Position numbers and translations under genes: made by a program. The notes under the pieces are model-generated. The model was not told where the DNA came from and searched no databases. It was given only the letters and a program-made list of their open reading frames with translations. A DNA stretch of 64,000 nt. Origin: Dyadobacter fermentans DSM 18053 (GTDB lineage: Bacteria > Bacteroidota > Bacteroidia > Cytophagales > Spirosomataceae). Below, piece after piece: positions 1-64,000 of the stretch (position 1 is its first letter; each line of letters begins with the position of its first letter). The stretch lies in contig NC_013037.1 of NCBI RefSeq assembly GCF_000023125.1, forward strand, positions 5,806,501 to 5,870,500, given 5' to 3'.

Positions 1-1
1 T

Positions 2-1441
2 GATATCGGCACAACGAACGTCAAATCAGTTGCTTTCGATACTATTTCCGGCGAAATACTCGCCTCGCATAGTGAAAGCTATGAAATGAATCATCCGCAG
101 CCGGATTGGAGTGAACAAGACCCGGAAGAGATTTTTCAGGCGGCCGGCAAGACGTTGAAAACAGTGATTTCCGAATGCAAGGCCGAAGGTGACCCGGTCG
201 GGATCAGTTTCAGCGCCGCCATGCACGGGGTGCTGGCGCTGGATAAGGACGGCAAGCAGCTCACCAACCTGATCATCTGGGCCGATAACCGCAGCGCCGA
301 CGTCGCTACGAAGCTGAGGGCATCGCAGGTCGGCAAGAAGATCTACAACAACAACGGCACGCCCATTCATGCCATGACGCCCGTGTGCAAGTTGTTGTGG
401 ATGAAGAAGAACGAGCCTGAACTCTACCGCAAAACCGCCCGCTTTGTGGGTGTTAAAGAATACATCGTATACCGGCTTACGGGCGAATTTCTCGTCGATT
501 ATTCCATCGCTTCGGCCACGGGGATGTTCAATATCCGCGAGTTGCAATGGGACGCCTACACTTTGAAGAAACTGGGATTAAAAGTTGAAAAACTGCCCAA
601 AGCCGTTTCGCCTTATCACATTGTAAAATTGCCCGAAAGCAATGCCGCCGGGTTGCCCGAAGGCATTCCGCTCATTATGGGCGCGAGCGACGGCTGCCTG
701 GCCAACCTGGGCAGCGGGGCCATCCGAACAGGCTCTATGGCGGTGACGATCGGGACGAGCGCGGCGGTGCGGATTTGTTCCGGCAAACCTTACTCGGACC
801 CGCTGATGCAAACGTTCTGCTATGTACTCGACGAGAAAACCTACATCGTCGGCGGCCCGTCGAACAACGGCGCAGTGATTTTCGAATGGCTCATGAACAC
901 TTTTTTCCCAAAGGAGGAGTATGAGGCGGTTTTCAAGGAAGCGGAAGGCATTAAACCGGGAGCGGAAGGGCTATTATTCTATCCTTACCTCCTGGGCGAG
1001 CGTGCGCCGCTGTGGAGCTCGTCCGTCCGCGGGGGATTCTCCGGCCTGGACATCACCCACACGCGTGCACATTTTGCGAGGGCGGTGATGGAAGGCATTC
1101 TGCTTAATTTGTTCGGCATTGGCAAGGTGCTCATGGAGATGCAGGAAATCGATACCATATATGCCAATGGCGGCTTCGCGCGGAGCGCTACCTGGGTGCA
1201 AATGCTCTCGGATGTGTTCGGGAAGGCGGTGAAGCTCAACGAAACCGTCGAGACAGGAGCCGTAGGAGCAGCCATGATGGGCCTGAAAGCCTTGGGACTG
1301 GCCAAAAATTTCTCCGAACTCACCGCATTCACACAGGTAGGAAAGGAGTTCGACCCCGAAAAGAAGGTGCACGAACAATACGACGCTCTGTCACAGAAAT
1401 TTGCCAAAGGCGCCCAGTTAATGCTGGCCCACGCCGTGTAA
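2..1441 (+). CDS. gntK: Gluconokinase, FGGY sugar kinase family (5' end cut by window edge)
   Basis: ATP-dependent cytosolic kinase that most likely phosphorylates gluconate to 6-phosphogluconate, feeding the pentose phosphate or Entner-Doudoroff route. The frame is open to the left edge; the first visible residues, DIGTTNVK, are the FGGY phosphate-binding loop that normally sits about five residues from the N-terminus, so only a few codons are missing. The 479 visible residues include WADNRS (about 93-98) and GTPIHAMTP (about 119-127), both typical of gluconate kinases, and GASDG (about 227-231) with the expected catalytic Asp. A perfect hairpin terminator follows the stop. Choosing gluconate over xylulose or glycerol is a family judgement from those motifs. 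Confidence 0.85.
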   Translation, partial: DIGTTNVKSVAFDTISGEILASHSESYEMNHPQPDWSEQDPEEIFQAAGKTLKTVISECKAEGDPVGISFSAAMHGVLALDKDGKQLTNLIIWADNRSADVATKLRASQVGKKIYNNNGTPIHAMTPVCKLLWMKKNEPELYRKTARFVGVKEYIVYRLTGEFLVDYSIASATGMFNIRELQWDAYTLKKLGLKVEKLPKAVSPYHIVKLPESNAAGLPEGIPLIMGASDGCLANLGSGAIRTGSMAVTIGTSAAVRICSGKPYSDPLMQTFCYVLDEKTYIVGGPSNNGAVIFEWLMNTFFPKEEYEAVFKEAEGIKPGAEGLLFYPYLLGERAPLWSSSVRGGFSGLDITHTRAHFARAVMEGILLNLFGIGKVLMEMQEIDTIYANGGFARSATWVQMLSDVFGKAVKLNETVETGAVGAAMMGLKALGLAKNFSELTAFTQVGKEFDPEKKVHEQYDALSQKFAKGAQLMLAHAV

Positions 1442-1462
1442 CATCAAATACCATTAACGCAC

Positions 1463-1491
1463 AAAAAAGGCTTCCGATTGGAAGCCTTTTT
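1463..1491. terminator. Bidirectional intrinsic terminator
   Basis: AGGCTTCC-GATT-GGAAGCCT forms an 8-bp perfect stem, preceded by an A-run and followed by a T-run. It can therefore end the rightward kinase transcript and the leftward TonB receptor transcript, which converge here. Confidence 0.85.
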
Positions 1492-1510
1492 GCATTTGAT
1501 CAACTAGCTG

Positions 1511-3886
1511 TTAAAACTTATAGGTAACGCTCAAACGATAGTTTCTCGGAGGATCTGCCTGCCAGTAGTAGGCTTTCAACCAATCGTAGTAACCGCCGCT
1601 ATACAGGTATTTGTCCAGGATGTTGAACACGTTCGCAGTGAGGCGGATATTGTTTTTCTCCCAGAAAACCCCACCGTCCAGTTTGAAATAATCGGGTTGG
1701 TTGAGGGCAGTGTTCGTGGTCGACCAGTTGGTGGTGGCGCGGCCGGCGAGGTATGTGAAACCTGCGGAAATACCGGCGTTTTTCAACGAACCGTGCTGCA
1801 CTTTATAGCTCAGCCATGCATTGGTAGTATGTTTGGCATAACCCGGAACCAGGTCGCCCACTTTCATGTCTGTGATACCTTCGGCAAGCTTCGTCACTTC
1901 GGCGATGGTGTAGGCATAGTTAGCAGTAAGGTTCAGGCCATTAATGATCGTACCGCGAAGGTCGAATTCCACACCCTGGGCCCTTTTCTGGCCCAGCACA
2001 ATGCTCAGCCCAGACGCTTGGCTCTCAGGATCGCCTGTGAGCTCATTATTTTTCAAAATCCGGTAGAATGCCAGCGTTGTATTCCAGCGGCCTTCCGCCC
2101 AGTCGCGTTTCACACCAAACTCGGTGTTGTTACCCGTGATGGGTTTTACGGAACCACCGTTCTTCAAACGGCCCGATTGGGGGATGAATGCCTGGTCGTA
2201 CAATGCATATAATGAAGTGTTTTTAGTCAGCGAAACGCTCAATCCAACGCGCGGCGTGAAATGTTTGGCCTCGTCGTTCGGGCCTCCGTATGCCGATTGT
2301 TTCACGTAGGTATACCGACCAGCCAATGTCAGACGGATACGGTTATCCAGGAAGCCGAGTTCGTCTTGCAGGTATAGGCCTGTATAATCCTGGTTCTGCA
2401 AGCCGCCGCCTGCCGCTGCACGGGATTCGAGGTTCATAGCGCGATCAAATACCGGGAAACCCATTACCGGCGTGCCGTAGTAAGGATTTTTCGGATCAAA
2501 TTCGGCACCGGCTGAGTCCAGCGCGTAGGATTGCGACCAGTCGGCGAAGTAGTTTTTGCTACCCAGATCGATTCCGCCGAGAATGCGGTGCCGCACAGCG
2601 CCGGTTTTCACGTCACCGTTAACAAACACCTGGCCAAGCGTCATTTCACTTTTTGCATCCCAAAGGCCTACGCCGCGGTACATTAGTCCGCTCGGTTTGA
2701 TAGAATCCGGCCACATGCTGCTGCCTGCCAGTTGGTAATTGAAATAACCCACTTGCGCAGTCAATTTCCAGTCTGAATTAATCTGGTGCTGCAAGTTCAC
2801 GAACACACTGTGGTCGTTGATCTTGGTAGGAGCCAGGCCCTGAGGCATCGTGGTGAAATCACGCGGCAATGTGGCGTAGCCATCCGGCGAGAACACGTAG
2901 AACGACCCTACGTTCGACATTTTCGCGTATTGCAATGTGTATTCGGCCGTCAGTTTGGTCTTTTCGTCGATTTGGTAAGACACCACCGGCGCGATGCTGT
3001 AACGGTTGTTGTATTCAAAGGGGCGGAAAGAGCCTTTGTTCTGTGCCGCCACATTGAGGCGGTAAAGGAATTTGCTATCCTTGCTCAGTTTGCCGTCGAG
3101 GTCGAGGGTGGCGCGGTATAGGCCGAAGCTGCCCACACTGAATGCCACCTCACCTTTATCCTGGCCGGTCGGCTTTTTGGTAACCACGTTATACAATCCG
3201 CTCGGATCGCCGTTGGCCAGCATAAAACCTGCCGGGCCTTTCACGAATTCAATATGGTCCACGAAGCTCATATCTTCTGTCAGCGGGCCCCAGTAGGAGT
3301 TTACCACATTGAAACCGTTGCGGAAAGCCTGGATTTGCGAGCCGCGCATGCTGATATTGGCATACATATCGCCCCAGTGTTCCAGACGAACGGCGCCGCT
3401 CACGTTGCGAATCAGTCCGTCGCTCATGCTGATGATCTGCTGGTCGGCGAGTACTTTGGATGTTACAACCTGTACGTTCTGAGGAGTTTCCAGAATGGGT
3501 GTGAGGAGTTTCATGCTGGATGAAAACTGGTCCGATTTGTAGCTGGTACCGCTCTTTACGATCACTTCCTGCAATTCGTTCGCATTTTCGGAGAGTGTGA
3601 AGGAAACGTTCACCGTTTCGCCCGCAGCGACAGAAACTTCCTTCTCCTGCGTGGCCACGCCTACAAAGCTTACGAGTAGAGTGTAGGTGCCAGGTTTTAC
3701 CCTTTCAATTGTGAATTTTCCTTGATTGTCGGAGATCGCACCACGAGCGGTTCCTTTAATTCCCACCGAAACCTGCTCTGCCGGTTGCCCATCCGAGCTC
3801 AGTATCTGTCCTGATATTCTGCCGTTTTGCGCGAATGCGGACACGCTCGTCAGCAGGACTAGGATTAAAATATAAAAGTTTTTCAT
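1511..3886 (-). CDS. TonB-dependent siderophore-type receptor with N-terminal carboxypeptidase-regulatory domain
   Basis: Outer-membrane active transporter for a ferric chelate or similar ligand, energised by TonB-ExbBD. The 791 residues start with a signal peptide (1-19, ending AFA). A carboxypeptidase D regulatory-like beta-sandwich (about 22-105, typical of Bacteroidota) and a plug domain (about 120-235) follow. The plug includes EFVKGPAGFMLANGDPSGLYNVVTKKP-type residues characteristic of the FhuA/siderophore receptor class. The C-terminal barrel ends in the aromatic YKF. It is transcribed alone and converges on the kinase. The ligand cannot be read from the sequence. No FecI/FecR pair lies beside it. 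Confidence 0.9.
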   Translation of the reverse strand: MKNFYILILVLLTSVSAFAQNGRISGQILSSDGQPAEQVSVGIKGTARGAISDNQGKFTIERVKPGTYTLLVSFVGVATQEKEVSVAAGETVNVSFTLSENANELQEVIVKSGTSYKSDQFSSSMKLLTPILETPQNVQVVTSKVLADQQIISMSDGLIRNVSGAVRLEHWGDMYANISMRGSQIQAFRNGFNVVNSYWGPLTEDMSFVDHIEFVKGPAGFMLANGDPSGLYNVVTKKPTGQDKGEVAFSVGSFGLYRATLDLDGKLSKDSKFLYRLNVAAQNKGSFRPFEYNNRYSIAPVVSYQIDEKTKLTAEYTLQYAKMSNVGSFYVFSPDGYATLPRDFTTMPQGLAPTKINDHSVFVNLQHQINSDWKLTAQVGYFNYQLAGSSMWPDSIKPSGLMYRGVGLWDAKSEMTLGQVFVNGDVKTGAVRHRILGGIDLGSKNYFADWSQSYALDSAGAEFDPKNPYYGTPVMGFPVFDRAMNLESRAAAGGGLQNQDYTGLYLQDELGFLDNRIRLTLAGRYTYVKQSAYGGPNDEAKHFTPRVGLSVSLTKNTSLYALYDQAFIPQSGRLKNGGSVKPITGNNTEFGVKRDWAEGRWNTTLAFYRILKNNELTGDPESQASGLSIVLGQKRAQGVEFDLRGTIINGLNLTANYAYTIAEVTKLAEGITDMKVGDLVPGYAKHTTNAWLSYKVQHGSLKNAGISAGFTYLAGRATTNWSTTNTALNQPDYFKLDGGVFWEKNNIRLTANVFNILDKYLYSGGYYDWLKAYYWQADPPRNYRLSVTYKF

Positions 3887-4014
3887 TTTATTTAAAATTG
3901 GACTAAATAGTTAACGAGCCGCAAATATCAGTCGGGAAATTTTATGAGGCAAGGTTTTATTTAGATTTATTTAAAATAGTATCTAACGACCACTTATTCA
4001 CTAATTTAGGCCAT

Positions 4015-4049
4015 TAAAAAAGCCGCATTGTCCATTCAGACAATGCGGC
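4015..4049 (-). terminator. Intrinsic terminator of the cytochrome c gene
   Basis: On the minus strand GCCGCATTGTC pairs with GACAATGCGGC across a 6-base loop and runs into TTTTTT. It lies just downstream of the cytochrome c stop. Confidence 0.85.
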
Positions 4050-4068
4050 CAGATCAGGGTTCGGAAGC

Positions 4069-4479
4069 CTATTTCTTCTCCTTTACTTCCTCCACCATTT
4101 TCTCGGTAATCATTTTCTTTTCGGACGAGTTGCCCCAGGAATTCATGATGTAATTCATCACATCGGCAATTTCATCGTTGCCCAGGCCGGGGTTCGGCAT
4201 CATGTTGTCGTACTCCACGCCATTGACGGTGATTTTGCCCGCCAACCCGAATTTAACCGCCCGGATCGCATTTTCGGGCGTTTTCATGAGGTAATCCGAC
4301 TTTGCGAGCGGTGGAAACGTGGCAGTTACACCTTCACCTGTGCCCATATGGCAGGTAATGCAGTTTTCGGAATAAACCATCTTGCCCCGCTCGATGCTTT
4401 TGGCAAGCTCATCGTCCTGCACAGCCGGGATCGCAGCATAGAAAGTCGCTGCCGAAAGTATTGTGAGTAATAGTTTCAT
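4069..4479 (-). CDS. Small secreted class I cytochrome c
   Basis: Periplasmic electron carrier of 136 residues. It has an N-terminal signal segment (1-17), one haem-attachment motif CITCH (40-44) and a likely axial Met in the DNMMPNPG segment (about 93-94). It lies downstream of the PQQ-type sugar dehydrogenase on the same strand, across a 165-bp gap, and is a plausible electron acceptor for it; this pairing is inference from proximity. A clear terminator follows, so it ends its transcript. Confidence 0.88.
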   Translation of the reverse strand: MKLLLTILSAATFYAAIPAVQDDELAKSIERGKMVYSENCITCHMGTGEGVTATFPPLAKSDYLMKTPENAIRAVKFGLAGKITVNGVEYDNMMPNPGLGNDEIADVMNYIMNSWGNSSEKKMITEKMVEEVKEKK

Positions 4480-4550
4480 GGTGAAAATTTTGAGTGGAAG
4501 ATGGGGCTCCCGGGTACACGCCGGCCATTTGCCGATCGTCTGATATTATT

Positions 4551-4598
4551 CGGAGGCCCCGGCCGGCCGTTTTGTGCGAAACCGGCCAAAGGCCTCCG
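4551..4598. repeat. Nested GC-rich inverted repeat between sugar dehydrogenase and cytochrome c
   Basis: An outer stem CGGAGGCC/GGCCTCCG encloses an inner GGCCGG/CCGGCC stem. It has no T-run on either side. It sits in the 165-bp gap between two same-strand genes and could act as a transcript stabiliser, an attenuator or an end of the dehydrogenase message. Function is not shown. Confidence 0.5.
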
Positions 4599-4644
4599 AT
4601 ATTCGGTACAAAGCACGCTTCGCACCATTAATGAACTACTTTAA

Positions 4645-5823
4645 TCAGCCTTTAGGCGTCAGGCGCACCACTTTGCCCGAGTTTTCCAATACCACGTACA
4701 CATTGCCGTCCGAGCCCATGCGCACGTCACGCACGCGACCGATCTTATCGAAAATCACCTCACGCTTGGTCACCTTATTGCCGCGCACGGTGAGGTGTTG
4801 CAGGTACATGAATTTCAGCGAGCCTACCAGGAGGTCGCCTTTCCAGTCCTTGTATTTGTCGTTGCTCAGGAATGTCATGCCGCAAGGCGCGATAGACGGT
4901 TTCCAGTAGATAACCGGTTGTTCAAGGCCAGCCTTCGCGGTATCTTTTGAAATGATGCTATTGTCGTAGTCGATTCCGTAGGTGATCAGCGGCCAGCCGT
5001 AATTTTTACCTTTTTCGATGATATTGAGCTCATCGCCGCCCTGCGGGCCGTGCTCGTGCTCCCAGATCACGCCCGTAGCCGGGTTGATGATCAGGCCTTG
5101 CGGGTTACGGTGTCCGTAGGTCCAGATTTCCGGTCTTGCGCCGGCTGTTTTCACAAACGGGTTGTCGGAAGGGATTTTACCATCTTCATGCAGCCTTACT
5201 ACTTTGCCCTGGTCGCGGCCGAGGTTTTGCGAGTTTTCTTTCTGCCCGCGCTCGCCGAGCGACAGGAACACATAGCCTTTTTTGTCGAAAACAATGCGGC
5301 CGCCGAAGTGGACATTGCCTTTTACATTCGGGATAGCCTTGAAAAGGTGCTGAATGTCGGTCAATGCGTTGCCTTTCAGTTTAGCGCGCATTAATGCGGT
5401 GTTGGCGCCGCCGTCGTCACCTTCTTCGCCTTCCTTTTTAGGAGAAGAGTAGCTGATGTAGATCCAGCCGTTGGATTTATAGTCGGGGTGGAGTGCGATA
5501 TCCAGCAAACCGCCTTGTCCTTTGTACCAAACTTCGGGAATGCCGGTAACTTCCTGGGCATCGAGCTTGCCGTTTCTGACAATGCGCAATTTGCCGCCGC
5601 GCTCGGTTACGAGCAGCTCGCCGCCGGGCAGCAATGCAGATGCCCAGGGCATGCTGAGGCCGGTAGCCACGGTATCAACCTTGAAACTGGCTTCAGAGAA
5701 TGCTTTCGAATCGCGTTTATCGTCCGACGAGCTGTTGCTCATCAGCCCGATCGAAGCGGTGAGCAACATACCGCCCAATGCGACGGGGAGGTATTTTTTG
5801 AGCTTAGAAATGTTGGGGTTCAT
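4645..5823 (-). CDS. PQQ-dependent sugar dehydrogenase (soluble glucose/sorbosone dehydrogenase family)
   Basis: Six-bladed beta-propeller oxidoreductase of the YliI/Asd type that oxidises aldose sugars in the periplasm with PQQ. The 392 residues begin with an N-terminal hydrophobic signal or anchor (about 12-30). Family motifs follow: MPWASALLPGGELLVTERGG (about 59-78), HFGGRIVFD, and WTYGHRNPQGL followed by WEHEHGPQGGDELN. The last two contribute PQQ and calcium ligands in this family. It is followed by the cytochrome c gene, a natural electron sink. PQQ biosynthesis genes are not in the window. Confidence 0.88.
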   Translation of the reverse strand: MNPNISKLKKYLPVALGGMLLTASIGLMSNSSSDDKRDSKAFSEASFKVDTVATGLSMPWASALLPGGELLVTERGGKLRIVRNGKLDAQEVTGIPEVWYKGQGGLLDIALHPDYKSNGWIYISYSSPKKEGEEGDDGGANTALMRAKLKGNALTDIQHLFKAIPNVKGNVHFGGRIVFDKKGYVFLSLGERGQKENSQNLGRDQGKVVRLHEDGKIPSDNPFVKTAGARPEIWTYGHRNPQGLIINPATGVIWEHEHGPQGGDELNIIEKGKNYGWPLITYGIDYDNSIISKDTAKAGLEQPVIYWKPSIAPCGMTFLSNDKYKDWKGDLLVGSLKFMYLQHLTVRGNKVTKREVIFDKIGRVRDVRMGSDGNVYVVLENSGKVVRLTPKG

Positions 5824-6003
5824 AGATCAACGGTGAATAATGGTCTGTGCAATGGATAGTAAAGGTAACGGCTTCGGTAAAAAGCCCAAGTTTTGATCAA
5901 TATTAAGCAATCATCTTCAAAAGCATTTACTCATTATTAGAAAAGTCGGGCTCCGAAGAGGCATTCGACGGCCGGAAGACGAGGCTCCCGGCCGGTGTCG
6001 GTG

Positions 6004-8280
6004 TTATTTGGTCAGCGAGAACGGCGCCGCTTCCGGCTTGGTTCCCCAGTTGTTGGAAGCCTTGTCGGTGAGGTCGAATTGTACGGTTCCGCCTTTCTGG
6101 ATGTCGCTGTGTTCGAGGTAAGTTTTGTCGTACGACTTGCCGTTCAGTTTAGCGCCTTTAATGTACAAATTGGTATCGCTGCTCGCCGGCGCTTCGATGG
6201 TGAATTTCTTGCCGTCTTCCATCGTGAGCGTCGCTTTTTTGAATAATGGCGAGCCGATCACATACTGCGTGGTGCCGGGTGTGACGGGGTAGAAGCCGAG
6301 GGATGAAAACACGTACCAGGCCGAGGTCTGACCGTTGTCCTCGTCGCCGCAATAGCCGTCGGGTGTGGGCTGATACAGCCTTTTCATAACCTGGCGCGTC
6401 CAGTATTGGGCTTTGTCGGGGGCGCCGGCGTAGTTGTACAGGTAAATCATATGCTGGATCGGCTGGTTGCCGTGCGCATAGTTACCCATGTTCATGATCT
6501 GCATTTCGCGGATTTCGTGGATCGGGAAGCCGTAATAGCTGTCGTCGAATACCGGCGGCAATGTAAACACCGTATCGAGTTTTTTTACAAAAGCCTCACG
6601 GCCGCCTACGAGGTTGATCAGCCCTTTCACATCCTGGAACACCGACCAGGTGTAGTGAATGCTGTTCCCCTCGGTAAATGCATCGCCCCATTTGAAAGGA
6701 TTAAATGGCGTCTGGAACTTGCCGTCCTTGTTTTTGCCGCGCATCCATTTCGTTTCCGGGTCGAAGAGGTTTTTGTAGTTTTGGCTTCTTTTCAAATACA
6801 AATCCACTTCCGATTGCGGCTTTTTCAGCTCTTTCGCCAGTTGGGCAATACAGAAATCGGCATAGGCATATTCCAGCGTCCGCGCGGCATTCTCATTGAT
6901 TTTTACATCATAAGGAACATAACCCAGCTCATTATAATATTCATGCCCGAAACGCCCTACCGAGCTTACTGGGCCTGCATTCTCGGTGTTTTTCAGTATG
7001 GCTTCGTACAGTTTGTTAATGTCATAACCGCGGATGCCTTTAATGTACGAATCGGCGATCAGCGAGGCCGAGTTCGAGCCGATCATACAATCGCGGTGGC
7101 CGGGGCTGGCCCATTCGGGGAGGAAGCCGCTTTCGTCGTATGCATTGGCGAGGCCTTCCATGATCTGCCCGTTCAGGGTCGGGTACATGAGCGTGAAGAA
7201 CGGGAACACGGCGCGGAATGTATCCCAGAAGCCATTGTCGGTAAACATGTAGCCGGGGCGCACCTCGCCATTGTAAGGGCTGTAATGCACGACCTTGTTG
7301 GCCTTGTCCATTTCAAAAAACTTCCTCGGGAATAACAGCACGCGGTAAAGGCACGAGTAAAATGTGCGGATCTGGTCGATGTTGTCGCCTTCTACTTTAA
7401 TGCGCGAAAGCTCCGTGTTCCAGGCCTGTTCGCCTTTTTTCATCGTTGCATCGAACGAGTCGTTGCCCAGCTCGCGTTGCAGGTTCAGCTCGGCTTGTTC
7501 GGGGCTGATGAACGAAGAGGCTACCTTGATACCGACCTGCTCGCCTCTTTTGGTTTTAAACCCAACCACTGCACCTGCATGCGCTGCGCTCAGTTCGAGC
7601 GTGTCTTTGGCGAGCGTCTTTCCGTGGAATGCAGACGAGAATGTGAAGGGTTTATCAAAAACCAAAACAAAATAATTCTTGAAATTGGCCGGCACACCGC
7701 CACTGTTTTTCGTGGTGTAACCGATGATTTTACGCTCTTTCGGCAGAACTTTCACATACGAACCTTTGTCAAATGCGTCCACAAGCACGTAGGAAGTGTC
7801 CGCCTGCGGGAAAGTAATGCGGAACTGAGCGGCGCGCTCGGTTGGTGTGATTTCGGTGGTAATGTCGTGGTCGGCCAGGTATACCTTGTAATAATGCGGT
7901 TTTGCTGTTTCGGCCTTGTGGGAGAACCAGCTCGCGCGGCTTTCCTCGTCGATTTTCAGCTTGCCGGTGACGGGCATAATGGCAAACTGGCCGTAATCGT
8001 TGATCCACGGGCTCGGCTGGTGCGTTTGCTTGAAGCCACGGATCTTTTCGGCGTCGTACATATAAGCCCATCCGTCGCCCATTTTGCCGGTTTGCGGCAT
8101 CCAGAAGTTCATTCCCCAGGGCAGGGCGATGGCCGGATAAGTGTTACCGGCAGATAAGCTGAATTTGGACTGGGTGCCCATCAGCGGGTTCACGTAATCG
8201 ACCAGATTTGCGGTACCTTGCCCGTAGGATAATTGCATGGCGGCAATAATGGTAAAAAGGCAGGTCAGGAGTTTTTTCAT
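6004..8280 (-). CDS. GH92 family alpha-mannosidase, secreted
   Basis: Calcium-dependent exo-acting mannosidase of glycoside hydrolase family 92, probably releasing mannose from glycans (alpha-1,2 activity is the commonest). The 758 residues begin with a signal peptide (1-20, ending SYG). Conserved GH92 blocks follow: NPLMGTQSKFSLSAGNTYPAIALPWGMNFWMPQTG-type N-terminus, PEWASPGHRDCMIGSNSASLIAD, GNSIHYTWSVFQD and GDEDNGQTSAWYVFSSLGFYPV. The last block carries the acidic catalytic region. Length matches single-module members. It is transcribed alone, divergent from hslU across 270 bp. There is no adjacent SusC/SusD pair, so it is not part of a classic polysaccharide locus here. Confidence 0.93.
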   Translation of the reverse strand: MKKLLTCLFTIIAAMQLSYGQGTANLVDYVNPLMGTQSKFSLSAGNTYPAIALPWGMNFWMPQTGKMGDGWAYMYDAEKIRGFKQTHQPSPWINDYGQFAIMPVTGKLKIDEESRASWFSHKAETAKPHYYKVYLADHDITTEITPTERAAQFRITFPQADTSYVLVDAFDKGSYVKVLPKERKIIGYTTKNSGGVPANFKNYFVLVFDKPFTFSSAFHGKTLAKDTLELSAAHAGAVVGFKTKRGEQVGIKVASSFISPEQAELNLQRELGNDSFDATMKKGEQAWNTELSRIKVEGDNIDQIRTFYSCLYRVLLFPRKFFEMDKANKVVHYSPYNGEVRPGYMFTDNGFWDTFRAVFPFFTLMYPTLNGQIMEGLANAYDESGFLPEWASPGHRDCMIGSNSASLIADSYIKGIRGYDINKLYEAILKNTENAGPVSSVGRFGHEYYNELGYVPYDVKINENAARTLEYAYADFCIAQLAKELKKPQSEVDLYLKRSQNYKNLFDPETKWMRGKNKDGKFQTPFNPFKWGDAFTEGNSIHYTWSVFQDVKGLINLVGGREAFVKKLDTVFTLPPVFDDSYYGFPIHEIREMQIMNMGNYAHGNQPIQHMIYLYNYAGAPDKAQYWTRQVMKRLYQPTPDGYCGDEDNGQTSAWYVFSSLGFYPVTPGTTQYVIGSPLFKKATLTMEDGKKFTIEAPASSDTNLYIKGAKLNGKSYDKTYLEHSDIQKGGTVQFDLTDKASNNWGTKPEAAPFSLTK

Positions 8281-8550
8281 GTCAGGGACAATTCTTTTTT
8301 ATATTGGTTTCGGTATTATAAATGCAGGGACAAAAGTAATCGAAGGGCAGAGAACAAAAAGTAAAGGCGTCAAAGATTTCCCAACGGTACGTTTCCTGCC
8401 ATTTTGTACCGGCATAGTTCTTTTTAACGTTAACGAACGAAGGCTGCAGACAGCCTTCCCGAAATTATATCACATGAATTCTAAATCCGCGCACGGGGCT
8501 GTCTTACAACCCGGTGCGGTGAATGAGTTTTGAATCCAGATCAATCCAAA

Positions 8551-9942
8551 ATGACAGAACACCTTAACCGCCTAACACCGCGTCAGATCGTTTTCGAGCT
8601 TGACCAATATATCATCGGACAAAATGACGCAAAGCGCAACGTCGCGATCGCGCTGCGGAACCGGTGGAGGCGAATGAACAGTCCGGAGGACATTCAGCGG
8701 GAAATTATCCCGAATAACATACTGATGATCGGCGCCACGGGCGTAGGTAAAACCGAAATTGCCCGCCGGCTTGCCAAAATCGCGGACGCGCCGTTCGTAA
8801 AAGTGGAAGCATCGAAATTTACGGAAGTTGGGTATGTGGGCCGCGACGTCGAAAGCATGGTCCGCGACCTGGTGGAGCAGGCCGTAGGCATGGTACGCAC
8901 GCAGAAAAAGGAAGAAGTGAAAATCAAGGCGGAACAGGCCGTGGAAGACATTATCCTTGATGCATTGATCCCGCCCGTACACGGCTCAGGCGGCACAAGG
9001 CCTTTGCCCGACAATGGCTCCGAAGAAATGCCTCAGAGCGATGCCGAACTGAACCAGCGCACGCGCGAGCGTTTCCGCGAGAAAATCCGCAATGGCGAAC
9101 TCGACAGCCGCAAAATTGAAATCGAAGTACAACAGAACCAAATGCCAAATGTAGGCATGATAGGCGGTGCCGTGGACGACGTTTCTATGATGAATATCCA
9201 GGAAATGATCGGCAATATGATGCCGCGCCGTGGTAAAAAGCGCAAAGTGACCGTGGAAGAAGCGCGTAAGTTGCTGCTGGACGAAGAGGCGTCGAAACTG
9301 ATCGATATGGACGAGGTGAAGCTGGAAGCCATCAAAAAGGCGGAAAATCTCGGTATCATTTTCATTGACGAGATCGACAAGGTCGCATCCAGCCGTTCCG
9401 GCGGAAGCGGTCCCGATGTGAGCCGCGAAGGCGTGCAGCGCGATTTGCTCCCAATCGTGGAAGGAAGCTCCGTGAATACCAAACACGGTGTGATCCAGAC
9501 TGACCACATCCTGTTCATCGCCGCAGGCGCATTCCACGTGTCGAAGCCATCCGACCTCATCCCGGAACTTCAAGGCCGCTTCCCGATCCGTGTGGAGCTT
9601 AACAGCCTGACGGAAGGTGATTTTTACCAAATCCTGAAAGCGCCTAAAAATGCATTGACGAAGCAATATGGTGCGATGATGGAAGCGGAAGGCGTGGAGC
9701 TGGATTTCGAAGACGGCGCGCTGCGCGAAATCGCCCGCATTGCATTCGAGGTCAATAGCGAAGTAGAAAACATCGGTGCCCGCCGCCTGCAAACTGTCAT
9801 GAGCTCACTCCTCAACGACTTCATGTTCGACATCCCCGACATGATCGGCGACGGCTCGCAAATCACCATCACCGCCGAAATGGTAGAGCAAAAGCTATCC
9901 GCACTGGTGAAAAATAGGGATTTGAGTCAATATATACTTTGA
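8551..9942 (+). CDS. hslU: ATP-dependent protease ATPase subunit HslU
   Basis: Hexameric AAA+ unfoldase that feeds substrates to the HslV peptidase in the cytosol. The 463 residues contain LTPRQIVFELDQYIIGQ at the N-terminus, Walker A GATGVGKTE, the long inserted I-domain, Walker B IIFIDEIDK, and the C-terminal tail ending SQYIL that docks into HslV. An in-frame TTG at 8530 would add seven residues; the ATG at 8551 gives the usual N-terminus and is preferred. hslV is not adjacent, which is a departure from the common hslVU arrangement. Confidence 0.96.
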   Translation: MTEHLNRLTPRQIVFELDQYIIGQNDAKRNVAIALRNRWRRMNSPEDIQREIIPNNILMIGATGVGKTEIARRLAKIADAPFVKVEASKFTEVGYVGRDVESMVRDLVEQAVGMVRTQKKEEVKIKAEQAVEDIILDALIPPVHGSGGTRPLPDNGSEEMPQSDAELNQRTRERFREKIRNGELDSRKIEIEVQQNQMPNVGMIGGAVDDVSMMNIQEMIGNMMPRRGKKRKVTVEEARKLLLDEEASKLIDMDEVKLEAIKKAENLGIIFIDEIDKVASSRSGGSGPDVSREGVQRDLLPIVEGSSVNTKHGVIQTDHILFIAAGAFHVSKPSDLIPELQGRFPIRVELNSLTEGDFYQILKAPKNALTKQYGAMMEAEGVELDFEDGALREIARIAFEVNSEVENIGARRLQTVMSSLLNDFMFDIPDMIGDGSQITITAEMVEQKLSALVKNRDLSQYIL

Positions 9943-9999
9943 AAAATGGAAGGGGGGAAACGGAAGGAAGGGTAGCGGCGCGTTTGGAATGAAATAAGA

Positions 10000-10151
10000 A
10001 GCCACAGAGTGGCTACCTGTTTGTAGCAATCGAATGCCGATTTAGCGGCTGGCCCCGGAGGGGCCTCCTGCGCATTGATTAGGCGGCTCCTACGGAGCCA
10101 GAACGTGGGTCGTATTTGGATTGCTATAAACAGGATGGCCCGCCAGGCCAT
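10000..10151. repeat. Hairpin-rich REP-like element between hslU and the esterase
   Basis: Four perfect hairpins lie in 152 bp: AGCCAC-AGA-GTGGCT (10000-10014), GGCCCC-GGA-GGGGCC (10051-10065), GGCTCC-TAC-GGAGCC (10085-10099) and ATGGCC-N5-GGCCAT (10135-10151). A long-range inverted pair, CCTGTTTGTAGCAATC (10016-10031) and its near-complement (10119-10134, one mismatch), brackets the two central hairpins. It occupies most of the 299-bp gap between two convergent genes. The hairpin / inverted-pair layout parallels the 213-bp units at 11.9-13.0 kb. No gene is seen in the gap. Confidence 0.75.
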
Positions 10152-10241
10152 GTTTTTTCGTCCTTTTGCATTGTTTCATCCAAAGCTTCAAACTCCATTA
10201 CTTCCGAACTCCCTTTTCGCTATTTCTTCCCATTCTTCCTT

Positions 10242-11333
10242 TTATTCAAAAAACAACCATTCAAAAGCCTTCGGAAATTCTTTGCTCCATTGCTTTTCTT
10301 CGTGTTCGCCTTTGGCGTCGACGGATGATTTGATTTTGACGCGGCTGTAACCGAAGCTTTGGGTTTCGAGCGTTTCTTTGAGTTTGTTGACGTTCGGGAT
10401 CATATGGGCGCCTTCCTTGCCGCCGGCATAGAGGTAAATGCGCGTTTCAAACGGCTCGAAGAAATGGATGGCGTCGAAATACACTTTTTCTGAAATCCAC
10501 AGCGCTGGTGAAAACACGAGGAATTTACCGAATGTCTGCGGGAACATCAGCGCGGCGTAAGCGGCCAGCAGCCCACCTACCGAGCTTCCGCCAATGCCCG
10601 TATTGAGCCGGTCGGTTTTGGTGCGGTATTTCGCGTCGATATGCGTTTTCAGGGGGCCGGCGATAAATTGCAGGAATTTGGCACCGTGGCCCTTGCCCAG
10701 CTTCGGATTGTCGTAAGGCGATAGTTCCTGAATGCGGTCTTCTTCACCGTGGTCCAGCGCCACCACGATAACGCCCGCTCTGCCGATTCTGGCAAGTTTT
10801 GCAAGGCTTTGGTCGATTTCCCAGTTGCCATATTCAGACCCTTCTCCGAAAAGATTCTGGCCGTCGGTCATGTACAGCACCGGAAAGCGCTGGTCGGGAT
10901 TGTCGTAATATTCATGCGGCAGCAGCACGCGCACGCGGCGGGTTTTGCTGAACTGCGCGATCTCAAAGTGTTCCGAAACAGTTTCAATGATCGGCGATAC
11001 GTCTGATTTGGCCAGGAGGTCGGTTTGCCAGCGGATCACGCTGTCCCGGATGAGGGTTTCCCCGGCTTTGATGAAACGGTTGGCATAAGGTCGGCCGGCA
11101 CGGTCCAGTTCCACCTGGTTCCAGCCGCCGCGGGTGTATTTATATTCGATGGGATCGGGTAGATCGGCATCATCCTGGAACTGGTAGCGATAATGTCCGG
11201 GGCTCACCATTGTCATGCGGTATTCTTCCAGATCGGGAAGCCATTTGCAGAAATTCCCGGTGATGAATACCGGGCGGTCATCAGATGGAACGGTGCTTAG
11301 TTCAATGGTAAGGGTTTCAACTTCTACTTGCAT
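10242..11333 (-). CDS. Alpha/beta-hydrolase of the esterase D / enterochelin-esterase-like family with N-terminal beta domain
   Basis: Predicted carboxyl-ester hydrolase of 363 residues. Residues 1-100 look like an immunoglobulin- or starch-binding-like beta domain (VFITGNFCKWLPDLEEYRM..). The catalytic domain (about 130-360) has RFPVLYMTDGQNLF and the nucleophile elbow GGSSVGG, followed by FSPALW, as in PF00756 esterases. There is no signal peptide, so it is probably cytoplasmic. folA lies 52 bp upstream on the same strand, so the two may be cotranscribed. The natural substrate is unknown; siderophore hydrolysis is only one possibility. Confidence 0.8.
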   Translation of the reverse strand: MQVEVETLTIELSTVPSDDRPVFITGNFCKWLPDLEEYRMTMVSPGHYRYQFQDDADLPDPIEYKYTRGGWNQVELDRAGRPYANRFIKAGETLIRDSVIRWQTDLLAKSDVSPIIETVSEHFEIAQFSKTRRVRVLLPHEYYDNPDQRFPVLYMTDGQNLFGEGSEYGNWEIDQSLAKLARIGRAGVIVVALDHGEEDRIQELSPYDNPKLGKGHGAKFLQFIAGPLKTHIDAKYRTKTDRLNTGIGGSSVGGLLAAYAALMFPQTFGKFLVFSPALWISEKVYFDAIHFFEPFETRIYLYAGGKEGAHMIPNVNKLKETLETQSFGYSRVKIKSSVDAKGEHEEKQWSKEFPKAFEWLFFE

Positions 11334-11385
11334 TCTACTCTTATACTTTCATTGAGTCACTATGGGTTACGAGCTACAAAAGTAC

Positions 11386-11886
11386 TTATTTATCAGCTTT
11401 TTTAATATAATTTATGAATTCAAACGGAAAAATATGACGTTCGTCAGGCTCATGACTGATGCGTTCGGTTTCCGTCCAGGCCTCCGGTTCGCGGATTGAA
11501 AAGAAGGTATCGCCCACTACGGACGTGTGCACTTTGGTAAGGTAAATATGCGTGGCAATGGCCTGCGACTGCTCATAAATTTCCCCTCCGCCGACAATAC
11601 AAACTTCTTGACTGTCAATTTCTTTTGCCTTTTCAAGCGCCTCGTCGAGGGAATGCACCACCACCACGCCATCGAACGCGAAATTCGCATTCCGCGTAAT
11701 GACGATCGACGTCCTGCCGGGCAACGGTTTCCCGATGGATTCGAACGTTTTCCGGCCCATGATCATCGGGTGGCCTAAGGTGAGTTGTTTAAACCGTTTG
11801 AGGTCGTCGGACAAGCGCCAGAGAAGCTGATTATCCCTGCCAATCGCGCCATTTTCGGCGGCGGCTACAATGATGGAAATTTTCAT
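11386..11886 (-). CDS. folA: Dihydrofolate reductase
   Basis: NADPH-dependent reduction of dihydrofolate to tetrahydrofolate. The 166 residues from ATG 11886 give the canonical start MKISIIVAAAENGAIGRDNQLLW. GRKTFESIGKPLPGR (NADPH site) and the VCIVGGGEIYEQ segment follow. An upstream ATG at 11937 would add 17 unrelated residues and reach into the repeat array, so it is rejected. The 5' side of the gene abuts the 213-bp repeat array, so its promoter must lie in or very near repeat unit 1, or it is read through from upstream. Confidence 0.95.
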   Translation of the reverse strand: MKISIIVAAAENGAIGRDNQLLWRLSDDLKRFKQLTLGHPMIMGRKTFESIGKPLPGRTSIVITRNANFAFDGVVVVHSLDEALEKAKEIDSQEVCIVGGGEIYEQSQAIATHIYLTKVHTSVVGDTFFSIREPEAWTETERISHEPDERHIFPFEFINYIKKADK

Positions 11887-11927
11887 TTGGGTATTGATGT
11901 TTTTGCAAAGATGAAACAATATGCGTT

Positions 11928-13000
11928 GCCAACGCATTGTTGTTTCATCCCTGACGGATTTACGGAAGCATTGGGCACTTTATCGTTGCTACCGATATTA
12001 CATCGCTAACGCGATTTGTATCTGATGTTCGGCGATGCGGTTATTACGATAGCAGCAATGCCGTCAGGCATGAAATATTGGTAGCAGATAGCCATAACCG
12101 ACTTGTTAAAATGCCCTTGGGCATGTAACGACAGTGTAATGCTGACGCATTGTTGTTTCATCCCTGACGGGATTTACGGAAGCATTAGGCACTTTATCAT
12201 TGCTACCGATATTACATCGCTACGCGATTTGTATCTAGCGTTTGGCGATGCGGTTATGATGATAGCAGCAATGCCGTCAGGCATGAAATATTGGTAGCAG
12301 ATAGCCGTAATCCAATTGGTAAAATGCCCTTGGGCATGTAACGACAGCGTGATGCCGACGCATTGTTGTTTCATCCCTGACGGGATTTACGAAATCGTTT
12401 GCGATTCACAATTGCTACCGATATTATATCGCTAACGCGATTTGCATCTGATCTTCGGCGATGCGGTTATGATGATATTAGCAATGCCGTCAGGCATGAA
12501 ATATTGGTAGCAGATAGCCGTAATCCAATTGGTAAAATGCCCTTGGGCATGTAACGACAGCGTGATGCCGACGCATTGTTGTTTCATCCCTGACGGGATT
12601 TACGGAAGCATTGGTCACTTTATCATTGCTACCGATATTACATCGCTACGCGATTTGTATCTAGCGTTCGGCGATGCGGTTATGATGATAGCAGGAATGC
12701 CGTCAGGCATGAAATATTGGTAGCAGATAGCCGTAACCCAGTTGGTAAATGCCCTTGGGCATGTAACGACAGCCTAACGCCTATGCATTCTTGTTGCATC
12801 CCTGACGGGATTCCCGAAATCATTTGTCATTACTGCTACCGATATTACTTCGCTAACGCGATTTGTATCTGATGTTCGGCGATGCGGTTATGATGATAGC
12901 AGCAATGCCGTCAGGCATGTAATACTGGTAGAAAGCCGCAACCTGGTACATAATGCCCTTGGGCATGTAACAGCAACGCATTGCCGGCCAGGTTACGCGA
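11928..13000. repeat. Five-unit tandem array of 213-bp hairpin-rich repeats
   Basis: The hairpin ATGCC-GTCA-GGCAT starts at 12058, 12271, 12484, 12697 and 12904. ATCCC-TGAC-GGGAT starts at 11947 (one base short), 12160, 12373, 12586 and 12798. ATGCCC-TT-GGGCAT starts at 12111, 12324, 12537, 12749 and 12953. The spacing is thus 213 bp, shrinking slightly in the last unit. Each unit also has ATCGC-N3/4-GCGAT and a long-range inverted pair, GCTACCGATATT against AATATTGGTAGC. Short open frames inside units are by-products of the repeat. The array lies between the transposase-like gene and folA. Confidence 0.93.
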
Positions 13001-13005
13001 TTTCG

Positions 13006-13467
13006 TTATTCCGGCATTTTGAAAACATACCGCTCATCAAACTTCACTTCAAACTTTTCCAAAAATGCCTGATACTCTTCCTGAAACGTCATTTTTCGAT
13101 GATGTTCTTTCTGTGTTTGAATGTAACGGATAACGTCGGGAACTTGTGATTTGGAATAAGAAAACACCCCATATCCCGATTGCCATTCGAACCGGCTTGC
13201 ACAAAACCGATTTACGTTGATCCATTGCGATGAATCCGCTTTGACATCCTGCATCAAATCTGCGATCGACTGGTGGGTGCGGAATCCAACGAGCATGTGC
13301 AAATGATCGCTCATGCCATTGATAGCGATCATTTTGTGCTTACGGGCCTCTACGATGCCCGTTATGTATTTGTACAATCCGATTTCCCAATCCGGTCTGA
13401 TCAGGGCTTGCCGGTATTTTGGCGCAAAAATGAAATGTAGGTGAACCTGCGAATACATATTTGCCAT
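13006..13467 (-). CDS. IS200/IS605-type Y1 transposase, REP-associated (RAYT-like)
   Basis: Single-domain HUH endonuclease of 153 residues. The metal-binding HUH motif is H55-L-H57 within MSDHLHMLVG. The catalytic tyrosine is probably Y115 in VIRYIQTQKEHH. There is no accessory tnpB and no insertion-sequence ends beyond the adjacent array of hairpins, which is the arrangement of REP-associated transposases. It lies 38 bp downstream of fmt on the same strand and ends at the edge of the array. The frame is intact, so the enzyme may be active. A plain IS200-like transposase is the alternative call. Confidence 0.88.
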   Translation of the reverse strand: MANMYSQVHLHFIFAPKYRQALIRPDWEIGLYKYITGIVEARKHKMIAINGMSDHLHMLVGFRTHQSIADLMQDVKADSSQWINVNRFCASRFEWQSGYGVFSYSKSQVPDVIRYIQTQKEHHRKMTFQEEYQAFLEKFEVKFDERYVFKMPE

Positions 13468-13505
13468 GGTATAGTGGTGTAAAGTGTATATGTAGGTGGG
13501 AGGTG

Positions 13506-14426
13506 TTACAACTTATACCCCCTCAAAAAATCCCCGATCGCCATCCGCTTCTTCCCCTCAATCTGCAATTCCTCGATCGCTAGCCAGCCGTCGCCGGTGC
13601 GGAAATGCAGGTAAGTTTTGTTATCGGTAGTGTATTCGCCCGGCTGCGCGTTGCCTTCGAAATCCACCATTTTTGTTTTAAATACCTTGCATGAAAACGC
13701 ATTCAGCGTGGTCCAGGCGGCAGGGTAGGGCGAGAGGCCTCTTACGAAGTTGTGAATGTCCGAGGCCGGTTTGTTCCAGTCGATTTCACAGGTCTCGCGG
13801 AAGATTTTCGGTGCGGCTTTGATATCGTGCGGTTCGTCCTGCGGTTCCTGCGGATAGGAGCCTTGTGCAATCGCTTCAACGGTCTTCACGACCAGGTCCG
13901 CGCCCTTGCGCATGAGCCGTTCGTACAGTGTGCCTGCATTGTCGTCCGGAGAAATGGGTTCTTTGTCCTGAAAAATGATTTTGCCCGTATCAATATCCTT
14001 TTCGATGAAGAATGTGGTGACGCCGGTTTCGGTTTCGCCATTGATCACCGCCCAGTTGATCGGCGCCGCGCCGCGGTACTGGGGCAAAAGAGAGCTGTGT
14101 AGGTTGAATGTCCCTTTCGCCGGCATGTTCCACACCACTTCCGGCAGCATCCTGAACGCGACCACCACCTGCAAGTCGGCGTTGTACGATTTAAGCTCTT
14201 CCAGGAATGCCGGGTTTTTCAGCTTTTCGGGCTGTAACACGGGGATACCCTGCGATTCGGCATATACTTTAACGGGCGATGACGTCTGCTTCTGGCCCCG
14301 GCCCGCAGGCTTGTCCGGAACGGTCACGACGGCCACGACATTAGATTTGTTCTCTACCAGACTTTGTAAACTCGGGACGGCAAATTCGGGCGTCCCCATA
14401 AAAATAATTCTCAAAGGATTTGACAT
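13506..14426 (-). CDS. fmt: Methionyl-tRNA formyltransferase
   Basis: Formylates initiator Met-tRNA using 10-formyl-tetrahydrofolate. The 306 residues from ATG 14426 start MSNPLRIIFMGTPEFAVPSL, the typical N-terminus. The catalytic segment FNLHSSLLPQYRGAAPINWAVING and the C-terminal OB-like domain follow. An ATG 42 bp further upstream only adds non-conserved residues. The RAYT-like gene follows closely on the same strand, apparently inserted between fmt and folA. Confidence 0.95.
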   Translation of the reverse strand: MSNPLRIIFMGTPEFAVPSLQSLVENKSNVVAVVTVPDKPAGRGQKQTSSPVKVYAESQGIPVLQPEKLKNPAFLEELKSYNADLQVVVAFRMLPEVVWNMPAKGTFNLHSSLLPQYRGAAPINWAVINGETETGVTTFFIEKDIDTGKIIFQDKEPISPDDNAGTLYERLMRKGADLVVKTVEAIAQGSYPQEPQDEPHDIKAAPKIFRETCEIDWNKPASDIHNFVRGLSPYPAAWTTLNAFSCKVFKTKMVDFEGNAQPGEYTTDNKTYLHFRTGDGWLAIEELQIEGKKRMAIGDFLRGYKL

Positions 14427-14477
14427 AAGAAGATGCCGCTTTTGGATAAAAATGGTGTTACCATTCACAAATATTGT

Positions 14478-14485
14478 TATTTTTG
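14478..14485 (+). promoter_or_regulatory. Possible Bacteroidota -7 promoter element of the greA leader
   Basis: TATTTTTG matches the Bacteroidota primary-sigma -7 consensus TAnnTTTG. It lies in the fmt-greA divergent gap, about 95 bp upstream of a terminator-like hairpin. No convincing -33 partner was found. Confidence 0.3.
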
Positions 14486-14581
14486 TCGTTCTTACCAGAA
14501 AATTATGGTGAACACAAAATCATATATCAACCGAAAAGAAAAGGTCTTCTAGCCTTCTACGAGAGTATCGTTAACTCTGTA

Positions 14582-14610
14582 GAGCGGTCTTCGAGCCGTT
14601 CTTTTTTTTT
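14582..14610 (+). terminator. Terminator-like hairpin in the greA leader
   Basis: GAGCGG-N8-CCGTTC (one G-U pair) is followed directly by nine T residues, 48 bp before the greA start. No gene ends here on the plus strand, so it may be an attenuator, the 3' end of a short RNA, or fortuitous. Confidence 0.5.
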
Positions 14611-14657
14611 ATGTAGAATTTCAAAAATCAAAAAGACTTATAAACTAAATAAAGGTC

Positions 14658-15140
14658 ATGGCTAAAATTTCATACTACACGGAAGAAGGACTAAACAAGC
14701 TGAGGAACGAGCTGAATGAGATGAAAACCAAAGGCCGCACGGAGATTGCACGACAAATTGCAGAGGCGCGGGATAAAGGTGATTTGAGTGAGAATGCAGA
14801 ATACGATGCGGCGAAAGACGCACAGGGCATGCACGAAATGAAAATCGCCAAACTCGAAGAAATCCTGTCCAACGCACGCGTGATCGACGAGTCGTCCATG
14901 GATACTTCCCAGGTTTCGGTACTTTCCAAAGTGAAGATCAAAAACCGTAAGAATGGAATGGAAGTCACGTACACACTCGTTTCGGAGGAAGAAGCGGATC
15001 TTAAAGCCGGCAAAATTTCCGTAGGTTCACCGATCGGCAAAGGGCTTTTGGGTAAAAAAGTGGGCGAAACCACCGAAATCAAGGTGCCTGCCGGCATGAT
15101 GGAATTTGAAGTACTGGATATCAGCCGTTTCAGCGAGTAA
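14658..15140 (+). CDS. greA: Transcription elongation factor GreA
   Basis: Binds the RNA polymerase secondary channel and stimulates transcript cleavage to rescue stalled complexes. The 160 residues form an N-terminal coiled coil (about 8-75, with the GDLSENAEYDAAKDAQG tip carrying the acidic residues) and a C-terminal FKBP-like domain (about 82-158, ending PAGMMEFEVLDI). Length is normal. A strong terminator follows at 15162-15204, and the leader contains a terminator-like hairpin. Confidence 0.97.
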   Translation: MAKISYYTEEGLNKLRNELNEMKTKGRTEIARQIAEARDKGDLSENAEYDAAKDAQGMHEMKIAKLEEILSNARVIDESSMDTSQVSVLSKVKIKNRKNGMEVTYTLVSEEEADLKAGKISVGSPIGKGLLGKKVGETTEIKVPAGMMEFEVLDISRFSE

Positions 15141-15161
15141 TCGTTTACAGATACAGAATGC

Positions 15162-15204
15162 GTTGGGTTGCGGAATGGACGACATTTCGCAACCCAACTT
15201 TTTT
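15162..15204 (+). terminator. Intrinsic terminator of greA
   Basis: GTTGGGTTGCG pairs perfectly with CGCAACCCAAC across a 15-base loop and is followed by six T residues. Confidence 0.88.
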
Positions 15205-15272
15205 GTGGTAATTTGATAACCGGCCAATGCCCGGCCGGCAGTAATCCGTTCCCCGAACACCGCAATGTCACG

Positions 15273-15596
15273 ATGCGCTTCAAAGGCTTTTTGCTAAATA
15301 TTCCCTCGCTATGGGTCGATGGCATGGCCCTGTTCCCGTTCATCCTGTCGCGCCGCAAAACGCCGTCGCGGTATTTCCTGAACCACGAGCGAATTCATTT
15401 AAAGCAACAGCTTGAACTCGGGCTGGTTATCTTTTATGTCTGGTATTTTGTAGAATATTTAATCCGATTGGCCCAATACAGAAAGCATTATTTAGCCTAT
15501 CTTCATATTTCGTTTGAAAAGGAAGCCTACACGCACGAACGCGACCTCGGGTACCTGCGGAAGCGTCGGTTTTGCGCGTGGTGGAAGTATCTTTAA
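15273..15596 (+). CDS. Small predicted membrane protein with HExxH motif, family unknown
   Basis: 107 residues from ATG 15273; an upstream in-frame ATG at 15168 would place the N-terminus inside the greA terminator and is rejected. The sequence carries HERIH (38-42) within NHERIHLKQQLELG. A hydrophobic helix (about 48-66) and a downstream acidic FEKEAY segment (81-86) follow. HExxH plus a distal Glu is the signature of gluzincin metallopeptidases, so a membrane minimal protease is possible, but the protein is very short for one. It lies 34 bp upstream of the M42 peptidase gene on the same strand. Confidence 0.65.
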   Translation: MRFKGFLLNIPSLWVDGMALFPFILSRRKTPSRYFLNHERIHLKQQLELGLVIFYVWYFVEYLIRLAQYRKHYLAYLHISFEKEAYTHERDLGYLRKRRFCAWWKYL

Positions 15597-15630
15597 CAAC
15601 ACATTATCAGTAGTTATTTAAATTAAATCT

Positions 15631-16701
15631 ATGTCAGATCAGAGCACAGAGTTTCTTTATAAGTACCTGAACAATGCGTCTCCTACCGGCTTCGAGTCGA
15701 CCGGTCAGCAGATATGGCTCGACTATATCAAGCCATATATCGAAGAACAGATTATCGATGTATACGGAACGGCCGTAGGCGTGATCGGCCCCGGCCAGGA
15801 CTACAAGGTGGTGATCGAAGCCCATTCCGATGAGATTTCGTGGTTTGTGAACTACATTTCCGAAGACGGCTACATCCACGTGCGCCGCAATGGCGGTTCC
15901 GACGCGGCCATTGCCCCATCCATGCGCGTAAACCTGCACACGGCCAAAGGCGTGGTGAAAGGGGTTTTCGGCTGGCCGGCGATCCACGTGCGCGAAGTGG
16001 CCAAGGACCAGGTCCCCAAAGTGCACGAGCTGTTCATCGATGTGGGTGCTGCCAAAAAGGATGAGGTGCTTGAAATGGGCATTCACGTAGGTACCGTGGT
16101 CACTTTCGCGGACGGGCTGGATGAACTCAACGATAAATATTACCTGGGCCGCGCGCTCGACAACCGCATGGGCGGTTATATGATCGCCGAAGTGGCGCGC
16201 ATGCTGCACGAAAACAATGTGAAGTTGCCGTTTACCTTATATGTGGTGAATGCGGTGCAGGAAGAAATCGGCCTCCGCGGTGCGGAAATGATCTCCCGCC
16301 GCTTGAAACCCGACCTGGCGATTTGTACTGACGTGACGCACGACACACAGTCGCCGATGTACAATAAAAAGGAGCAAGGTGACCTGAAATGCGGCAGCGG
16401 CCCGGTGATCTGCTACGGCCCGGCGGTACAGAACAATGTCCGCGACCTGCTGATCCGCGTGGCGGAGGAGAAAAAGATCCCGTTCCAGCGTCAGGCGGTG
16501 AGCCGCTCCACCGGCACGGATACGGACTCATTTGCCTACTCCACAGAAGGTGTCGCATCCGCATTGATCTCATTACCATTGAAATACATGCACACCACCG
16601 TGGAAATGGTTGCCAAAGAGGACGTGCAGAACGTAATACAACTGATGTACGACGTACTGCTTTCGCTGAAAGGCGGGGAGGATTTTCGTTACATTAAATA
16701 A
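15631..16701 (+). CDS. M42 family metallo-aminopeptidase
   Basis: Cytosolic, co-catalytic zinc aminopeptidase (glutamyl aminopeptidase / deblocking type). The 356 residues show the metal-binding and catalytic motifs EAHSDEI (His ligand), RALDNRMGG (bridging Asp), VQEEIGLRGA (catalytic and ligand Glu), CTDVTHDTQ and a late KYMHTTVEM His. Length fits the family. It probably shares a transcript with the small HExxH protein just upstream and ends at a long perfect hairpin. Substrate preference cannot be set from sequence. Confidence 0.93.
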   Translation: MSDQSTEFLYKYLNNASPTGFESTGQQIWLDYIKPYIEEQIIDVYGTAVGVIGPGQDYKVVIEAHSDEISWFVNYISEDGYIHVRRNGGSDAAIAPSMRVNLHTAKGVVKGVFGWPAIHVREVAKDQVPKVHELFIDVGAAKKDEVLEMGIHVGTVVTFADGLDELNDKYYLGRALDNRMGGYMIAEVARMLHENNVKLPFTLYVVNAVQEEIGLRGAEMISRRLKPDLAICTDVTHDTQSPMYNKKEQGDLKCGSGPVICYGPAVQNNVRDLLIRVAEEKKIPFQRQAVSRSTGTDTDSFAYSTEGVASALISLPLKYMHTTVEMVAKEDVQNVIQLMYDVLLSLKGGEDFRYIK

Positions 16702-16704
16702 TGC

Positions 16705-16736
16705 GTTTTCAGGGCCGGGATTCCGGCCCTGAAAAC
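16705..16736 (+). terminator. Long perfect hairpin after the M42 peptidase gene
   Basis: GTTTTCAGGGCCGG pairs over 14 bp with CCGGCCCTGAAAAC around a GATT loop, four bases after the stop. The terminal U-tract is missing because the stem itself ends in the A-run, so it may stabilise the message end rather than terminate strictly. Confidence 0.65.
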
Positions 16737-16789
16737 AACACACACTTTTCGTTAGATACTTCATAACTTCATCAACTTACTGGAAAACA

Positions 16790-17842
16790 ATGGACAACAG
16801 GGCACGCGGGCGCGGGGCCGCAATCAACACGCGCAACAAATTCTTCAAGCACGAGCTCGAATACACTTCCGAAGACTGGCAGCAGTGGGAAGATCCCGAG
16901 GTAAATCCCAAAACACAATTCATTGAAGAGGAATCCAAAACACTCATGAGTGTCTCGGACAGTCCCGATTTACCTAACTTTCATTCGATTAACCCCTACC
17001 GCGGCTGCGAACACGGCTGCATTTATTGCTACGCCCGTAACTCCCACGAATACTGGGGCTTCTCGGCGGGCCTGGACTTTGAGACCAAAATTGTGGTTAA
17101 AAAGAATGCACCGCAGTTGCTGGAAAAGCTGTTCAATTCCAAAAAATGGGTGCCGCATCACATTCATATTTCCGGCAATACCGATTGCTACCAGCCCGGT
17201 GAAAAGAAGTACCGCATTACGCGGCAGCTACTGGAAATCTGCCTGCGCTACCGAAATCCGGTAAGTATTCTCACCAAAAATGCGCTGATACTTCGTGACC
17301 TGGATGTTTTGGAAAAAATGGCGAAGCTGAACCTCGTGCACGCGGCACTGTCCATCACGTCGCTCAACGAAGAGCTGCGCAGTGCCCTCGAACCGCGGAC
17401 GGTAACCGGCAAAAGGCGTTTGCAGGTGCTGAAAACATTGAGCGAAGCCGGTATTCCGACGGGCGTGATGACGGCGCCGATCATCCCCGGCCTGAACGAC
17501 CAGGAAATACCGGCGCTGATCCAGGCAATTGCCGAAAATGGCGCATTATGGTCGCATTACACGGTGGTGCGGCTGAACGGCGCCATTTCAACGTTGTTCG
17601 ACGAATGGATTCACCACCACTTTCCGGACCGTGCGGCCAAAGTGCTGAACCAGATCAAAGAATGCCACGGCGGCGCGGTGAACGACTCCCGGTTCGGGAT
17701 CAGGATGGTGGGAGAGGGGAATTTCGCGGAGCATATCCGGCAGTTGCACGAACATTGCTGCCGGAAATACCTTTCTGGGCGTGAATTGCCGCCTTTGGAC
17801 ACGTCGCAATTTATGCGGGCTGGGCAGATGCGGCTGTTTTAA
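16790..17842 (+). CDS. PA0069-family radical SAM protein (SplB-like fold)
   Basis: Radical S-adenosylmethionine enzyme of 350 residues. The iron-sulfur motif is CxxxCxxC at C73, C77 and C80 in YRGCEHGCIYCYARNSHEYWG. SGNTDCYQPGEKKYRITRQLLEI and VHAALSITSLNEELRSALEPRT blocks follow, as in the PA0069/Rv2578c group related to spore photoproduct lyase. The reaction is not established for this group. It precedes the NamZ gene by 38 bp on the same strand, with no hairpin between them, so they may be cotranscribed, though a functional link is not evident. Confidence 0.9.
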   Translation: MDNRARGRGAAINTRNKFFKHELEYTSEDWQQWEDPEVNPKTQFIEEESKTLMSVSDSPDLPNFHSINPYRGCEHGCIYCYARNSHEYWGFSAGLDFETKIVVKKNAPQLLEKLFNSKKWVPHHIHISGNTDCYQPGEKKYRITRQLLEICLRYRNPVSILTKNALILRDLDVLEKMAKLNLVHAALSITSLNEELRSALEPRTVTGKRRLQVLKTLSEAGIPTGVMTAPIIPGLNDQEIPALIQAIAENGALWSHYTVVRLNGAISTLFDEWIHHHFPDRAAKVLNQIKECHGGAVNDSRFGIRMVGEGNFAEHIRQLHEHCCRKYLSGRELPPLDTSQFMRAGQMRLF

Positions 17843-17880
17843 CTGAAAAACCCTATTTTAGTCTTCCTAATCCCAACCAG

Positions 17881-19143
17881 ATGAAAACACTAGCATTAGC
17901 CCTGGGCCTCACCGCCGCATTAGCCACGAACAGCAACTGCGTCAACTCCGCATCCCAGAAAAGTCCGGCAATGGCCGATTCGCTTTCCGCGGCACCCGAA
18001 GACCTCGCCAAAGCCAAAGCCCCCACCACCGGCGCCGATCAGATTTCGCAATATCTCGATTATCTCAAAGGCAAGAAGGTAGGCATTGTAGTAAACCAAA
18101 CCTCGATCATCGGCAAAAAGCCAATCGTGGACAGCCTGGTTGCACTGGGCGTTAATATTGTCACGATTTTCGGTCCCGAGCACGGTTTCCGGGGCACGGC
18201 GAGCAATGGCGACAAGGTGAACGACAGCGTCGATCAGAAAACCGGTATCCCGGCTATTTCGCTTTATGGAAAGCTCAAAAAGCCCACGAAAGAGCAAATG
18301 GCGGCGATTGACCTGATGGTTTTCGATATTCAGGATGTAGGTGCGCGCTTTTATACGTACATCAACACCCTAGGGCACGTGATGGAGGCCTGCGCGGAGA
18401 ACAACAAGGAAATGCTCATCCTCGACCGTCCCAATCCGAACGGCTTCCTCGTGGACGGGCCTATTCTCGAAGATCACCTGCATTCGGGTATCGGGATGTA
18501 CAAAATACCGATTTCGCACGGCCTTACGATCGCCGAATTCGCGCAGATGATCAACGGCGAAGGCTGGCTGCCGAACAAAATGCAATGCAAGTTGAAGATC
18601 ATCAAAGTGGCCAACTACACCCACGACACGCCCTACGTTTTGCCGGTAATGCCTTCTCCGAACCTCAACACCCAGCAATCGGTGATGTTGTACCCGCACA
18701 TTTGTATGTTCGAAGGCACGATCCTGAGCCAGGGACGCGGCACCTATATGCCGTTTACAGTCCTCGGCGCGCCGCTGCTGAAAGGTAAATACGATTATTC
18801 ATTTACCCCGCACAGCATCAAAGGCATGAGCGAAACACCGCTGCACCAGGACAAGGAATGCTTCGGCCTCGATTTGCGGAAATACGATTTGAAGGATATC
18901 CGGAAAAGCGGCAAGCTGCACCTCGGCTGGCTAATAGAACTTTACAAGGCTTATCCCGACAAGGAAAGGTTTTTCGACATGAGCCAGAGCAAGCAAATGG
19001 GGAGTTTTGATAAACTCACAGGTACCGAAAATCTCAAAAAGCAGATCATCGCGGGGGCTTCCGAAGCGGAGATTCGTAAAAGCTGGGAGCCCGGCCTGGG
19101 GCAATACAAGGAAATGCGGAAGAAATACCTGATCTATCCTTAA
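17881..19143 (+). CDS. namZ: Exo-beta-N-acetylmuramidase NamZ (DUF1343, GH171)
   Basis: Removes terminal MurNAc from peptidoglycan fragments during cell-wall recycling. The 420 residues start with a hydrophobic export signal. A Cys at about residue 20 (SNC) suggests a lipoprotein, but the lipobox is degenerate. Family blocks are VGIVVNQTSIIGKKPIVDSL, IFGPEHGFRGTASNGDKVNDSVDQKTGIPAISLYG, MVFDIQDVGARFYTYINTL, LDRPNPNG and FEGTILSQGRGTYMPF. Family members in Bacteroidota are periplasmic. A hairpin terminator follows. No GlcNAcase or muropeptide permease partner is adjacent. Confidence 0.92.
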   Translation: MKTLALALGLTAALATNSNCVNSASQKSPAMADSLSAAPEDLAKAKAPTTGADQISQYLDYLKGKKVGIVVNQTSIIGKKPIVDSLVALGVNIVTIFGPEHGFRGTASNGDKVNDSVDQKTGIPAISLYGKLKKPTKEQMAAIDLMVFDIQDVGARFYTYINTLGHVMEACAENNKEMLILDRPNPNGFLVDGPILEDHLHSGIGMYKIPISHGLTIAEFAQMINGEGWLPNKMQCKLKIIKVANYTHDTPYVLPVMPSPNLNTQQSVMLYPHICMFEGTILSQGRGTYMPFTVLGAPLLKGKYDYSFTPHSIKGMSETPLHQDKECFGLDLRKYDLKDIRKSGKLHLGWLIELYKAYPDKERFFDMSQSKQMGSFDKLTGTENLKKQIIAGASEAEIRKSWEPGLGQYKEMRKKYLIYP

Positions 19144-19160
19144 CCAGTGCTAAAACAAAA

Positions 19161-19187
19161 CATCCCAGGGATAATTTCCCGGGGATG
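19161..19187 (+). terminator. Terminator after namZ
   Basis: CATCCC-A-GGGA pairs with TCCC-G-GGGATG (a single internal mismatch) and is followed by an AT-rich tract. It lies 18 bp after the namZ stop. Confidence 0.75.
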
Positions 19188-19556
19188 TTCCAATTATTCT
19201 CAACGATATTTAATTAAAAACTGATAGACGATTTAGTTTAGGTCTGATATGTTGTGTGCGTTTGAGTAACAAATGTGTGCATAATGCTCAATATCATGCA
19301 AAAATGCTCAACCGACTGTAAATACGTTTTTGGGATTGAAACAGATGCCTGGGCTTAAAAAAAAATTGTTACTTAATTAAGCCCAGGCTTTCTGCTCGGG
19401 GTAAAAAATATATAAATCAATAGAAGAGGGTGTTTACGTGCTATAAAATTACTTCGCAGGTAAATCCCCGACAAATCAAAGGGGTGAAGTGTAACTTTTT
19501 TGGGGTGAAGCCGGGGAAACGGTAAGTAACCGTTTTCGCGCGTTTGATAAATGGTG
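19188..19556. other. AT-rich convergent gap with one long inverted repeat; no gene seen
   Basis: Between the convergent namZ and LytTR regulator genes. The only clear structure is GCCTGGGCTTA (19347-19357) with its exact complement TAAGCCCAGGC (19378-19388) around a 20-base AT-rich loop. It could serve as a bidirectional terminator or be the relic of a small mobile element. No plausible reading frame was found. Confidence 0.6.
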
Positions 19557-20291
19557 TTACGAAAAAGTTTTAATGCGGCTCAGGAGCTCCGTCCGGTTAT
19601 CGTTCGTGATGGGGATTTCAATATCGTTGATCATTACATGCACATAATCAATGGCTGTAATGGCATTCAGGTTGATAATGAACGATTTATGTACGCGGAA
19701 GAAGTAGTTGGTGGGAAGTTGCTGAAGCATGTTTTTCAGCGTCTCGCGGATGGTGTATTTCTTCTTGGTAGTATGTAACTCGAGGTAGTTATCGTCGCTG
19801 CGGATATACAGGATGTCAGTAAGCATGATCTTGGTGAACATGTGCTTTTCCTTGATGAACAAAGCGTCCGTGATCACCGTCGTGTCTTCTTTCTCTTCCG
19901 AAGTAGTTTCACCCGCAAGCGCTGCCAGGCGGTAATTTTTCAACGCTAGTTTTACAGCCGTGTAAACGGTGATTTTCTGAAAAGGTTTTTGCAAAAAGGC
20001 GTGCGGCGCGGCTTGTAATGCAGCATTTACAACGGCGATATCCTCGTGCGCGGACAGGAACAGGAAAGGTATCTTGACGTTTTCCCGGATGTAGTCCGCC
20101 AGGTCGATGCCCGTTTGATAACCGTTCAGATTAATATCCAGGACGGCCAGGTGGAATACCTTGCTGTTGAGAATCTCTGTGGCTGTCGTATAGTCCGTTG
20201 CGATATCGTTGGCTTCATAGCCAAAGCCATTGAGCAAGAATTGGAGATGTTTCGCAATGATAAAGTCGTCCTCAACGATTAGAATATTCAT
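19557..20291 (-). CDS. LytTR-family response regulator, orphan
   Basis: Two-component transcription factor of 244 residues. A receiver domain (1-118) has acidic pocket ED at 7-9 and phospho-acceptor D52 in VLDINLNGYQTG. A LytTR DNA-binding domain (about 145-240) contains HMFTKIMLTDILYIRSDDNYLELHTTKKKYTIRETL and FFRVHKSFIINLNAI. No histidine kinase of the matching LytS/5TM type is adjacent on either side, so the partner is elsewhere. The target is not apparent from context. Confidence 0.92.
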   Translation of the reverse strand: MNILIVEDDFIIAKHLQFLLNGFGYEANDIATDYTTATEILNSKVFHLAVLDINLNGYQTGIDLADYIRENVKIPFLFLSAHEDIAVVNAALQAAPHAFLQKPFQKITVYTAVKLALKNYRLAALAGETTSEEKEDTTVITDALFIKEKHMFTKIMLTDILYIRSDDNYLELHTTKKKYTIRETLKNMLQQLPTNYFFRVHKSFIINLNAITAIDYVHVMINDIEIPITNDNRTELLSRIKTFS

Positions 20292-20619
20292 CTTAGCTTT
20301 AAATAGACAGCCTACGCCCGCTTTAAAAGTGAATGTAAATGGTTTACGATTACAAGCAACTATCCGCCCATGTGCAGGCAGGTTAAAAATAATGGATAAT
20401 ATACGAATTAATTACAAAGTAGATCGTACGACACATGTCGAATTATCTATCAATATGAGGGCGGTGGAATATTCAGGCTTTAAAATAAATGCAAAAAGCG
20501 GTCTCGCACAAGCAGTTGCCCCAGGGTGAACTACACCGCTTACCGGTGGATAAATGACGGTACTAAGTTTTTTGAGGCGTAAGTCCGGTAATGGAAAATG
20601 CAGGTAAGGGGCCAGAACG
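20292..20619. other. Intergenic stretch, no gene seen
   Basis: 328 bp between the start of the LytTR regulator gene and the end of the ethanolamine-type permease gene, both on the minus strand. It must hold the regulator promoter, but no consensus element, terminator with a U-tract or convincing short gene was identified. Confidence 0.5.
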
Positions 20620-21957
20620 TTAAGCTTGGCGCTGTTCTTCTGACTGTTGCAGGTTCTCCATGGTTTTGTGGCGGCCGGCTACTACGAAAACCAGTGAAAC
20701 CACAGCCAGCCCGCCAAAAAACCAAAGGCTGAGCGTAAAATTGTAGTAAACGATCGCGATGAGGCACAGCGCGGATAATGCAAGCGCAATAGCCGGAAAA
20801 TAGGGAAAGGCAGGCACAGCGAACGGCCGTTCGAGCTGCGGCTCGCGGACACGCAATGCAAACAGCGCGACCATGCTGATAATGTACATCACCACCGCAC
20901 CCAACGCAGCAAGGATAATCACCTGGTCGGTAGTGCCGAGGGAAAGCGCCACGCATCCAGCCACGCCGCCCGCCACGAGCGCCCAATGCGGGGTTTGAAA
21001 GCGCGCATTGACATTCCCGAGAAACGACGGGAGGTAACCTTCCCGCGCCAATGCGAAAATCTGGCGGGAATAACCGATAATGGTCCCATGAAACGAGGCA
21101 ATCAGTCCGAATAGCCCCAGGCTGGCGAAAAGCTGCGTAAGCCCGCTGTCGCGCCCGAGTACAATGCCGAGGGCTGCCGGCAAGGGATAATCGATATCGC
21201 TCAGTTCCTGCCAGGGAGCGATGCCGCCCGTGAAAACCATCACGGCCAACGCAAGTATCACCAATGTGAGAATGCCGTAAATGTAGCCTCGTGAGATAGT
21301 TCTTTTCGGGTCTTCCACTTCTTCTGCCACCATTGCCACACCTTCAATAGCCAGGTAAAACCAGATCGCGAACGGCAGGGCTGCAAACACGCCGGCCCAA
21401 CCAAAAGGCATCGGCTCGGCGACGAAGGTTTCATAAGAAAAATGCGGGGCTACGATGCCGACGTAAATCAGCAGCTCACCCACCGCGAGCAGGGTTACCA
21501 CCAGCGAGAACGTGGCCGACTCTTTAATGCCCAGCAAATTAATGGCTATAAATATAGCGTAACACGCGAAAGCGACTTCCAGCACCTGCAAATTGGGATA
21601 TAAAAAATGCGTGTAACTGCCGAGTGCGAATGCGATAGCCGGCGGCGTCACCAGGAACTCCACCAATGTGGCATAACCCGCAATGAGCCCTCCCCACCAG
21701 CCAAATGCCCGGTAGGCGTAGGAAAACGGCCCTCCTGCCTGTGGAATGGAGGTAGTCAGTTCGGTGAAGCTGAAAATGAAAGTCACGTACATGACTGTCA
21801 CCACGAGCGTCGCGATGAGGAATCCGATCGTGCCCGATACGCCCCAGCCGTAATTCCAGCCAAAATATTCGCCCGAAATCACAAGCCCCACGGCGATGGC
21901 CCAGAGGTGGATCGGTTTGAGGACTTTTTTGAGCGCAGCAGTTTGTTCGGCAGACAT
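20620..21957 (-). CDS. APC-superfamily permease, ethanolamine-permease-like
   Basis: Inner-membrane amino acid/amine transporter of 445 residues with about 12 predicted helices. The N-terminal block VISGEYFGWNYGWGVSGTIGFLIATLVVTVMY and IPQAGGPFSYAYRAFGWWGGLIAGYATLVEFL resemble ethanolamine permeases more than general amino acid exchangers. The start at ATG 21957 gives MSAEQTAALKKVLKPIHLW; an ATG 33 bp upstream only adds polar residues. No ethanolamine ammonia-lyase genes are in the window, so substrate assignment is tentative. Confidence 0.85.
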   Translation of the reverse strand: MSAEQTAALKKVLKPIHLWAIAVGLVISGEYFGWNYGWGVSGTIGFLIATLVVTVMYVTFIFSFTELTTSIPQAGGPFSYAYRAFGWWGGLIAGYATLVEFLVTPPAIAFALGSYTHFLYPNLQVLEVAFACYAIFIAINLLGIKESATFSLVVTLLAVGELLIYVGIVAPHFSYETFVAEPMPFGWAGVFAALPFAIWFYLAIEGVAMVAEEVEDPKRTISRGYIYGILTLVILALAVMVFTGGIAPWQELSDIDYPLPAALGIVLGRDSGLTQLFASLGLFGLIASFHGTIIGYSRQIFALAREGYLPSFLGNVNARFQTPHWALVAGGVAGCVALSLGTTDQVIILAALGAVVMYIISMVALFALRVREPQLERPFAVPAFPYFPAIALALSALCLIAIVYYNFTLSLWFFGGLAVVSLVFVVAGRHKTMENLQQSEEQRQA

Positions 21958-22064
21958 GGAGGCAGGTTCGACTAATTGATGACAGTACAATATAGTCTAT
22001 AACTGCTCCAAAGCCTTTTGATACTACTGAAAAATTATCCGGCGCCGTATTTTGTTTTGCAAAA

Positions 22065-22856
22065 CTACCGTGGTGCAGTACGAAGGTAATCGCCGAGCTG
22101 CTGAACTTTATCGGTATTAATGTAATCGACGCCCAGTGCCATCATAGTTTTCCAGGAATTGATATTGTCCGGCGTAGCCCATATCCTTACTTTTTTGCCC
22201 AGATCGTGCACGTCGTTGACCATCTTCCGGATTTTTCTCTTGTCTTTTTCCAGAATAGGCCCTTCGCCGTTCCATTTGGAATATTTCTGAAACGCCTGGC
22301 TGATCAGCCCCACATGGGCCATTTGCGCCGGTGTATAAACGTTCTCGGGGCGGCCGTCGAAATAAATGAAGTCGGGATATTGCTCGAAGAGGGAAGGATC
22401 GGGAACATTGCCGCTCACGACGATCCGGACGCTGCCGGCCGGAGCGAAAATCTTCTTATGCGGTTCCAGCACTTTCACGAGCGCCGCCAGGGTAGGCTCG
22501 CCTTCCGTTTTCAGGTCGATGAGCAGTTGCAGGGGAACGTTGTCCTGCGGGTAGATGCGCCCGCCGTTTTGTTCTACTTTTTGAAGAATAGGAAGCAAAT
22601 ATAATGCTGAGAAGGTGCGCTCGCGGCGAATGTCTTTGAGGTTATGCGCTACATAAAGCGTATCGTTGACGAGGAAAACATCGGCTTCCACCGATCCGAA
22701 TTGCTGCTCGTAAGCCTCTTCGAAAGGCCGCGACCTTTCATAATCATTGTGGGAATGCGCCTGGGCGGTTGAATAGGAATTAACGCTTTGGGCTGCAATG
22801 AATTGGATGGACAAAAGAAAGCTGATGAAGAAAGTAGCGGTTTTTTTCATGGACAA
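22065..22856 (-). CDS. Secreted GDPD/PI-PLC-like phosphodiesterase
   Basis: TIM-barrel phosphodiesterase of 263 residues with a signal peptide (1-22, ending IAAQ; a start two codons later is equally possible). The catalytic face includes AHSHNDYERSRPFEEAYEQQFGSVEADVFLVNDTLYVAHN, with the His-Asn and Glu-x-Asp ligands used by glycerophosphodiester phosphodiesterases. VRIWATPDNINSWKTMMALGVDYINTDKVQ closes the barrel. The likely role is periplasmic hydrolysis of glycerophosphodiesters or related lipid headgroups. It is transcribed toward the permease gene 107 bp downstream, which is on the same strand. Confidence 0.85.
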   Translation of the reverse strand: MSMKKTATFFISFLLSIQFIAAQSVNSYSTAQAHSHNDYERSRPFEEAYEQQFGSVEADVFLVNDTLYVAHNLKDIRRERTFSALYLLPILQKVEQNGGRIYPQDNVPLQLLIDLKTEGEPTLAALVKVLEPHKKIFAPAGSVRIVVSGNVPDPSLFEQYPDFIYFDGRPENVYTPAQMAHVGLISQAFQKYSKWNGEGPILEKDKRKIRKMVNDVHDLGKKVRIWATPDNINSWKTMMALGVDYINTDKVQQLGDYLRTAPR

Positions 22857-23048
22857 TCTGTGGAACGGTATAACGGGGATCAGTTCGATAACGCAATCTT
22901 TACTGGTTTGATTTCGCGTTCAAAGAATTTTCTACGGATTTTTTGGGATAAAAGGAACAAATTTTCGGGCGATGCCGGGATGATTTTAGAATATCACTAT
23001 TTTTAGCCCTACTTATTACAAACTGATACCTGATAAATTGAAGCCTGC

Positions 23049-24740
23049 ATGAGCCAGAATTCTCCTCTTTTCCGAAAAAAATCCGTCGACCAGATTCTGA
23101 AAGATGCCCATTCGGGAAGCGAGGGAGAGCTTGCCAAAGTGCTCGGTGTCCGCGACCTTGTTTCGCTGGGCATTGCGGCGATTGTGGGCGCGGGGATATT
23201 CAGCACGATTGGTCTGGCGAGCTACAATGGCGGGCCGGCGGTGTCGCTGCTTTTTGTTTTTACGGCCATAGCCTGCGTTTTCACGGCGCTTTCGTATGCA
23301 CAGTTCGCCAGCACCGTGCCGGTGTCGGGTAGCGCGTACACCTATGCTTACGTGGCTTTCGGCGAGCTGTTCGCGTGGATCATCGGCTGGGCGCTTATCC
23401 TGGAATATGCCGTTTCCAACATGGTAGTGGCCATTTCGTGGTCGGAATATTTTGTGAGCATGCTCAAAGGCTTCGGCATTTCCTTGCCGGGCTGGCTTAC
23501 GATCAACGGCGAATCGGCACGAGAAGCATTTTTGAAATTACAGAGCTCCGGCATGGCGGAATTGTCTGATTATGAGCGTTTCGCGGCATCGGCATACGCC
23601 TCGGCCCCCACGATCGGTGACATGCATATCCTGCTGAATTTACCCGCAGGGCTGATCACATTGCTCATCACGGCGTTGGTTTATATCGGAATCAAAGAAT
23701 CGCGGACGGCCAGCAATATCATGGTGGTGCTGAAAGTGGGCGTGGTGCTGCTGGTAATCCTGGCCGGGGCCTTTTATGTGAAGCCGGAAAACTGGTCGCC
23801 ATTTGCCCCCAACGGCGCGAAAGGGGTGCTCAGTGGCGTGGCGGCAGTATTCTTCGCATTCATCGGTTTCGATTCCATTTCGACCACCGCCGAAGAATGC
23901 CGGAACCCGCAGCAGGATATGCCGAAAGCGATGATTTACTGCCTAGTCATTTGTACTGTATTATATGTACTTATCACGCTCGTGCTCACAGGCATGGTGA
24001 ACTACACCGAACTGAAAGTAAGCGACCCGCTGGCATTTGTATTCCAAAAGAACGGGCTCGATTTTATGGCCGGGGTGATTTCGGTCAGCTCGGTGATCGC
24101 CATCACGAGTGCATTGCTGGTGTACCAGCTCGGCCAACCGAGGATCTGGATGACCATGAGCCGAGATGGCCTGCTTTGGAAGCGTTTCGCCAAAATCCAC
24201 CCCAAATACCGTACGCCGTCCTTCGCGACGATCATCACCGGTGTGGTGGTAGGGATTCCCGCATTGTTTTTCAAAATGGATTTCTTCGTCGATCTCACGA
24301 GCGTGGGTACTTTCTTCGCATTCATCCTCGTGTGCGGCGGCGTACTCTATCTGGATCACAAGGGCATTTCGGCCCGCTCCAAATTCCGCGTGCCTTACAT
24401 TAATGGCAAATTCCTCGTAGGAGGTTTGTTCGCCCTCGCCATTGTGGGCCTGCTTACCTATGGCCAGGAGGTTATTCTTGAATGGCGGATGCTGAGTTTT
24501 GCGGAGATTATGGAGCACAAGCTGCTCACCATTATTTTCTGGATCACCTGGTGTACGCTATCGATTTTGAGCTACCAGCATAACTTCTCGTTGCTGCCCG
24601 TGGCCGGTATCCTCACCAATTTGTACCTTATGACCGAACTCGGCGCATCCAACTGGCTGATTTTCGTGATCTGGCTTGCGATTGGGCTTGTGATCTATTT
24701 CAGCTATGGCTACAAGAAGAGTAAGCTGGCGCAGCAATAG
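23049..24740 (+). CDS. APC-family amino acid permease (cationic amino acid transporter type)
   Basis: Inner-membrane transporter of 563 residues with 12-14 hydrophobic segments. LGVRDLVSLGIAAIVGAGIFSTIG (about 26-50), SLLFVFTAIACVFTALSYAQFASTVPVSGSAYTYAYVAFGELFAWIIGW and AFIGFDSISTTAEECRNPQQDMPKA are hallmarks of the YfnA/CAT group. A soluble insert between helices 3 and 4 (about 140-190) is longer than usual. It is divergent from the GDPD gene across 192 bp. The substrate is unknown. Confidence 0.9.
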   Translation: MSQNSPLFRKKSVDQILKDAHSGSEGELAKVLGVRDLVSLGIAAIVGAGIFSTIGLASYNGGPAVSLLFVFTAIACVFTALSYAQFASTVPVSGSAYTYAYVAFGELFAWIIGWALILEYAVSNMVVAISWSEYFVSMLKGFGISLPGWLTINGESAREAFLKLQSSGMAELSDYERFAASAYASAPTIGDMHILLNLPAGLITLLITALVYIGIKESRTASNIMVVLKVGVVLLVILAGAFYVKPENWSPFAPNGAKGVLSGVAAVFFAFIGFDSISTTAEECRNPQQDMPKAMIYCLVICTVLYVLITLVLTGMVNYTELKVSDPLAFVFQKNGLDFMAGVISVSSVIAITSALLVYQLGQPRIWMTMSRDGLLWKRFAKIHPKYRTPSFATIITGVVVGIPALFFKMDFFVDLTSVGTFFAFILVCGGVLYLDHKGISARSKFRVPYINGKFLVGGLFALAIVGLLTYGQEVILEWRMLSFAEIMEHKLLTIIFWITWCTLSILSYQHNFSLLPVAGILTNLYLMTELGASNWLIFVIWLAIGLVIYFSYGYKKSKLAQQ

Positions 24741-24773
24741 CCGATGGTTGATCTGCTTGATTTAGAAAAAACT

Positions 24774-26114
24774 CTAAAATACCAGCGTAAACACAGTTCC
24801 TTTACCCACCTGCGACTCTACATTGAGCTGCCCGTTATGCTGCTGCAGAATCTGGCGCGAAAGGCTTAGCCCGATGCCGGAGCCGGTTTTTTTGGTGGTG
24901 TAAAAAGGAATGAAAATGTTCTCCAAAGCTTCGGGCTCGATGCCGTCGCCATTGTCGCCTACTTCGATCATTACCGTCCCGTCGACCTGGTAGGCCGATA
25001 GCGTAATGAGGCGGTCGGTCTGGTGCGAGAATGCCTCGGATGCGTTTTTGATGAGGTTGATCAACACCTGCTGGATCTGGCTGGCGTCGGCCTTGACGGT
25101 CAGCGTTTCCGGCTTCACAGACAGTTTCCAGAGCACGCCCGATTGCGTGAGGTCCGTTTGAAGCAACTGTATAACTTCCTGCAAAAGCTCGGCCACGCCG
25201 ATGCTGGCAAATACCGGCTTGGGCAATGTGGTAAAATCGCGGTAGGCATTCACGAACTGCATCATGCCTTTGCTGCGCTTTTCGAGCGTGGATAATGCTT
25301 CTTTCAAATCATTTACCGCTTCCTGGTCGTTCGTGGAACGCTCGATATCCTCATTCACGATGAGCCGCATGGTGCCTACGAGCGACACAATGGGCGTCAT
25401 GGAGTTCATGATCTCGTGGCGCAGCACACGTGTAAGGTTCTGCCAAGATTCGATTTCCTGCTGCTGCAACTCGGTTTGAATGTTTTGCAAAACCACAATT
25501 TTGACCCACATGCCGCGGAGCTGGATGGCGGCTGCCTGCAAAGCGAGCGGCTGGTCGTTGGGAGTGCGATAGAGGTCGCGCACGCCGCTGTCGAGGTTGG
25601 AAAGCAGGTCATAAAGGCGCGGGTGCTTTTCTTTAAGTTCAATGAGCTGATGCAGCCGGTAAATGCCCAGCATGCGCAGCGCCGCGTTGTTGATCAGGTT
25701 CACCTGCCCGTTGCTGTCGAATGTGATCAGCCCCGTCCCGATGTGCTGGACGATCGTGTTGAGGTATTGCAGATTGGCCTCCTTCTCGGCCCGCGCCTGC
25801 CGGAATGCCAGCAGCACTTCGTTGAACTGCTGGTTGAGCTCCTTAAACGTGCGGCCCATTTTATTGTCCGACCGGAAATTGATCGTAAAATCCGAATAAC
25901 GCACGGATTCGAGGAAATAGGTCAGTTTCCGGTTGACGTTCGTCACGTACTGGTACAGCAGCGACCCTTGTATGAATATGAAAATCGTCCCCAGTACGTA
26001 AACCAGGGTTTGATTGGTGTGCCGGGACGCCAGCCAGGCGAGGGCGATCACGCTCAGGACAATCACGGCGATCCTGATCATGATCATAATACTGAAATGC
26101 CGGAGTCCGATCAT
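24774..26114 (-). CDS. Membrane sensor histidine kinase, NtrY-like
   Basis: 446 residues. Two N-terminal helices (about 12-30 and 36-56) are followed by a HAMP-like linker, a PAS-like domain (about 112-215) and the dimerisation box LRHEIMNSMTPI with phospho-acceptor H233. The HATPase domain has QVLINLIKNASEAF (N box), VGDNGDGIEPE (G1) and TGSGIGLSLSRQIL (G2). This kinase type usually works with sigma-54-linked NtrC regulators. The only such regulator here lies 11 kb to the right (37163-38533), so a pairing is possible but unproven. It follows the HAD gene at 26 bp and probably shares its transcript. Confidence 0.92.
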   Translation of the reverse strand: MIGLRHFSIMIMIRIAVIVLSVIALAWLASRHTNQTLVYVLGTIFIFIQGSLLYQYVTNVNRKLTYFLESVRYSDFTINFRSDNKMGRTFKELNQQFNEVLLAFRQARAEKEANLQYLNTIVQHIGTGLITFDSNGQVNLINNAALRMLGIYRLHQLIELKEKHPRLYDLLSNLDSGVRDLYRTPNDQPLALQAAAIQLRGMWVKIVVLQNIQTELQQQEIESWQNLTRVLRHEIMNSMTPIVSLVGTMRLIVNEDIERSTNDQEAVNDLKEALSTLEKRSKGMMQFVNAYRDFTTLPKPVFASIGVAELLQEVIQLLQTDLTQSGVLWKLSVKPETLTVKADASQIQQVLINLIKNASEAFSHQTDRLITLSAYQVDGTVMIEVGDNGDGIEPEALENIFIPFYTTKKTGSGIGLSLSRQILQQHNGQLNVESQVGKGTVFTLVF

Positions 26115-26140
26115 ACGGTCAGCGAATTGGGGGTCGAGGT

Positions 26141-26815
26141 TTAGTTTTCGATCACGCTTTGCGGCACACCCGACATCTCGCGGAGAATGTATTTTTCCAG
26201 CGACGGGATTTTGTAATGTGCCATATCAAACTTTTTATCTTCAAAAACCTCCGCGGCAGGCACCGAAATCGTGATCATGCCCGCTGCATGTGCCGCGCGC
26301 AGACCTGCGTGAGAATCTTCAAAGGCAATGCATTCGGCAGGCAAAACGCCCAGTTTGCGGGCGGTGGTGAGGTACACGGCCGGGTGCGGCTTGGTGTGCT
26401 CTTCGAGTTCGCCGGAATGCCACGTGTCAAAATAGTCAATAATTTCCAGTCTTTTTAACACGCCCTCAATCAGCTCCATATGCGACGCCGACGCAACGGC
26501 AAGTTTAAGACCTTCCTTTTTCAGCGCCTGAATGAGCGCAATGGCGCCGGGCATGGCTTCGGCATTGGCAAGGATGTCGTGGTGGGCCTTTTCCAGAATT
26601 TCTGTTTCAAGCTCTTCAAACGACGGCGTATTCCAGGGCTGTATTTTGTGACAATAATCAAGGAAAAGCTTGATAGACAGGCCAGTAGTTTGGATGCGAA
26701 GTGCTTCGGAAAGCTCAAAATTTACTTTTTGCATGACGGAACGTGCTGCTTCGGTCCACATCGGTTCGGAGTCGATGAGAAGGCCGTCCATATCGAAAAT
26801 TGCTGCTTTAATCAT
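26141..26815 (-). CDS. HAD-family sugar-phosphate phosphatase (HxpB/YniC-like)
   Basis: Haloacid dehalogenase-type hydrolase of 224 residues. Motif I FDMDGLLIDSEP (7-18) has the nucleophile and acid/base Asp pair. Motif II is VASAS, motif III the Lys in HTKPHPAVY, and motif IV ECIAFEDSHAGLRAA. The alpha-helical C1 cap is of the beta-phosphoglucomutase / 2-deoxyglucose-6-phosphatase subgroup. The likely role is removal of hexitol or sugar phosphates. It is first in a probable two-gene transcript with the downstream sensor kinase. Confidence 0.88.
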   Translation of the reverse strand: MIKAAIFDMDGLLIDSEPMWTEAARSVMQKVNFELSEALRIQTTGLSIKLFLDYCHKIQPWNTPSFEELETEILEKAHHDILANAEAMPGAIALIQALKKEGLKLAVASASHMELIEGVLKRLEIIDYFDTWHSGELEEHTKPHPAVYLTTARKLGVLPAECIAFEDSHAGLRAAHAAGMITISVPAAEVFEDKKFDMAHYKIPSLEKYILREMSGVPQSVIEN

Positions 26816-26937
26816 AATCAGGGAGTGTGGGTGGCTAGATGCCGCTTTCGGCGATACGATTTTTGATAACCATTCAAAACTACTACATTCGTCGGTGAGG
26901 TGGAAGGAAAAAGGAGTAAAGGGAAAATCATTAACAA

Positions 26938-27735
26938 ATGACGATTCAACTGGAAGCGAATTTGCAAAACCTGCGTGCCAAGGCGCCGCTGGTGCATAAT
27001 ATTACCAATTTCGTGGTGATGAATTTCACCGCCAATGCATTGCTGGCCATTGGTGCTTCGCCGGTGATGGCGCATGCGGTGGAGGAAGTGGAGGACATGG
27101 TTTCGATAGCGGGTGCGCTGGTGGTCAACATCGGCACGCTTTCGCCCCTCTGGGTGGAAGGCATGCACAGCGCTATGGCGAAGGCGGCGCAAACCGGCAA
27201 ACCGATCGTGCTCGATCCGGTAGGTGCCGGCGCGACGCCCTACCGCAATAATGTGCTCACCGCATTGCTCGAGGCAGCCCCGCCGGCCATTATCCGCGGT
27301 AACGGCTCCGAAATCCTCGCACTCGCAGGTGCCAGCATTCAAACCAAGGGTGTGGACAGCACCGCCGATTCCACCGACAGCATCGGCGCCGCACGGGCAT
27401 TGAGCGAGCGTTTCGGCTCGGTGGTGAGCGTGAGCGGCGCGGTGGATGTGATCGTGCATGGCAACCGGACGGCCTGGATTTCGAACGGTGTGCCGCTCAT
27501 GACCAAAGTCACAGGCATGGGCTGTTCCGCGTCGGCGCTTGCCGGCGCATTCGCGGCGGTGGTAACCGATCCGTTCGAAGCCGCGGTGTCGGCGGCTGTC
27601 ACGATGGGCGTTTGCGGCGAACTGGCTTACCGGGCTGCCAAACTGCCCGGATCGTTCCAAATCGCGTTTCTGGACACTTTATCGGACATTAGCCCGGCGC
27701 ATCTGGCGGAATTGAGCAAAATCAGACTGGAATAG
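26938..27735 (+). CDS. thiM: Hydroxyethylthiazole kinase
   Basis: Phosphorylates salvaged 4-methyl-5-hydroxyethylthiazole. The 265 residues contain LVHNITNFVVMNFTANALLAIGASPVMAHA at the N-terminus, VLDPVGAGATPYR, and the ATP-binding/catalytic VTGMGCSASALAGAF with the active-site Cys of ThiM. It opens a plus-strand cluster thiM-thiE-thiD-tenA with gaps of 2 bp, 38 bp and a 4-bp overlap. The preceding 122 bp contain no recognisable TPP riboswitch. Confidence 0.95.
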   Translation: MTIQLEANLQNLRAKAPLVHNITNFVVMNFTANALLAIGASPVMAHAVEEVEDMVSIAGALVVNIGTLSPLWVEGMHSAMAKAAQTGKPIVLDPVGAGATPYRNNVLTALLEAAPPAIIRGNGSEILALAGASIQTKGVDSTADSTDSIGAARALSERFGSVVSVSGAVDVIVHGNRTAWISNGVPLMTKVTGMGCSASALAGAFAAVVTDPFEAAVSAAVTMGVCGELAYRAAKLPGSFQIAFLDTLSDISPAHLAELSKIRLE

Positions 27736-27737
27736 CG

Positions 27738-28412
27738 ATGGTAGCAACAACCAAGATGCATATGAATTCAAACCTCGAACTATACCTGGTAACCGATGAA
27801 GCCGCGTGCCTCGGAAGGGACTTTTACTGGGTGGTGGAAGAGGCGGTGAAAGGCGGTGTGACGATGGTGCAGCTGCGGGAAAAGTCGCTTTCGACCCGGG
27901 CGTTCATCGAACGCGCCAAACGTTTGAAAGCAATCCTGGAAACTTATAATGTGCCTTTGATCATCAACGACCGGCTGGACGTGGCCCTTGCCGTGGACGC
28001 CGACGGCGTGCATATCGGGCAAAGCGACATGCCGTTCCAAACCGCCCACCGCCTGCTCGGCGAAGGCAAGATCATCGGCCTTTCGGCTGAAAAACAGGAT
28101 GATGTGCTCGAAGCGGAGCAATGGAACCTGTCGTACCTCGCGGTGAGCCCGCTTTTTGCAACGCCTACTAAAACAGACACGGAAAAACCCTGGGAATTAG
28201 ACGGCTTGCAATGGGCACGGCAGCAAAGCCGGCATCCGCTGGTAGTCATCGGCGGGCTTCATCCCGAAAATGTACACGACGCCATCACCAACGGTGCGAA
28301 CGGCGTAGCGGTCGTATCGGCCATTTGCAGTGCCCCGTCGCCGCGGGAAGCCGCACAAGCGCTCAAATCCATTATCCAGAATTCGATCTTATGGCCAGCG
28401 AAAAATTTCTAG
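27738..28412 (+). CDS. thiE: Thiamine-phosphate synthase
   Basis: Joins hydroxymethylpyrimidine diphosphate and thiazole phosphate to give thiamine phosphate. The TIM barrel has YLVTDEAAC, KGGVTMVQLREKSLSTR (phosphate and pyrimidine site), NDRLDVALAVDADGVHIGQSDMP, SPLFATPTKTD and the final VIGGLHPENV..GANGVAVVSAI. The start given here makes 224 residues; ATG 27762 (MNSNLELYLVTDE) would give 216 and is equally plausible. Second gene of the thiamine-salvage operon. Confidence 0.95.
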   Translation: MVATTKMHMNSNLELYLVTDEAACLGRDFYWVVEEAVKGGVTMVQLREKSLSTRAFIERAKRLKAILETYNVPLIINDRLDVALAVDADGVHIGQSDMPFQTAHRLLGEGKIIGLSAEKQDDVLEAEQWNLSYLAVSPLFATPTKTDTEKPWELDGLQWARQQSRHPLVVIGGLHPENVHDAITNGANGVAVVSAICSAPSPREAAQALKSIIQNSILWPAKNF

Positions 28413-28450
28413 CTACACCTGTCGATTCCTGACCATAAAAAACATTCAAT

Positions 28451-29272
28451 ATGAACCGTTACCCAACCGTACTTACCATTGCCGGATCCGATAGTGGAGG
28501 TGGCGCGGGCATTCAGGCCGATCTCAAAACGATCGCGGCACTGGGCGCCTACGGAACTTCGGCCATTACCGCACTCACCGCGCAGAATACGCAAGGCGTG
28601 CGGGCCATTCACCCCGTGCCGCCGGCTTTTTTGCAGGAACAGCTGGAAGCCGTTTTCGAAGACATTACCGTCGATGCCGTCAAGATCGGGATGGTGAACA
28701 CCGTGGAAGTTGCGCGGGTGATTGCCGACATGCTCGACCGGTTTAAGCCCGGATTCGTCGTTTTCGACCCGGTAATGGTCTCTACCAGCGGATCCAAACT
28801 GATCCAGGATGAGACCGTCGCCGTGCTGTGGCAGGAGCTTTTTCCCCGTGTGGACCTCATTACACCTAATCTCGACGAAGCCGAAATCCTCATCGGTGGG
28901 CAAATCCGCACGCCTGCGACGATGAAAGGAGCGGCCATTCAAATGGTGGAAAAAGGGTGCAGGGCGGTGTTGCTGAAAGGCGGCCATCTCGTAGGATCGA
29001 CGATTTACGATGTGCTTGCGCAAAGCAGCCAGGAGCCGCTGATCCTCGAATCGGACTACATTGAAAGCCGGAATGTCCATGGCACGGGATGCACGCTGTC
29101 GTCGGCCATTGCCACTTACGTTGCGCGGGGCAATTCACTGGCGGAGTCGATCATTTTTGCCAAAGAATACATTGCGGGGGCAATCCGGTCGGGGGCCGAT
29201 GTGGTGACAGGCTACGGTCCGGGTCCTTTGAACCACTCGTTTTCACCAGTTTCCATGCAAATCGTATCATGA
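28451..29272 (+). CDS. thiD: Hydroxymethylpyrimidine / phosphomethylpyrimidine kinase
   Basis: Ribokinase-fold enzyme phosphorylating HMP and HMP-P. The 273 residues include TIAGSDSGGGAGIQADLKTI, AITALTAQNTQGV, VFDPVMVSTSGSKLI, LITPNLDEAEIL and the anion-hole/catalytic segment NVHGTGCTLSSAIA. Its stop codon overlaps the tenA start (ATGA), indicating translational coupling. Confidence 0.96.
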   Translation: MNRYPTVLTIAGSDSGGGAGIQADLKTIAALGAYGTSAITALTAQNTQGVRAIHPVPPAFLQEQLEAVFEDITVDAVKIGMVNTVEVARVIADMLDRFKPGFVVFDPVMVSTSGSKLIQDETVAVLWQELFPRVDLITPNLDEAEILIGGQIRTPATMKGAAIQMVEKGCRAVLLKGGHLVGSTIYDVLAQSSQEPLILESDYIESRNVHGTGCTLSSAIATYVARGNSLAESIIFAKEYIAGAIRSGADVVTGYGPGPLNHSFSPVSMQIVS

Positions 29273-29919
29273 AATTTACAGAACTGCTCTGGGCAGAAGC
29301 ATTACCCATATTTGAAGAGATCAAACGGCATCCGTTCAACCAGGAGTTGAAGGAAGGCACATTGCCACTCGAAAAATTCAGGTTCTACATTTACCAGGAT
29401 TCCCTATACCTCGCCGATTTCGCCCGCGCATTGGCCGTCGCAGGCACCAAAGCCGGCAACAGCCACGAACTGCTGGATTTTCTGCAATTTGCCCAAAATG
29501 CTATTTTGGTAGAGCGGGCTCTGCATTTAGGGTATTTTAAGGAATATGCCATTGATTATCAATCGGGAAAAGCGCCGGGCTGTTTTGCCTACACCAATTA
29601 TCTGATGGCAACGAGCGCGTTCGAGTCCTACGAAGTAACCGTGGCTGCATTGCTGCCTTGCTTCTGGATCTACAAGCAGATCGGCGATTACATTTATGCC
29701 AATCAGGCCACGCCCAATCCTTACCAGAACTGGATCGACGCCTACGCCGGCGAAGATTTCGCGCATTCGGTGCAAAAGGCGCTGGATATTTGCGATCAAC
29801 TGGCCGCCAACGCGTCAGAAGCCACCCGGGCCCGCATGACGGAGGCATACGTGACGGCTTCGCGATTGGAATATGTGTTTTGGGATAGTGCTTACAGGTT
29901 GGAGCGTTGGGCGGTTTAG
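29269..29919 (+). CDS. tenA: Aminopyrimidine aminohydrolase, TenA family
   Basis: Thiaminase II fold enzyme that salvages aminopyrimidine breakdown products of thiamine to HMP. The 216 residues begin at the ATG overlapping the thiD stop. Visible motifs are HPFNQELKEGTLPLEKFRFYIYQDSLYLADFARAL at the N-terminus, the active-site Cys in VAALLPCFWIYKQIG, and NPYQNWIDAYAGEDF. The acidic EYVFWDSAYRLERW near the C-terminus contains the conserved catalytic Glu region. Last gene of the operon; with thiM, thiE and thiD it makes a complete salvage route without de novo thiC or thiG genes in view. Confidence 0.94.
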   Translation: MKFTELLWAEALPIFEEIKRHPFNQELKEGTLPLEKFRFYIYQDSLYLADFARALAVAGTKAGNSHELLDFLQFAQNAILVERALHLGYFKEYAIDYQSGKAPGCFAYTNYLMATSAFESYEVTVAALLPCFWIYKQIGDYIYANQATPNPYQNWIDAYAGEDFAHSVQKALDICDQLAANASEATRARMTEAYVTASRLEYVFWDSAYRLERWAV

Positions 29920-30018
29920 CGGATTGCTACGATCACCGGAAGTATCCGTTTAAAAATTTTTCCAAAAATTTTTAGGGGCATCATCGGCTGAGTTGTCAGA
30001 ATTACAAAACAGCCAGCC

Positions 30019-32334
30019 ATGAAAAAATTTATCTTGACCTTAGTGGCCGGGGCCGTGAGCGCCCTGGCCTTTGCGCAGCCTGCACAGACCGTCAAAGGAC
30101 GGGTCGTCGATACCGAGTCGCAGCAGCCGGTGATCGGCGCGAATGTGATCGTTACTTCTACTACGCCCATTATCGGTGGTGTAACGGATACGGAAGGCAA
30201 TTTCCGCATTGAAAAAGTGCCCGTCGGCCGACATTCGTTTAAGATTACGAGCCTGGGTTACGACGATGCCTTTATCCAGGAAATCAACGTCGGCTCCGGC
30301 AAGGAAGTGGAGCTGAATATCAAACTCACCGAGTCGTTCAAAGCGCTTAATGAGGTGGTTGTGAAAGCGCAGAAGGAAAATGGCGCGCCGCTGAACGACA
30401 TGGTGAGCGTGAGCGGCCGCTCTTTCACGGTGGACCAAACGAAGCGCTTCGCGGCGTCGGTGAACGACCCGGCGCGGATGGCGATGTCATTCGCCGGCGT
30501 GGCCGCAACCGACGACGGCAGTAACCAGCTCATCATCAGGGGAAACAGCCCGAAAGGCATGCTGTGGCGCATGGAAGGCGTCGAGATCCCCAATCCCAAT
30601 CACTTTGCGCAGGAAGGAGCAAGCGGCGGCGGCATCAGCGCGCTGAGTGCCAATGTGCTCGGTAACTCCGACTTCCTTACCGGCGCTTTTCCAGCGGAAT
30701 ACGGCAATGCGACTTCCGGTGTTTTTGACCTCAAACTCAGAAAAGGGAACAATGAAAAACGCGAATATGCAATGCAGGCCGGCATTCTCGGGCTCGATTT
30801 TGCTGCCGAAGGACCCATTGGTCCCAAGGGCGGCGCTTCTTATCTGGCCAATTACCGCTATTCTACTCTTTCCGTTCTTAATAAGGTCGGCGTTAACCTT
30901 AATGGCGATGCTTCGATTGATTTTCAGGACGGTGCTTTTAAAATATATATCCCTTACGACGACAAGGTGGTTGTGAGCGTGTGGGGAATGGGCGGCCTGA
31001 GTACATCGAAAGTCGATGACGACGACTGGAGAGAGACTTTCAAATCCAACCGCGGCATTGTGGGCGTCAATTACCTTCGCTATATCAACAACAAATCGTA
31101 TATGGAGAATGTCGTTTCCTACTCGGCGACGAGCCAGACGGGCGATTTCTACGATAAAAACATCGACGCGACTTATCAGCAAAAGTTTGTGAATCAGGCA
31201 TTAAGGCTCTCCTCTCTCTATAATTATAAACTCAATGCACGCAACACGGTGCGGCTGGGCGTGATCATTAACCACCTGGACTTCAACCTCTACGACAAGG
31301 ATAATGAGGACGGCCCCTACGAAGTGAATGTGGACCGGAAAGGCAATACCCAGCTGTTTCAGGGCTATGCACAATGGAAGTCGCGTTTAACGCCTACCGT
31401 TACGCTCAATGCCGGCTTGCACGGAATGCTGCTCGCACTGAACCATCGTTTCTCCATTGAACCGAGAGCTGGACTGAAATGGGCAGTGGCACCGCGGTCG
31501 ACCGTGAGCTTCGGCGCGGGGCTGCATAGCAAAACGGAAGCCATTTCGATGTACCTGGCCCAGGTGAAGGTGTCGGAGGATAAAACAGAATTGTTTAATA
31601 AAAACCTGAAACTCACCAAATCGGCGCATTTGGTGGCGGGGTATGAGTTCAGGCCGTCGGCGAGCTGGCGCATTCTCGCTGAAACTTACTACCAGCATCA
31701 TTACAACATCCCGATCGGCCCGGCGAATACCACAACGCCCTATCTGCTGCATAACTCGCAGCTGAACGAAATCAGCGGTTTTGTGAGCGATTCGCTGACG
31801 AGCGATGGCAAGGGCCGCAGCTACGGGCTGGAAATAACCGTGGAAAAATCGCTGACCGCGGGCATTTATGTCATGAGCACCACGTCCCTATATCAGTCAA
31901 AATACACCGGGCGTGATGGCATCGAGCGTGACAGCCGCTTCAATGGCCAGTATGTGCAGAACTTACTCGCTGGGAAAGAATGGCGTGTCGGAAAAAACAA
32001 AACCAACATTTTCGCAGCCAATATCAAGCTTTTGGCTGCCGGCGGCAACCGGACAACGCCCATCGACCTGGAAAAATCACGCGAAAAGGGACGTACCGAA
32101 AGAGATTGGTCACGCAGCTATTCGGACAAGCTTCCCGACTATTTCCGCGCCGATCTGCGTGTGAGTTATACCAAAAACAAACGACGCACGACGTCCACGA
32201 TCTCCCTCGACCTCCAAAATGCAACCAACCGCCTGAATGCATTGGAGCGCTACTATAACAAGAAAGAGGACCGCGTAAAAACCGTGACTCAAACCGGGCT
32301 GCTGCCGGTGCTGAACTACCGCCTTGAATTTTAA
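30019..32334 (+). CDS. TonB-dependent receptor with carboxypeptidase-regulatory domain
   Basis: Outer-membrane transporter of 771 residues. The signal peptide is 1-19 (ALAFA). A carboxypeptidase-regulatory-like domain (about 22-108, VKGRVVDTESQQPVIGANVIV) and a plug with LIIRGNSPKGMLWRMEGVEIPNPNHFA precede the C-terminal barrel, which ends LNYRLEF. It is not of the siderophore or SusC class. The 99 bp upstream contain TTTTTAGGGG followed by TTGTC, which resembles FecI-type promoters in this phylum. It follows the thiamine-salvage operon on the same strand, so uptake of a thiamine-related compound is a possibility, no more. Confidence 0.87.
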   Translation: MKKFILTLVAGAVSALAFAQPAQTVKGRVVDTESQQPVIGANVIVTSTTPIIGGVTDTEGNFRIEKVPVGRHSFKITSLGYDDAFIQEINVGSGKEVELNIKLTESFKALNEVVVKAQKENGAPLNDMVSVSGRSFTVDQTKRFAASVNDPARMAMSFAGVAATDDGSNQLIIRGNSPKGMLWRMEGVEIPNPNHFAQEGASGGGISALSANVLGNSDFLTGAFPAEYGNATSGVFDLKLRKGNNEKREYAMQAGILGLDFAAEGPIGPKGGASYLANYRYSTLSVLNKVGVNLNGDASIDFQDGAFKIYIPYDDKVVVSVWGMGGLSTSKVDDDDWRETFKSNRGIVGVNYLRYINNKSYMENVVSYSATSQTGDFYDKNIDATYQQKFVNQALRLSSLYNYKLNARNTVRLGVIINHLDFNLYDKDNEDGPYEVNVDRKGNTQLFQGYAQWKSRLTPTVTLNAGLHGMLLALNHRFSIEPRAGLKWAVAPRSTVSFGAGLHSKTEAISMYLAQVKVSEDKTELFNKNLKLTKSAHLVAGYEFRPSASWRILAETYYQHHYNIPIGPANTTTPYLLHNSQLNEISGFVSDSLTSDGKGRSYGLEITVEKSLTAGIYVMSTTSLYQSKYTGRDGIERDSRFNGQYVQNLLAGKEWRVGKNKTNIFAANIKLLAAGGNRTTPIDLEKSREKGRTERDWSRSYSDKLPDYFRADLRVSYTKNKRRTTSTISLDLQNATNRLNALERYYNKKEDRVKTVTQTGLLPVLNYRLEF

Positions 32335-32471
32335 TGAAATAGCGGACGCTTCGTCTGCTAAATAATGTCCTTCGTCCGGCTAATCCCGCACTCCATCGGG
32401 TTCGGCTGGAATGGGCTGAATGGGAAGGTTATTTTTAATTATTATTCAGTTAACCTTAAACAGACAGCATC

Positions 32472-32747
32472 ATGGAAACGCCACGCAACGAATTCCTTTG
32501 GAGGAAAGCAAAAAAGAGAGCCGGTTTCAAAATGCATTTACGCACATACCTGATCGTGAATGCGGGCCTGTGGTTGATATACCTCGTTTCTACCTTTTCG
32601 TTTGGGAAGCATCATGTATTCCCATGGCCGGTTTTTCCGATGCTAGGCTGGGGGATAGGGTTGATCATGCATTATTTTACAGCCTATTCGGGGCTGGATG
32701 AGAAGGCATTAGCAGAAAAGGAATACGACAAACTGATCCGCGGCTAA
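32472..32747 (+). CDS. 2TM-domain protein
   Basis: 91 residues matching the small 2TM family common in Bacteroidota. A basic N-terminus (FLWRKAKKRAGFKMHLRTYLIVN) precedes two helices (about 26-44 and 52-72) and a short charged tail. The first helix is flanked by the typical WLIYL and FPWPVFPMLGWGIGL residues. Function unknown; family members are often fused to or near LytTR or stress genes, which is not the case here. Confidence 0.82.
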   Translation: METPRNEFLWRKAKKRAGFKMHLRTYLIVNAGLWLIYLVSTFSFGKHHVFPWPVFPMLGWGIGLIMHYFTAYSGLDEKALAEKEYDKLIRG

Positions 32748-32831
32748 ACCGGCTCTGTCTCCGATCCTTGGAACGGTTGTTTTACAGATTTGGATTCAAA
32801 CCAAAATTTCAACAGATCTAAAAATAACGTT

Positions 32832-33332
32832 ATGGAAAAGGATTTTGAAGATAATCAGGCCACTCAAAAACTGAAATCGCTGGCGGAAGACATCCGGTTT
32901 TGTATGTACACGACGATTGAAAACGGCAAAATCGTATCTCGGCCGATGACCACGCTGGATATCGACGCCGAGGGCAATATCTGGTTCTTCACCAGCCGCC
33001 ACACCGAGCTCGTGAAGGACGCCAGGCTGGGCGACGCGGTGACATTGATATACTCCGACCCTGCCAATAATACTTACCTGAGCATCTCGGGCACGGCCTC
33101 GATCGTGGAAAGCGAGCGCCGGAAAGACGAGCTCTGGAACCTCATGTCGAAAGCCTGGTTCCCGGGCGGAAAAGACGATCCCGATCTGGCAGTGCTGAGG
33201 GTTACCACGCAGGAAGCAGCCTACTGGGATAGTACTTCTTCGAAAATGGTCGTATTCTTCTCGATGCTCAAAGCGGTGATTACAGGCACCACACCGGATG
33301 GTGGCGATCACGGCAAGTTGAATCTGGTGTAG
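32832..33332 (+). CDS. Pyridoxamine 5'-phosphate oxidase-like flavin/stress protein (general stress protein 26 type)
   Basis: 166 residues from ATG 32832 (MEKDFEDNQATQKL); an in-frame ATG 42 bp upstream adds only polar residues. The split-barrel fold is indicated by ICMYTTIENGKIVSRPMTTLDIDAEGNIWFFTSRHTELVKD and the VTLIYSDPANNTYLSISGTASIV strands. This matches the GSP26/YdaG group, which binds flavins and is usually stress-induced; true PNPO activity is unlikely. A strong terminator follows. Confidence 0.85.
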   Translation: MEKDFEDNQATQKLKSLAEDIRFCMYTTIENGKIVSRPMTTLDIDAEGNIWFFTSRHTELVKDARLGDAVTLIYSDPANNTYLSISGTASIVESERRKDELWNLMSKAWFPGGKDDPDLAVLRVTTQEAAYWDSTSSKMVVFFSMLKAVITGTTPDGGDHGKLNLV

Positions 33333-33352
33333 ATGTATATATTGAATGCAAA

Positions 33353-33381
33353 AGAGGCGATCGGGTTATCCGATCGCCTCT
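33353..33381. terminator. Bidirectional terminator
   Basis: AGAGGCGATCGG pairs perfectly over 12 bp with CCGATCGCCTCT around a GTTAT loop. T-rich sequence lies to the right and an A-rich stretch to the left, so it can end both the stress-protein transcript and the converging DUF892 gene. Confidence 0.85.
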
Positions 33382-33407
33382 CTGCTTTTTATAAAAGGCA
33401 GAAGCCC

Positions 33408-33950
33408 CTACTCAACGCTTGCTTCCTCATTCACATAGGCCTCTGCCAGTTCCGTCAGCTTGTGGTCGGTTTCCCCTTCCTGGTCAAGCGTTTGTTGCAG
33501 CAAATCAGCCACCTCATTGTGTCCCAGCGTGCGCGCGATGTTGCGCAGCGTGCCGTACGACGCGATTTCGTAATGCTCCACTTTCTGAGCGGCCATAATA
33601 AGTCCGCAGTCGCGTACCATGGTGCCTTTATCGGTGCTTTCGATGATTTCGTTCGCTTCTTCGATCAGGCCTTCCATAGCTGCGCATTTTTTGGCCTGCG
33701 CTTTCTCACCGATCATTTCAAAAACCTGTTCCACTACCTTCGCGTGTTCTTCGGTTTCCGTGGTATGTTGTTCGAAAGCTGCTTTCAGTTCTTCCGAAGT
33801 GGCATTTTTGGCAAGTTTGGTTAATGCTTTTGCAAGATTCTTTTCTGCCCAGTAAATGTCTTTCAGTCCATCTACAAAGAGCTCTTTCAATTTTGCGCTG
33901 TCCGTTTCGGTGATCTGTTTACTTGCCTTTTTGCTTTTAGTCGCTTTCAT
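33408..33950 (-). CDS. Ferritin-like DUF892 protein (YciE/YciF type)
   Basis: 180 residues, mostly helical. LKELFVDGLKDIYWAEKNLAKALTKLAKNATSEELKAAFEQHTTETEEHAKVVEQVFEMIG and CAAMEGLIEEANEII carry the ExxH-type metal ligands of this four-helix family. The second half has KVEHYEIASYGTLRNIARTLGHNEVADLLQQTLDQE. A Lys-rich N-terminal tail precedes the core. Members are linked to osmotic, oxidative and stationary-phase stress. It is convergent with another stress-type gene and divergent from the LEA14-like gene. Confidence 0.92.
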   Translation of the reverse strand: MKATKSKKASKQITETDSAKLKELFVDGLKDIYWAEKNLAKALTKLAKNATSEELKAAFEQHTTETEEHAKVVEQVFEMIGEKAQAKKCAAMEGLIEEANEIIESTDKGTMVRDCGLIMAAQKVEHYEIASYGTLRNIARTLGHNEVADLLQQTLDQEGETDHKLTELAEAYVNEEASVE

Positions 33951-34166
33951 GATCTTGTAGTTTTAATGGTCGTGGTATTGATGATTGCTAATGGCAGCTG
34001 CCATTGTTTTGACGCACCCTTTTTAAAAATCCATACCAAAACCAAAATGCCGCCTGCCGGAAGAGTTGGGCTGCCGGCTGACGAGATTCGTACACATATA
34101 CGTGTGGCGGCGGGACAAAAGCGGCAGGAATGCTTTTTGAGATGGGGCTGCAAATCAACTGACACT

Positions 34167-35084
34167 ATGAAACAACGCAAGCCCTTTAAACTGATCATCA
34201 TTCTTCTGATACTCGCGGGTATTGGACTCGGCGTATGGTATTTTTTCAAAAAAAGCGACCGTAACCCCGTCTCGGGACTGAAACCGCGTGTGGAAATGAG
34301 CGTCGGGCGCATCAGCGACATTACCGATAGTACACTGAAAATGGAGCTCAAAACGCTCGTACATAACCCGCTGCCGGTGGGAATGCGTTTGAAAGCCCTT
34401 CATTATATGGTTCAAATGAATGGCCGGACGGTGGTAGAGGACCGCTATGGCGAGCCGCTGGAAGTGAAAGCGGCCGATAGCTCGGTGCTCACGCTGCCCG
34501 CAAAAGTGAAGATCCGCAACCTGCGGATGGAAGGCGACGAGGAAGCGGCCAAAGGCGAGGACAGCGCCGATTACCATTTTCAAACCGTGCTGCATTTCGA
34601 GAAAGCGTTCCTGGGCAAAGATTCGCTCGTGCTCGAAATGGACAAGCGCCTGCCGCTTTACCGGCTTCCGATGATGAAAATGGCGGGTTATGATTTCAAA
34701 AAGCTGGGCTTGAAAGAGTCGGACATTGTCGTGAAAGTGGAAGTGACGAATCTGAACCCCTTTTCGCTGGAATTTCAGAACCCGACTTACGCAATGGACC
34801 TGGGCAAACAGAAACGCTTCGCGGAAGGGGCCGTGACGGGCATTACGAAAGTCAAATCGAAGAGCAAGGACGTTTACGAAATTCCGCTTTCGGTGAGTTT
34901 GGGTAAAGTCATCAAAGCAGGCGCACAGATGATCGGGCAGGGAAAAGAGCTTCCCTTTACATTTTATTTCAAAAGTAAAATCAAATCTGAGAGCGATGTT
35001 TTGGACAACAGCGACATTAACCTCGTGATGAACGGCGAGCTGAAAGACATCGAAACATTCCAGCAGAATTTACAGCGGAAATAA
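34167..35084 (+). CDS. Membrane-anchored LEA14-like (WHy-domain) protein
   Basis: 305 residues from ATG 34167 (MKQRKPFKLIIILLILAG..). An N-terminal helix (about 8-27) anchors the protein, followed by two beta-sandwich regions. RVEMSVGRISDITDSTLKMELKTLVHNPLPVGMRLKALHYMVQMNGRTVVED is typical of the water-stress/LEA14 fold. An open frame extends 200 bp upstream, but that extension lacks protein-like composition. A role in envelope protection or scaffolding is inferred from family and from the stress-type neighbours. Confidence 0.78.
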   Translation: MKQRKPFKLIIILLILAGIGLGVWYFFKKSDRNPVSGLKPRVEMSVGRISDITDSTLKMELKTLVHNPLPVGMRLKALHYMVQMNGRTVVEDRYGEPLEVKAADSSVLTLPAKVKIRNLRMEGDEEAAKGEDSADYHFQTVLHFEKAFLGKDSLVLEMDKRLPLYRLPMMKMAGYDFKKLGLKESDIVVKVEVTNLNPFSLEFQNPTYAMDLGKQKRFAEGAVTGITKVKSKSKDVYEIPLSVSLGKVIKAGAQMIGQGKELPFTFYFKSKIKSESDVLDNSDINLVMNGELKDIETFQQNLQRK

Positions 35085-35101
35085 TCCGGATGTAAGCATT
35101 C

Positions 35102-37048
35102 TTACTGCCTGTCGAACCAGATCTGCATTTCATTGGCACCGCGGTTGGCCCAGGCGTAGTACGGGATTAGGGTAATGTTCTGCTCCTTGGATTTCAGGAC
35201 GTTAATGCCGCCCAGCATTTCCTTTTGGTAAGCGGGGGTAAATTCCTGTGTTCCGGACATTCTGATCGAGAGCGCCTTTCCGCCATTGTCGTGACCTTCG
35301 GCGCAATACAGCACCGGCCCGCGTTCTATGGCTACTTTGCCTTTGTTGGCCGTCAGTTTTTCATTTGAAATGACCCTGCGCACGGGCATATCCAGCACCA
35401 GCTCCACCACATCGCCCTTTTTCCAGGTGCGGTTGAGTTTGAGGTAACCGTTTTCGATGGCAGCGTCGGCCTTCTTGCCATTGATCTGCACGGTTACCGG
35501 TTTGGCTAGCTTGTCTTCGTAGCTGTACAAATCTCCGGGAATAGCCTGGCCCGTGGCCCAGCCGGGAATGCGGATGTGCAGCGGAAATGCGCCGCTTTTT
35601 TCGGGATCAACCTGAATGCGGATATTTCCCTGCCATGGATATTGCGTCTGCTGGGAGATCTGAACGGCCGTGGCAGGTAAGGTAATGTTTGCTTTGGTGT
35701 CTCCAAAAAGGTTGACAACGAGTGCATTGCCTTGCGTTGCATACATATAGCCCGGCATTGAAGGCAAAAACCGGGACACGTTCGTAGGGCAGCACGCCGT
35801 CCCGAACCACTCGTGCCGCACAGCACCGGAGCCTTTGTTGAAATCATTCTTGCCGTTGGACGACATCGGGTTTACATAAAAGAACGTATTCCCTTTCACG
35901 CCCATACCGCCCAGGAAGCCGTTGTAAAGCACCCGTTCGAACACATCCATATACTTCGCCTCGCCGGTGCGCAGGTACATTTTGTGGTTCCAGAGCATAT
36001 TGGCAATGGCCGCGCAGGTTTCGGCGTAGGCATTGTCGTTGGGCAGTATATAAGGTTTGTCGAACGCCTCGCCGTCTTCCCGGGCGCCCATTCCGCCGGT
36101 TACGTACTGTTTGCGGTGCGTCGCATCATTCCAGATCGCATCCACGGCGGCCTCGTCTTTCGGATCGGGGCGGAGCGTGAGCAGGTCGGCTACGCTCGTG
36201 TACAGGTATTGCGCACGCACGGCATGCCCTACGGCTTCGCGCTGACGTACGAAAGGCACCTGGTCCTGGAAATAGGCCGGGCCGAGTTTGTGTTCGTCGA
36301 GGAAGAGCGTGCGCTTGTCGGACCGGCCGCGCATGTCGATGAAGAACTTGGAAAGATCGAGGTATTCTTTTTTGCCGGTCACGCGGTAGAGGCGGATCAA
36401 TGCGAGCTCAGTTTCCTCATGGCCGGGAACGACCACCATTTGTCCCGGTTTCGGGCCAATGGTTTTCACAAGATGGTCGGCATTTTTGATTGCCACATTC
36501 AGCAGGTTTTTCTTGCCCGTTGCTTCATAATGCGCCACGGCGGCTTCGTACAAGTGGCCCACGTTGTATAATTCGTGGCTGCCGTTCTCGAATGAATAGC
36601 GATAGGGACCCGCGATCCAGTCGTAGGAGCCCGTGGTGTCCTTGTTAATGGTGCGGATCGTGTAAAGATAGCCGTCCGGTTCCTGCGCAGCCGCGAATAG
36701 CGTGATCAGCGAGTCAAGGTATTTGTCAAGTTTAGGATCATATTGATTTTGAAGTACATAAGAAGCGCCTTCCACGACTTTGAACACGTCGGAATCGTCA
36801 AATCGTGCACCTTTGAATACCCCTTTTTTCAAACCGCCTGCGACGGCGAAGTTGTCCAGCCGCCCCGATTCCTCGCATTGATGCAATGCATGAGGGACGG
36901 TCACGGCGCGGGCGAGGTCTACGCGGTCGTGCCAGAAACCCTGCGTGGTTTTCACGTTTTTGAGCGGTACGGGCTTGATGCCGCCCCTTTGGGCGAATGC
37001 GAATTGAGCGAAAAAAACAAGGATGAATATAGGAAGCGATTTGGTCAT
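35102..37048 (-). CDS. GH127-family glycosidase (DUF1680, beta-L-arabinofuranosidase-like), secreted
   Basis: Cysteine-dependent retaining glycosidase of 648 residues with signal peptide 1-19 (QFAFA). Conserved blocks are LYNVGHLYEAAVAHYEATGKKNLLNVAIKNADHLV, VVPGHEETELALIRLYRVTGKKEYL, HAVRAQYLYTSVADL, YVTGGMGAREDGEAF and ETCAAIANMLWN. The nucleophile region is GTACCPTNVSRFLPSMPGYMYA, with the vicinal Cys pair. The C-terminal beta domain extends to the end. It is transcribed alone and just clears the convergent LEA14-like gene. Confidence 0.92.
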   Translation of the reverse strand: MTKSLPIFILVFFAQFAFAQRGGIKPVPLKNVKTTQGFWHDRVDLARAVTVPHALHQCEESGRLDNFAVAGGLKKGVFKGARFDDSDVFKVVEGASYVLQNQYDPKLDKYLDSLITLFAAAQEPDGYLYTIRTINKDTTGSYDWIAGPYRYSFENGSHELYNVGHLYEAAVAHYEATGKKNLLNVAIKNADHLVKTIGPKPGQMVVVPGHEETELALIRLYRVTGKKEYLDLSKFFIDMRGRSDKRTLFLDEHKLGPAYFQDQVPFVRQREAVGHAVRAQYLYTSVADLLTLRPDPKDEAAVDAIWNDATHRKQYVTGGMGAREDGEAFDKPYILPNDNAYAETCAAIANMLWNHKMYLRTGEAKYMDVFERVLYNGFLGGMGVKGNTFFYVNPMSSNGKNDFNKGSGAVRHEWFGTACCPTNVSRFLPSMPGYMYATQGNALVVNLFGDTKANITLPATAVQISQQTQYPWQGNIRIQVDPEKSGAFPLHIRIPGWATGQAIPGDLYSYEDKLAKPVTVQINGKKADAAIENGYLKLNRTWKKGDVVELVLDMPVRRVISNEKLTANKGKVAIERGPVLYCAEGHDNGGKALSIRMSGTQEFTPAYQKEMLGGINVLKSKEQNITLIPYYAWANRGANEMQIWFDRQ

Positions 37049-37162
37049 CGGAAGTACAAAATTGGATAGCAGTTGAGCTTTTTAATTGATGTAAACCCAA
37101 AAAACATGCCAAGTTCGTACTTCCGGCGGTTTGAAACGGTGGTAATGCGACTCGTCGTTCGC

Positions 37163-38533
37163 TTACAAACCGTATTTCTCCATACGTCGGTAAAGCGCTG
37201 CGCGGCTGAGACCCAGCTCGCGGGCCGCATCGGTGATGTTTCCGTTGAAGCGTTTCAATGCTTTGATGATCATCGTTTTTTCCATGTCTTCCAGGTCGAA
37301 GCCGGTGGCGGTGGCAGGCTGCCCGGCCGAACTTTTGAGGAAAAGGTCATCAGGTTGCAAAGTTTTTTCCTGGGAAAGGATCACGGCGCGTTCCACGGCA
37401 TGTTGCAGTTCGCGGATATTGCCCGGCCAGTTGTACTGCTGCATTTTCTTCACCAATGCGTTGCTGATGTCGTTAACGGGCCGGTTGTATTTTTTGGCGT
37501 ATTGTTTGAGATAATAATCGGCGAGAGCGCTAATATCCTCGGGCCGGTCGCGCAGCGGAGGCAGTTCCAGCTCGATGGTATTGATCCGGTAGAGCAAATC
37601 CTGACGGAAGGTTTTGTCTGTCACCATTTTTTCGATGTTCATGTTGGTCGCGCAAATGAGGCGCACGTCCAGCGCGATGGGCTTGTTGGAGCCCACGCGG
37701 GTCACTTTGCGTTCCTGAATGACGGTGAGCAGCTTGGCCTGCAAAGGTAAGGTGAGGTTGCCGATCTCGTCGAGGAAAATCGTGCCGCCTTTGGCTTCTT
37801 CAAAACGCCCGGCGCGGTCTTCCTTGGCGTCGGTAAAGGCGCCTTTCACGTGTCCGAAGAGCTCGCTTTCGAAGAGCGTTTCGCTGATCGCCCCGAGGTC
37901 CACGGCCACGAATGGCTTGTCGGCGCGTTTGGAATGCTGGTGCACGTGCCTGGCGAGCTGCGTTTTGCCGGTACCGTTTTCGCCAAGGATGAGCACATTG
38001 GCGTCGGTGGAGGCTACACGTTCCGCCGTGAGGAGCACCTGGCGCATGCTGTCGCTGGTGGCTACAATGGTGTCGGCCGCGGCTTTGCTGTTCTTTTTGG
38101 GGTCGTCCTTGGTTTTTTCTTCCGCTACGGGCGCCACTTTGTCCTTGCCGCCTTCCAGCGCCGTCGCGATCGTCGCGAGGAGCTTGTCATTTTCCCATGG
38201 TTTCAGCACAAAATCGATCGCTCCGGCCTTAATGGCCCGGATTGCCATTTCGATATCACCATATGCGGTGATCATGATCACTTTCGCGGCTGGATTGATG
38301 TCCAGAATGCGGTCGAGCCAATGGAACCCCTCACGTCCGCTGTTCACATCGCGGGTGAAGTTCATGTCGAGCAGGATCAGGTTGTAATCGCCGTTGGTGA
38401 CGAGAAATGGCAGTTTTTGGGGGTTCTTTTCAATGTCGACGGCCTTGGCGTGGCGTTTCAGCAAAAGTTTGGCTGCACTGAGTACGTCAACATCGTCGTC
38501 GATAATGAGGATCTTGGCTTCTGATAGTAGCAT
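37163..38533 (-). CDS. NtrC-family sigma-54-dependent response regulator
   Basis: 456 residues from ATG 38533 (MLLSEAKILIIDDD). The receiver domain (about 7-125) has phospho-acceptor D56 in LILLDMNF. The AAA+ domain has Walker A GENGTGKTQ, the sigma-54 contact loop as GAFTDA rather than the canonical GAFTGA, and Walker B GGTIFLDEIG. The Fis-type helix-turn-helix is at the C-terminus (NITDAARELGLSRAALYRRMEKYGL). It is divergent from the adaptor/ABC permease cluster. The shared 313-bp region has a -24/-12 promoter and two dyads, so it is very probably the direct activator. No kinase is adjacent. Confidence 0.94.
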   Translation of the reverse strand: MLLSEAKILIIDDDVDVLSAAKLLLKRHAKAVDIEKNPQKLPFLVTNGDYNLILLDMNFTRDVNSGREGFHWLDRILDINPAAKVIMITAYGDIEMAIRAIKAGAIDFVLKPWENDKLLATIATALEGGKDKVAPVAEEKTKDDPKKNSKAAADTIVATSDSMRQVLLTAERVASTDANVLILGENGTGKTQLARHVHQHSKRADKPFVAVDLGAISETLFESELFGHVKGAFTDAKEDRAGRFEEAKGGTIFLDEIGNLTLPLQAKLLTVIQERKVTRVGSNKPIALDVRLICATNMNIEKMVTDKTFRQDLLYRINTIELELPPLRDRPEDISALADYYLKQYAKKYNRPVNDISNALVKKMQQYNWPGNIRELQHAVERAVILSQEKTLQPDDLFLKSSAGQPATATGFDLEDMEKTMIIKALKRFNGNITDAARELGLSRAALYRRMEKYGL

Positions 38534-38683
38534 GGCTGTTTTCTTGTGGTGCGCAGGCGGGTCGGCACTGCCGGATAAGGACTTAACGGAATTGTTTGTC
38601 AAGATAAGGACGCAATTTGAAATATTATTTCCTACAAAGCTAAAATGTCACTATTTTACCTTCAAAAGGCCACGAAAACCGGC

Positions 38684-38721
38684 TTGTCCGCGCCCGAACA
38701 AATTTGTCCGATAACGGACAT
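38684..38721. promoter_or_regulatory. Tandem dyad operators, probable enhancer (UAS) for the NtrC-type activator
   Basis: TTGTCCG-CGCC-CGAACAA (38684-38701; one half-site mismatch) and TTGTCCG-ATAA-CGGACAT (38704-38721) share the same half-site and 4-base spacer. Their centres are exactly 20 bp apart, two helical turns, as expected for cooperative binding of an NtrC dimer pair. They lie 64-100 bp upstream of the -24/-12 element. Confidence 0.72.
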
Positions 38722-38784
38722 TGATAGCCGTGTTGTGAATGCAAATTGCTTTGATATTCAAGTGATTAGACAGCTCTACCTGCT

Positions 38785-38801
38785 TTGGCATAGTGATTGG
38801 A
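38785..38801 (+). promoter_or_regulatory. Probable sigma-54 (-24/-12) promoter of the adaptor/ABC cluster
   Basis: TTGGCA (-24) and TTGGA (-12) align without gaps to the YTGGCACGRNNNTTGCW consensus. GG lies at 38787-38788 and the -12 dinucleotide at 38799-38800; here it is GG instead of GC. The predicted start is about 38812, leaving a short leader before the adaptor gene. It is supported by the divergent sigma-54 activator and the upstream tandem dyads. Confidence 0.65.
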
Positions 38802-38846
38802 TTATAAAAGCCAAATACAAAAGGCGAACTCAATCACTAGCATATA

Positions 38847-40154
38847 ATGGAAGTTAAGACACCTAACTCGACAAGCACCAGTAACGGATTTTCCGGAGGA
38901 TCAACCATGGACCGAGTTAAACCCAAGAAATTCTGGAATACCAAACGCATCAGCATGATCGGTGGCGGTGTTTTGCTGGCCGCTTTCCTGGTCTATCAGT
39001 TCTTTTTTGCCGATACGAGAAGCAAACTGAACGTGGAGCAGGACAAACTGACCATTTCGGAAGTGAGACAAGGTAAATTCGACGAATTCATCGTCGTGAC
39101 CGGCGTAGTGCAACCCCTGAAAACGATCCAGCTCGACGCGATCGTGGGTGGCTATGTGACGGAAAAACTCATCGAAGGCGGCAACATGGTGAAACAGGGC
39201 GACGTGCTCCTGCGGTTGGAAAACCAGAACCTGAAATTGAGCTTTCTCCAATCGGAAACCGAGGCCAGCCGCCTGGTAAACGATCTTCAAAATACACGTC
39301 AGAACCTGAAAGTGGCGCGTTTTACACTCCAAAAGACATTGAGCGACCTGGATTTCCAGCTAGACCAGGCCAAAGACGCACATGACCGCAACGTAAAACT
39401 TTTCAAGGACAAGGTCATTCCCGAAGCCGATTATCTGAAAACGAAGCGCGATTACGAAAAACTGGTAAGACAGCGTGAAATCGAGATCGAATCGCAGAAA
39501 TACCAGGAAGAAAATGCTAAAATGCAGATTACACAACTGGAAGGCACATTGGCCAGCACGCAGAAAAACGTGGGACTCTGGCGCCAGACGCTCGACAACC
39601 TGGTGGTGAAAGCGCCGGTATCCGGCCTGTTGTCATCCATGAATGTGGAAGTAGGATCGAATATCAACCAAGGGCAGAATATCGGGCAGATCGACGATTT
39701 GAACGGTTTCAAAATGCGCGTCAGCGTGGATGAGCATTATATTTCACGGATTTTTGTGGGTCTGCAAGGCTCGATGGAGTTCAATGGAAAGGATTACGGC
39801 CTGAAAATCATCAAAATTTATCCTGAGGTGCTCAGCGGCCGGTTTGAAGTGGATATGCAGTTCGATAAGGGCGCGCCGGAGCTGATCAAACGCGGGCAGT
39901 CTGCCCCGATCCGCCTGCAACTCGGTCAGCCTTCGCAGGCGACGTTGCTGCCGGTGGGTGGTTTCTTCTCCGAAACGGGTGGAAACTGGGTGTACGTGGT
40001 GGGTGACGATGGCAAGCGCGCCTCGAAACGCAACATTACCCTCGGTCGCAAAAACCCTGAATATTTCGAAGTCCTCGAAGGCTTGAAGCCTGGCGAGAAG
40101 GTGATTACCAGCTCGTATGAGAACTTTGGAGACAATGAAGTGTTGGAATTTTAG
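38847..40154 (+). CDS. Periplasmic adaptor (membrane-fusion protein) of a MacA/HlyD-type ABC system
   Basis: 435 residues: a cytoplasmic tail, one helix (about 37-52), a beta-barrel/lipoyl half (GGYVTEKLIEGGNMVKQGDVLLRLENQNL), a long coiled coil (about 125-250), the second lipoyl half (LDNLVVKAPVSGLLSSMNVEVGSNINQGQ) and a C-terminal membrane-proximal domain. It bridges an inner-membrane ABC complex to an outer-membrane exit duct. ATG 38907 is an alternative start with a better Shine-Dalgarno (GGAGGA) and would drop 20 residues. First gene after the sigma-54 promoter. No TolC-like gene is in the window. Confidence 0.9.
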   Translation: MEVKTPNSTSTSNGFSGGSTMDRVKPKKFWNTKRISMIGGGVLLAAFLVYQFFFADTRSKLNVEQDKLTISEVRQGKFDEFIVVTGVVQPLKTIQLDAIVGGYVTEKLIEGGNMVKQGDVLLRLENQNLKLSFLQSETEASRLVNDLQNTRQNLKVARFTLQKTLSDLDFQLDQAKDAHDRNVKLFKDKVIPEADYLKTKRDYEKLVRQREIEIESQKYQEENAKMQITQLEGTLASTQKNVGLWRQTLDNLVVKAPVSGLLSSMNVEVGSNINQGQNIGQIDDLNGFKMRVSVDEHYISRIFVGLQGSMEFNGKDYGLKIIKIYPEVLSGRFEVDMQFDKGAPELIKRGQSAPIRLQLGQPSQATLLPVGGFFSETGGNWVYVVGDDGKRASKRNITLGRKNPEYFEVLEGLKPGEKVITSSYENFGDNEVLEF

Positions 40155-40158
40155 AAGA

Positions 40159-40325
40159 CTTCGGCTGTCGGCAATCGGCAGTCGGCTTTTTTTGAGAAAA
40201 CTTTTGATTGACAGATTTGATAGTACAATGGCCGACAGCCGACCGCCGACAGCCGACCGCCGAAAGCCGAAATTTAAAACCTTTTACCATAACCCAGGCC
40301 GATAGCCGAAAGCCGATAGCCGACA
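40159..40325. repeat. Heptanucleotide repeat field (GCCGANN) with inverted copies
   Basis: Four heptads ending TCGGC run at 40159-40186. Six direct heptads GCCGACA/GCCGACC/GCCGAAA run at 40231-40272. Four more run at 40298-40325 after a 25-bp spacer. The left block is complementary to the right ones, so a large stem is possible. The field fills most of the gap between the adaptor and ATPase genes. It keeps an open frame running into the ATPase gene, although the ATPase's conserved start is downstream at 40340. Confidence 0.85.
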
Positions 40326-40339
40326 GCCAGAAAAAACAA

Positions 40340-41017
40340 ATGATTAAAATTAACAACATGCACAAGGTGTTTTCTACCGAAGAAGTAGAAACAACTGCCC
40401 TCAACGGGATTGACCTGGAAATTAAGGATGGCGAGTTTGTGGCCATCATGGGACCTTCCGGTTGCGGGAAATCGACGCTGCTGAATATTCTCGGACTGCT
40501 CGATAACCCCAGCGAAGGTTCTTACGAATTCTACGGAACGGAGGTCGCCAAAATGTCCGAACGCCAGCGGGCACAGATCCGCAAGGGCAATATCGGCTTC
40601 GTTTTCCAGAGCTTCAACCTGATCGATGAGCTGACGGTTTATGAAAACGTGGAGCTGCCGCTGCTTTACCTCAAAACGCCCCCGGCAGAAAGAAAGGAAA
40701 AGGTGGAGGCCGCGCTCACCCGCATGAATATGATGCACCGCCGCAACCACTTCCCGCAACAGCTATCGGGTGGTCAGCAACAGCGTACCGCCATTGCCCG
40801 CGCCGTGGTAGCAACCCCGAAAACAATCCTGGCCGATGAGCCGACCGGTAACCTCGACTCTAAAAACGGCGAGGAAGTAATGAACCTGCTCAGCCAGCTG
40901 AATGCAGCCGGAACGACGATCCTCATGGTAACGCACTCGCCTTACGACGCCGGCTTTGCACACCGCGTGGTGAACCTGTTCGATGGCAAGATCGTGACCG
41001 AGAAAATACATGTTTAG
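40340..41017 (+). CDS. ABC transporter ATPase, MacB/LolD type
   Basis: Nucleotide-binding subunit of 225 residues from ATG 40340 (MIKINNMHKVF). Walker A is GPSGCGKST, the Q-loop VFQSFNL, the signature LSGGQQQRTAIARA, Walker B ILADEPTGNLDS and the switch His is in VTHSPYDA. It is separate from its permeases, unlike E. coli MacB, and is the only ATPase gene in the cluster, so it presumably serves several or all of the seven downstream FtsX-type permeases. The 185-bp gap upstream carries the heptad repeats. Confidence 0.95.
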   Translation: MIKINNMHKVFSTEEVETTALNGIDLEIKDGEFVAIMGPSGCGKSTLLNILGLLDNPSEGSYEFYGTEVAKMSERQRAQIRKGNIGFVFQSFNLIDELTVYENVELPLLYLKTPPAERKEKVEAALTRMNMMHRRNHFPQQLSGGQQQRTAIARAVVATPKTILADEPTGNLDSKNGEEVMNLLSQLNAAGTTILMVTHSPYDAGFAHRVVNLFDGKIVTEKIHV

Positions 41018-41140
41018 AAAACCTCCGGCTATTGGCGACGCTTTATAGCAGGAACTTTTGACGCCGGGGCCAACCGCCCTTTGGAATGCAATGTGGGGCC
41101 CTGTGCCAAAGCGAGTTCGTACAATATGCCAAATCTAACC

Positions 41141-41770
41141 ATGAGAAAAATCTTAACCATCCTACTGGCCGGCGTAAGCACGCTGGCCATCGCCCAGAAA
41201 AGGGCTTACCTGAGCAGAAGCATCGATGACGACGGTAAAAAGCTGTCGATTAAAGTATCCGGCGTACTCGACGGCAAGGAAGTAGATGTGAACAAGACGT
41301 TCGATGTGGACGGTATGAGCCAGGAAGACCGCGAGGCGTTGCGGGAACGCGTGCTATCATCCATTGCCGAAGGTAACCTGGATTTGCCGGCACCGAAGGG
41401 CATAAGCCGCGAATCGGTGGCGACCGTGACCCCCAAGCCGCCCGTACCGCCCGTTGCCCCCGAACCGTCGGAAGATGAGCCGGAGACGATGGCATTCTCG
41501 TCCAATGAAGTGAATGCGGAAATGATCTCCTCGGGTAAGGGATTTATCAAAGAACCTGTTTCCAAAGATCCTAAGGGCTTTTCCAAACATGTTCGCTACA
41601 ATTCCGAAACGGGCGAAATGTTTATTAAATACAAATTCATGAAGGATGGCGATGAGTATATCTACGAAAAAACCGTGAATGCCGCCGAGAAATCGGAGAA
41701 AGAGCGGTTGAAGATCATCCGGAACTTTGAAAGCGAAATGGGCTTGCCGGGGAACGGCATGGAAATGTAA
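41141..41770 (+). CDS. Secreted protein of unknown function in the ABC cluster
   Basis: 209 residues from ATG 41141 with signal peptide MRKILTILLAGVSTLAIAQ. The N-terminal part is charged (ISIDDDGKKLSIKVSGVLDGKEVDVNKTFDVDGMSQEDREALRERVLSSI-like). A Pro/Glu-rich linker (about 95-117) and a C-terminal segment with EMFIKYKFMKDGDEYIYEKTVNAAEKSEKERLKIIRNFESEMG follow. No domain recognised. It ends 12 bp before permease 1, so it is firmly in the same transcript; a periplasmic accessory or substrate role is inference. Confidence 0.75.
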   Translation: MRKILTILLAGVSTLAIAQKRAYLSRSIDDDGKKLSIKVSGVLDGKEVDVNKTFDVDGMSQEDREALRERVLSSIAEGNLDLPAPKGISRESVATVTPKPPVPPVAPEPSEDEPETMAFSSNEVNAEMISSGKGFIKEPVSKDPKGFSKHVRYNSETGEMFIKYKFMKDGDEYIYEKTVNAAEKSEKERLKIIRNFESEMGLPGNGMEM

Positions 41771-41782
41771 ACGCGTGAAGGA

Positions 41783-44215
41783 ATGCTTAAAAACTATCTG
41801 AAAATTGCCTGGCGGAATCTGCGTAAACACAAGTTTTACTCGTTTCTGAACATATTCGGTTTGTCGCTCGGGCTGGCGAGCTGCCTGCTCATCACGCTTT
41901 ATGTGGTGGATGAGCTCAGCTACGACCGCTCGTTCGCGCATGCCGAACGTATTTACCGGGTTAATGCAGATATCCGCTTCGGCGGTGCCGATATGTCGCT
42001 TGCCGTAGCGCCCGACCCGCTGGCATTTACATTAAAAAAAGACTATCCGCAGATTGAGCAGGTGGTGAGGCTGCGTGAAAACGGCAGCCAGCTCGTCCGC
42101 AGAGCGGATGCGACTGAAAACCTTAAAGAAGATCGCGTATTCTTTGCGGATTCGACGTTTTTCGAGGTGTTTTCCCTGCCAATGCTGCAAGGCGATCGCC
42201 ATTCAGCGCTCCGCAATCCTAACAGCGTCGTAATTTCCGAAACGGATGCCCGCAAATATTTCGGCGAAACAAACCCGATGGGCAAGGCGCTGATGATTGA
42301 TAACAACACGACGTATACTGTCACCGGCGTCATGCAGGATATTCCTGCGCAGTCGCATATGCGCGATGTGCATATGTTGCTGTCGATGAGCTCAACCGAC
42401 GAAAGCCGGATGAACGCCTGGGGTAGCCATAACTTCAATACGTATATTCTTTTCCGCGAGGGGATTAATGCCAAAGATTTTGAGAAGAACTTCGAAACGA
42501 TATTGCAGAAATACACTTCGAAATGGATTCAAAGCTTCCTGGGCTCTTCGCTGGAAGATGTGCGAAAGTCGGGTAATTACCTGGTCTACACCTTAATGCC
42601 GCTCACGAACATTCACCTGCATTCCGATCGCACGGCGGAGGTCAATGCGAATGGCAACATTCAATATGTGTACATTTTTGCGGTGGTAGCGATCTTCCTG
42701 CTGGCGATCGCGTGTGTGAATTTCATGAACCTCGCCACCGCACGCTCGGCCAACCGGGCCAAAGAGGTGGGCGTACGCAAAGCATTGGGCTCGGAGCGTT
42801 CAGCGCTGGTGAGCCAGTTCCTGACGGAGTCGGTGCTGCTGAGCTTTTTTTCATTGACACTCGCCATTGTGATGGCTTACCTGGCCTTGCCGCTGTTCAA
42901 CAACCTCGCGAGCAAGCAAATCACCTTTCCGATCGCCAATATGTGGTTTTGGTTGATTTTAGTGCTCACCGCGGGCGTCGTGGGCGTGCTTGCGGGAAGT
43001 TACCCGGCGTTTTTCCTGTCTGCCTTTCAGCCACTGAAAGTTTTGAAAAACACCATTCACCTGGAAGGAAGGGGCAGCGGATACCTTCGTAATGCGCTGG
43101 TGGTGTTCCAATTTGTGATCTCGGTGATGCTCATCGTCGGCACGGGCGTCATTTACCGCCAGCTGGACTACATTCAAACCAAAAAGCTTGGGTTTAACAA
43201 AGATCAAATGCTGATTGTGAACGATGCGTATGCATTGAACAACCAGGTAAAGGCATTCAAAGAACAGGTGATGCGGCTTCCGAATGTGGCAAGCGCAACG
43301 GTTACGAGCTTCTTGCCGACACCATCTTCACGCACGGACCATACATTCTTTCCTGTCGGCCAGATGCAGCAGGATAAGGGCATTAATATGCAGAAATGGG
43401 CCGTGGACTACGATTTTGTGAAAACAATGCAGCTTCAAATGGCCGGCGGACGCGCATTCGACGAAGCATTTCCTTCCGACTCGACGGGCATTGTGATCAA
43501 CGAAGCGGCGGCGAAGGTGCTCGGCTACAAGGACCCGGTCGGGAAGAAAATATTCGGTTACGAGGACGCCGCATTGACGAAGCGCGTCGATTATACGATC
43601 ATCGGGGTGGTGAAAAACTTCCATTTCGAATCCCTTCGAAAAAACATCGGCGCATTAAGCCTGATCCTATACAAAAGCTCGGGTTCGGTGGTGTTCCGCA
43701 TGAAAGGCGGCGACGCTCCGCAAACGGTGGCGCAGGTGGAAGCTCTTTGGAAGCAAATGGCGCCGGGTCAGCCATTCAACTACCGGTTTATGGACCAGGA
43801 TTTTGACAATGTTTATCGCAGCGAGCAGCGGGTAGGGCAGATATTCATCACTTTTGCCGCCATTTCGATCATGATCGGCTGTCTGGGCTTGTTCGGGTTG
43901 TCTGCATTCACGGCGGAGCGCCGCACGAAGGAAATCGGCGTACGGAAAGTGCTGGGCGCGAGTGTTGTGAATATCGTGGCGCTGCTATCTAAAGAATTTA
44001 TCAAACTGATCATCATTGCGATCCTGATCGGCAGTCCTATCGCATGGTTCGGCATGAACCACTGGCTAAGCGACTTCGCCTACCACGTCGATCTGGCCTG
44101 GTGGATGTTCGCCGCCGCCGGTCTGCTGGCAGTCGTCATTGCATTGCTCACGGTCAGTTTCCAGAGCGTAAAAGCTGCGCTGATGAACCCGGTGCGGTCA
44201 TTGAAGTCGGAGTAA
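41783..44215 (+). CDS. FtsX/MacB-type ABC permease 1 of 7
   Basis: 810 residues with the duplicated Bacteroidota architecture: N-terminal helix (about 20-40), MacB-like periplasmic domain, FtsX block of three helices (about 290-430), a further helix near 440, a second periplasmic domain, and a last FtsX block (about 690-800). Start MLKNYLKIAWRNLRKHKFYSF. Family motifs are IACVNFMNLATARS, AKEVGVRKALGSERSALVSQFLTES, GLFGLSAFTAERRTKEIGVRKVLGAS and the C-terminal NPVRSLKSE. These permeases do mechanotransmission rather than forming a classical pore. It follows the secreted protein by 12 bp and is followed tail-to-tail by a VapC-like gene. Confidence 0.93.
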   Translation: MLKNYLKIAWRNLRKHKFYSFLNIFGLSLGLASCLLITLYVVDELSYDRSFAHAERIYRVNADIRFGGADMSLAVAPDPLAFTLKKDYPQIEQVVRLRENGSQLVRRADATENLKEDRVFFADSTFFEVFSLPMLQGDRHSALRNPNSVVISETDARKYFGETNPMGKALMIDNNTTYTVTGVMQDIPAQSHMRDVHMLLSMSSTDESRMNAWGSHNFNTYILFREGINAKDFEKNFETILQKYTSKWIQSFLGSSLEDVRKSGNYLVYTLMPLTNIHLHSDRTAEVNANGNIQYVYIFAVVAIFLLAIACVNFMNLATARSANRAKEVGVRKALGSERSALVSQFLTESVLLSFFSLTLAIVMAYLALPLFNNLASKQITFPIANMWFWLILVLTAGVVGVLAGSYPAFFLSAFQPLKVLKNTIHLEGRGSGYLRNALVVFQFVISVMLIVGTGVIYRQLDYIQTKKLGFNKDQMLIVNDAYALNNQVKAFKEQVMRLPNVASATVTSFLPTPSSRTDHTFFPVGQMQQDKGINMQKWAVDYDFVKTMQLQMAGGRAFDEAFPSDSTGIVINEAAAKVLGYKDPVGKKIFGYEDAALTKRVDYTIIGVVKNFHFESLRKNIGALSLILYKSSGSVVFRMKGGDAPQTVAQVEALWKQMAPGQPFNYRFMDQDFDNVYRSEQRVGQIFITFAAISIMIGCLGLFGLSAFTAERRTKEIGVRKVLGASVVNIVALLSKEFIKLIIIAILIGSPIAWFGMNHWLSDFAYHVDLAWWMFAAAGLLAVVIALLTVSFQSVKAALMNPVRSLKSE

Positions 44216-44216
44216 G

Positions 44217-44654
44217 TTATTGGAAGTCTAAATATGGGTTAATGATGGTTAGCTGATTTTCGACGACCATGCAATGTTGAAAATCTTCTGAGTAAAGGAT
44301 ATTACATCCGACTTGTAGTGCCGATGCAACTATAATGCTGTCAAAAACCTGGAAGTCATACCTGATGACTAGTTCCCTTGCTTTAAGAACTGTTTGATGA
44401 TCCATTCCAATCACTGTGCAGCATTCGGTAACGATCAGGCAATGATTGATAAGGTCAGTTTTGGGAGCACGAAGCAATCGGTGTAATACATTAATATATT
44501 CAGAGATTACCTGACTCGATAAAATTGGTACACCCCGGACTATCTTTTGAGAAATCTCACTCTTATAAGTTGCGGTGTCCTCATGGAGATAAACAAGAAT
44601 ATTGGTATCGACAGCAATTTTGTCAGTCGTAATTGTTTGCTTCATTCCTATCAA
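44217..44654 (-). CDS. PIN-domain ribonuclease toxin (VapC-like)
   Basis: 145 residues. The PIN acidic residues are visible as D16 in AVDTNILVY, E52 in VISEYINVL, D105 in YDFQVFDSIIVASAL and the SED at 122-124. These predict an Mg-dependent endoribonuclease, typically cutting initiator tRNA or rRNA. The start could also be ATG 44645. Its 5' end overlaps the antitoxin gene. The pair is inserted on the opposite strand between permeases 1 and 2, its stop lying one base from the permease 1 stop. Confidence 0.88.
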   Translation of the reverse strand: MIGMKQTITTDKIAVDTNILVYLHEDTATYKSEISQKIVRGVPILSSQVISEYINVLHRLLRAPKTDLINHCLIVTECCTVIGMDHQTVLKARELVIRYDFQVFDSIIVASALQVGCNILYSEDFQHCMVVENQLTIINPYLDFQ

Positions 44655-44850
44655 ATTTCCAGTTAGTAAGGTCTACTTTCAGTTTGGATAGGGAATCGTT
44701 GAGTTTTTTCATTCTGGTATCAATATCGATCGGATCTGTGGATCGGATTTCCATAGCGCTCACCTCGATCTGCTTTCCTACCATGTTTCTTGGCAGGGTT
44801 AGCACAAGCGAGTTGGTTTTCGGGACAATGATTTTCCTGACCTGTTCCAT
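44623..44850 (-). CDS. Antitoxin partner of the PIN toxin
   Basis: 75 residues from ATG 44850. The N-terminal beta motif IIVPKTNSLVLTLPRNMVGKQIEVSAME is of the AbrB/VapB-like kind found before PIN toxins in Bacteroidota. A polar C-terminal tail (LNDSLSKLKVDLTNWKFDRNEANNYD) probably wraps the toxin. Its 3' end overlaps the toxin gene by about 30 bp. An upstream ATG at 44892 is less likely. It would neutralise the toxin and repress its own promoter in the 81-bp gap to permease 2. Confidence 0.8.
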   Translation of the reverse strand: MEQVRKIIVPKTNSLVLTLPRNMVGKQIEVSAMEIRSTDPIDIDTRMKKLNDSLSKLKVDLTNWKFDRNEANNYD

Positions 44851-44931
44851 AACATTCGAATTAGCAGAAATCAAATATATCCAATAACACATCGCACATC
44901 CTATTTATTCCACCATCAATGAACAAACGGT

Positions 44932-47292
44932 ATGCTTAGAAATTATCTGAAAATCGCGTGGCGGAATTTGTTGAAAAACAAGACGTTCAGTTCCATTAAT
45001 ATCCTCGGCCTGGCGCTAGGGATGGCTTGCAGCCTGCTGATCATGCTTTGGGTCCAGGATGAGATTAAAATGGACCGTTTCCATGAGAACGATGCCCGGT
45101 TATACTCCGTGATGGAGAACCAGCATTATTCCGGGGAGATTAACACCTATCCGGCCACACCGGGCATTCTGGCCGAGAATATCGTGAAGGATATTCCCGA
45201 AATAGAAAAGGCAAGCCAGATCCTTTGGGAGGAAACCCCGGTTTTGCTCGTAGGAAATGTGTTCGACAATGAAAAGGGACGCTTCGTGCAGGGTGATTTC
45301 CTGACGATGTTTTCGTTTAAACTCACCCACGGCGACGCGAAAACGGCATTGAAGCGCCCCGACGGTATCGTGATTTCGCAGAAAATTGCCGATAAATATT
45401 TCAAAGGCGTGGACCCGATCGGAAAAGCCATGCGTGTGGATAATAAGCATGACGTGGTGGTGACCGGTGTGCTCGACGAGGTTTCGCGTTACTCTTCAAT
45501 GAAGTTCGACTTCCTGATGAGTTACGACGTATGGCAGAAAGGTGCCCCGTGGTCCAAAGAGTGGGGTAATAACGGCCCGCGCTGCGCCGTGATGCTCGCG
45601 AAGAATGCGGATATCGATAAGGTGAATGCCAAAATCGAGGATTATATCAAAACCAAAAACAAAGACAGCAACGTGGATCTTTTCCTGATCCATTACGGCG
45701 AATCGTATCTCTATTCAAACTGGGAAGCCGGCCAGCAGAATGGTGGCCGCATCGAGTACGTGCGCATGTTTACGGTTGTGGCGGTGTTTATCCTCATTAT
45801 TGCCTGCATTAATTTCATGAACCTCGCCACGGCGCGCTCCGTGAAACGCGCGAAGGAGGTGGGGCTGCGCAAAGTGGTAGGTGCCTATAAGGCGAGCCTG
45901 ATCGGGCAGTTTATGGGCGAGTCGGTGCTGATTACCTTGCTCTCGCTCGTGGTGGCGGTAGCGATTGTGCTCGTGTTGTTGCCTGGCTTCAATTCGCTGA
46001 CGGAAAAGCAATTAGCGCTCGATTTTCTCGATCCTACGCTCTGGGCATTGCTGCTGCTGCTCACGCTCATTACGGGGCTGATCGCCGGCAGTTACCCGGC
46101 ATTGTTTATGTCGTCGCTCAACCCCGTTACGATCCTCAAAGGTGCATTGAAATTCAAACCGAGCGCCGCCTATTTCCGGCAGGGGCTGGTGGTGTTCCAA
46201 TTCGGCCTCTCCATCGTGCTGATCCTCTCGATGATCGTCATTTACCGGCAAATCGACTTTATCCAGCACAAAAACCTGGGTTTCAGCCAGGAGAACCTGC
46301 TTTACATTCCGGATATTGAAAATACCATGACTACCAACTTCGATGCATTCAAACAGGCGTTGGAAAGCGAGCCGGGAATCAAATCGGTGGCACGGTCGCA
46401 GGCGAACCCGCTCGCGTACGGCAGCTCCACCATGGGCGTGAGCTGGCCCGGAAAGGATACCACCAAGCAGTTGCTTTTTAATGTGAATCCGGTGGGTTTC
46501 GATTTTATCAAAACAATGGGTATCAGGCTGCTCGACGGCCGCGATTTCAGTCCGTCGTTCGGGACCGATACTTCCAACTACCTCGTGAACGAGGCCGCTG
46601 CTAAAAAGATCGGTTATAAAGACCCGGTAGGCAAAGAGCTTACCATGTGGGGAAGGAAAGGGAAGATCATCGGATTAATGAAGGACTTTCATATCGGTTC
46701 GCTGCACGTGGCCATTGAACCGCTCATTATCAACCTGCAACCTAAAAAAGAGGCCTGGGGCGTAGGTATGATCCGCGCGGAGGCCGGCAAAACGCAGCAG
46801 GCCATCGAGAGTACCGAAAAGGTGTTCCGGCGGTACAATGCGGGTGTGCCATTCAAATATTACTTCGCTGATGAGGAGTTTGCGAACTTGTATAAGGCGG
46901 AAATGGTCGTGAGCAAGCTATCCAACTACTTTGCATTTCTGGCCATATTCATCTCCTGCCTGGGCCTGTTCGGATTGGCGGCATTTACAGCCGAGCAGCG
47001 CACGAAGGAAATTGGTGTCCGCAAAGTGCTGGGCGCCAGCGTGACCAACCTGGTGGGGATGCTCTCGGCCGATTTTGTGAAGCTGGTCGGGGTGGCGGCG
47101 GTTATCGCGTTCCCGGTTGCCTGGTATTTCCTGAACGGGTGGCTGGAAAAATATGCCTTCCGGATCGATATGGAGTGGTGGTATTTTGCTGTTGCCGGCA
47201 TTGCCGCATTGCTGATCGCATTGTTTACCGTCAGCTTCCAGGCTATCAAAGCTGCGCTGATGAACCCTGTTAAATCGTTGAAATCCGAATAA
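44932..47292 (+). CDS. FtsX/MacB-type ABC permease 2 of 7
   Basis: 786 residues, same duplicated layout. Start MLRNYLKIAWRNLLKNKTFSS; IACINFMNLATARSVKRAKEVGLRKVVGAYKASLIGQFMGES; GLFGLAAFTAEQRTKEIGVRKVLGAS; C-terminus NPVKSLKSE. It is close to permeases 1 and 4 in the N-terminal helix and in both FtsX blocks, while the periplasmic domains differ. The antitoxin gene upstream is divergent, so permease 2 needs its own promoter or read-through past the antisense toxin pair. Permease 3 follows after 25 bp. Confidence 0.93.
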   Translation: MLRNYLKIAWRNLLKNKTFSSINILGLALGMACSLLIMLWVQDEIKMDRFHENDARLYSVMENQHYSGEINTYPATPGILAENIVKDIPEIEKASQILWEETPVLLVGNVFDNEKGRFVQGDFLTMFSFKLTHGDAKTALKRPDGIVISQKIADKYFKGVDPIGKAMRVDNKHDVVVTGVLDEVSRYSSMKFDFLMSYDVWQKGAPWSKEWGNNGPRCAVMLAKNADIDKVNAKIEDYIKTKNKDSNVDLFLIHYGESYLYSNWEAGQQNGGRIEYVRMFTVVAVFILIIACINFMNLATARSVKRAKEVGLRKVVGAYKASLIGQFMGESVLITLLSLVVAVAIVLVLLPGFNSLTEKQLALDFLDPTLWALLLLLTLITGLIAGSYPALFMSSLNPVTILKGALKFKPSAAYFRQGLVVFQFGLSIVLILSMIVIYRQIDFIQHKNLGFSQENLLYIPDIENTMTTNFDAFKQALESEPGIKSVARSQANPLAYGSSTMGVSWPGKDTTKQLLFNVNPVGFDFIKTMGIRLLDGRDFSPSFGTDTSNYLVNEAAAKKIGYKDPVGKELTMWGRKGKIIGLMKDFHIGSLHVAIEPLIINLQPKKEAWGVGMIRAEAGKTQQAIESTEKVFRRYNAGVPFKYYFADEEFANLYKAEMVVSKLSNYFAFLAIFISCLGLFGLAAFTAEQRTKEIGVRKVLGASVTNLVGMLSADFVKLVGVAAVIAFPVAWYFLNGWLEKYAFRIDMEWWYFAVAGIAALLIALFTVSFQAIKAALMNPVKSLKSE

Positions 47293-47317
47293 ACGCCGCC
47301 AACCGGCACCATTAGCC

Positions 47318-49699
47318 ATGCTTAGGAATTATTTCAAAATCGCCGTCCGGAATCTGGCGAGAAACAAGGTTTTCTCGTTTATCAACATCGCCGGGCTTTC
47401 CCTTGGACTGACCTGCTGCATGCTGATCGTCCTATACACGAAAGACGAGGTCAGTTTCGATCGCTTTCATCGGAACAAGGACCAGCTGTACCGCGTGATG
47501 GTCACCAGCCTGGATGGTGATGATACCCGCACTTTCGGTAGCACGAACGCCATTCACGGACCCACTTTCAAGCAGGATATTCCTGAAATCCGGGAGGTGA
47601 TCCGGGCGCAGAGCAATTCATTTGTTGTTAAAAAAGGGAATGAGATCTTGAAAGAAGATATGCTGTTCGCCGACGCGCCGTTTTTTTCGGTATTCTCCAT
47701 GCCGCTGCTGTCCGGCGATCCCGCAACCGTCCTTTCCGACATTCATTCTATCGTGCTGAGCGAGGACCTGGCGGAGAAATATTTCGGCACAAAAAATGCC
47801 GTCGGGAAGACAATGATGCTCAAAACCGGAGATGACTTCGAGCCATTCATTGTGTCGGGCGTGGCGAAGCGCTGCCCGCAAAACTCGTCGATCCAGTTTA
47901 ATGCCGTGCTGCCGTTTGCATACCAGGAAGCAAAGGGTTGGACGGACAGCGAATGGATGGGTTTTTACATGAATACCTTTTTGCTACTGAACGAAAAGGC
48001 CGATTTCAATGCGGTAATCGCTAAAATGAACCAGGTTTCTAAAAGCAAGGTAATCGCGGAGCCCGGTAAGGAAAAAGACTTCAAAAACCAGGTCGTGTTT
48101 GGACTTATGCCCTTCCTGGACGTGCATTTGCAAAGTGCGGGCGACCTTCGTAATGGCCTCGATCACGGCAGCAGCCCCATTTATTCATACATTCTGTCGG
48201 GGATCGCCATCTTTATTTTGCTGATCGCCTGCATCAATTTCGTCAACCTGACCGTGGCGCGCTCACTCAACCGCTCGAAGGAAATCGGCGTGCGGAAAGT
48301 TGTGGGAAGCCTGCGGAAGCAGCTTATTTACCAGTTTCTTGGCGAATCGTTTCTGCTTTCCTTTCTCGCATTTACCCTGGCTATCGTATTTACTCAAATC
48401 GCATTGCCCGTTTTCAACGAGCTCGCCAACAAGCAGCTGGCGCTGTCGTATTTGCTGGATACCGGCCTGGTATCGGGCTACGTGGCACTGTTTGTCTCGA
48501 CGGCATTGGTTGCGGGAATGTATCCGGCACTGGTGTTGTCGGGTTTCAGTCCGGTGCAGACGCTCTACAACCGTACAAAGCTGTCGCGGAAGAATTATCT
48601 CACGAAGGGCCTGGTGATTTTCCAGTTTGCATTATCCGTTTGCCTCGTGATCGGCACCATTGTGATCTATTCTCAATTCCAATATCTGACGAGCAAGGAC
48701 TTGGGCTATAACGATGAAAACGTGCTGATTTTCAGTGTAGGCCGCGGCGCGCCGGGCGCCAACCTGACGGAGGTAATCCAGAGTGAGCTGAAAAATACGG
48801 CCGGAATAGCATCGGTGGCCGCTTTCAATGGTAATTACAACGGGACGCGCGCCAAGGTGGGCGAGCAGGAGATGGACTTCGGCTACATTGGCGTGAGCGA
48901 CGATTTTCTGAAAATCCTGCAAATTCCGGTGCTCAAAGGCCGGAACTTCTCGAAAAGCTTCTCCACTGACCCCGAAGATGCGATCGTTGTCAACGAGGCA
49001 TTTGTTAAGCGTGCCGGGTTACAGAATCCGATCGGTCAGGAAGTGAATTTTGAGTGGAAAAACAAGAAAATGAAGATCATCGGCGTGATTCGCGACTATC
49101 ACTATGCTTCATTAAAAGACACCATTAACCCGCTGGTGCTCACCCAGGACCCGAAATATGGCATCAATACGATCATCGCGAAACTGGATAGCAAGGACAT
49201 TCCGGCGACGATCAGGGCCATTGAAAAGATTTTCAGGTCGCATGTCAAAAACCAGCCTTTCGAATACAGGTTTGAAGACGAGGCCAATCTGAAACGCTAC
49301 GAATCGGAGTCGAAATGGAAACAAATGATCACACTCGCAGCAGTATTGTCCATTTTCGTTTCGTGCATTGGTCTGTTCGGACTTGCCACTTTCAATGCCG
49401 AAATGCGGGTGAAAGAGATCGGTATCCGCAAGGTACTCGGGGCTTCGGTGGCGAGCATTACCACGCTGCTTTCGATGGATTTCGTCAAACTCGTGCTCAT
49501 CTCGATCCTCATCGCCTTGCCGATTTCCTACTATGGCGCCAACTTCTGGTTGCAGGATTTTCCTTACCGCATCGCCATGTCGTGGTCCTACTTCGCCATA
49601 GCCGCCATCCTGGCAATCGCCATCGCAGTCTTCACGGTAAGTTTCCAAAGCATCCGGGCCGCAATGCTCGATCCGGTAAGGTCGTTGAGGTCGGAGTAA
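47318..49699 (+). CDS. FtsX/MacB-type ABC permease 3 of 7
   Basis: 793 residues. Start MLRNYFKIAVRNLARNKVFSF; IACINFVNLTVARSLNRSKEIGVRKVVGSLRKQLIYQFLGES; GLFGLATFNAEMRVKEIGIRKVLGAS; C-terminus LDPVRSLRSE, a variation on the NPVxSLxSE signature of the others. It is 25 bp downstream of permease 2 and surely cotranscribed with it. A RelE/ParE-type toxin-antitoxin pair follows on the same strand after 138 bp. Confidence 0.93.
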   Translation: MLRNYFKIAVRNLARNKVFSFINIAGLSLGLTCCMLIVLYTKDEVSFDRFHRNKDQLYRVMVTSLDGDDTRTFGSTNAIHGPTFKQDIPEIREVIRAQSNSFVVKKGNEILKEDMLFADAPFFSVFSMPLLSGDPATVLSDIHSIVLSEDLAEKYFGTKNAVGKTMMLKTGDDFEPFIVSGVAKRCPQNSSIQFNAVLPFAYQEAKGWTDSEWMGFYMNTFLLLNEKADFNAVIAKMNQVSKSKVIAEPGKEKDFKNQVVFGLMPFLDVHLQSAGDLRNGLDHGSSPIYSYILSGIAIFILLIACINFVNLTVARSLNRSKEIGVRKVVGSLRKQLIYQFLGESFLLSFLAFTLAIVFTQIALPVFNELANKQLALSYLLDTGLVSGYVALFVSTALVAGMYPALVLSGFSPVQTLYNRTKLSRKNYLTKGLVIFQFALSVCLVIGTIVIYSQFQYLTSKDLGYNDENVLIFSVGRGAPGANLTEVIQSELKNTAGIASVAAFNGNYNGTRAKVGEQEMDFGYIGVSDDFLKILQIPVLKGRNFSKSFSTDPEDAIVVNEAFVKRAGLQNPIGQEVNFEWKNKKMKIIGVIRDYHYASLKDTINPLVLTQDPKYGINTIIAKLDSKDIPATIRAIEKIFRSHVKNQPFEYRFEDEANLKRYESESKWKQMITLAAVLSIFVSCIGLFGLATFNAEMRVKEIGIRKVLGASVASITTLLSMDFVKLVLISILIALPISYYGANFWLQDFPYRIAMSWSYFAIAAILAIAIAVFTVSFQSIRAAMLDPVRSLRSE

Positions 49700-49837
49700 A
49701 TCGGGCAAAATATGGTTCGCGAATTTCGAGTGACCACTTCTCAGGTCCGCTAGAACGTTAATTGCCGAATATTGATTAAGTTAGTGTTGTGTTAATGCAG
49801 GCATTCCAATGCCACTCTCTTAATTGATCTTCTGAAA

Positions 49838-50074
49838 ATGAGCACAAAGTCGATAGATTCAGAAATATTAAGCTACCTGCCATTACTAGGCGAGGGCGAA
49901 AAGAAATCGTTGCTGGGTGTTATCGAAACATTTCTGAAACTCAAAAAGCCCGACCACGGCGAGCGGGTATCGATCGAGCAATACAATGCGGAACTGGATG
50001 AGGCACTAGCGAGAATCAAATCCGGACAATATCACACACAGGAACAGGCAGAAGCTGAAATTAATGGATGGTAA
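49838..50074 (+). CDS. Antitoxin of a RelE/ParE-type module
   Basis: 78 residues, acidic and helical. YLPLLGEGEKKSLLGVIETFLKLKKPD is followed by the ISIEQYNAELDEALARIKSGQYHTQEQAEAEINGW-type tail, typical of Bacteroidota antitoxins preceding RelE/ParE toxins. Its stop overlaps the toxin start by seven bases, indicating coupled translation. It would bind the toxin and the module's own promoter in the 138-bp gap after permease 3. Confidence 0.85.
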   Translation: MSTKSIDSEILSYLPLLGEGEKKSLLGVIETFLKLKKPDHGERVSIEQYNAELDEALARIKSGQYHTQEQAEAEINGW

Positions 50075-50379
50075 ACAAGCATTATCAAATCCTCTGGGAT
50101 ACCGTTGCGCTGGTTCAGTTCAAGGAGATTTTTGTGTATATCCGTAAAGATTCCTACCAGAACGCCTTGAAAGTAAAGAATAGAATCGTCAAATGCGTTG
50201 ACAATCTCAAATCGGAACCCAGGCGATACAAGCCTGATCAATTCAGACTGGATGGCGATAAAGCTTTTAGGTCGTTCGAGGTGTATAATATCAGAATCAC
50301 TTATTTCATCGACGACGCCAATCTGAAAGTGAATATCATCCGGGTATGGAGCACGAAACAAGAGCCGTTAACATATTAA
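50068..50379 (+). CDS. RelE/ParE-superfamily toxin
   Basis: 103 residues with the compact fold of the family: ILWDTVALVQFKEIFVYIRKDSYQNALKVKNRIVKCVDNLKSEPRRYKPDQF, FRSFEVYNIRITYFIDDANLKVNIIRVWSTKQEP. The C-terminal strand ending RVWSTKQEP is typical. Whether it cleaves ribosome-bound mRNA (RelE) or poisons gyrase (ParE) cannot be told. The module is embedded in the permease array, on the same strand, and is followed by a long perfect hairpin. Confidence 0.86.
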   Translation: MVNKHYQILWDTVALVQFKEIFVYIRKDSYQNALKVKNRIVKCVDNLKSEPRRYKPDQFRLDGDKAFRSFEVYNIRITYFIDDANLKVNIIRVWSTKQEPLTY

Positions 50380-50397
50380 TCACGCAGTCCATTACTG

Positions 50398-50429
50398 AAC
50401 AAAGGTGTCCACTTTCGGACACCTTTGTT
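50398..50429. promoter_or_regulatory. Perfect 13-bp hairpin carrying the TGTCC-N6-GGACA dyad
   Basis: AACAAAGGTGTCC pairs exactly with GGACACCTTTGTT around ACTTTC, 18 bp after the toxin stop. It lacks a real U-tract, so it is a poor terminator. It contains TGTCC-N6-GGACA, the core of the second dyad at 38704-38721. A weak -24/-12-like CTGGTAC..TTCAT lies 65 bp further on (50487-50503), nearly the same offset as at 38785. Confidence 0.5.
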
Positions 50430-50539
50430 ACTTTATATGTATGGTAACTAACTGATTCATAGAGCTATAAATTGCATTTTGCATCGCTGGTACAATTATT
50501 CATTTTCAAAGTCGAGGAATGCAATCCCTAACGTTAGCC

Positions 50540-52996
50540 ATGATTAGAAACTATCTTAAAATTGCTTGGAGGAATGTCTTGAAGAACAAGATGTTTTCCG
50601 TTATCAATGTCTTCGGCCTCTCGGTCGGGATGACTTGTTGCATGCTCCTGCTGCTGTATATTTTGAGCGAGGTTTCGTTCGATAAGCACCAGGAGCATGT
50701 GAACGAGCTGTACCTGGTCCGGTCGGAAAATGTGCAGCCGAACGGCGAAAAAATGGACAACCCCCGCGCGCCGGCGCCTTACGCGCATGCATTGAAAGCC
50801 GAATATCCGGAAATCGTGCAGGTGACGCGCGCGTGGCAGAATTTCCTGGAAGATAAGGCGCTGCTCACCGTGGAGCGGCCCGGCAATGCGCCGCTCTCTT
50901 TTTATGAAACCAAAGGCACACACGTCGATTCGACGTTTTTTGACGTTTTTACCTACCAATTCCTGGAAGGACACCCTACCGCGGCGCTTAACGATCCGCA
51001 TTCGATCGTGCTGTCCGATGTGCTGGCTAAAAAGCTGTTCGGCGATCAGCCGGCATTGAACCGGACAATCCGCGTCGGCGGGAAAACCGGGCATAACCAG
51101 AACTTCAAAGTCACCGGCGTGGTCCGCGACGAGAGTGCCCGGTCGCACATCGACGCCCGCTATTTTGTGACATTCCAGGTCGGCTGGATCGGCGATTACC
51201 TGCGCCAGCCCGAGCATGATTTCACCAGCAACAACATGTTTTATCATTACCTGCGCCTCAGGCCAGGTACCGATCCCGCTTCATTCGAGGCGAAACTGCC
51301 GGCATTCATCGAAAAATATGCCCGGAAAGACCTTAAAATCGCCGGATATGATAAAAAGCTGGTATTGCTCCCCGTCCGCGACATCCACCTTTTCAGCCAG
51401 ATCGACCGCATCCTGTCCGCAACCACGAGCGCTACTTACCTGTACGTCCTCGCCAGCATTGCAGTATTTACGTTGCTGATCGCCTGCATCAATTTCATGA
51501 ACCTCGCTACTGCCCGCTCCGCCAAACGCGCGGCCGAAGTAGGCATGCGTAAGGTCATGGGCGCCAACAAAAGCAGCCTCATCGGTCAGTTTTTGGGTGA
51601 GTCACTGGTGCTTACGTTTCTCGGACTGCTGATTGCCGTGGCGGCGGTGGCCTTGCTGCTGCCTTTTTTCAATCAGCTGGCCGACAAGACGCTTACCGTG
51701 GACGATCTGCTGCAAGCGCACATTTTGGGCGGATTCGTGCTTTTGGCATTGCTCACGGGCTTGCTGGCAGGAAGTTACCCCGCGTTTTATTTGTCGGTTT
51801 TCAACCCGCTGGACGTGATCAAGGGCCGGTTTGTCAACTCGGTATCTGCCACGGCATTGCGGCGCGGGCTGGTAGTATTCCAATTTGTGATTTCGATCGG
51901 CCTCGTCGTCGCCACGATCGTGATCCAGGGGCAGATCCGGTTTATGAAAGAACAGCCGCTGGGCTTCAACAAGGAACAGCAGATCGTGATCCCGTTCCGC
52001 AGCGCGGAGTCGAGAAAGGCTTACACAGCGCTTAAAAACGAACTTTTGCAGGATTCCCGCATTACTGCGGCCTCCGGCACCGCATATTATCCGGGTATCC
52101 TCAATCCGAGCGATATGTCGGTGTACTTGCCCGGGCAGACGGTGAATGAAGACAATGTAGTGAAAACCAACTGGGTAGCGCCGGATTTTATGTCGGCAAT
52201 GGGCTTCCAGCTGGCGGCCGGACGCATGTTCTCGAACGAGTTTCCCGGCGATACCAATTATAAAATGGTTGTCAATGAAGCCACTTTGCGGAAGTTTGGC
52301 GTTCCGCTGGAAAAGGCCGTGGGGCAGCGCTTGTTGTTCAACAATGGCGGCGACACACCCGGCAGCGTCGAGGTGGTGGGCGTGGTGAAGGATTTCCATT
52401 TCCAGGATTTGCACAAGGCCATCGAACCTTACGCATTCTTCCTCAATTTGAAACCTGAACACAACTACCTGATCGCCCACATCGAAGGAAAGAATGCGGC
52501 GGCCACGTTGCCTTTTATTGAAGGTAAATGGAAGTCGCTTGTGCCCGACGAGCCTTTTGCCTACACTTTCCTGGATGAGGATTTCGAGAAGAACTACGCT
52601 GCCGATGCCCGCACTTCCAGGCTTGTGAATGCATTTACAATCATTTCCATCCTGATTTCCTGCCTCGGACTGTTCGGTCTGGCCGCATTTGCTGCCCAGC
52701 AGCGGATCAAGGAAATAGGTGTGCGAAAAGTACTTGGCGCGTCGGTGACCAGTATCGTAGGATTGCTATCGGGCGATTTTGTGAAGCTCGTAGTCATTTC
52801 CATCGTGATAGCCACGCCGCTGACGTGGTACCTCATGAACCGCTGGCTGGATGATTTCGCCTACAAAATCACCCTGCAATGGTGGATGTTTGCCGGCGCC
52901 GGTGCATTGGCCGTCGTTATCGCATTGCTGACGGTGAGCACACAGGCTGTGAAAGCCGCCGTCACGAATCCTGTAAAGTCATTGAAATCGGAATGA
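50540..52996 (+). CDS. FtsX/MacB-type ABC permease 4 of 7
   Basis: 818 residues from ATG 50540 (MIRNYLKIAWRNVLKNKMFSV), the start conserved with its paralogues; an ATG 21 bp upstream adds MQSLTLA only. Motifs are IACINFMNLATARSAKRAAEVGMRKVMGANKSSLIGQFLGES, GLFGLAAFAAQQRIKEIGVRKVLGAS and NPVKSLKSE at the C-terminus. It is the longest of the seven, with the extra length in the first periplasmic domain. It has a 160-bp upstream gap holding the hairpin/dyad, so it may begin a second transcription unit that runs through permeases 5-7. Confidence 0.93.
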   Translation: MIRNYLKIAWRNVLKNKMFSVINVFGLSVGMTCCMLLLLYILSEVSFDKHQEHVNELYLVRSENVQPNGEKMDNPRAPAPYAHALKAEYPEIVQVTRAWQNFLEDKALLTVERPGNAPLSFYETKGTHVDSTFFDVFTYQFLEGHPTAALNDPHSIVLSDVLAKKLFGDQPALNRTIRVGGKTGHNQNFKVTGVVRDESARSHIDARYFVTFQVGWIGDYLRQPEHDFTSNNMFYHYLRLRPGTDPASFEAKLPAFIEKYARKDLKIAGYDKKLVLLPVRDIHLFSQIDRILSATTSATYLYVLASIAVFTLLIACINFMNLATARSAKRAAEVGMRKVMGANKSSLIGQFLGESLVLTFLGLLIAVAAVALLLPFFNQLADKTLTVDDLLQAHILGGFVLLALLTGLLAGSYPAFYLSVFNPLDVIKGRFVNSVSATALRRGLVVFQFVISIGLVVATIVIQGQIRFMKEQPLGFNKEQQIVIPFRSAESRKAYTALKNELLQDSRITAASGTAYYPGILNPSDMSVYLPGQTVNEDNVVKTNWVAPDFMSAMGFQLAAGRMFSNEFPGDTNYKMVVNEATLRKFGVPLEKAVGQRLLFNNGGDTPGSVEVVGVVKDFHFQDLHKAIEPYAFFLNLKPEHNYLIAHIEGKNAAATLPFIEGKWKSLVPDEPFAYTFLDEDFEKNYAADARTSRLVNAFTIISILISCLGLFGLAAFAAQQRIKEIGVRKVLGASVTSIVGLLSGDFVKLVVISIVIATPLTWYLMNRWLDDFAYKITLQWWMFAGAGALAVVIALLTVSTQAVKAAVTNPVKSLKSE

Positions 52997-53050
52997 TGAA
53001 TCGGGAGGAAAGGGAGGAAGTCCTCCATCCTCCCATAAAAAAGCTTTCAT

Positions 53051-55465
53051 ATGTTCAAAAACTATTTCAAAATCGCGCTGCGGAACCTTTGGAAAAGCAA
53101 GGGTTATGCATTTATCAATGTCGTGGGCCTGGCCGTGGCGTTTTGTGTGAGCGTTTTCCTATTTCTCACGGCCTACTTTGCGCTTTCTTACGACAACTTT
53201 CATGCCGACAAGGACAGGATTTACGAGCCGTATTTTTTCGCCAACGATCCCGAACGGGTGAACCGCACGGCCTCGATGCCGTTCCCGATCACCCCGGCAT
53301 TAAAGGCCGAATATCCTGAGATTGAAGCCGTCGCACGGGTAGTCAACGGATCGGACGTGGTGGAGTACAAGGGCAAGTATCTGGATAAGAATATCAAGTT
53401 CACCGAGCCCGATTTCTTCAAAATCTTCTCGTTTCCATTTCTTCAGGGCAATGCGCAAACGGCTTTCCAGGACCTGAGCAGCATTATCATCACTGAAAAC
53501 ATGGCGAAAGCGGTTTTCGGAGCGGAAGACCCGATGGGCAAAAGCGTGCAGATAGGGTTGGAGGGGAGTAAAAAGAGCTACGTCGTCACGGGCGTGCTGG
53601 CGGATTTTCCTGCCAACTCGTCCCTGCAATTCGATGCATTTTTGCGCAGCGAGAATGCAGGCGGCTACCAGCAGCAAAAGGACCAGTGGGACGCATTTTC
53701 GCATAATATATTCCTGAAATTGAAACCCGGTGTGGATAAGCTGGCATTTGAACGAAAGCTGAAACCTTTCACCGCCAAATATTTTGCCGAAACGGTCACG
53801 AAGCTTAAAAAGAAAGGTGCAAAGCCCGACGAAAGAGGCGATTTGTATGCATTGCGCCTGCAAAAACTGGAAGATGTTCATTTTAACCGTGAAATATCCG
53901 GCGGTAAGGAAGGCTCACTGATTTATGCGCTGATGGGCATCGGGCTGTTTATTTTGCTTATCGCTTGTATCAATTTTATCAACCTGAATGTAGCGCGGTC
54001 GTTCATCCGTGCGCGTGAGGTGGGCGTGCGCAAGTCGCTGGGTGCATTGAAACAGCAGCTTTTCTTCCAGATCTGGGGCGAAGCGGGCGTGGTGTGTTTT
54101 CTGGGTTTCCTTGCCGGTGTGATACTGGCCGTCCTGCTTGTGCCGTCGTTCAACGCAACATTCCGGTCCAAGCTGACGCTGGATTACATTTTCGAACCCG
54201 ACAAAATCGCATTGCTCGTTGGCCTGTTCCTTTTTGTGACCCTCATCGCCGGCGGTTATCCTGCCCTGCAAATGTCGCGGTTCAATGCGGTGCAAGTTTT
54301 GAAAGGCAAAGTATCGCTCAAAAAGCCTGGGATTCTCAGGAATTCGCTGATTGTGGCACAGTTTGCGCTTTCGAGCCTGCTTATCTGCTGCACGATCATC
54401 GCCATGCAGCAGGTGGATCACCTGCGTAGCCAGCCGCTTGGTTTTCAGAAAGAAGAGGTGATCAGCATTCCGGTCGGCAACAAGGTCGACGGGCAAACTG
54501 CGCTGCGCCGGATGAGAAACCGCCTTGCCGGCGATCCGAATGTGGTAAGTGTTACAGGCTCAGGCGTGAACCTCGGTATGGGCCTCGACAGAAGCAGTTC
54601 CCGCAGTTCTATTGGTTTTACATTTAAAGAACGTGAGATTGAAACCGACTGGCTGCATATTAGTTATGATTATCTCAAAACATTGAATATCAAATTAATA
54701 GCCGGCCGCGAGTTCAACCCTGCATATCCAACCGACTCCATGGGCCGGGTGATCATCACCGAAAGCATGGCCAAAGCCATCGGCGAGCAGGACCCTGTCG
54801 GCAAATTCTTTCAGACAGATACCGCGGGCATCAAGCATCAGATCATCGGAGTGGTGCCGGATTTTAACCTGTATTCATCCAAAGCCGAAAAGAAACCGGT
54901 TACAATGTACCTTTCGAATAACGAAGGCATCGGCTACATCTTTGTGCGCGTGACGCCGCAGAGCCTGGCCACTTCGATGGATAAGCTGAAAGGCATTTGG
55001 AAGGAAATTACGCCGGAATCGGAGTTTATCGGGTCGTTCATCGATGAGAACACGAACAACTGGTATATGGAGGAGCAGCGGCTTTCGCAGATTTTCAGTC
55101 TGGCATCCGCGGTGGCGGTGATATTGTCCTGCCTGGGGCTGTTTGCAGTAGCGCTGATCGTCATGGAGCAGCGTACGAAGGAAATCGGTGTGCGCAAAGT
55201 GTTGGGCGCGAGCATCGGCAGCCTGGTGTTCGTACTGTCCCGGGATTTTGTAAAACTGGTGCTCATCGCCATTTTGATCTCCACGCCCGCCGCCTGGTAT
55301 CTGATGCAATTGTGGCTCGATCACTATCCTTACCGCATTGAAATCAGTCCGCTGGTTTTCGTAGGAGTAGGGTTGGTGGCCGTGCTGGTAGCCATCGCCA
55401 CGGTGAGTTTCCAGAGCATTAAAGCCGCATTGATGAACCCGGTGAAATCGCTGCGGAGCGAGTAG
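53051..55465 (+). CDS. FtsX/MacB-type ABC permease 5 of 7
   Basis: 804 residues. Start MFKNYFKIALRNLWKSKGYAF; IACINFINLNVARSFIRAREVGVRKSLGALKQQLFFQIWGEA; GLFAVALIVMEQRTKEIGVRKVLGAS; C-terminus NPVKSLRSE. It diverges from permeases 1, 2 and 4 in the first FtsX block and in the second (AVALIVMEQ instead of GLxAFTAEQ). It follows permease 4 by 54 bp, with the short inverted repeat GGAGGA/TCCTCC in the gap, and precedes permease 6 by 42 bp. Confidence 0.93.
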   Translation: MFKNYFKIALRNLWKSKGYAFINVVGLAVAFCVSVFLFLTAYFALSYDNFHADKDRIYEPYFFANDPERVNRTASMPFPITPALKAEYPEIEAVARVVNGSDVVEYKGKYLDKNIKFTEPDFFKIFSFPFLQGNAQTAFQDLSSIIITENMAKAVFGAEDPMGKSVQIGLEGSKKSYVVTGVLADFPANSSLQFDAFLRSENAGGYQQQKDQWDAFSHNIFLKLKPGVDKLAFERKLKPFTAKYFAETVTKLKKKGAKPDERGDLYALRLQKLEDVHFNREISGGKEGSLIYALMGIGLFILLIACINFINLNVARSFIRAREVGVRKSLGALKQQLFFQIWGEAGVVCFLGFLAGVILAVLLVPSFNATFRSKLTLDYIFEPDKIALLVGLFLFVTLIAGGYPALQMSRFNAVQVLKGKVSLKKPGILRNSLIVAQFALSSLLICCTIIAMQQVDHLRSQPLGFQKEEVISIPVGNKVDGQTALRRMRNRLAGDPNVVSVTGSGVNLGMGLDRSSSRSSIGFTFKEREIETDWLHISYDYLKTLNIKLIAGREFNPAYPTDSMGRVIITESMAKAIGEQDPVGKFFQTDTAGIKHQIIGVVPDFNLYSSKAEKKPVTMYLSNNEGIGYIFVRVTPQSLATSMDKLKGIWKEITPESEFIGSFIDENTNNWYMEEQRLSQIFSLASAVAVILSCLGLFAVALIVMEQRTKEIGVRKVLGASIGSLVFVLSRDFVKLVLIAILISTPAAWYLMQLWLDHYPYRIEISPLVFVGVGLVAVLVAIATVSFQSIKAALMNPVKSLRSE

Positions 55466-55507
55466 CGGACCATTTTGACATCTATTCAGAAGTAGAAACA
55501 GGAAGCC

Positions 55508-57916
55508 ATGATCAAAAATTATCTAACGACTTCATTCAGAAACCTTCGGCGTAACTGGAATTTTACGCTGATCAACATCACCGGCCTGACCCTGAGCCTG
55601 GCCTGCTGCCTGCTGATCTTTTTTACAGTCCGGTACGAGTTGAGCTTTGACAGCCATCACCAGCATGCCGACCGCCTTTACCGGCTTCTCAATCAGAATG
55701 TTAATGATGGGGAAAAAGGGTTCTCGGCCGGCATTCCGCTTCCTGCATTGGCTGCTCTCCGCAACGACTATCCCGAGATCCGGGAGCATGTGGCCTGCAC
55801 ATACGGCATGCGTGAGACGCTGATTACGGTGACGGACGGAAAGGAAAAGAAGAAGTTTTCGGACCCTGGCTATAATGTGGCGTTTGTCGGTCCCGAGTAT
55901 TTCACGATGTTCGATTACCGGTGGCTGAAAGGTTCGCCGTCGCAAGCGCTCAAAAACCCCGGCTCGGTGGTATTGACGGAAGGAGACGCGCTAAAATACT
56001 TTGGTAATGCCGATCCGATCGGGAAAACCATCCGGGTGAGAAACCAGATGGACTTCGTCGTGACGGGCGTCGTTGCCAACCCGCCTGCAACGACCAATTT
56101 GCCTTTTACCACCATGCTTTCGTTCGGCTCGCTGAAAGAATTCGGCGCGTTTACGAACTGGGACGATTGGATATCTTCCTACGGCGGCGGACAGATGTAC
56201 ATCATGCTGCCCGAGCATGTGAGCGAGGCGCAGTTTGAAAAGCAATTACTCGCATTCAACAAAAAATACCGCGATCCCAAGGATGCCGAAACGCTGCGGT
56301 TCGTTTTGCAGCCGTTGAAAGACATTCATTTTGCCACCAAAATGGGCAACTACGCGAACCGCTCGATCAGCAAGGGAATGATCTGGACCATGTCGCTGGT
56401 CGGGATATTTATCCTTGTTATCGCCTGCGTGAACTTTGTAAACCTCGCCACCGCACAGGCGCTACGCCGCTCGCGCGAGGTGGGCGTGAGGAAGGTACTG
56501 GGAAGCACGAGAGGGCAGTTACTGCGCCAATATTTCTCCGAAACGGGCATTATCACCACCTTCTCGGTGATCGTAGCACTCATTGCCGCGCAGTTATTAC
56601 TTCCCTACATCAGCAATACGCTCAACATCAATGCGGACAATGTGGTGTTCTTCAAAGACCCGTGGATATTGCTGTGCTGCATCGCATTAACGCTTGTTAC
56701 GACTTTCCTGGCGGGTTTTTACCCGGCGCTGGTGGTATCGGGTTACCAGCCGATACTCGCATTGAAAGGTAAAATGACCAAGAATGGGAGCAGCCAGACT
56801 AATCTGCGGAGGGGGCTGATCGTACTGCAATTCTCGATTTCCCAAGTGATTCTGATCGGCACGCTTATCGCTTACAGCCAGATGAAGTATTTCAGATCCA
56901 TGGACCTGGGTTTTGAAAAAGACGAGATCGTGACCATCGCGATCCCGGATGAAAAGCAGCTGGAAACACTGAGCCAGAAGGTAACGGCCATTCCCGGAGT
57001 TAAATCCATCACGTACAGTGCATTCACGCCGATGTCGCGAAGCAATTGGCAAACCGGGTTCAAATACGAAAATGATCCCGAATTCCTGGAATTTGATATC
57101 GTAATGCGCCCTGCGGACACGTCGTACTTCCACACATTCGGACTGAAAATGGCTGCGGGAAGGATGTACCTTCCGTCGGATACGGCGCGGGAATATGTCG
57201 TGAACGAGGCATTTGCCCGCAAACTCGGTTTTAAAGACCCCGAGGGCATCATCGGCAAGCGGCTGACGATCGGCGGCAGCGACTTCAAGTTGCCGATCGT
57301 GGGCGTTGTGAAAAATTTCAATACTTACACATTACACCAGGAAATCATTCCCTGCGTAATGGCTTCGATGCGAAACAATTACCGCCTGCTGAACGTGAAA
57401 CTGGATCGGCACGCGGGGCTCGACCAGGTCCACCGCATCGAAAAAGCCTGGACGGAATCATTTCCGGATTATCTGTTCAAATACACTTTCTACGACCAGA
57501 CGCTCGACAGCTTTTACGAAAAAGAAGCCAAGCTCTTTTCGCTCTTCCAGATACTGAGCGCCATTGCAATATTCGTCGGCTGCCTGGGCCTTTATGGCGT
57601 GGTAGCGTTTATGGCCGAGTCGCGTACGAAAGAAATGGGCATTCGGAAGGCCATTGGCGCATCGGCGATGAATATTTTCGGCCTTTTCTCGGTCGATTTT
57701 ATCAAGCTGGTGGTGATTGCGCTCGTCATTGCTTCACCTATCGCCTGGTATTTTATGGACCAGTGGTTGCAGGATTTTAGTTACAAAGTCAATATCAGCT
57801 GGTGGCTGTTTGTGGCTGCTGGTGTGGCGGCGGTGCTTATTGCACTGGTTACGATCAGTTTCCAAAGCATCAAAGCGGCGCTTACGAATCCCGTAACGGC
57901 CCTAAGGAGTGAATAA
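55508..57916 (+). CDS. FtsX/MacB-type ABC permease 6 of 7
   Basis: 802 residues. Start MIKNYLTTSFRNLRRNWNFTL; IACVNFVNLATAQALRRSREVGVRKVLGSTRGQLLRQYFSET; GLYGVVAFMAESRTKEMGIRKAIGAS; C-terminus NPVTALRSE. It is the most divergent member of the array at both the N-terminal box and the C-terminal signature, so it is probably not a recent duplicate of its neighbours. 42 bp separate it from permease 5 and 81 bp from permease 7. Confidence 0.93.
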   Translation: MIKNYLTTSFRNLRRNWNFTLINITGLTLSLACCLLIFFTVRYELSFDSHHQHADRLYRLLNQNVNDGEKGFSAGIPLPALAALRNDYPEIREHVACTYGMRETLITVTDGKEKKKFSDPGYNVAFVGPEYFTMFDYRWLKGSPSQALKNPGSVVLTEGDALKYFGNADPIGKTIRVRNQMDFVVTGVVANPPATTNLPFTTMLSFGSLKEFGAFTNWDDWISSYGGGQMYIMLPEHVSEAQFEKQLLAFNKKYRDPKDAETLRFVLQPLKDIHFATKMGNYANRSISKGMIWTMSLVGIFILVIACVNFVNLATAQALRRSREVGVRKVLGSTRGQLLRQYFSETGIITTFSVIVALIAAQLLLPYISNTLNINADNVVFFKDPWILLCCIALTLVTTFLAGFYPALVVSGYQPILALKGKMTKNGSSQTNLRRGLIVLQFSISQVILIGTLIAYSQMKYFRSMDLGFEKDEIVTIAIPDEKQLETLSQKVTAIPGVKSITYSAFTPMSRSNWQTGFKYENDPEFLEFDIVMRPADTSYFHTFGLKMAAGRMYLPSDTAREYVVNEAFARKLGFKDPEGIIGKRLTIGGSDFKLPIVGVVKNFNTYTLHQEIIPCVMASMRNNYRLLNVKLDRHAGLDQVHRIEKAWTESFPDYLFKYTFYDQTLDSFYEKEAKLFSLFQILSAIAIFVGCLGLYGVVAFMAESRTKEMGIRKAIGASAMNIFGLFSVDFIKLVVIALVIASPIAWYFMDQWLQDFSYKVNISWWLFVAAGVAAVLIALVTISFQSIKAALTNPVTALRSE

Positions 57917-57997
57917 TGAGTGCATTAGGATGCAACTTGGAAGTACGATTTTACATCTTTCGGCAAATGCATTTCTAAACTCAATTTCAACCTGGCC

Positions 57998-60373
57998 ATG
58001 ATCAAGAATTACCTCGTAATCGCGCTCCGCAACCTTCTTAAAAACAAAGTTTATTCCCTGATCAACATCGTAGGACTGGCAGTGGGCATTGCCGTCACGA
58101 TGCTGATCGGGCTGTGGGTTTGGGATGAACTCTCTTACAACAAGTACCACAAAAACTACGACCGCGTCGTGCAGGCGTGGATCAGCCAGACTTTCAACGG
58201 GCAAACGGGCACGGGTACCGCGGTTTCGATTCCGTCCGTAACCGAAATGGCCACAAAATACCCGGCCGATTTCAGGCATACCGCGCTGGCTTCGTGGAAT
58301 TTTGGGCATTTGCTCACCAATGGCGATAAGAAGATCAACAAAACCGGGATGTGGGCGCAGCCGTCGTTCCCGGAAATGCTGGGCCTGAAAATGATCCGCG
58401 GCGATTATGATGCATTGAAAAACCCGGGTTCGGTGGTGATCTGCGAGTCGCTGGCCAAGGCACTTTTCGGTGACGCCGACCCGCTGAACAAGGCACTTAA
58501 ACTGGATATCAAGAAGGACGTCAAGGTGACGGGCGTTTATGAGGATATTCCCTTTAATTCAAGTTTTAACGAACTGTACCTCATCTTGCCGTGGAGCGAT
58601 TACCTGCAATCCGAAGGTTGGGTGAAAAATGCACAGACCCAATGGGGTAACCACTCGTTCCAATGGTTTGCACAGGTGGCCGACCATGCCGATATCGCGA
58701 CGGTTTCGCGAAAAATCCGCGACGTGGAAATGCCCCACGCATTCTCCAAAACCGACAAGCCGCAATACATGCTCCATCCAATGAGCCGCTGGCACCTGTA
58801 TTCCGACTTTAAAGACGGCCAGAATGTCGGCGGGCGGATTCAGTTTGTGTGGCTTTTTGGGATTATCGGAGTGTTTGTGCTGCTGCTGGCCTGTATCAAT
58901 TTCATGAACCTGAGCACGGCCCGTTCCGAAAAGCGCGCGAAAGAGGTCGGTATCCGCAAGTCGATCGGTTCGCTGAAAAGCCAGCTGGTATTTCAGTTTC
59001 TCAGTGAGTCCTTTCTTGTGGTCATGTTTGCGCTGCTACTGGCGATCCTGATCGTACTCATATCGCTGCCTGCATTCAACGACCTGGCCGGCAAGCATGT
59101 CCGGTTTCCATTCTTCTACTGGCAGTTTTGGCTGGGGCTGGTGGCATTTGCATTGCTTACGGGCCTGGTAGCGGGCAGCTATCCGGCTTTTTACCTGTCG
59201 TCGTTCAATCCGCTGTCGGTGCTGAAAGGGACATTCCGGGTAGGCAAGTATTCGGCCGTTCCGCGCAAGGTGATGGTGGTCATGCAGTTCACAGTTTCCA
59301 TCACGCTGATCATCGGGACGATCATCGTTTTCCAGCAAATCCAGCATGCCAAGGACCGGCCGGTGGGTTACGACCGGCAGGGACTTTTGCAAATCAATAT
59401 TTCGCCTAATATGTGGGGCAAATATTATCCGCTGCGTGACGAACTGCTCAAAACAGGGGCTGTTTTTGAAATGAGCGAATCGTCGAGCCCTACTACCGGC
59501 ATTTATTCGAACCAGATCGGCTTTGAATGGGAGGGCATGGAGCCCGGCTCGGTGCCGCTGTTCGGGACCATCGCCTGTACGCACGATTTCGGCAAGACCA
59601 TCGGCTGGAAAATCATAGAAGGCCGCGACTTTTCCCGCGATTATTCAACGGACACTTCTGCCTTCGTGCTGAACGAATCGGCCGTGAGGCTGACCGGAAT
59701 TAAAAGCATCATCGGTAAAACGATCCGATACAACGGCAAACCGATGCATGTAGTGGGGGTGATCAAGGACATGGTGATGCAATCGCCCTACGAGCCGGCG
59801 GTGCCGACGATTTTTATGGTCAATTATGAATGGGCCAACCTGATCAACGTCAAACTTACACCCGGCACGCCGGTGGACAAGGCACTGAAAAAAGTGGAAG
59901 CCGTTTTCCGCAAACACGATCCCGACTCTCCGTTCGAATTCAAATTTGCCGATGAGGAATACGATGCGAAATTCAGGGCCGAAGAGCGGATCGGGAAGCT
60001 GGCGCGGGTGTTTGCGGTGCTGGCGGTGTTCATTTCGTGCCTTGGATTGTTTGGCCTGGCAGCCTACACGGCGGAGCAGCGCACGAAGGAAATCGGCATC
60101 CGCAAGACCCTGGGCGCGAGCGTAGCCCAAATGTGGGCGATGCTGTCCAAAGAATTTATTTACCTCGTCATTATATCCTGTGTTATCGCTTCGCCGATCG
60201 CCCTTTACTTCCTGAACGACTGGCTCAAAAAATACCAGTACCACATCGAGCTGAGCTGGGTAGTGTTCGTCGTGGCAGCATTCCTTGCGGTAGCGATCAC
60301 CCTGCTAACCGTCAGCTTCCAGGCGATCAAAGCCGCATTAACCAACCCGGTAAAGTCGTTGCGGAGTGAGTAG
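57998..60373 (+). CDS. FtsX/MacB-type ABC permease 7 of 7
   Basis: 791 residues. Start MIKNYLVIALRNLLKNKVYSL; LACINFMNLSTARSEKRAKEVGIRKSIGSLKSQLVFQFLSES; GLFGLAAYTAEQRTKEIGIRKTLGAS; C-terminus NPVKSLRSE. The first periplasmic domain has a distinct VQAWISQTFNGQTGTGTAVSIPSV segment. It ends the array; a damaged VapBC-like pair on the opposite strand follows 10 bp later. Like the others it lacks its own ATPase domain. Confidence 0.93.
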   Translation: MIKNYLVIALRNLLKNKVYSLINIVGLAVGIAVTMLIGLWVWDELSYNKYHKNYDRVVQAWISQTFNGQTGTGTAVSIPSVTEMATKYPADFRHTALASWNFGHLLTNGDKKINKTGMWAQPSFPEMLGLKMIRGDYDALKNPGSVVICESLAKALFGDADPLNKALKLDIKKDVKVTGVYEDIPFNSSFNELYLILPWSDYLQSEGWVKNAQTQWGNHSFQWFAQVADHADIATVSRKIRDVEMPHAFSKTDKPQYMLHPMSRWHLYSDFKDGQNVGGRIQFVWLFGIIGVFVLLLACINFMNLSTARSEKRAKEVGIRKSIGSLKSQLVFQFLSESFLVVMFALLLAILIVLISLPAFNDLAGKHVRFPFFYWQFWLGLVAFALLTGLVAGSYPAFYLSSFNPLSVLKGTFRVGKYSAVPRKVMVVMQFTVSITLIIGTIIVFQQIQHAKDRPVGYDRQGLLQINISPNMWGKYYPLRDELLKTGAVFEMSESSSPTTGIYSNQIGFEWEGMEPGSVPLFGTIACTHDFGKTIGWKIIEGRDFSRDYSTDTSAFVLNESAVRLTGIKSIIGKTIRYNGKPMHVVGVIKDMVMQSPYEPAVPTIFMVNYEWANLINVKLTPGTPVDKALKKVEAVFRKHDPDSPFEFKFADEEYDAKFRAEERIGKLARVFAVLAVFISCLGLFGLAAYTAEQRTKEIGIRKTLGASVAQMWAMLSKEFIYLVIISCVIASPIALYFLNDWLKKYQYHIELSWVVFVVAAFLAVAITLLTVSFQAIKAALTNPVKSLRSE

Positions 60374-60383
60374 CGTATTCCGT

Positions 60384-60650
60384 TTACCAGATGATTTGTG
60401 CCGCGGGGTATAAAGGGAATTTGGGATCGTTCGAAATGATGCTAAGGCTATCTTTTAATGCAGTAGCAATTATCAGGCGGTCAAATGGATCGCGATGATC
60501 TTCGAAGAAAGGCAGTGCCTGATATGCGGTTAGCTGGGGTGGTGAGAGGTGTATCGTTTTAATTTGGTTTTCAATAGCTTTTTCAAAAATGGACTCAATC
60601 GGATCGGGAAGCACCAGTTTCCAAATCGTCCAACGGTTCATCGAAATCAT
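60384..60650 (-). pseudogene. Truncated PIN-domain toxin (VapC-like), 5' part deleted
   Basis: The 88-residue frame matches only the C-terminal two thirds of a Bacteroidota VapC: LPDPIESIFEKAIENQIKTIHLSPPQLTAYQALPFFEDHRDPFDRLIIATALKDSLSIISNDPKFPLYPA. The usual N-terminal half, with the LLDTHxxIW first catalytic Asp, is absent. The reading frame begins inside the antitoxin gene in another frame. The simplest explanation is a deletion joining the end of the antitoxin gene to the middle of the toxin gene. Catalytic activity is unlikely. Confidence 0.75.
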
Positions 60651-60816
60651 CAGACATCCATACTTTTCCTGACAGTACGCCTGCTTTGCGCTTTTGAAGG
60701 GTTTTGGGCTTCTCGTCCGGAAACGTGACAGTTACTTCCGTACGCGAATGGACCGGTGGGCTGCCGGAGATCGTTACTTTGCCATTTTCATAAATCCCTT
60801 TGATTGTCGTCAACAT
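60595..60816 (-). CDS. Antitoxin remnant partnered with the truncated PIN toxin
   Basis: 73 residues. MLTTIKGIYENGKVTISGSPPVHSRTEVTVTFPDE is the AbrB-like N-terminus and GVLSGKVWMSDDFDEPLDDL the toxin-binding tail typical of this VapB group. The last residues (ETGASRSD) replace the expected short DLKxYM-type ending, placing the deletion junction near 60600-60630. The antitoxin may still be expressed and could cross-neutralise related toxins. Confidence 0.72.
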   Translation of the reverse strand: MLTTIKGIYENGKVTISGSPPVHSRTEVTVTFPDEKPKTLQKRKAGVLSGKVWMSDDFDEPLDDLETGASRSD

Positions 60817-61024
60817 AGCTTTCAGTTTTGACCTTACTCAAATTTAAAAACAATAAGTTCATTTAACAATTCCAACCAGCCTGCGGTAAAGCCATTTCGT
60901 CGATCGAAATGGGGTGGCCGTCTACTGGCAGTGACATTTCGCAGATTGTGTTTCCTGTGCGTTAAACTTGAAGGGGAAAAGTGCCTCTAAAAGACCTAAA
61001 CAAACAATTTAAACACTGGAAACC

Positions 61025-61396
61025 ATGAAAAAGCTCATTTTCGCCATCGCCGCAATCGTAACTTCCTCAGCCGGAAATACCTTCGCTCAGCGATATAACA
61101 GACCCAACCCCGCGGTGATCGACGCCCGTGCCGACAATGCCTACGAGGAGTTCAAGATCAATAAGCTGGATGAGATCGTGAAGCTGTCGCGCAAGCAGGA
61201 GAACCAGATCAAAAAGATCGAAAATAAATACGATCGTCTGACCGGCAGAAACAAGCGGTACCAAACCTACCAGGGAATGAAGAGACTGGAAGAAGACAAG
61301 CAAAGAGAAATCCTGTCCGTGCTGACGCCCGTACAACGCCAACGTTTGTTTGCTTACCAGCAGCGTTTCGAGCACCGTTATAATCGCAGAGGATAA
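61025..61396 (+). CDS. Periplasmic LTXXQ/Spy-CpxP-like protein
   Basis: 123 residues with signal peptide 1-21 (NTFAQ). The mature part is helical and very basic/polar. The segment LSVLTPVQRQRLFAYQQRF (about 98-116) is an LTxxQ motif as in Spy/CpxP envelope-stress chaperones, and IVKLSRKQENQIKKIENKYDRL is an earlier similar helix. A chaperone-like or stress-sensing role in the periplasm is inferred. A hairpin terminator follows. It sits next to, but convergent with, an ECF sigma factor operon. Confidence 0.75.
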   Translation: MKKLIFAIAAIVTSSAGNTFAQRYNRPNPAVIDARADNAYEEFKINKLDEIVKLSRKQENQIKKIENKYDRLTGRNKRYQTYQGMKRLEEDKQREILSVLTPVQRQRLFAYQQRFEHRYNRRG

Positions 61397-61421
61397 GCAA
61401 TAAAGAAATAGCCATGAACGC

Positions 61422-61450
61422 ACGGCCGGGTCTTACGATCCGGCCGTTTT
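61422..61450 (+). terminator. Terminator of the LTXXQ gene overlapping the anti-sigma stop
   Basis: ACGGCCGG pairs with CCGGCCGT, extended by three more pairs including one G-U, around a TTAC loop, followed by TTTATT. The stop codon of the converging minus-strand gene lies within the hairpin. Confidence 0.7.
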
Positions 61451-61927
61451 ATTGACGGGCATCCGGTTGTTCCGAAGGAAATAATCGAGCAGCAGGAGGG
61501 AAGAAAGGGCGATGATCGTGGCCGTAACGGGCTGCGGGATTTCGCGGACCGTGCCCGCTAAAATGTCATTGGAAACCAAGAGGGCATTTATCCGGCCTGC
61601 CAGAACAGATTGCTCATTGCCAGGAACCAACAGGCATGCCACCAGCAGAACGGCCCAGCCAGCGGCGATCCAATACCAGGCTTGCCGCGAAATGACCGGC
61701 CGTGGTGCGGCAGGCGCGGGCACAGGCGCAATTTGCGCCATAATATGCTTGGTGAATGCTGCCGATGGCGCCTCCACGGCGCTGTTACGCACCAATGCAC
61801 GCAGCGCGGCATCCTCCTCCACGCGCCGCATTACCGCGCCGGTGAAGTCGGCGGCTGGCTTGTCGGCACCGGCTTCGCGGAGGAGTTGCTTGAATTTCGG
61901 TTCGTTGGGTTCTTCGATCTGTTCCAT
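61433..61927 (-). CDS. Putative anti-sigma factor, membrane protein
   Basis: 164 residues. An N-terminal soluble region (about 1-95) has two repeats of an ADFTGAVMRRVEED / AAFTKHIMAQI kind. Two helices follow (about 104-122 and 137-152). It starts 10 bp after the ECF sigma gene on the same strand, the usual place for the cognate anti-sigma. No zinc-finger HxxxCxxC motif is present, so it would be a non-ZAS type. The role is inferred from position and topology, not from family match. Confidence 0.65.
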   Translation of the reverse strand: MEQIEEPNEPKFKQLLREAGADKPAADFTGAVMRRVEEDAALRALVRNSAVEAPSAAFTKHIMAQIAPVPAPAAPRPVISRQAWYWIAAGWAVLLVACLLVPGNEQSVLAGRINALLVSNDILAGTVREIPQPVTATIIALSSLLLLDYFLRNNRMPVNKTAGS

Positions 61928-61937
61928 TGTGCCTGCA

Positions 61938-62489
61938 TTATAACAAAAAATGCAATTCTTTACCCAGCATCTTCCTCGCCCTGAACAGCTTCACTTTCAC
62001 ATTGCTGTTCGAAAGGCCGGTGATTTGTTCGATTTCCTCGATCGGGCTGTCATTGAGATAATATAATGTGACGATCAGCGCTTCCAGTTTGGGCAGTCGG
62101 TTGATCGCATCCTTCACAAACTGCTCTCGTTCACGTGTTTGCAGCGCTTCCAGCGGCGGCGGGCTGTATTGGTAATCGTAGTTTTGTTCCAGTTCTTCAT
62201 CAATGTGCTGCAATGCCAGTTGCCGCGCCTGTAATTTGGAAACCGCCGTTCGGTAAACAATCGTGTAGAGCCATGTGGAGAATTTCGACTTGCCCTCAAA
62301 GCTGCCGATCTGCATGTAGGCCTTCACGAAACTTTCCTGCGCCGCATCCTCGGCGTCCTGCGTATTGGGCAGGATTTTCTTCGCCACGGTGAATGCCATG
62401 TTCTTATACTTGTCGACCAAGTAGGTATACGAAGCCAGGTTTCCCTGCTTTACCTGCTCAATATGAATCCGGTCGTCCTGGTTTTTCAT
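61938..62489 (-). CDS. ECF-type RNA polymerase sigma factor
   Basis: 183 residues. Region 2 (about 20-88) contains YTYLVDKYKNMAFTVAKKIL and DAEDAAQESFVKAYMQIGSFEGKSKFSTWLYTIVYRTAVSKL. Region 4 (about 125-178) contains AINRLPKLEALIVTLYYLNDSPIEEIEQITGLSNSNVKVKLFRARKMLG. The inter-region linker is acidic. It heads an operon with the putative anti-sigma gene. Its promoter matches that of the divergent DUF6249 gene, suggesting it transcribes both. Confidence 0.95.
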   Translation of the reverse strand: MKNQDDRIHIEQVKQGNLASYTYLVDKYKNMAFTVAKKILPNTQDAEDAAQESFVKAYMQIGSFEGKSKFSTWLYTIVYRTAVSKLQARQLALQHIDEELEQNYDYQYSPPPLEALQTREREQFVKDAINRLPKLEALIVTLYYLNDSPIEEIEQITGLSNSNVKVKLFRARKMLGKELHFLL

Positions 62490-62510
62490 GCATGCTGTGG
62501 CTACTTTCAG

Positions 62511-62541
62511 TTAGACAGCCCGGCGGGTAAGCCGGTTACAA
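62511..62541 (-). promoter_or_regulatory. Probable ECF promoter of the sigma operon
   Basis: On the minus strand, TTGTAACC, then 15 bases, then CTGTCTAA; the last block lies 22 bp before the sigma ATG. GTAACC plus a TCTAA-type -10 is characteristic of ECF autoregulation. The same pattern and spacing occur divergently at 62584-62612. Confidence 0.6.
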
Positions 62542-62583
62542 GCGTGGCCGTTTATTTTTTTGAAAAAAAATCTGACCTGGACT

Positions 62584-62612
62584 GTAACCAGGAAAGCGGC
62601 GCGGCTGTCCAA
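62584..62612 (+). promoter_or_regulatory. Probable ECF promoter of the DUF6249 gene
   Basis: GTAACC, 15 bases, CTGTCCAA, ending 34 bp before the ATG at 62647. It has the same elements and identical spacing as the sigma operon promoter on the other strand, with one T-to-C change in the -10 element. Confidence 0.58.
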
Positions 62613-62646
62613 TGGGTAACATTCGAAATTTAACCATCTTTGAGCC

Positions 62647-62988
62647 ATGAGCGGTGTTCTTATTTCAGTTGCGGCATTTCTGAGCATATTCGGGATCGTT
62701 TACGTTTTCCTGATGACGCGCCACCGCGAACGTATAGCCCTGATCGAGAAAGGTGCCGACGCTTCCATTTTTACGGATAAAAACCAGGCATATTATCCTA
62801 CACTCAAATTCGGAATGCTGTTTGTGGGCATCGCCCTCGGCATTCTCACCGGTAACTGGCTCGATAAAATGTATGATTTCAGCAAAGGGGTAGCTTACCT
62901 CGCCATGGTTTTTTTGTTCGGCGGCCTTAGTCTTATCCTGAATTTCCTGATTGAAAGGTATTTGAATAAACCTGCGAATCGGGAGTAG
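62647..62988 (+). CDS. DUF6249-type small membrane protein
   Basis: 113 residues with three helices (about 4-22, 55-70 and 81-102) and a cytoplasmic loop RHRERIALIEKGADASIF between the first two. That RxRxxLIEKG-type loop is the hallmark of the family, common next to ECF sigma genes in Bacteroidota. It is divergent from the sigma operon and apparently under the same ECF promoter, so it is a likely regulon member. Its molecular role is unknown. Confidence 0.82.
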   Translation: MSGVLISVAAFLSIFGIVYVFLMTRHRERIALIEKGADASIFTDKNQAYYPTLKFGMLFVGIALGILTGNWLDKMYDFSKGVAYLAMVFLFGGLSLILNFLIERYLNKPANRE

Positions 62989-63218
62989 CCAGCTACTGCC
63001 CGCCGATCAGCCTTGATATTGTGCCATTCATCACTTAATACTAAAAATCAGGCCTAGTACCTTGCATCACAAAGTACCTTCCAATACATTTGTTTCGTAA
63101 ATCGATCGTAGTGAATCAGTCATTATGCTGATGCAAGGCATTGATGTACTGATGGTTGTCTAAAAGAGCCTCAAATCTCTTGCTGGAATTCCTATGCCTT
63201 TTCAAAAATCTATTAGCC

Positions 63219-64000
63219 ATGAATTTTACCTCGATGAAAACTTTACTTCAACTACTCATGTCCATTCTGATCCCGGGGCTGATCTGCTGCCAGGATTCAT
63301 TTGCCCAGGTCGCTCCCGCGGGCGGGAGTATCAAAGGCATCGTGGCCGATTCCGCTTCCGGTAAAACGCTGGATTTTATTACCATTAACCTCATGAAGGA
63401 CAAAACCACCGCCGTGAAAGCCGATTTTTCCAAGGGCGACGGTTCTTTTGTTTTCGCGAACCTGAAACCGATGAAGTACATGGTGGTGCTCGTGGGCGTG
63501 GGATACAAAAGCAGGTCCATCGACGTCGATCTTGCAGACAGCACCCGCCGGCATGTCGATTTGGGCCAGGTTACCATCAGTCCGCAGGCCGTAGGGCTTA
63601 AAGAAGTGACGGTTACCGCATTGAAACCCATTGTAAAGCAGGAGGTCGACCGCATTAGTTACGACCTCGAAGCCGATCCCGAAAGCAAAGTGTACAGCGT
63701 GCTGGATATGATGCGGAAAGTGCCTTACCTGTCGCTCGATGCCGAGGATAACATTTTCCTGAAAGGCAATGCAGATTTCAGGATATTGATCAACGGGAAG
63801 CCGTCGAGTATGGTCGAGCGGAGCTACAAGGACGTGCTGCGGAGTATGCCGGCATCGTCTATCGTGCGGATCGAAGTGATTACTACGCCGCCGGCAAAAT
63901 ACGATGCGGAAGGGCTAGCAGGAATTATCAACATTATTACCAACAAAAAAATCGACAACGGGTATAATGGTACCCTCAACGTCAGTGAACGGTTCCCGAC
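63219..64000 (+). CDS. TonB-type outer-membrane beta-barrel protein (3' end cut by window edge)
   Basis: An open frame from ATG 63219 to the window end, 260 codons visible; ATG 63234 is an alternative start. There is a signal peptide ending about residue 30 (DSFAQ). A carboxypeptidase-regulatory-like domain (about 36-120) and a plug-like segment (about 130-245, VYSVLDMMRKVPYLSLDAEDNIFLKGNADFRILINGKPSSM and PPAKYDAEGLAGIINIITNKK) follow. The barrel start is GYNGTLNVSERF. This is the Bacteroidota outer-membrane beta-barrel group (OMP_b-brl_3), usually much longer in total. It lies 230 bp after the DUF6249 gene. Confidence 0.85.
   Translation, partial: MNFTSMKTLLQLLMSILIPGLICCQDSFAQVAPAGGSIKGIVADSASGKTLDFITINLMKDKTTAVKADFSKGDGSFVFANLKPMKYMVVLVGVGYKSRSIDVDLADSTRRHVDLGQVTISPQAVGLKEVTVTALKPIVKQEVDRISYDLEADPESKVYSVLDMMRKVPYLSLDAEDNIFLKGNADFRILINGKPSSMVERSYKDVLRSMPASSIVRIEVITTPPAKYDAEGLAGIINIITNKKIDNGYNGTLNVSERFP

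Follow-up and report, generated by a model that had tools for sequence, protein, structure and literature searches.

A single ATPase-adaptor core in Dyadobacter fermentans DSM 18053 probably energises many exchangeable permeases, and together these would constitute a sigma-54-controlled, MacAB-like Type VII ABC system, as judged from sequence comparisons. The wider form of this proposal, which is favoured a little less firmly, is that one such core and one sigma-54 regulator serve about 28 exchangeable permeases across the genome, with similar sets in relatives. The gene content of the locus, its conservation, the co-occurrence of its parts, the intact coupling loops of the permeases, and a common operator are established. 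The analysis suggests that one motor may power dozens of different envelope exporters.

Layout of the locus and architecture of the permeases

Within the window, the whole stretch of 64,000 nucleotides that was analysed, an NtrC-type sigma-54 response regulator (37163..38602, minus strand; Pfam receiver PF00072, Sigma54_activat PF00158, and Fis HTH PF02954) is encoded divergently from a single-copy MacA/HlyD-type periplasmic adaptor (38847..40154, plus strand; RND_mfp above cut-off, HlyD_3). Downstream of the adaptor gene on the plus strand lie the gene for ATPase1, a MacB/LolD-class ABC ATPase (40208..41017, likely start 40340) whose Walker A, LSGGQ, and Walker B motifs were picked out by eye, and a gene for a small, accessory secreted protein of unassigned function (41081..41770). 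These three genes were found as the original prediction had described them, as were seven intact plus-strand permease reading frames at 41783-60373: P1 (41783..44215, 810 residues), P2 (44932..47292, 786 residues), P3 (47318..49699, 793 residues), P4 (50519..52996, 825 residues, or 818 if the second ATG at 50540 is the start), P5 (53051..55465, 804 residues), P6 (55508..57916, 802 residues), and P7 (57998..60373, 791 residues). Because gaps of 716 and 819 bases follow P1 and P3, respectively, the array is likely to comprise several transcription units.

The array does not stop at 60373, as had been supposed. It continues after P7 with P8-P11 (genome positions 5872310-5883859), extending 13 kb past the window, so that one adaptor and one ATPase are followed by 11 MacB/FtsX permeases of the duplicated (8-TM) type, and two more permeases are located 38 and 44 kb past P11. 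Genome-wide there are 28 intact duplicated permeases, 15 of them dispersed, and the scale of the system had thus been understated. The original prediction counted a single ATPase; in the wider region there are two. The second, ATPase2, is of the same class and lies about 74 kb downstream, together with a TolC gene about 73 kb away.

Each of the seven permeases in the window is a chain of about 800 residues with two MacB_PCD and two FtsX stretches (7/7) and eight hydrophobic segments, a count that is direct in P6 and otherwise follows the merging of overlaps by eye. The terminal boxes said to be shared by all seven are present in a loose form: P6 has KNYLTTSFRN and ends in NPVTALRSE, and P3 ends in DPVRSLRSE. 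As predicted, P6 and P5 stand furthest apart: their identity to the other six averages 33.3% and 33.7%, compared with 34.9-37.7% for the remaining five, and the claim that there was no recent tandem amplification is upheld.

The coupling loops are more conserved than the periplasmic domains, and equally so in dispersed and array permeases. Twelve loop residues (R, E, G, R, K, G in the first half and R, E, G, R, G, A in the second) are invariant across all 28 permeases of the genome, the dispersed ones included. This conservation argues against the improbable alternative that most of the permeases are non-transporting, ATPase-independent envelope scaffolds or sensors, with the ATPase serving only P1 or a few, as does the finding that the adaptor-less genomes examined are without permease sets. 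In favour of such a role, orphan duplicated permeases are named in Acidobacteria (TIGR03434, 'ADOP'), and none of the 15 dispersed permeases has an ATPase match of at least 100 bits within 58 kb; a lone weak match, of 28 bits, lies 8.6 kb from one of them. A YbbP-like gene with an adjoining ATPase gene is separately present in the genome.

A common operator and sigma-54-like promoters

A regulator and operator of the sigma-54 type, missed by the original prediction, appear to tie the permeases to the core. The operator was first met in a hairpin scan and has the consensus TGTCCRN4YGGACA; the genome has six exact sites, each of them upstream of the adaptor or of a permease unit. One of these, the palindromic TGTCCGATAACGGACA (38705..38720, unstranded), is a candidate operator and the proposed enhancer site of the regulator, and is followed by a sigma-54-like -24/-12 promoter, TTGGCATAGTGATTGG (38785..38800, plus strand), that belongs to the adaptor unit. 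Operators with their own promoters are also present inside the array: 5' of P4 a candidate operator, TGTCCACTTTCGGACA (50406..50421, unstranded), sits within a 13-pair hairpin (50398-50429), and the sigma-54-like promoter of P4, TGGTACAATTATTC (50488..50501, plus strand), follows. The same pairing precedes dispersed permeases. When up to two mismatches are allowed, operator and promoter are found at 15 of the 34 open reading frames tested in this genome, and several of the others, not all, lie downstream in likely operons.

Among 63 operators, 61 are followed by TGGYAY at a median of 63 bases, and 52 of the 63 also have a TTG/TTC second box. An enhancer-like site with a -24/-12 promoter at a set distance is the mark of a sigma-54 regulon, and the sequences appear to carry it. 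In the relative G103, 15 of 16 operator sites fit this pattern: 12 lie upstream of permease units and the others upstream of the adaptor, of a unit containing ATPase2 and TolC, or of the secreted protein; one site there and one in G041 are not explained by the system. The site 5' of the adaptor was sought in 73 of the 80 named loci (seven were dropped, the adaptor not being at base 10001 or the locus being too short), with four misses, two of which (L193 and L195) were read off position; L193 does have an exact operator 5' of its adaptor. A relative of the regulator at more than 50% identity is found in 63 of the 80 named loci, some of which end early, and in relatives a kinase gene adjoins that of the regulator.

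It should be noted that searches for promoter boxes gave mixed results. The strict form TGGCAC-N5-TTGC is not enriched upstream of permeases (0 of 13, 20, 217, 85, and 183 in five sets) and is found at 2/67 adaptors. TGGYA-N4-TTTG (17/310 versus 7/671) and TGGYA-N5-TTTG (11/310 versus 7/671) are only moderately enriched, and either spacing is seen in 5 of 20 dispersed relatives versus 0.09 in shuffles; these signals were made sense of by the operator found afterwards. The looser TGGYA-N5-WTTG shows no enrichment (13/310 versus 49/671). Two candidates were discarded: the words picked up by an unguided two-box count were mostly of the AAGC/AATC type and resemble the 3' end that is conserved in the permease gene before, and a primary-sigma-type box, TAnnTTTG, is rarer than in controls (30/310 versus 132/671). 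In general form, the sigma-54 link of FtsX-like permeases is already in print: PMC12316311 reports sigma-54 promoter enrichment for those of COG0577 in Bacteroidia.

Distribution and conservation among relatives

The adaptor is present in 119 of 150 family genomes (E <= 1e-60), with one copy in each, and on this evidence is an old, single-copy component. An ATPase1 orthologue follows it within 4 kb in all 79 named loci with room for one, and is adjacent in 20/20 family loci. In a phylum sample of 198 genomes, at least three permease matches are found in 44 of 54 genomes with the adaptor versus 0 of 144 without it, so that all 44 genomes with at least three carry the adaptor; these genomes are related and not independent, which makes the co-occurrence p-values too strong. 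One or two permease matches are found in 56 adaptor-less genomes, ten of them with strong matches. In the family sample (n=150), 118 genomes have both, 1 the adaptor only, 6 a permease match only, and 25 neither. Up to four (phylum) or six (family) candidates were scored per genome, and the counts are thus lower bounds. G031 has adaptor and ATPase without a permease match; G049 and G058, which are 66% and 63% complete, have at least six matches without the adaptor, and G060, G076, G101, and G135 have one or two.

Three relatives have large permease arrays that are not linked to an ATPase of the MacB/LolD class. G041 and G103 have no permease in the 18-19 kb downstream of adaptor and ATPase, yet carry 22 and at least 33 matches genome-wide, respectively; G041 does have two permeases some 27 kb downstream of the adaptor, on its contig and strand. 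In G025 a single permease is linked, and an array of 12 lies 2 Mb off. The large arrays of these three genomes contain no ATPase match (E <= 1e-45). Taken together, the phylum co-occurrence, the ATPase-unlinked arrays, and the common operator and promoter support sharing. Of the two options first offered, a shared ATPase or an expanded paralogue reservoir, the former is the better supported, the invariant coupling loops pointing the same way, and the original interpretation is upheld in part.

The latter option, by which the array would be a recombination store with few active members, is highly improbable. Dyadobacter arrays do vary from 5 to about 23 permeases among those read, with members gained and lost, and split or short permease genes occur in G009, G013, G003, and at one locus here (L085). 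However, all 11 array permeases have orthologues in relatives (9, 7, 12, 14, 13, 11, and 11 for P1 to P7), their order is largely kept (376 concordant versus 9 discordant comparisons), and operator-bearing promoters lie within the array. Since dN/dS is 0.04-0.14 for the 11 where computable, these individually conserved orthologues are taken to be under purifying selection. An array absent from close relatives, or reduced to one permease, was also looked for; Dyadobacter arrays keep at least the five noted above, but the more distant congeners G134 and G160 have only 2 and 4 matches, respectively, among the six scored. Genome-wide, 17 Dyadobacter genomes have 31-39 permease matches each, and 8 of the 15 dispersed permeases cluster with permeases of relatives' arrays (support >=0.97). 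The secreted protein has 27 other homologous reading frames in the examined loci (some loci counted twice), mostly from Dyadobacter; it is labelled in few loci outside that genus and was rejected as a core part. Its homologue in G103 is unlinked, near an operator.

The main complication is ATPase2, which may form a motor heterodimer with ATPase1 or split the permeases with it. It belongs to a separate clade (support 0.999) of 19 sequences, including those of this genome, G004, G005, and G025, with close relatives in G041 and G103. It adjoins TolC, sometimes inside the same locus as the adaptor: in Lacihabitans (L158), where TolC is linked to the locus, ATPase2 adjoins TolC, regulator, kinase, adaptor, and ATPase1, and in Saprospiraceae loci, L181 and L193 among them, it comes immediately after ATPase1. 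An exact operator stands 1.7 kb upstream of its unit in G103, and a two-mismatch operator is present in D. fermentans; the unlike halves of the permeases could fit two different ATPases. Nevertheless, an ATPase2-like gene lies within the 10-kb flanks of only 15 of the 80 named loci, and in D. fermentans a permease gene adjoins that of ATPase2, as would suit a dedicated pair. A two-ATPase arrangement is considered rather unlikely.

Proposed mechanism and comparison with known systems

In the proposed single-motor system, the response regulator would bind the operator and, through the -24/-12 promoters, activate the adaptor-ATPase unit together with numerous permease units, both linked and dispersed. 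Each permease is predicted to be one chain of two halves, with eight membrane helices, two periplasmic MacB-like domains, and two coupling loops, so that one chain and an ATPase dimer would form one transporter. The adaptor-linked ATPase would drive those permeases that are expressed, what is handled would be determined by their divergent periplasmic domains, and the adaptor, probably with a co-regulated TolC in a tripartite assembly, would hand the substrate outward. The likeliest candidate substrates are amphipathic peptides or lipids within the envelope.

In MacB, a single half-size permease is fused with its ATPase. The likeness to MacAB-TolC lies in the MacA-like adaptor (MacA and putative MacA chains in the PDB match at E 2e-9 to 1.4e-6), the MacB-like periplasmic and FtsX domains, and the conserved loop after TM2; here, unlike in MacAB, the ATPase and the duplicated 8-segment permease are encoded separately, with a single ATPase alongside many permeases. 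ADOP (TIGR03434) is the best family match over the full length and shares the duplicated MacB_PCD-FtsX chain, but the window permeases score 289-344 bits, far below the curated cut-off of 622.3, which is passed in 0/150 family and 0/198 phylum genomes. ADOP permeases form large paralogous sets, mostly without an adjoining ATPase gene; this holds for the 15 dispersed permeases, not for the head of the array. ADOP-like forms that carry PadR and an N-terminal extension are also present here. What sets this array apart from ADOP is the adaptor and ATPase at its head and the sigma-54 operator that ties the set together.

DarBCD, the darobactin exporter (NF038008, NF038010, NF038007), likewise has a duplicated-length permease, an adaptor, and a separate ATPase, with one permease per system; the matches are significant and miss all three cut-offs (110-173/700, 185/450, and 274/375 bits). 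The LolD cut-off of LolCDE (TIGR02211) is also missed (217.7/307.75 bits). As described in PMC12646458, YbbAP-TesA has a duplicated permease with two periplasmic domains, two coupling helices, and two ATPases to one permease; YbbP has 10 membrane helices, compared with the eight segments here. The multitask ATPases MsmX and MsmK each energise several ABC transporters encoded elsewhere, and, according to PMC7658222, serve Type I sugar importers, unlike the Type VII system here. Permeases encoded elsewhere without an ATPase of their own, the hallmark of multitask ABC systems, are found in D. fermentans as well. A literature search found neither a shared motor for Type VII systems nor this shared arrangement.

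The permease genes resemble dozens of independent transporter genes without an assigned use. If one motor and one regulon serve them, a large unexplained gene family of Bacteroidota would reduce to a single modular system, open to study through the deletion of two genes. The cell would then retune export or extraction by its choice of permeases, in an export counterpart of the multitask importer ATPases, and the system would be naturally suited to testing how a single ATPase recognises many permeases within the mechanotransmission (Type VII) class.

Extent and age of the permease array

The seven permeases, the single adaptor (38847..40154, +) and the single ATPase (ATPase1; 40208..41017, +) that the original prediction placed in the window are all real and intact, and the array is larger than it described. 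Within the 6.97-Mb, single-contig genome of D. fermentans, permeases P8, P9, P10 and P11 continue the array beyond the window edge (genome 5872310-5883859). A gene for a Wzi-like outer-membrane protein (PF14052; L009:11777-13258, genome 5879777-5881258) lies directly before P11, a position that it also has in G005, G009, G011 and G014. The genome carries 28 intact duplicated permeases: the 11 of the array, two located 38 and 44 kb past P11, and 15 that are dispersed. (One additional permease is split into two ORFs.) For the dispersed permeases, the closest ATPase match of at least 100 bits is 59 to 743 kb away; one of them, L093, has a weak 28-bit ATPase match at 8.6 kb.

Other genes are interspersed in the array. 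Between P1 and P2 lies an ORF that by eye resembles a PIN-like toxin (44217-44654, -), with a 42% relative at the same position in G011. Positions 61025-62988 contain a small secreted protein, an ECF sigma factor (Pfam) and an ORF called anti-sigma-like by position, with no Pfam match; this trio is also found within the arrays of the relatives G011, G009 and G024.

A tree of 245 permeases, to which relatives contribute array permeases only, resolves into 36 clades, each with two or more sequences and no genome represented twice, and nine sequences that stand alone. Each of P1 to P11 falls in a clade of support 1.0, the 11 array orthologues keep their order in 376 of 385 pairings examined across 14 relatives, and dN/dS is 0.04-0.14 against up to three relatives, where dS is unsaturated. 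These results uphold the earlier argument against recent tandem amplification; the permease array is an old, selected set. Eight of the 15 dispersed permeases fall in clades (support of at least 0.97) otherwise made of relatives' array-region members, which argues that permeases shift between cis and trans positions, a point that bears on sharing of the ATPase as well.

Conservation of the adaptor and ATPase pair

The adaptor shares 85-95% identity with its counterparts in named Dyadobacter species and, at E <= 1e-60, is single-copy in D. fermentans, in all 15 other Dyadobacter genomes compared and in the 119 of 150 family genomes that have it. Loss or shrinkage of the array in close relatives, which would have counted against the original prediction, is not seen in the Dyadobacter arrays that were read, where 5 (G005) to about 23 (G009) permeases lie behind the adaptor (the G014 array being split across two contigs and the G024 stretch showing no adaptor), but G134 and G160, which are more distant members of the genus, show just 2 and 4 matches among 6 scored.

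A synteny search showed that the adaptor-ATPase-permease layout recurs outside Dyadobacter. In the family loci (that of G042 being a 5-kb stub), the ATPase comes after the adaptor in 20 of 20 and at least one permease follows in 18; G041 and G103 have none in 18-19 kb downstream. Among 80 named loci, retained from a larger match list and assignable by their genus names to Spirosomaceae, Chitinophagaceae, Saprospiraceae and further groups, the ATPase is no more than 4 kb from the adaptor in all 79 with room, and of the 66 with at least 9 kb downstream, 49 have three permeases, eight have two, four have one and five have none. The 3.6-Mb genome G031 (locus L141) keeps adaptor and ATPase, with no duplicated permease match at E <= 1e-40.

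Probable sharing of one ATPase by many permeases

Several different kinds of sequence evidence support the reading that the ATPase is shared. PMC12646458 describes the YbbAP structure as having its ATPases bound by coupling helices between TM2/3 and TM8/9. The matching segments are among the best conserved of the array permeases (0.73 and 0.77, where the periplasmic domains reach 0.52 and 0.51), with the N-terminal box and C-tail similar; dispersed permeases are on a par (0.77 and 0.78), and twelve residues of these segments are invariant across all 28 permeases of D. fermentans.

Adaptor and permease sets also occur together. It is present in 54 of 198 genomes in a phylum sample (at least 95% completeness requested), and with no more than four permease candidates per genome scored, at least three matches occur in 44 of these 54 versus none of 144 adaptor-less genomes; 56 of the 144 have one or two matches, ten at a best E <= 1e-60. 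The 150 family genomes divide into 118 with adaptor and permease, 1 with adaptor only, 6 with a permease match only and 25 with neither. Within genus g10, G025 has the adaptor and 15 matches; the larger genomes of G060, G076 and G101 contain no adaptor and a single match apiece, which adjoins an ATPase. All four adaptor-less genomes examined still have ATPases of this class, at best 45-54% identical, and an orthologue of 67-97% identity, found in four other genomes compared, is absent from them. Permeases may also lie far from the adaptor: G041 has two about 27 kb downstream on the same strand and most on other contigs, the G103 array is at least 214 kb away, and a 12-permease array in G025 is 2 Mb away. 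At E <= 1e-45, these large unlinked arrays contain no ATPase of the class.

The strongest rival to a single shared ATPase is a heterodimeric motor of ATPase1 and ATPase2. The ATPases of the examined loci, some loci being counted twice, form an adaptor-linked clade of 107 sequences and a second one of 19 (support 0.999), to which the D. fermentans ATPase2, beside TolC about 74 kb downstream, belongs. Because this second clade exists, and because Lacihabitans links ATPase2 to the adaptor locus (in the order ATPase2, TolC, regulator, kinase, adaptor, ATPase1, permeases), such a motor is possible.

A putative shared operator and the likely function

The gene divergent from the adaptor encodes an NtrC-type response regulator, adjoined in relatives by a kinase gene, and TGTCCGATAACGGACA sits between regulator and adaptor. 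The palindrome TGTCCRN4YGGACA, a putative operator, occurs six times in D. fermentans, each time upstream of the adaptor, P4, P11 or a dispersed permease unit; ahead of permease L080, one site lies within the PadR coding sequence, at its 5' end, when that frame is taken at its greatest length. The chance of six sites landing in 30 x 700 bases is about 7.5e-16, two being the window sites of the motif's discovery. (L080 and L226 are dispersed permeases with an N-terminal extension, a PadR regulator upstream and this same operator.) In G103, with its distant arrays, 15 of 16 sites precede system genes: 12 permease units (two read in sequence, ten assigned by coordinates), the adaptor, a secreted-protein homologue and, 1.7 kb ahead of ATPase2, a unit of ATPase2, TolC and a second adaptor-like gene. 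The homologue (L221:3336-3908, -; 43% over 103 aa) is unlinked and lies downstream of an exact operator, which suggests that it belongs to the regulon. The sixteenth site, an exact operator (G103:C2:988560-988575) that precedes a gene that by eye is ExbB-like, is not accounted for by the model. The three sites in G041 (adaptor, one permease, one within an unrelated gene) do not exceed the control, because the backward pattern gives 1, 4, 2, 0, 0 and 0 in D. fermentans, G041, G103, G060, G101 and G097; the last three, adaptor-less, have 1, 0 and 0 operator sites.

With one mismatch allowed, an operator is found within 350 bases of the adaptor in 69 of 73 tested named loci versus 5 of 365 random windows. 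In 61 of 63 non-identical operator-gene pairs it is followed, at a median of 63 bases, by TGGYAY (shuffles, 4.5 of 63), and 52 have the second box of a sigma-54-like promoter (shuffles, 0.8). Among 34 D. fermentans ORFs (33 permease ORFs and the adaptor) and 59 other genes, operator plus TGGYA occurs in 11 versus 0 at up to one mismatch, 15 versus 2 (ATPase2 being one of the two) at two, and 16 versus 7 at three. We read these elements as an enhancer-binding-protein regulon, presumably bound by the adjoining response regulator. Sigma-54 promoter enrichment in Bacteroidia for the same permease COG has already been noted in PMC12316311.

By sequence, the window permeases are closest to ADOP (289-344 bits, below the cut-off of 622) and next to DarB (110-173 bits, below 700). 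The likeness to MacAB is partial (adaptor and periplasmic domains), and the array system does not pass the full set of MacAB membership tests; that to multitask importer ATPases is one of logic: permeases lie elsewhere without an ATPase of their own, and one ATPase may drive several of them. Elsewhere in the genome, a MacAB-like system at L094 (6738000-6753000) has an adaptor, a TolC, an ATPase, two half-size permeases and a sigma-54 regulator of its own, and at L095 (6860000-6867000) a YbbP-like duplicated permease adjoins an ATPase of the class and a gene that reads by eye as a TesA-like hydrolase. Going by its Type VII relatives, the array system would most likely extract amphipathic compounds of the envelope and export them.
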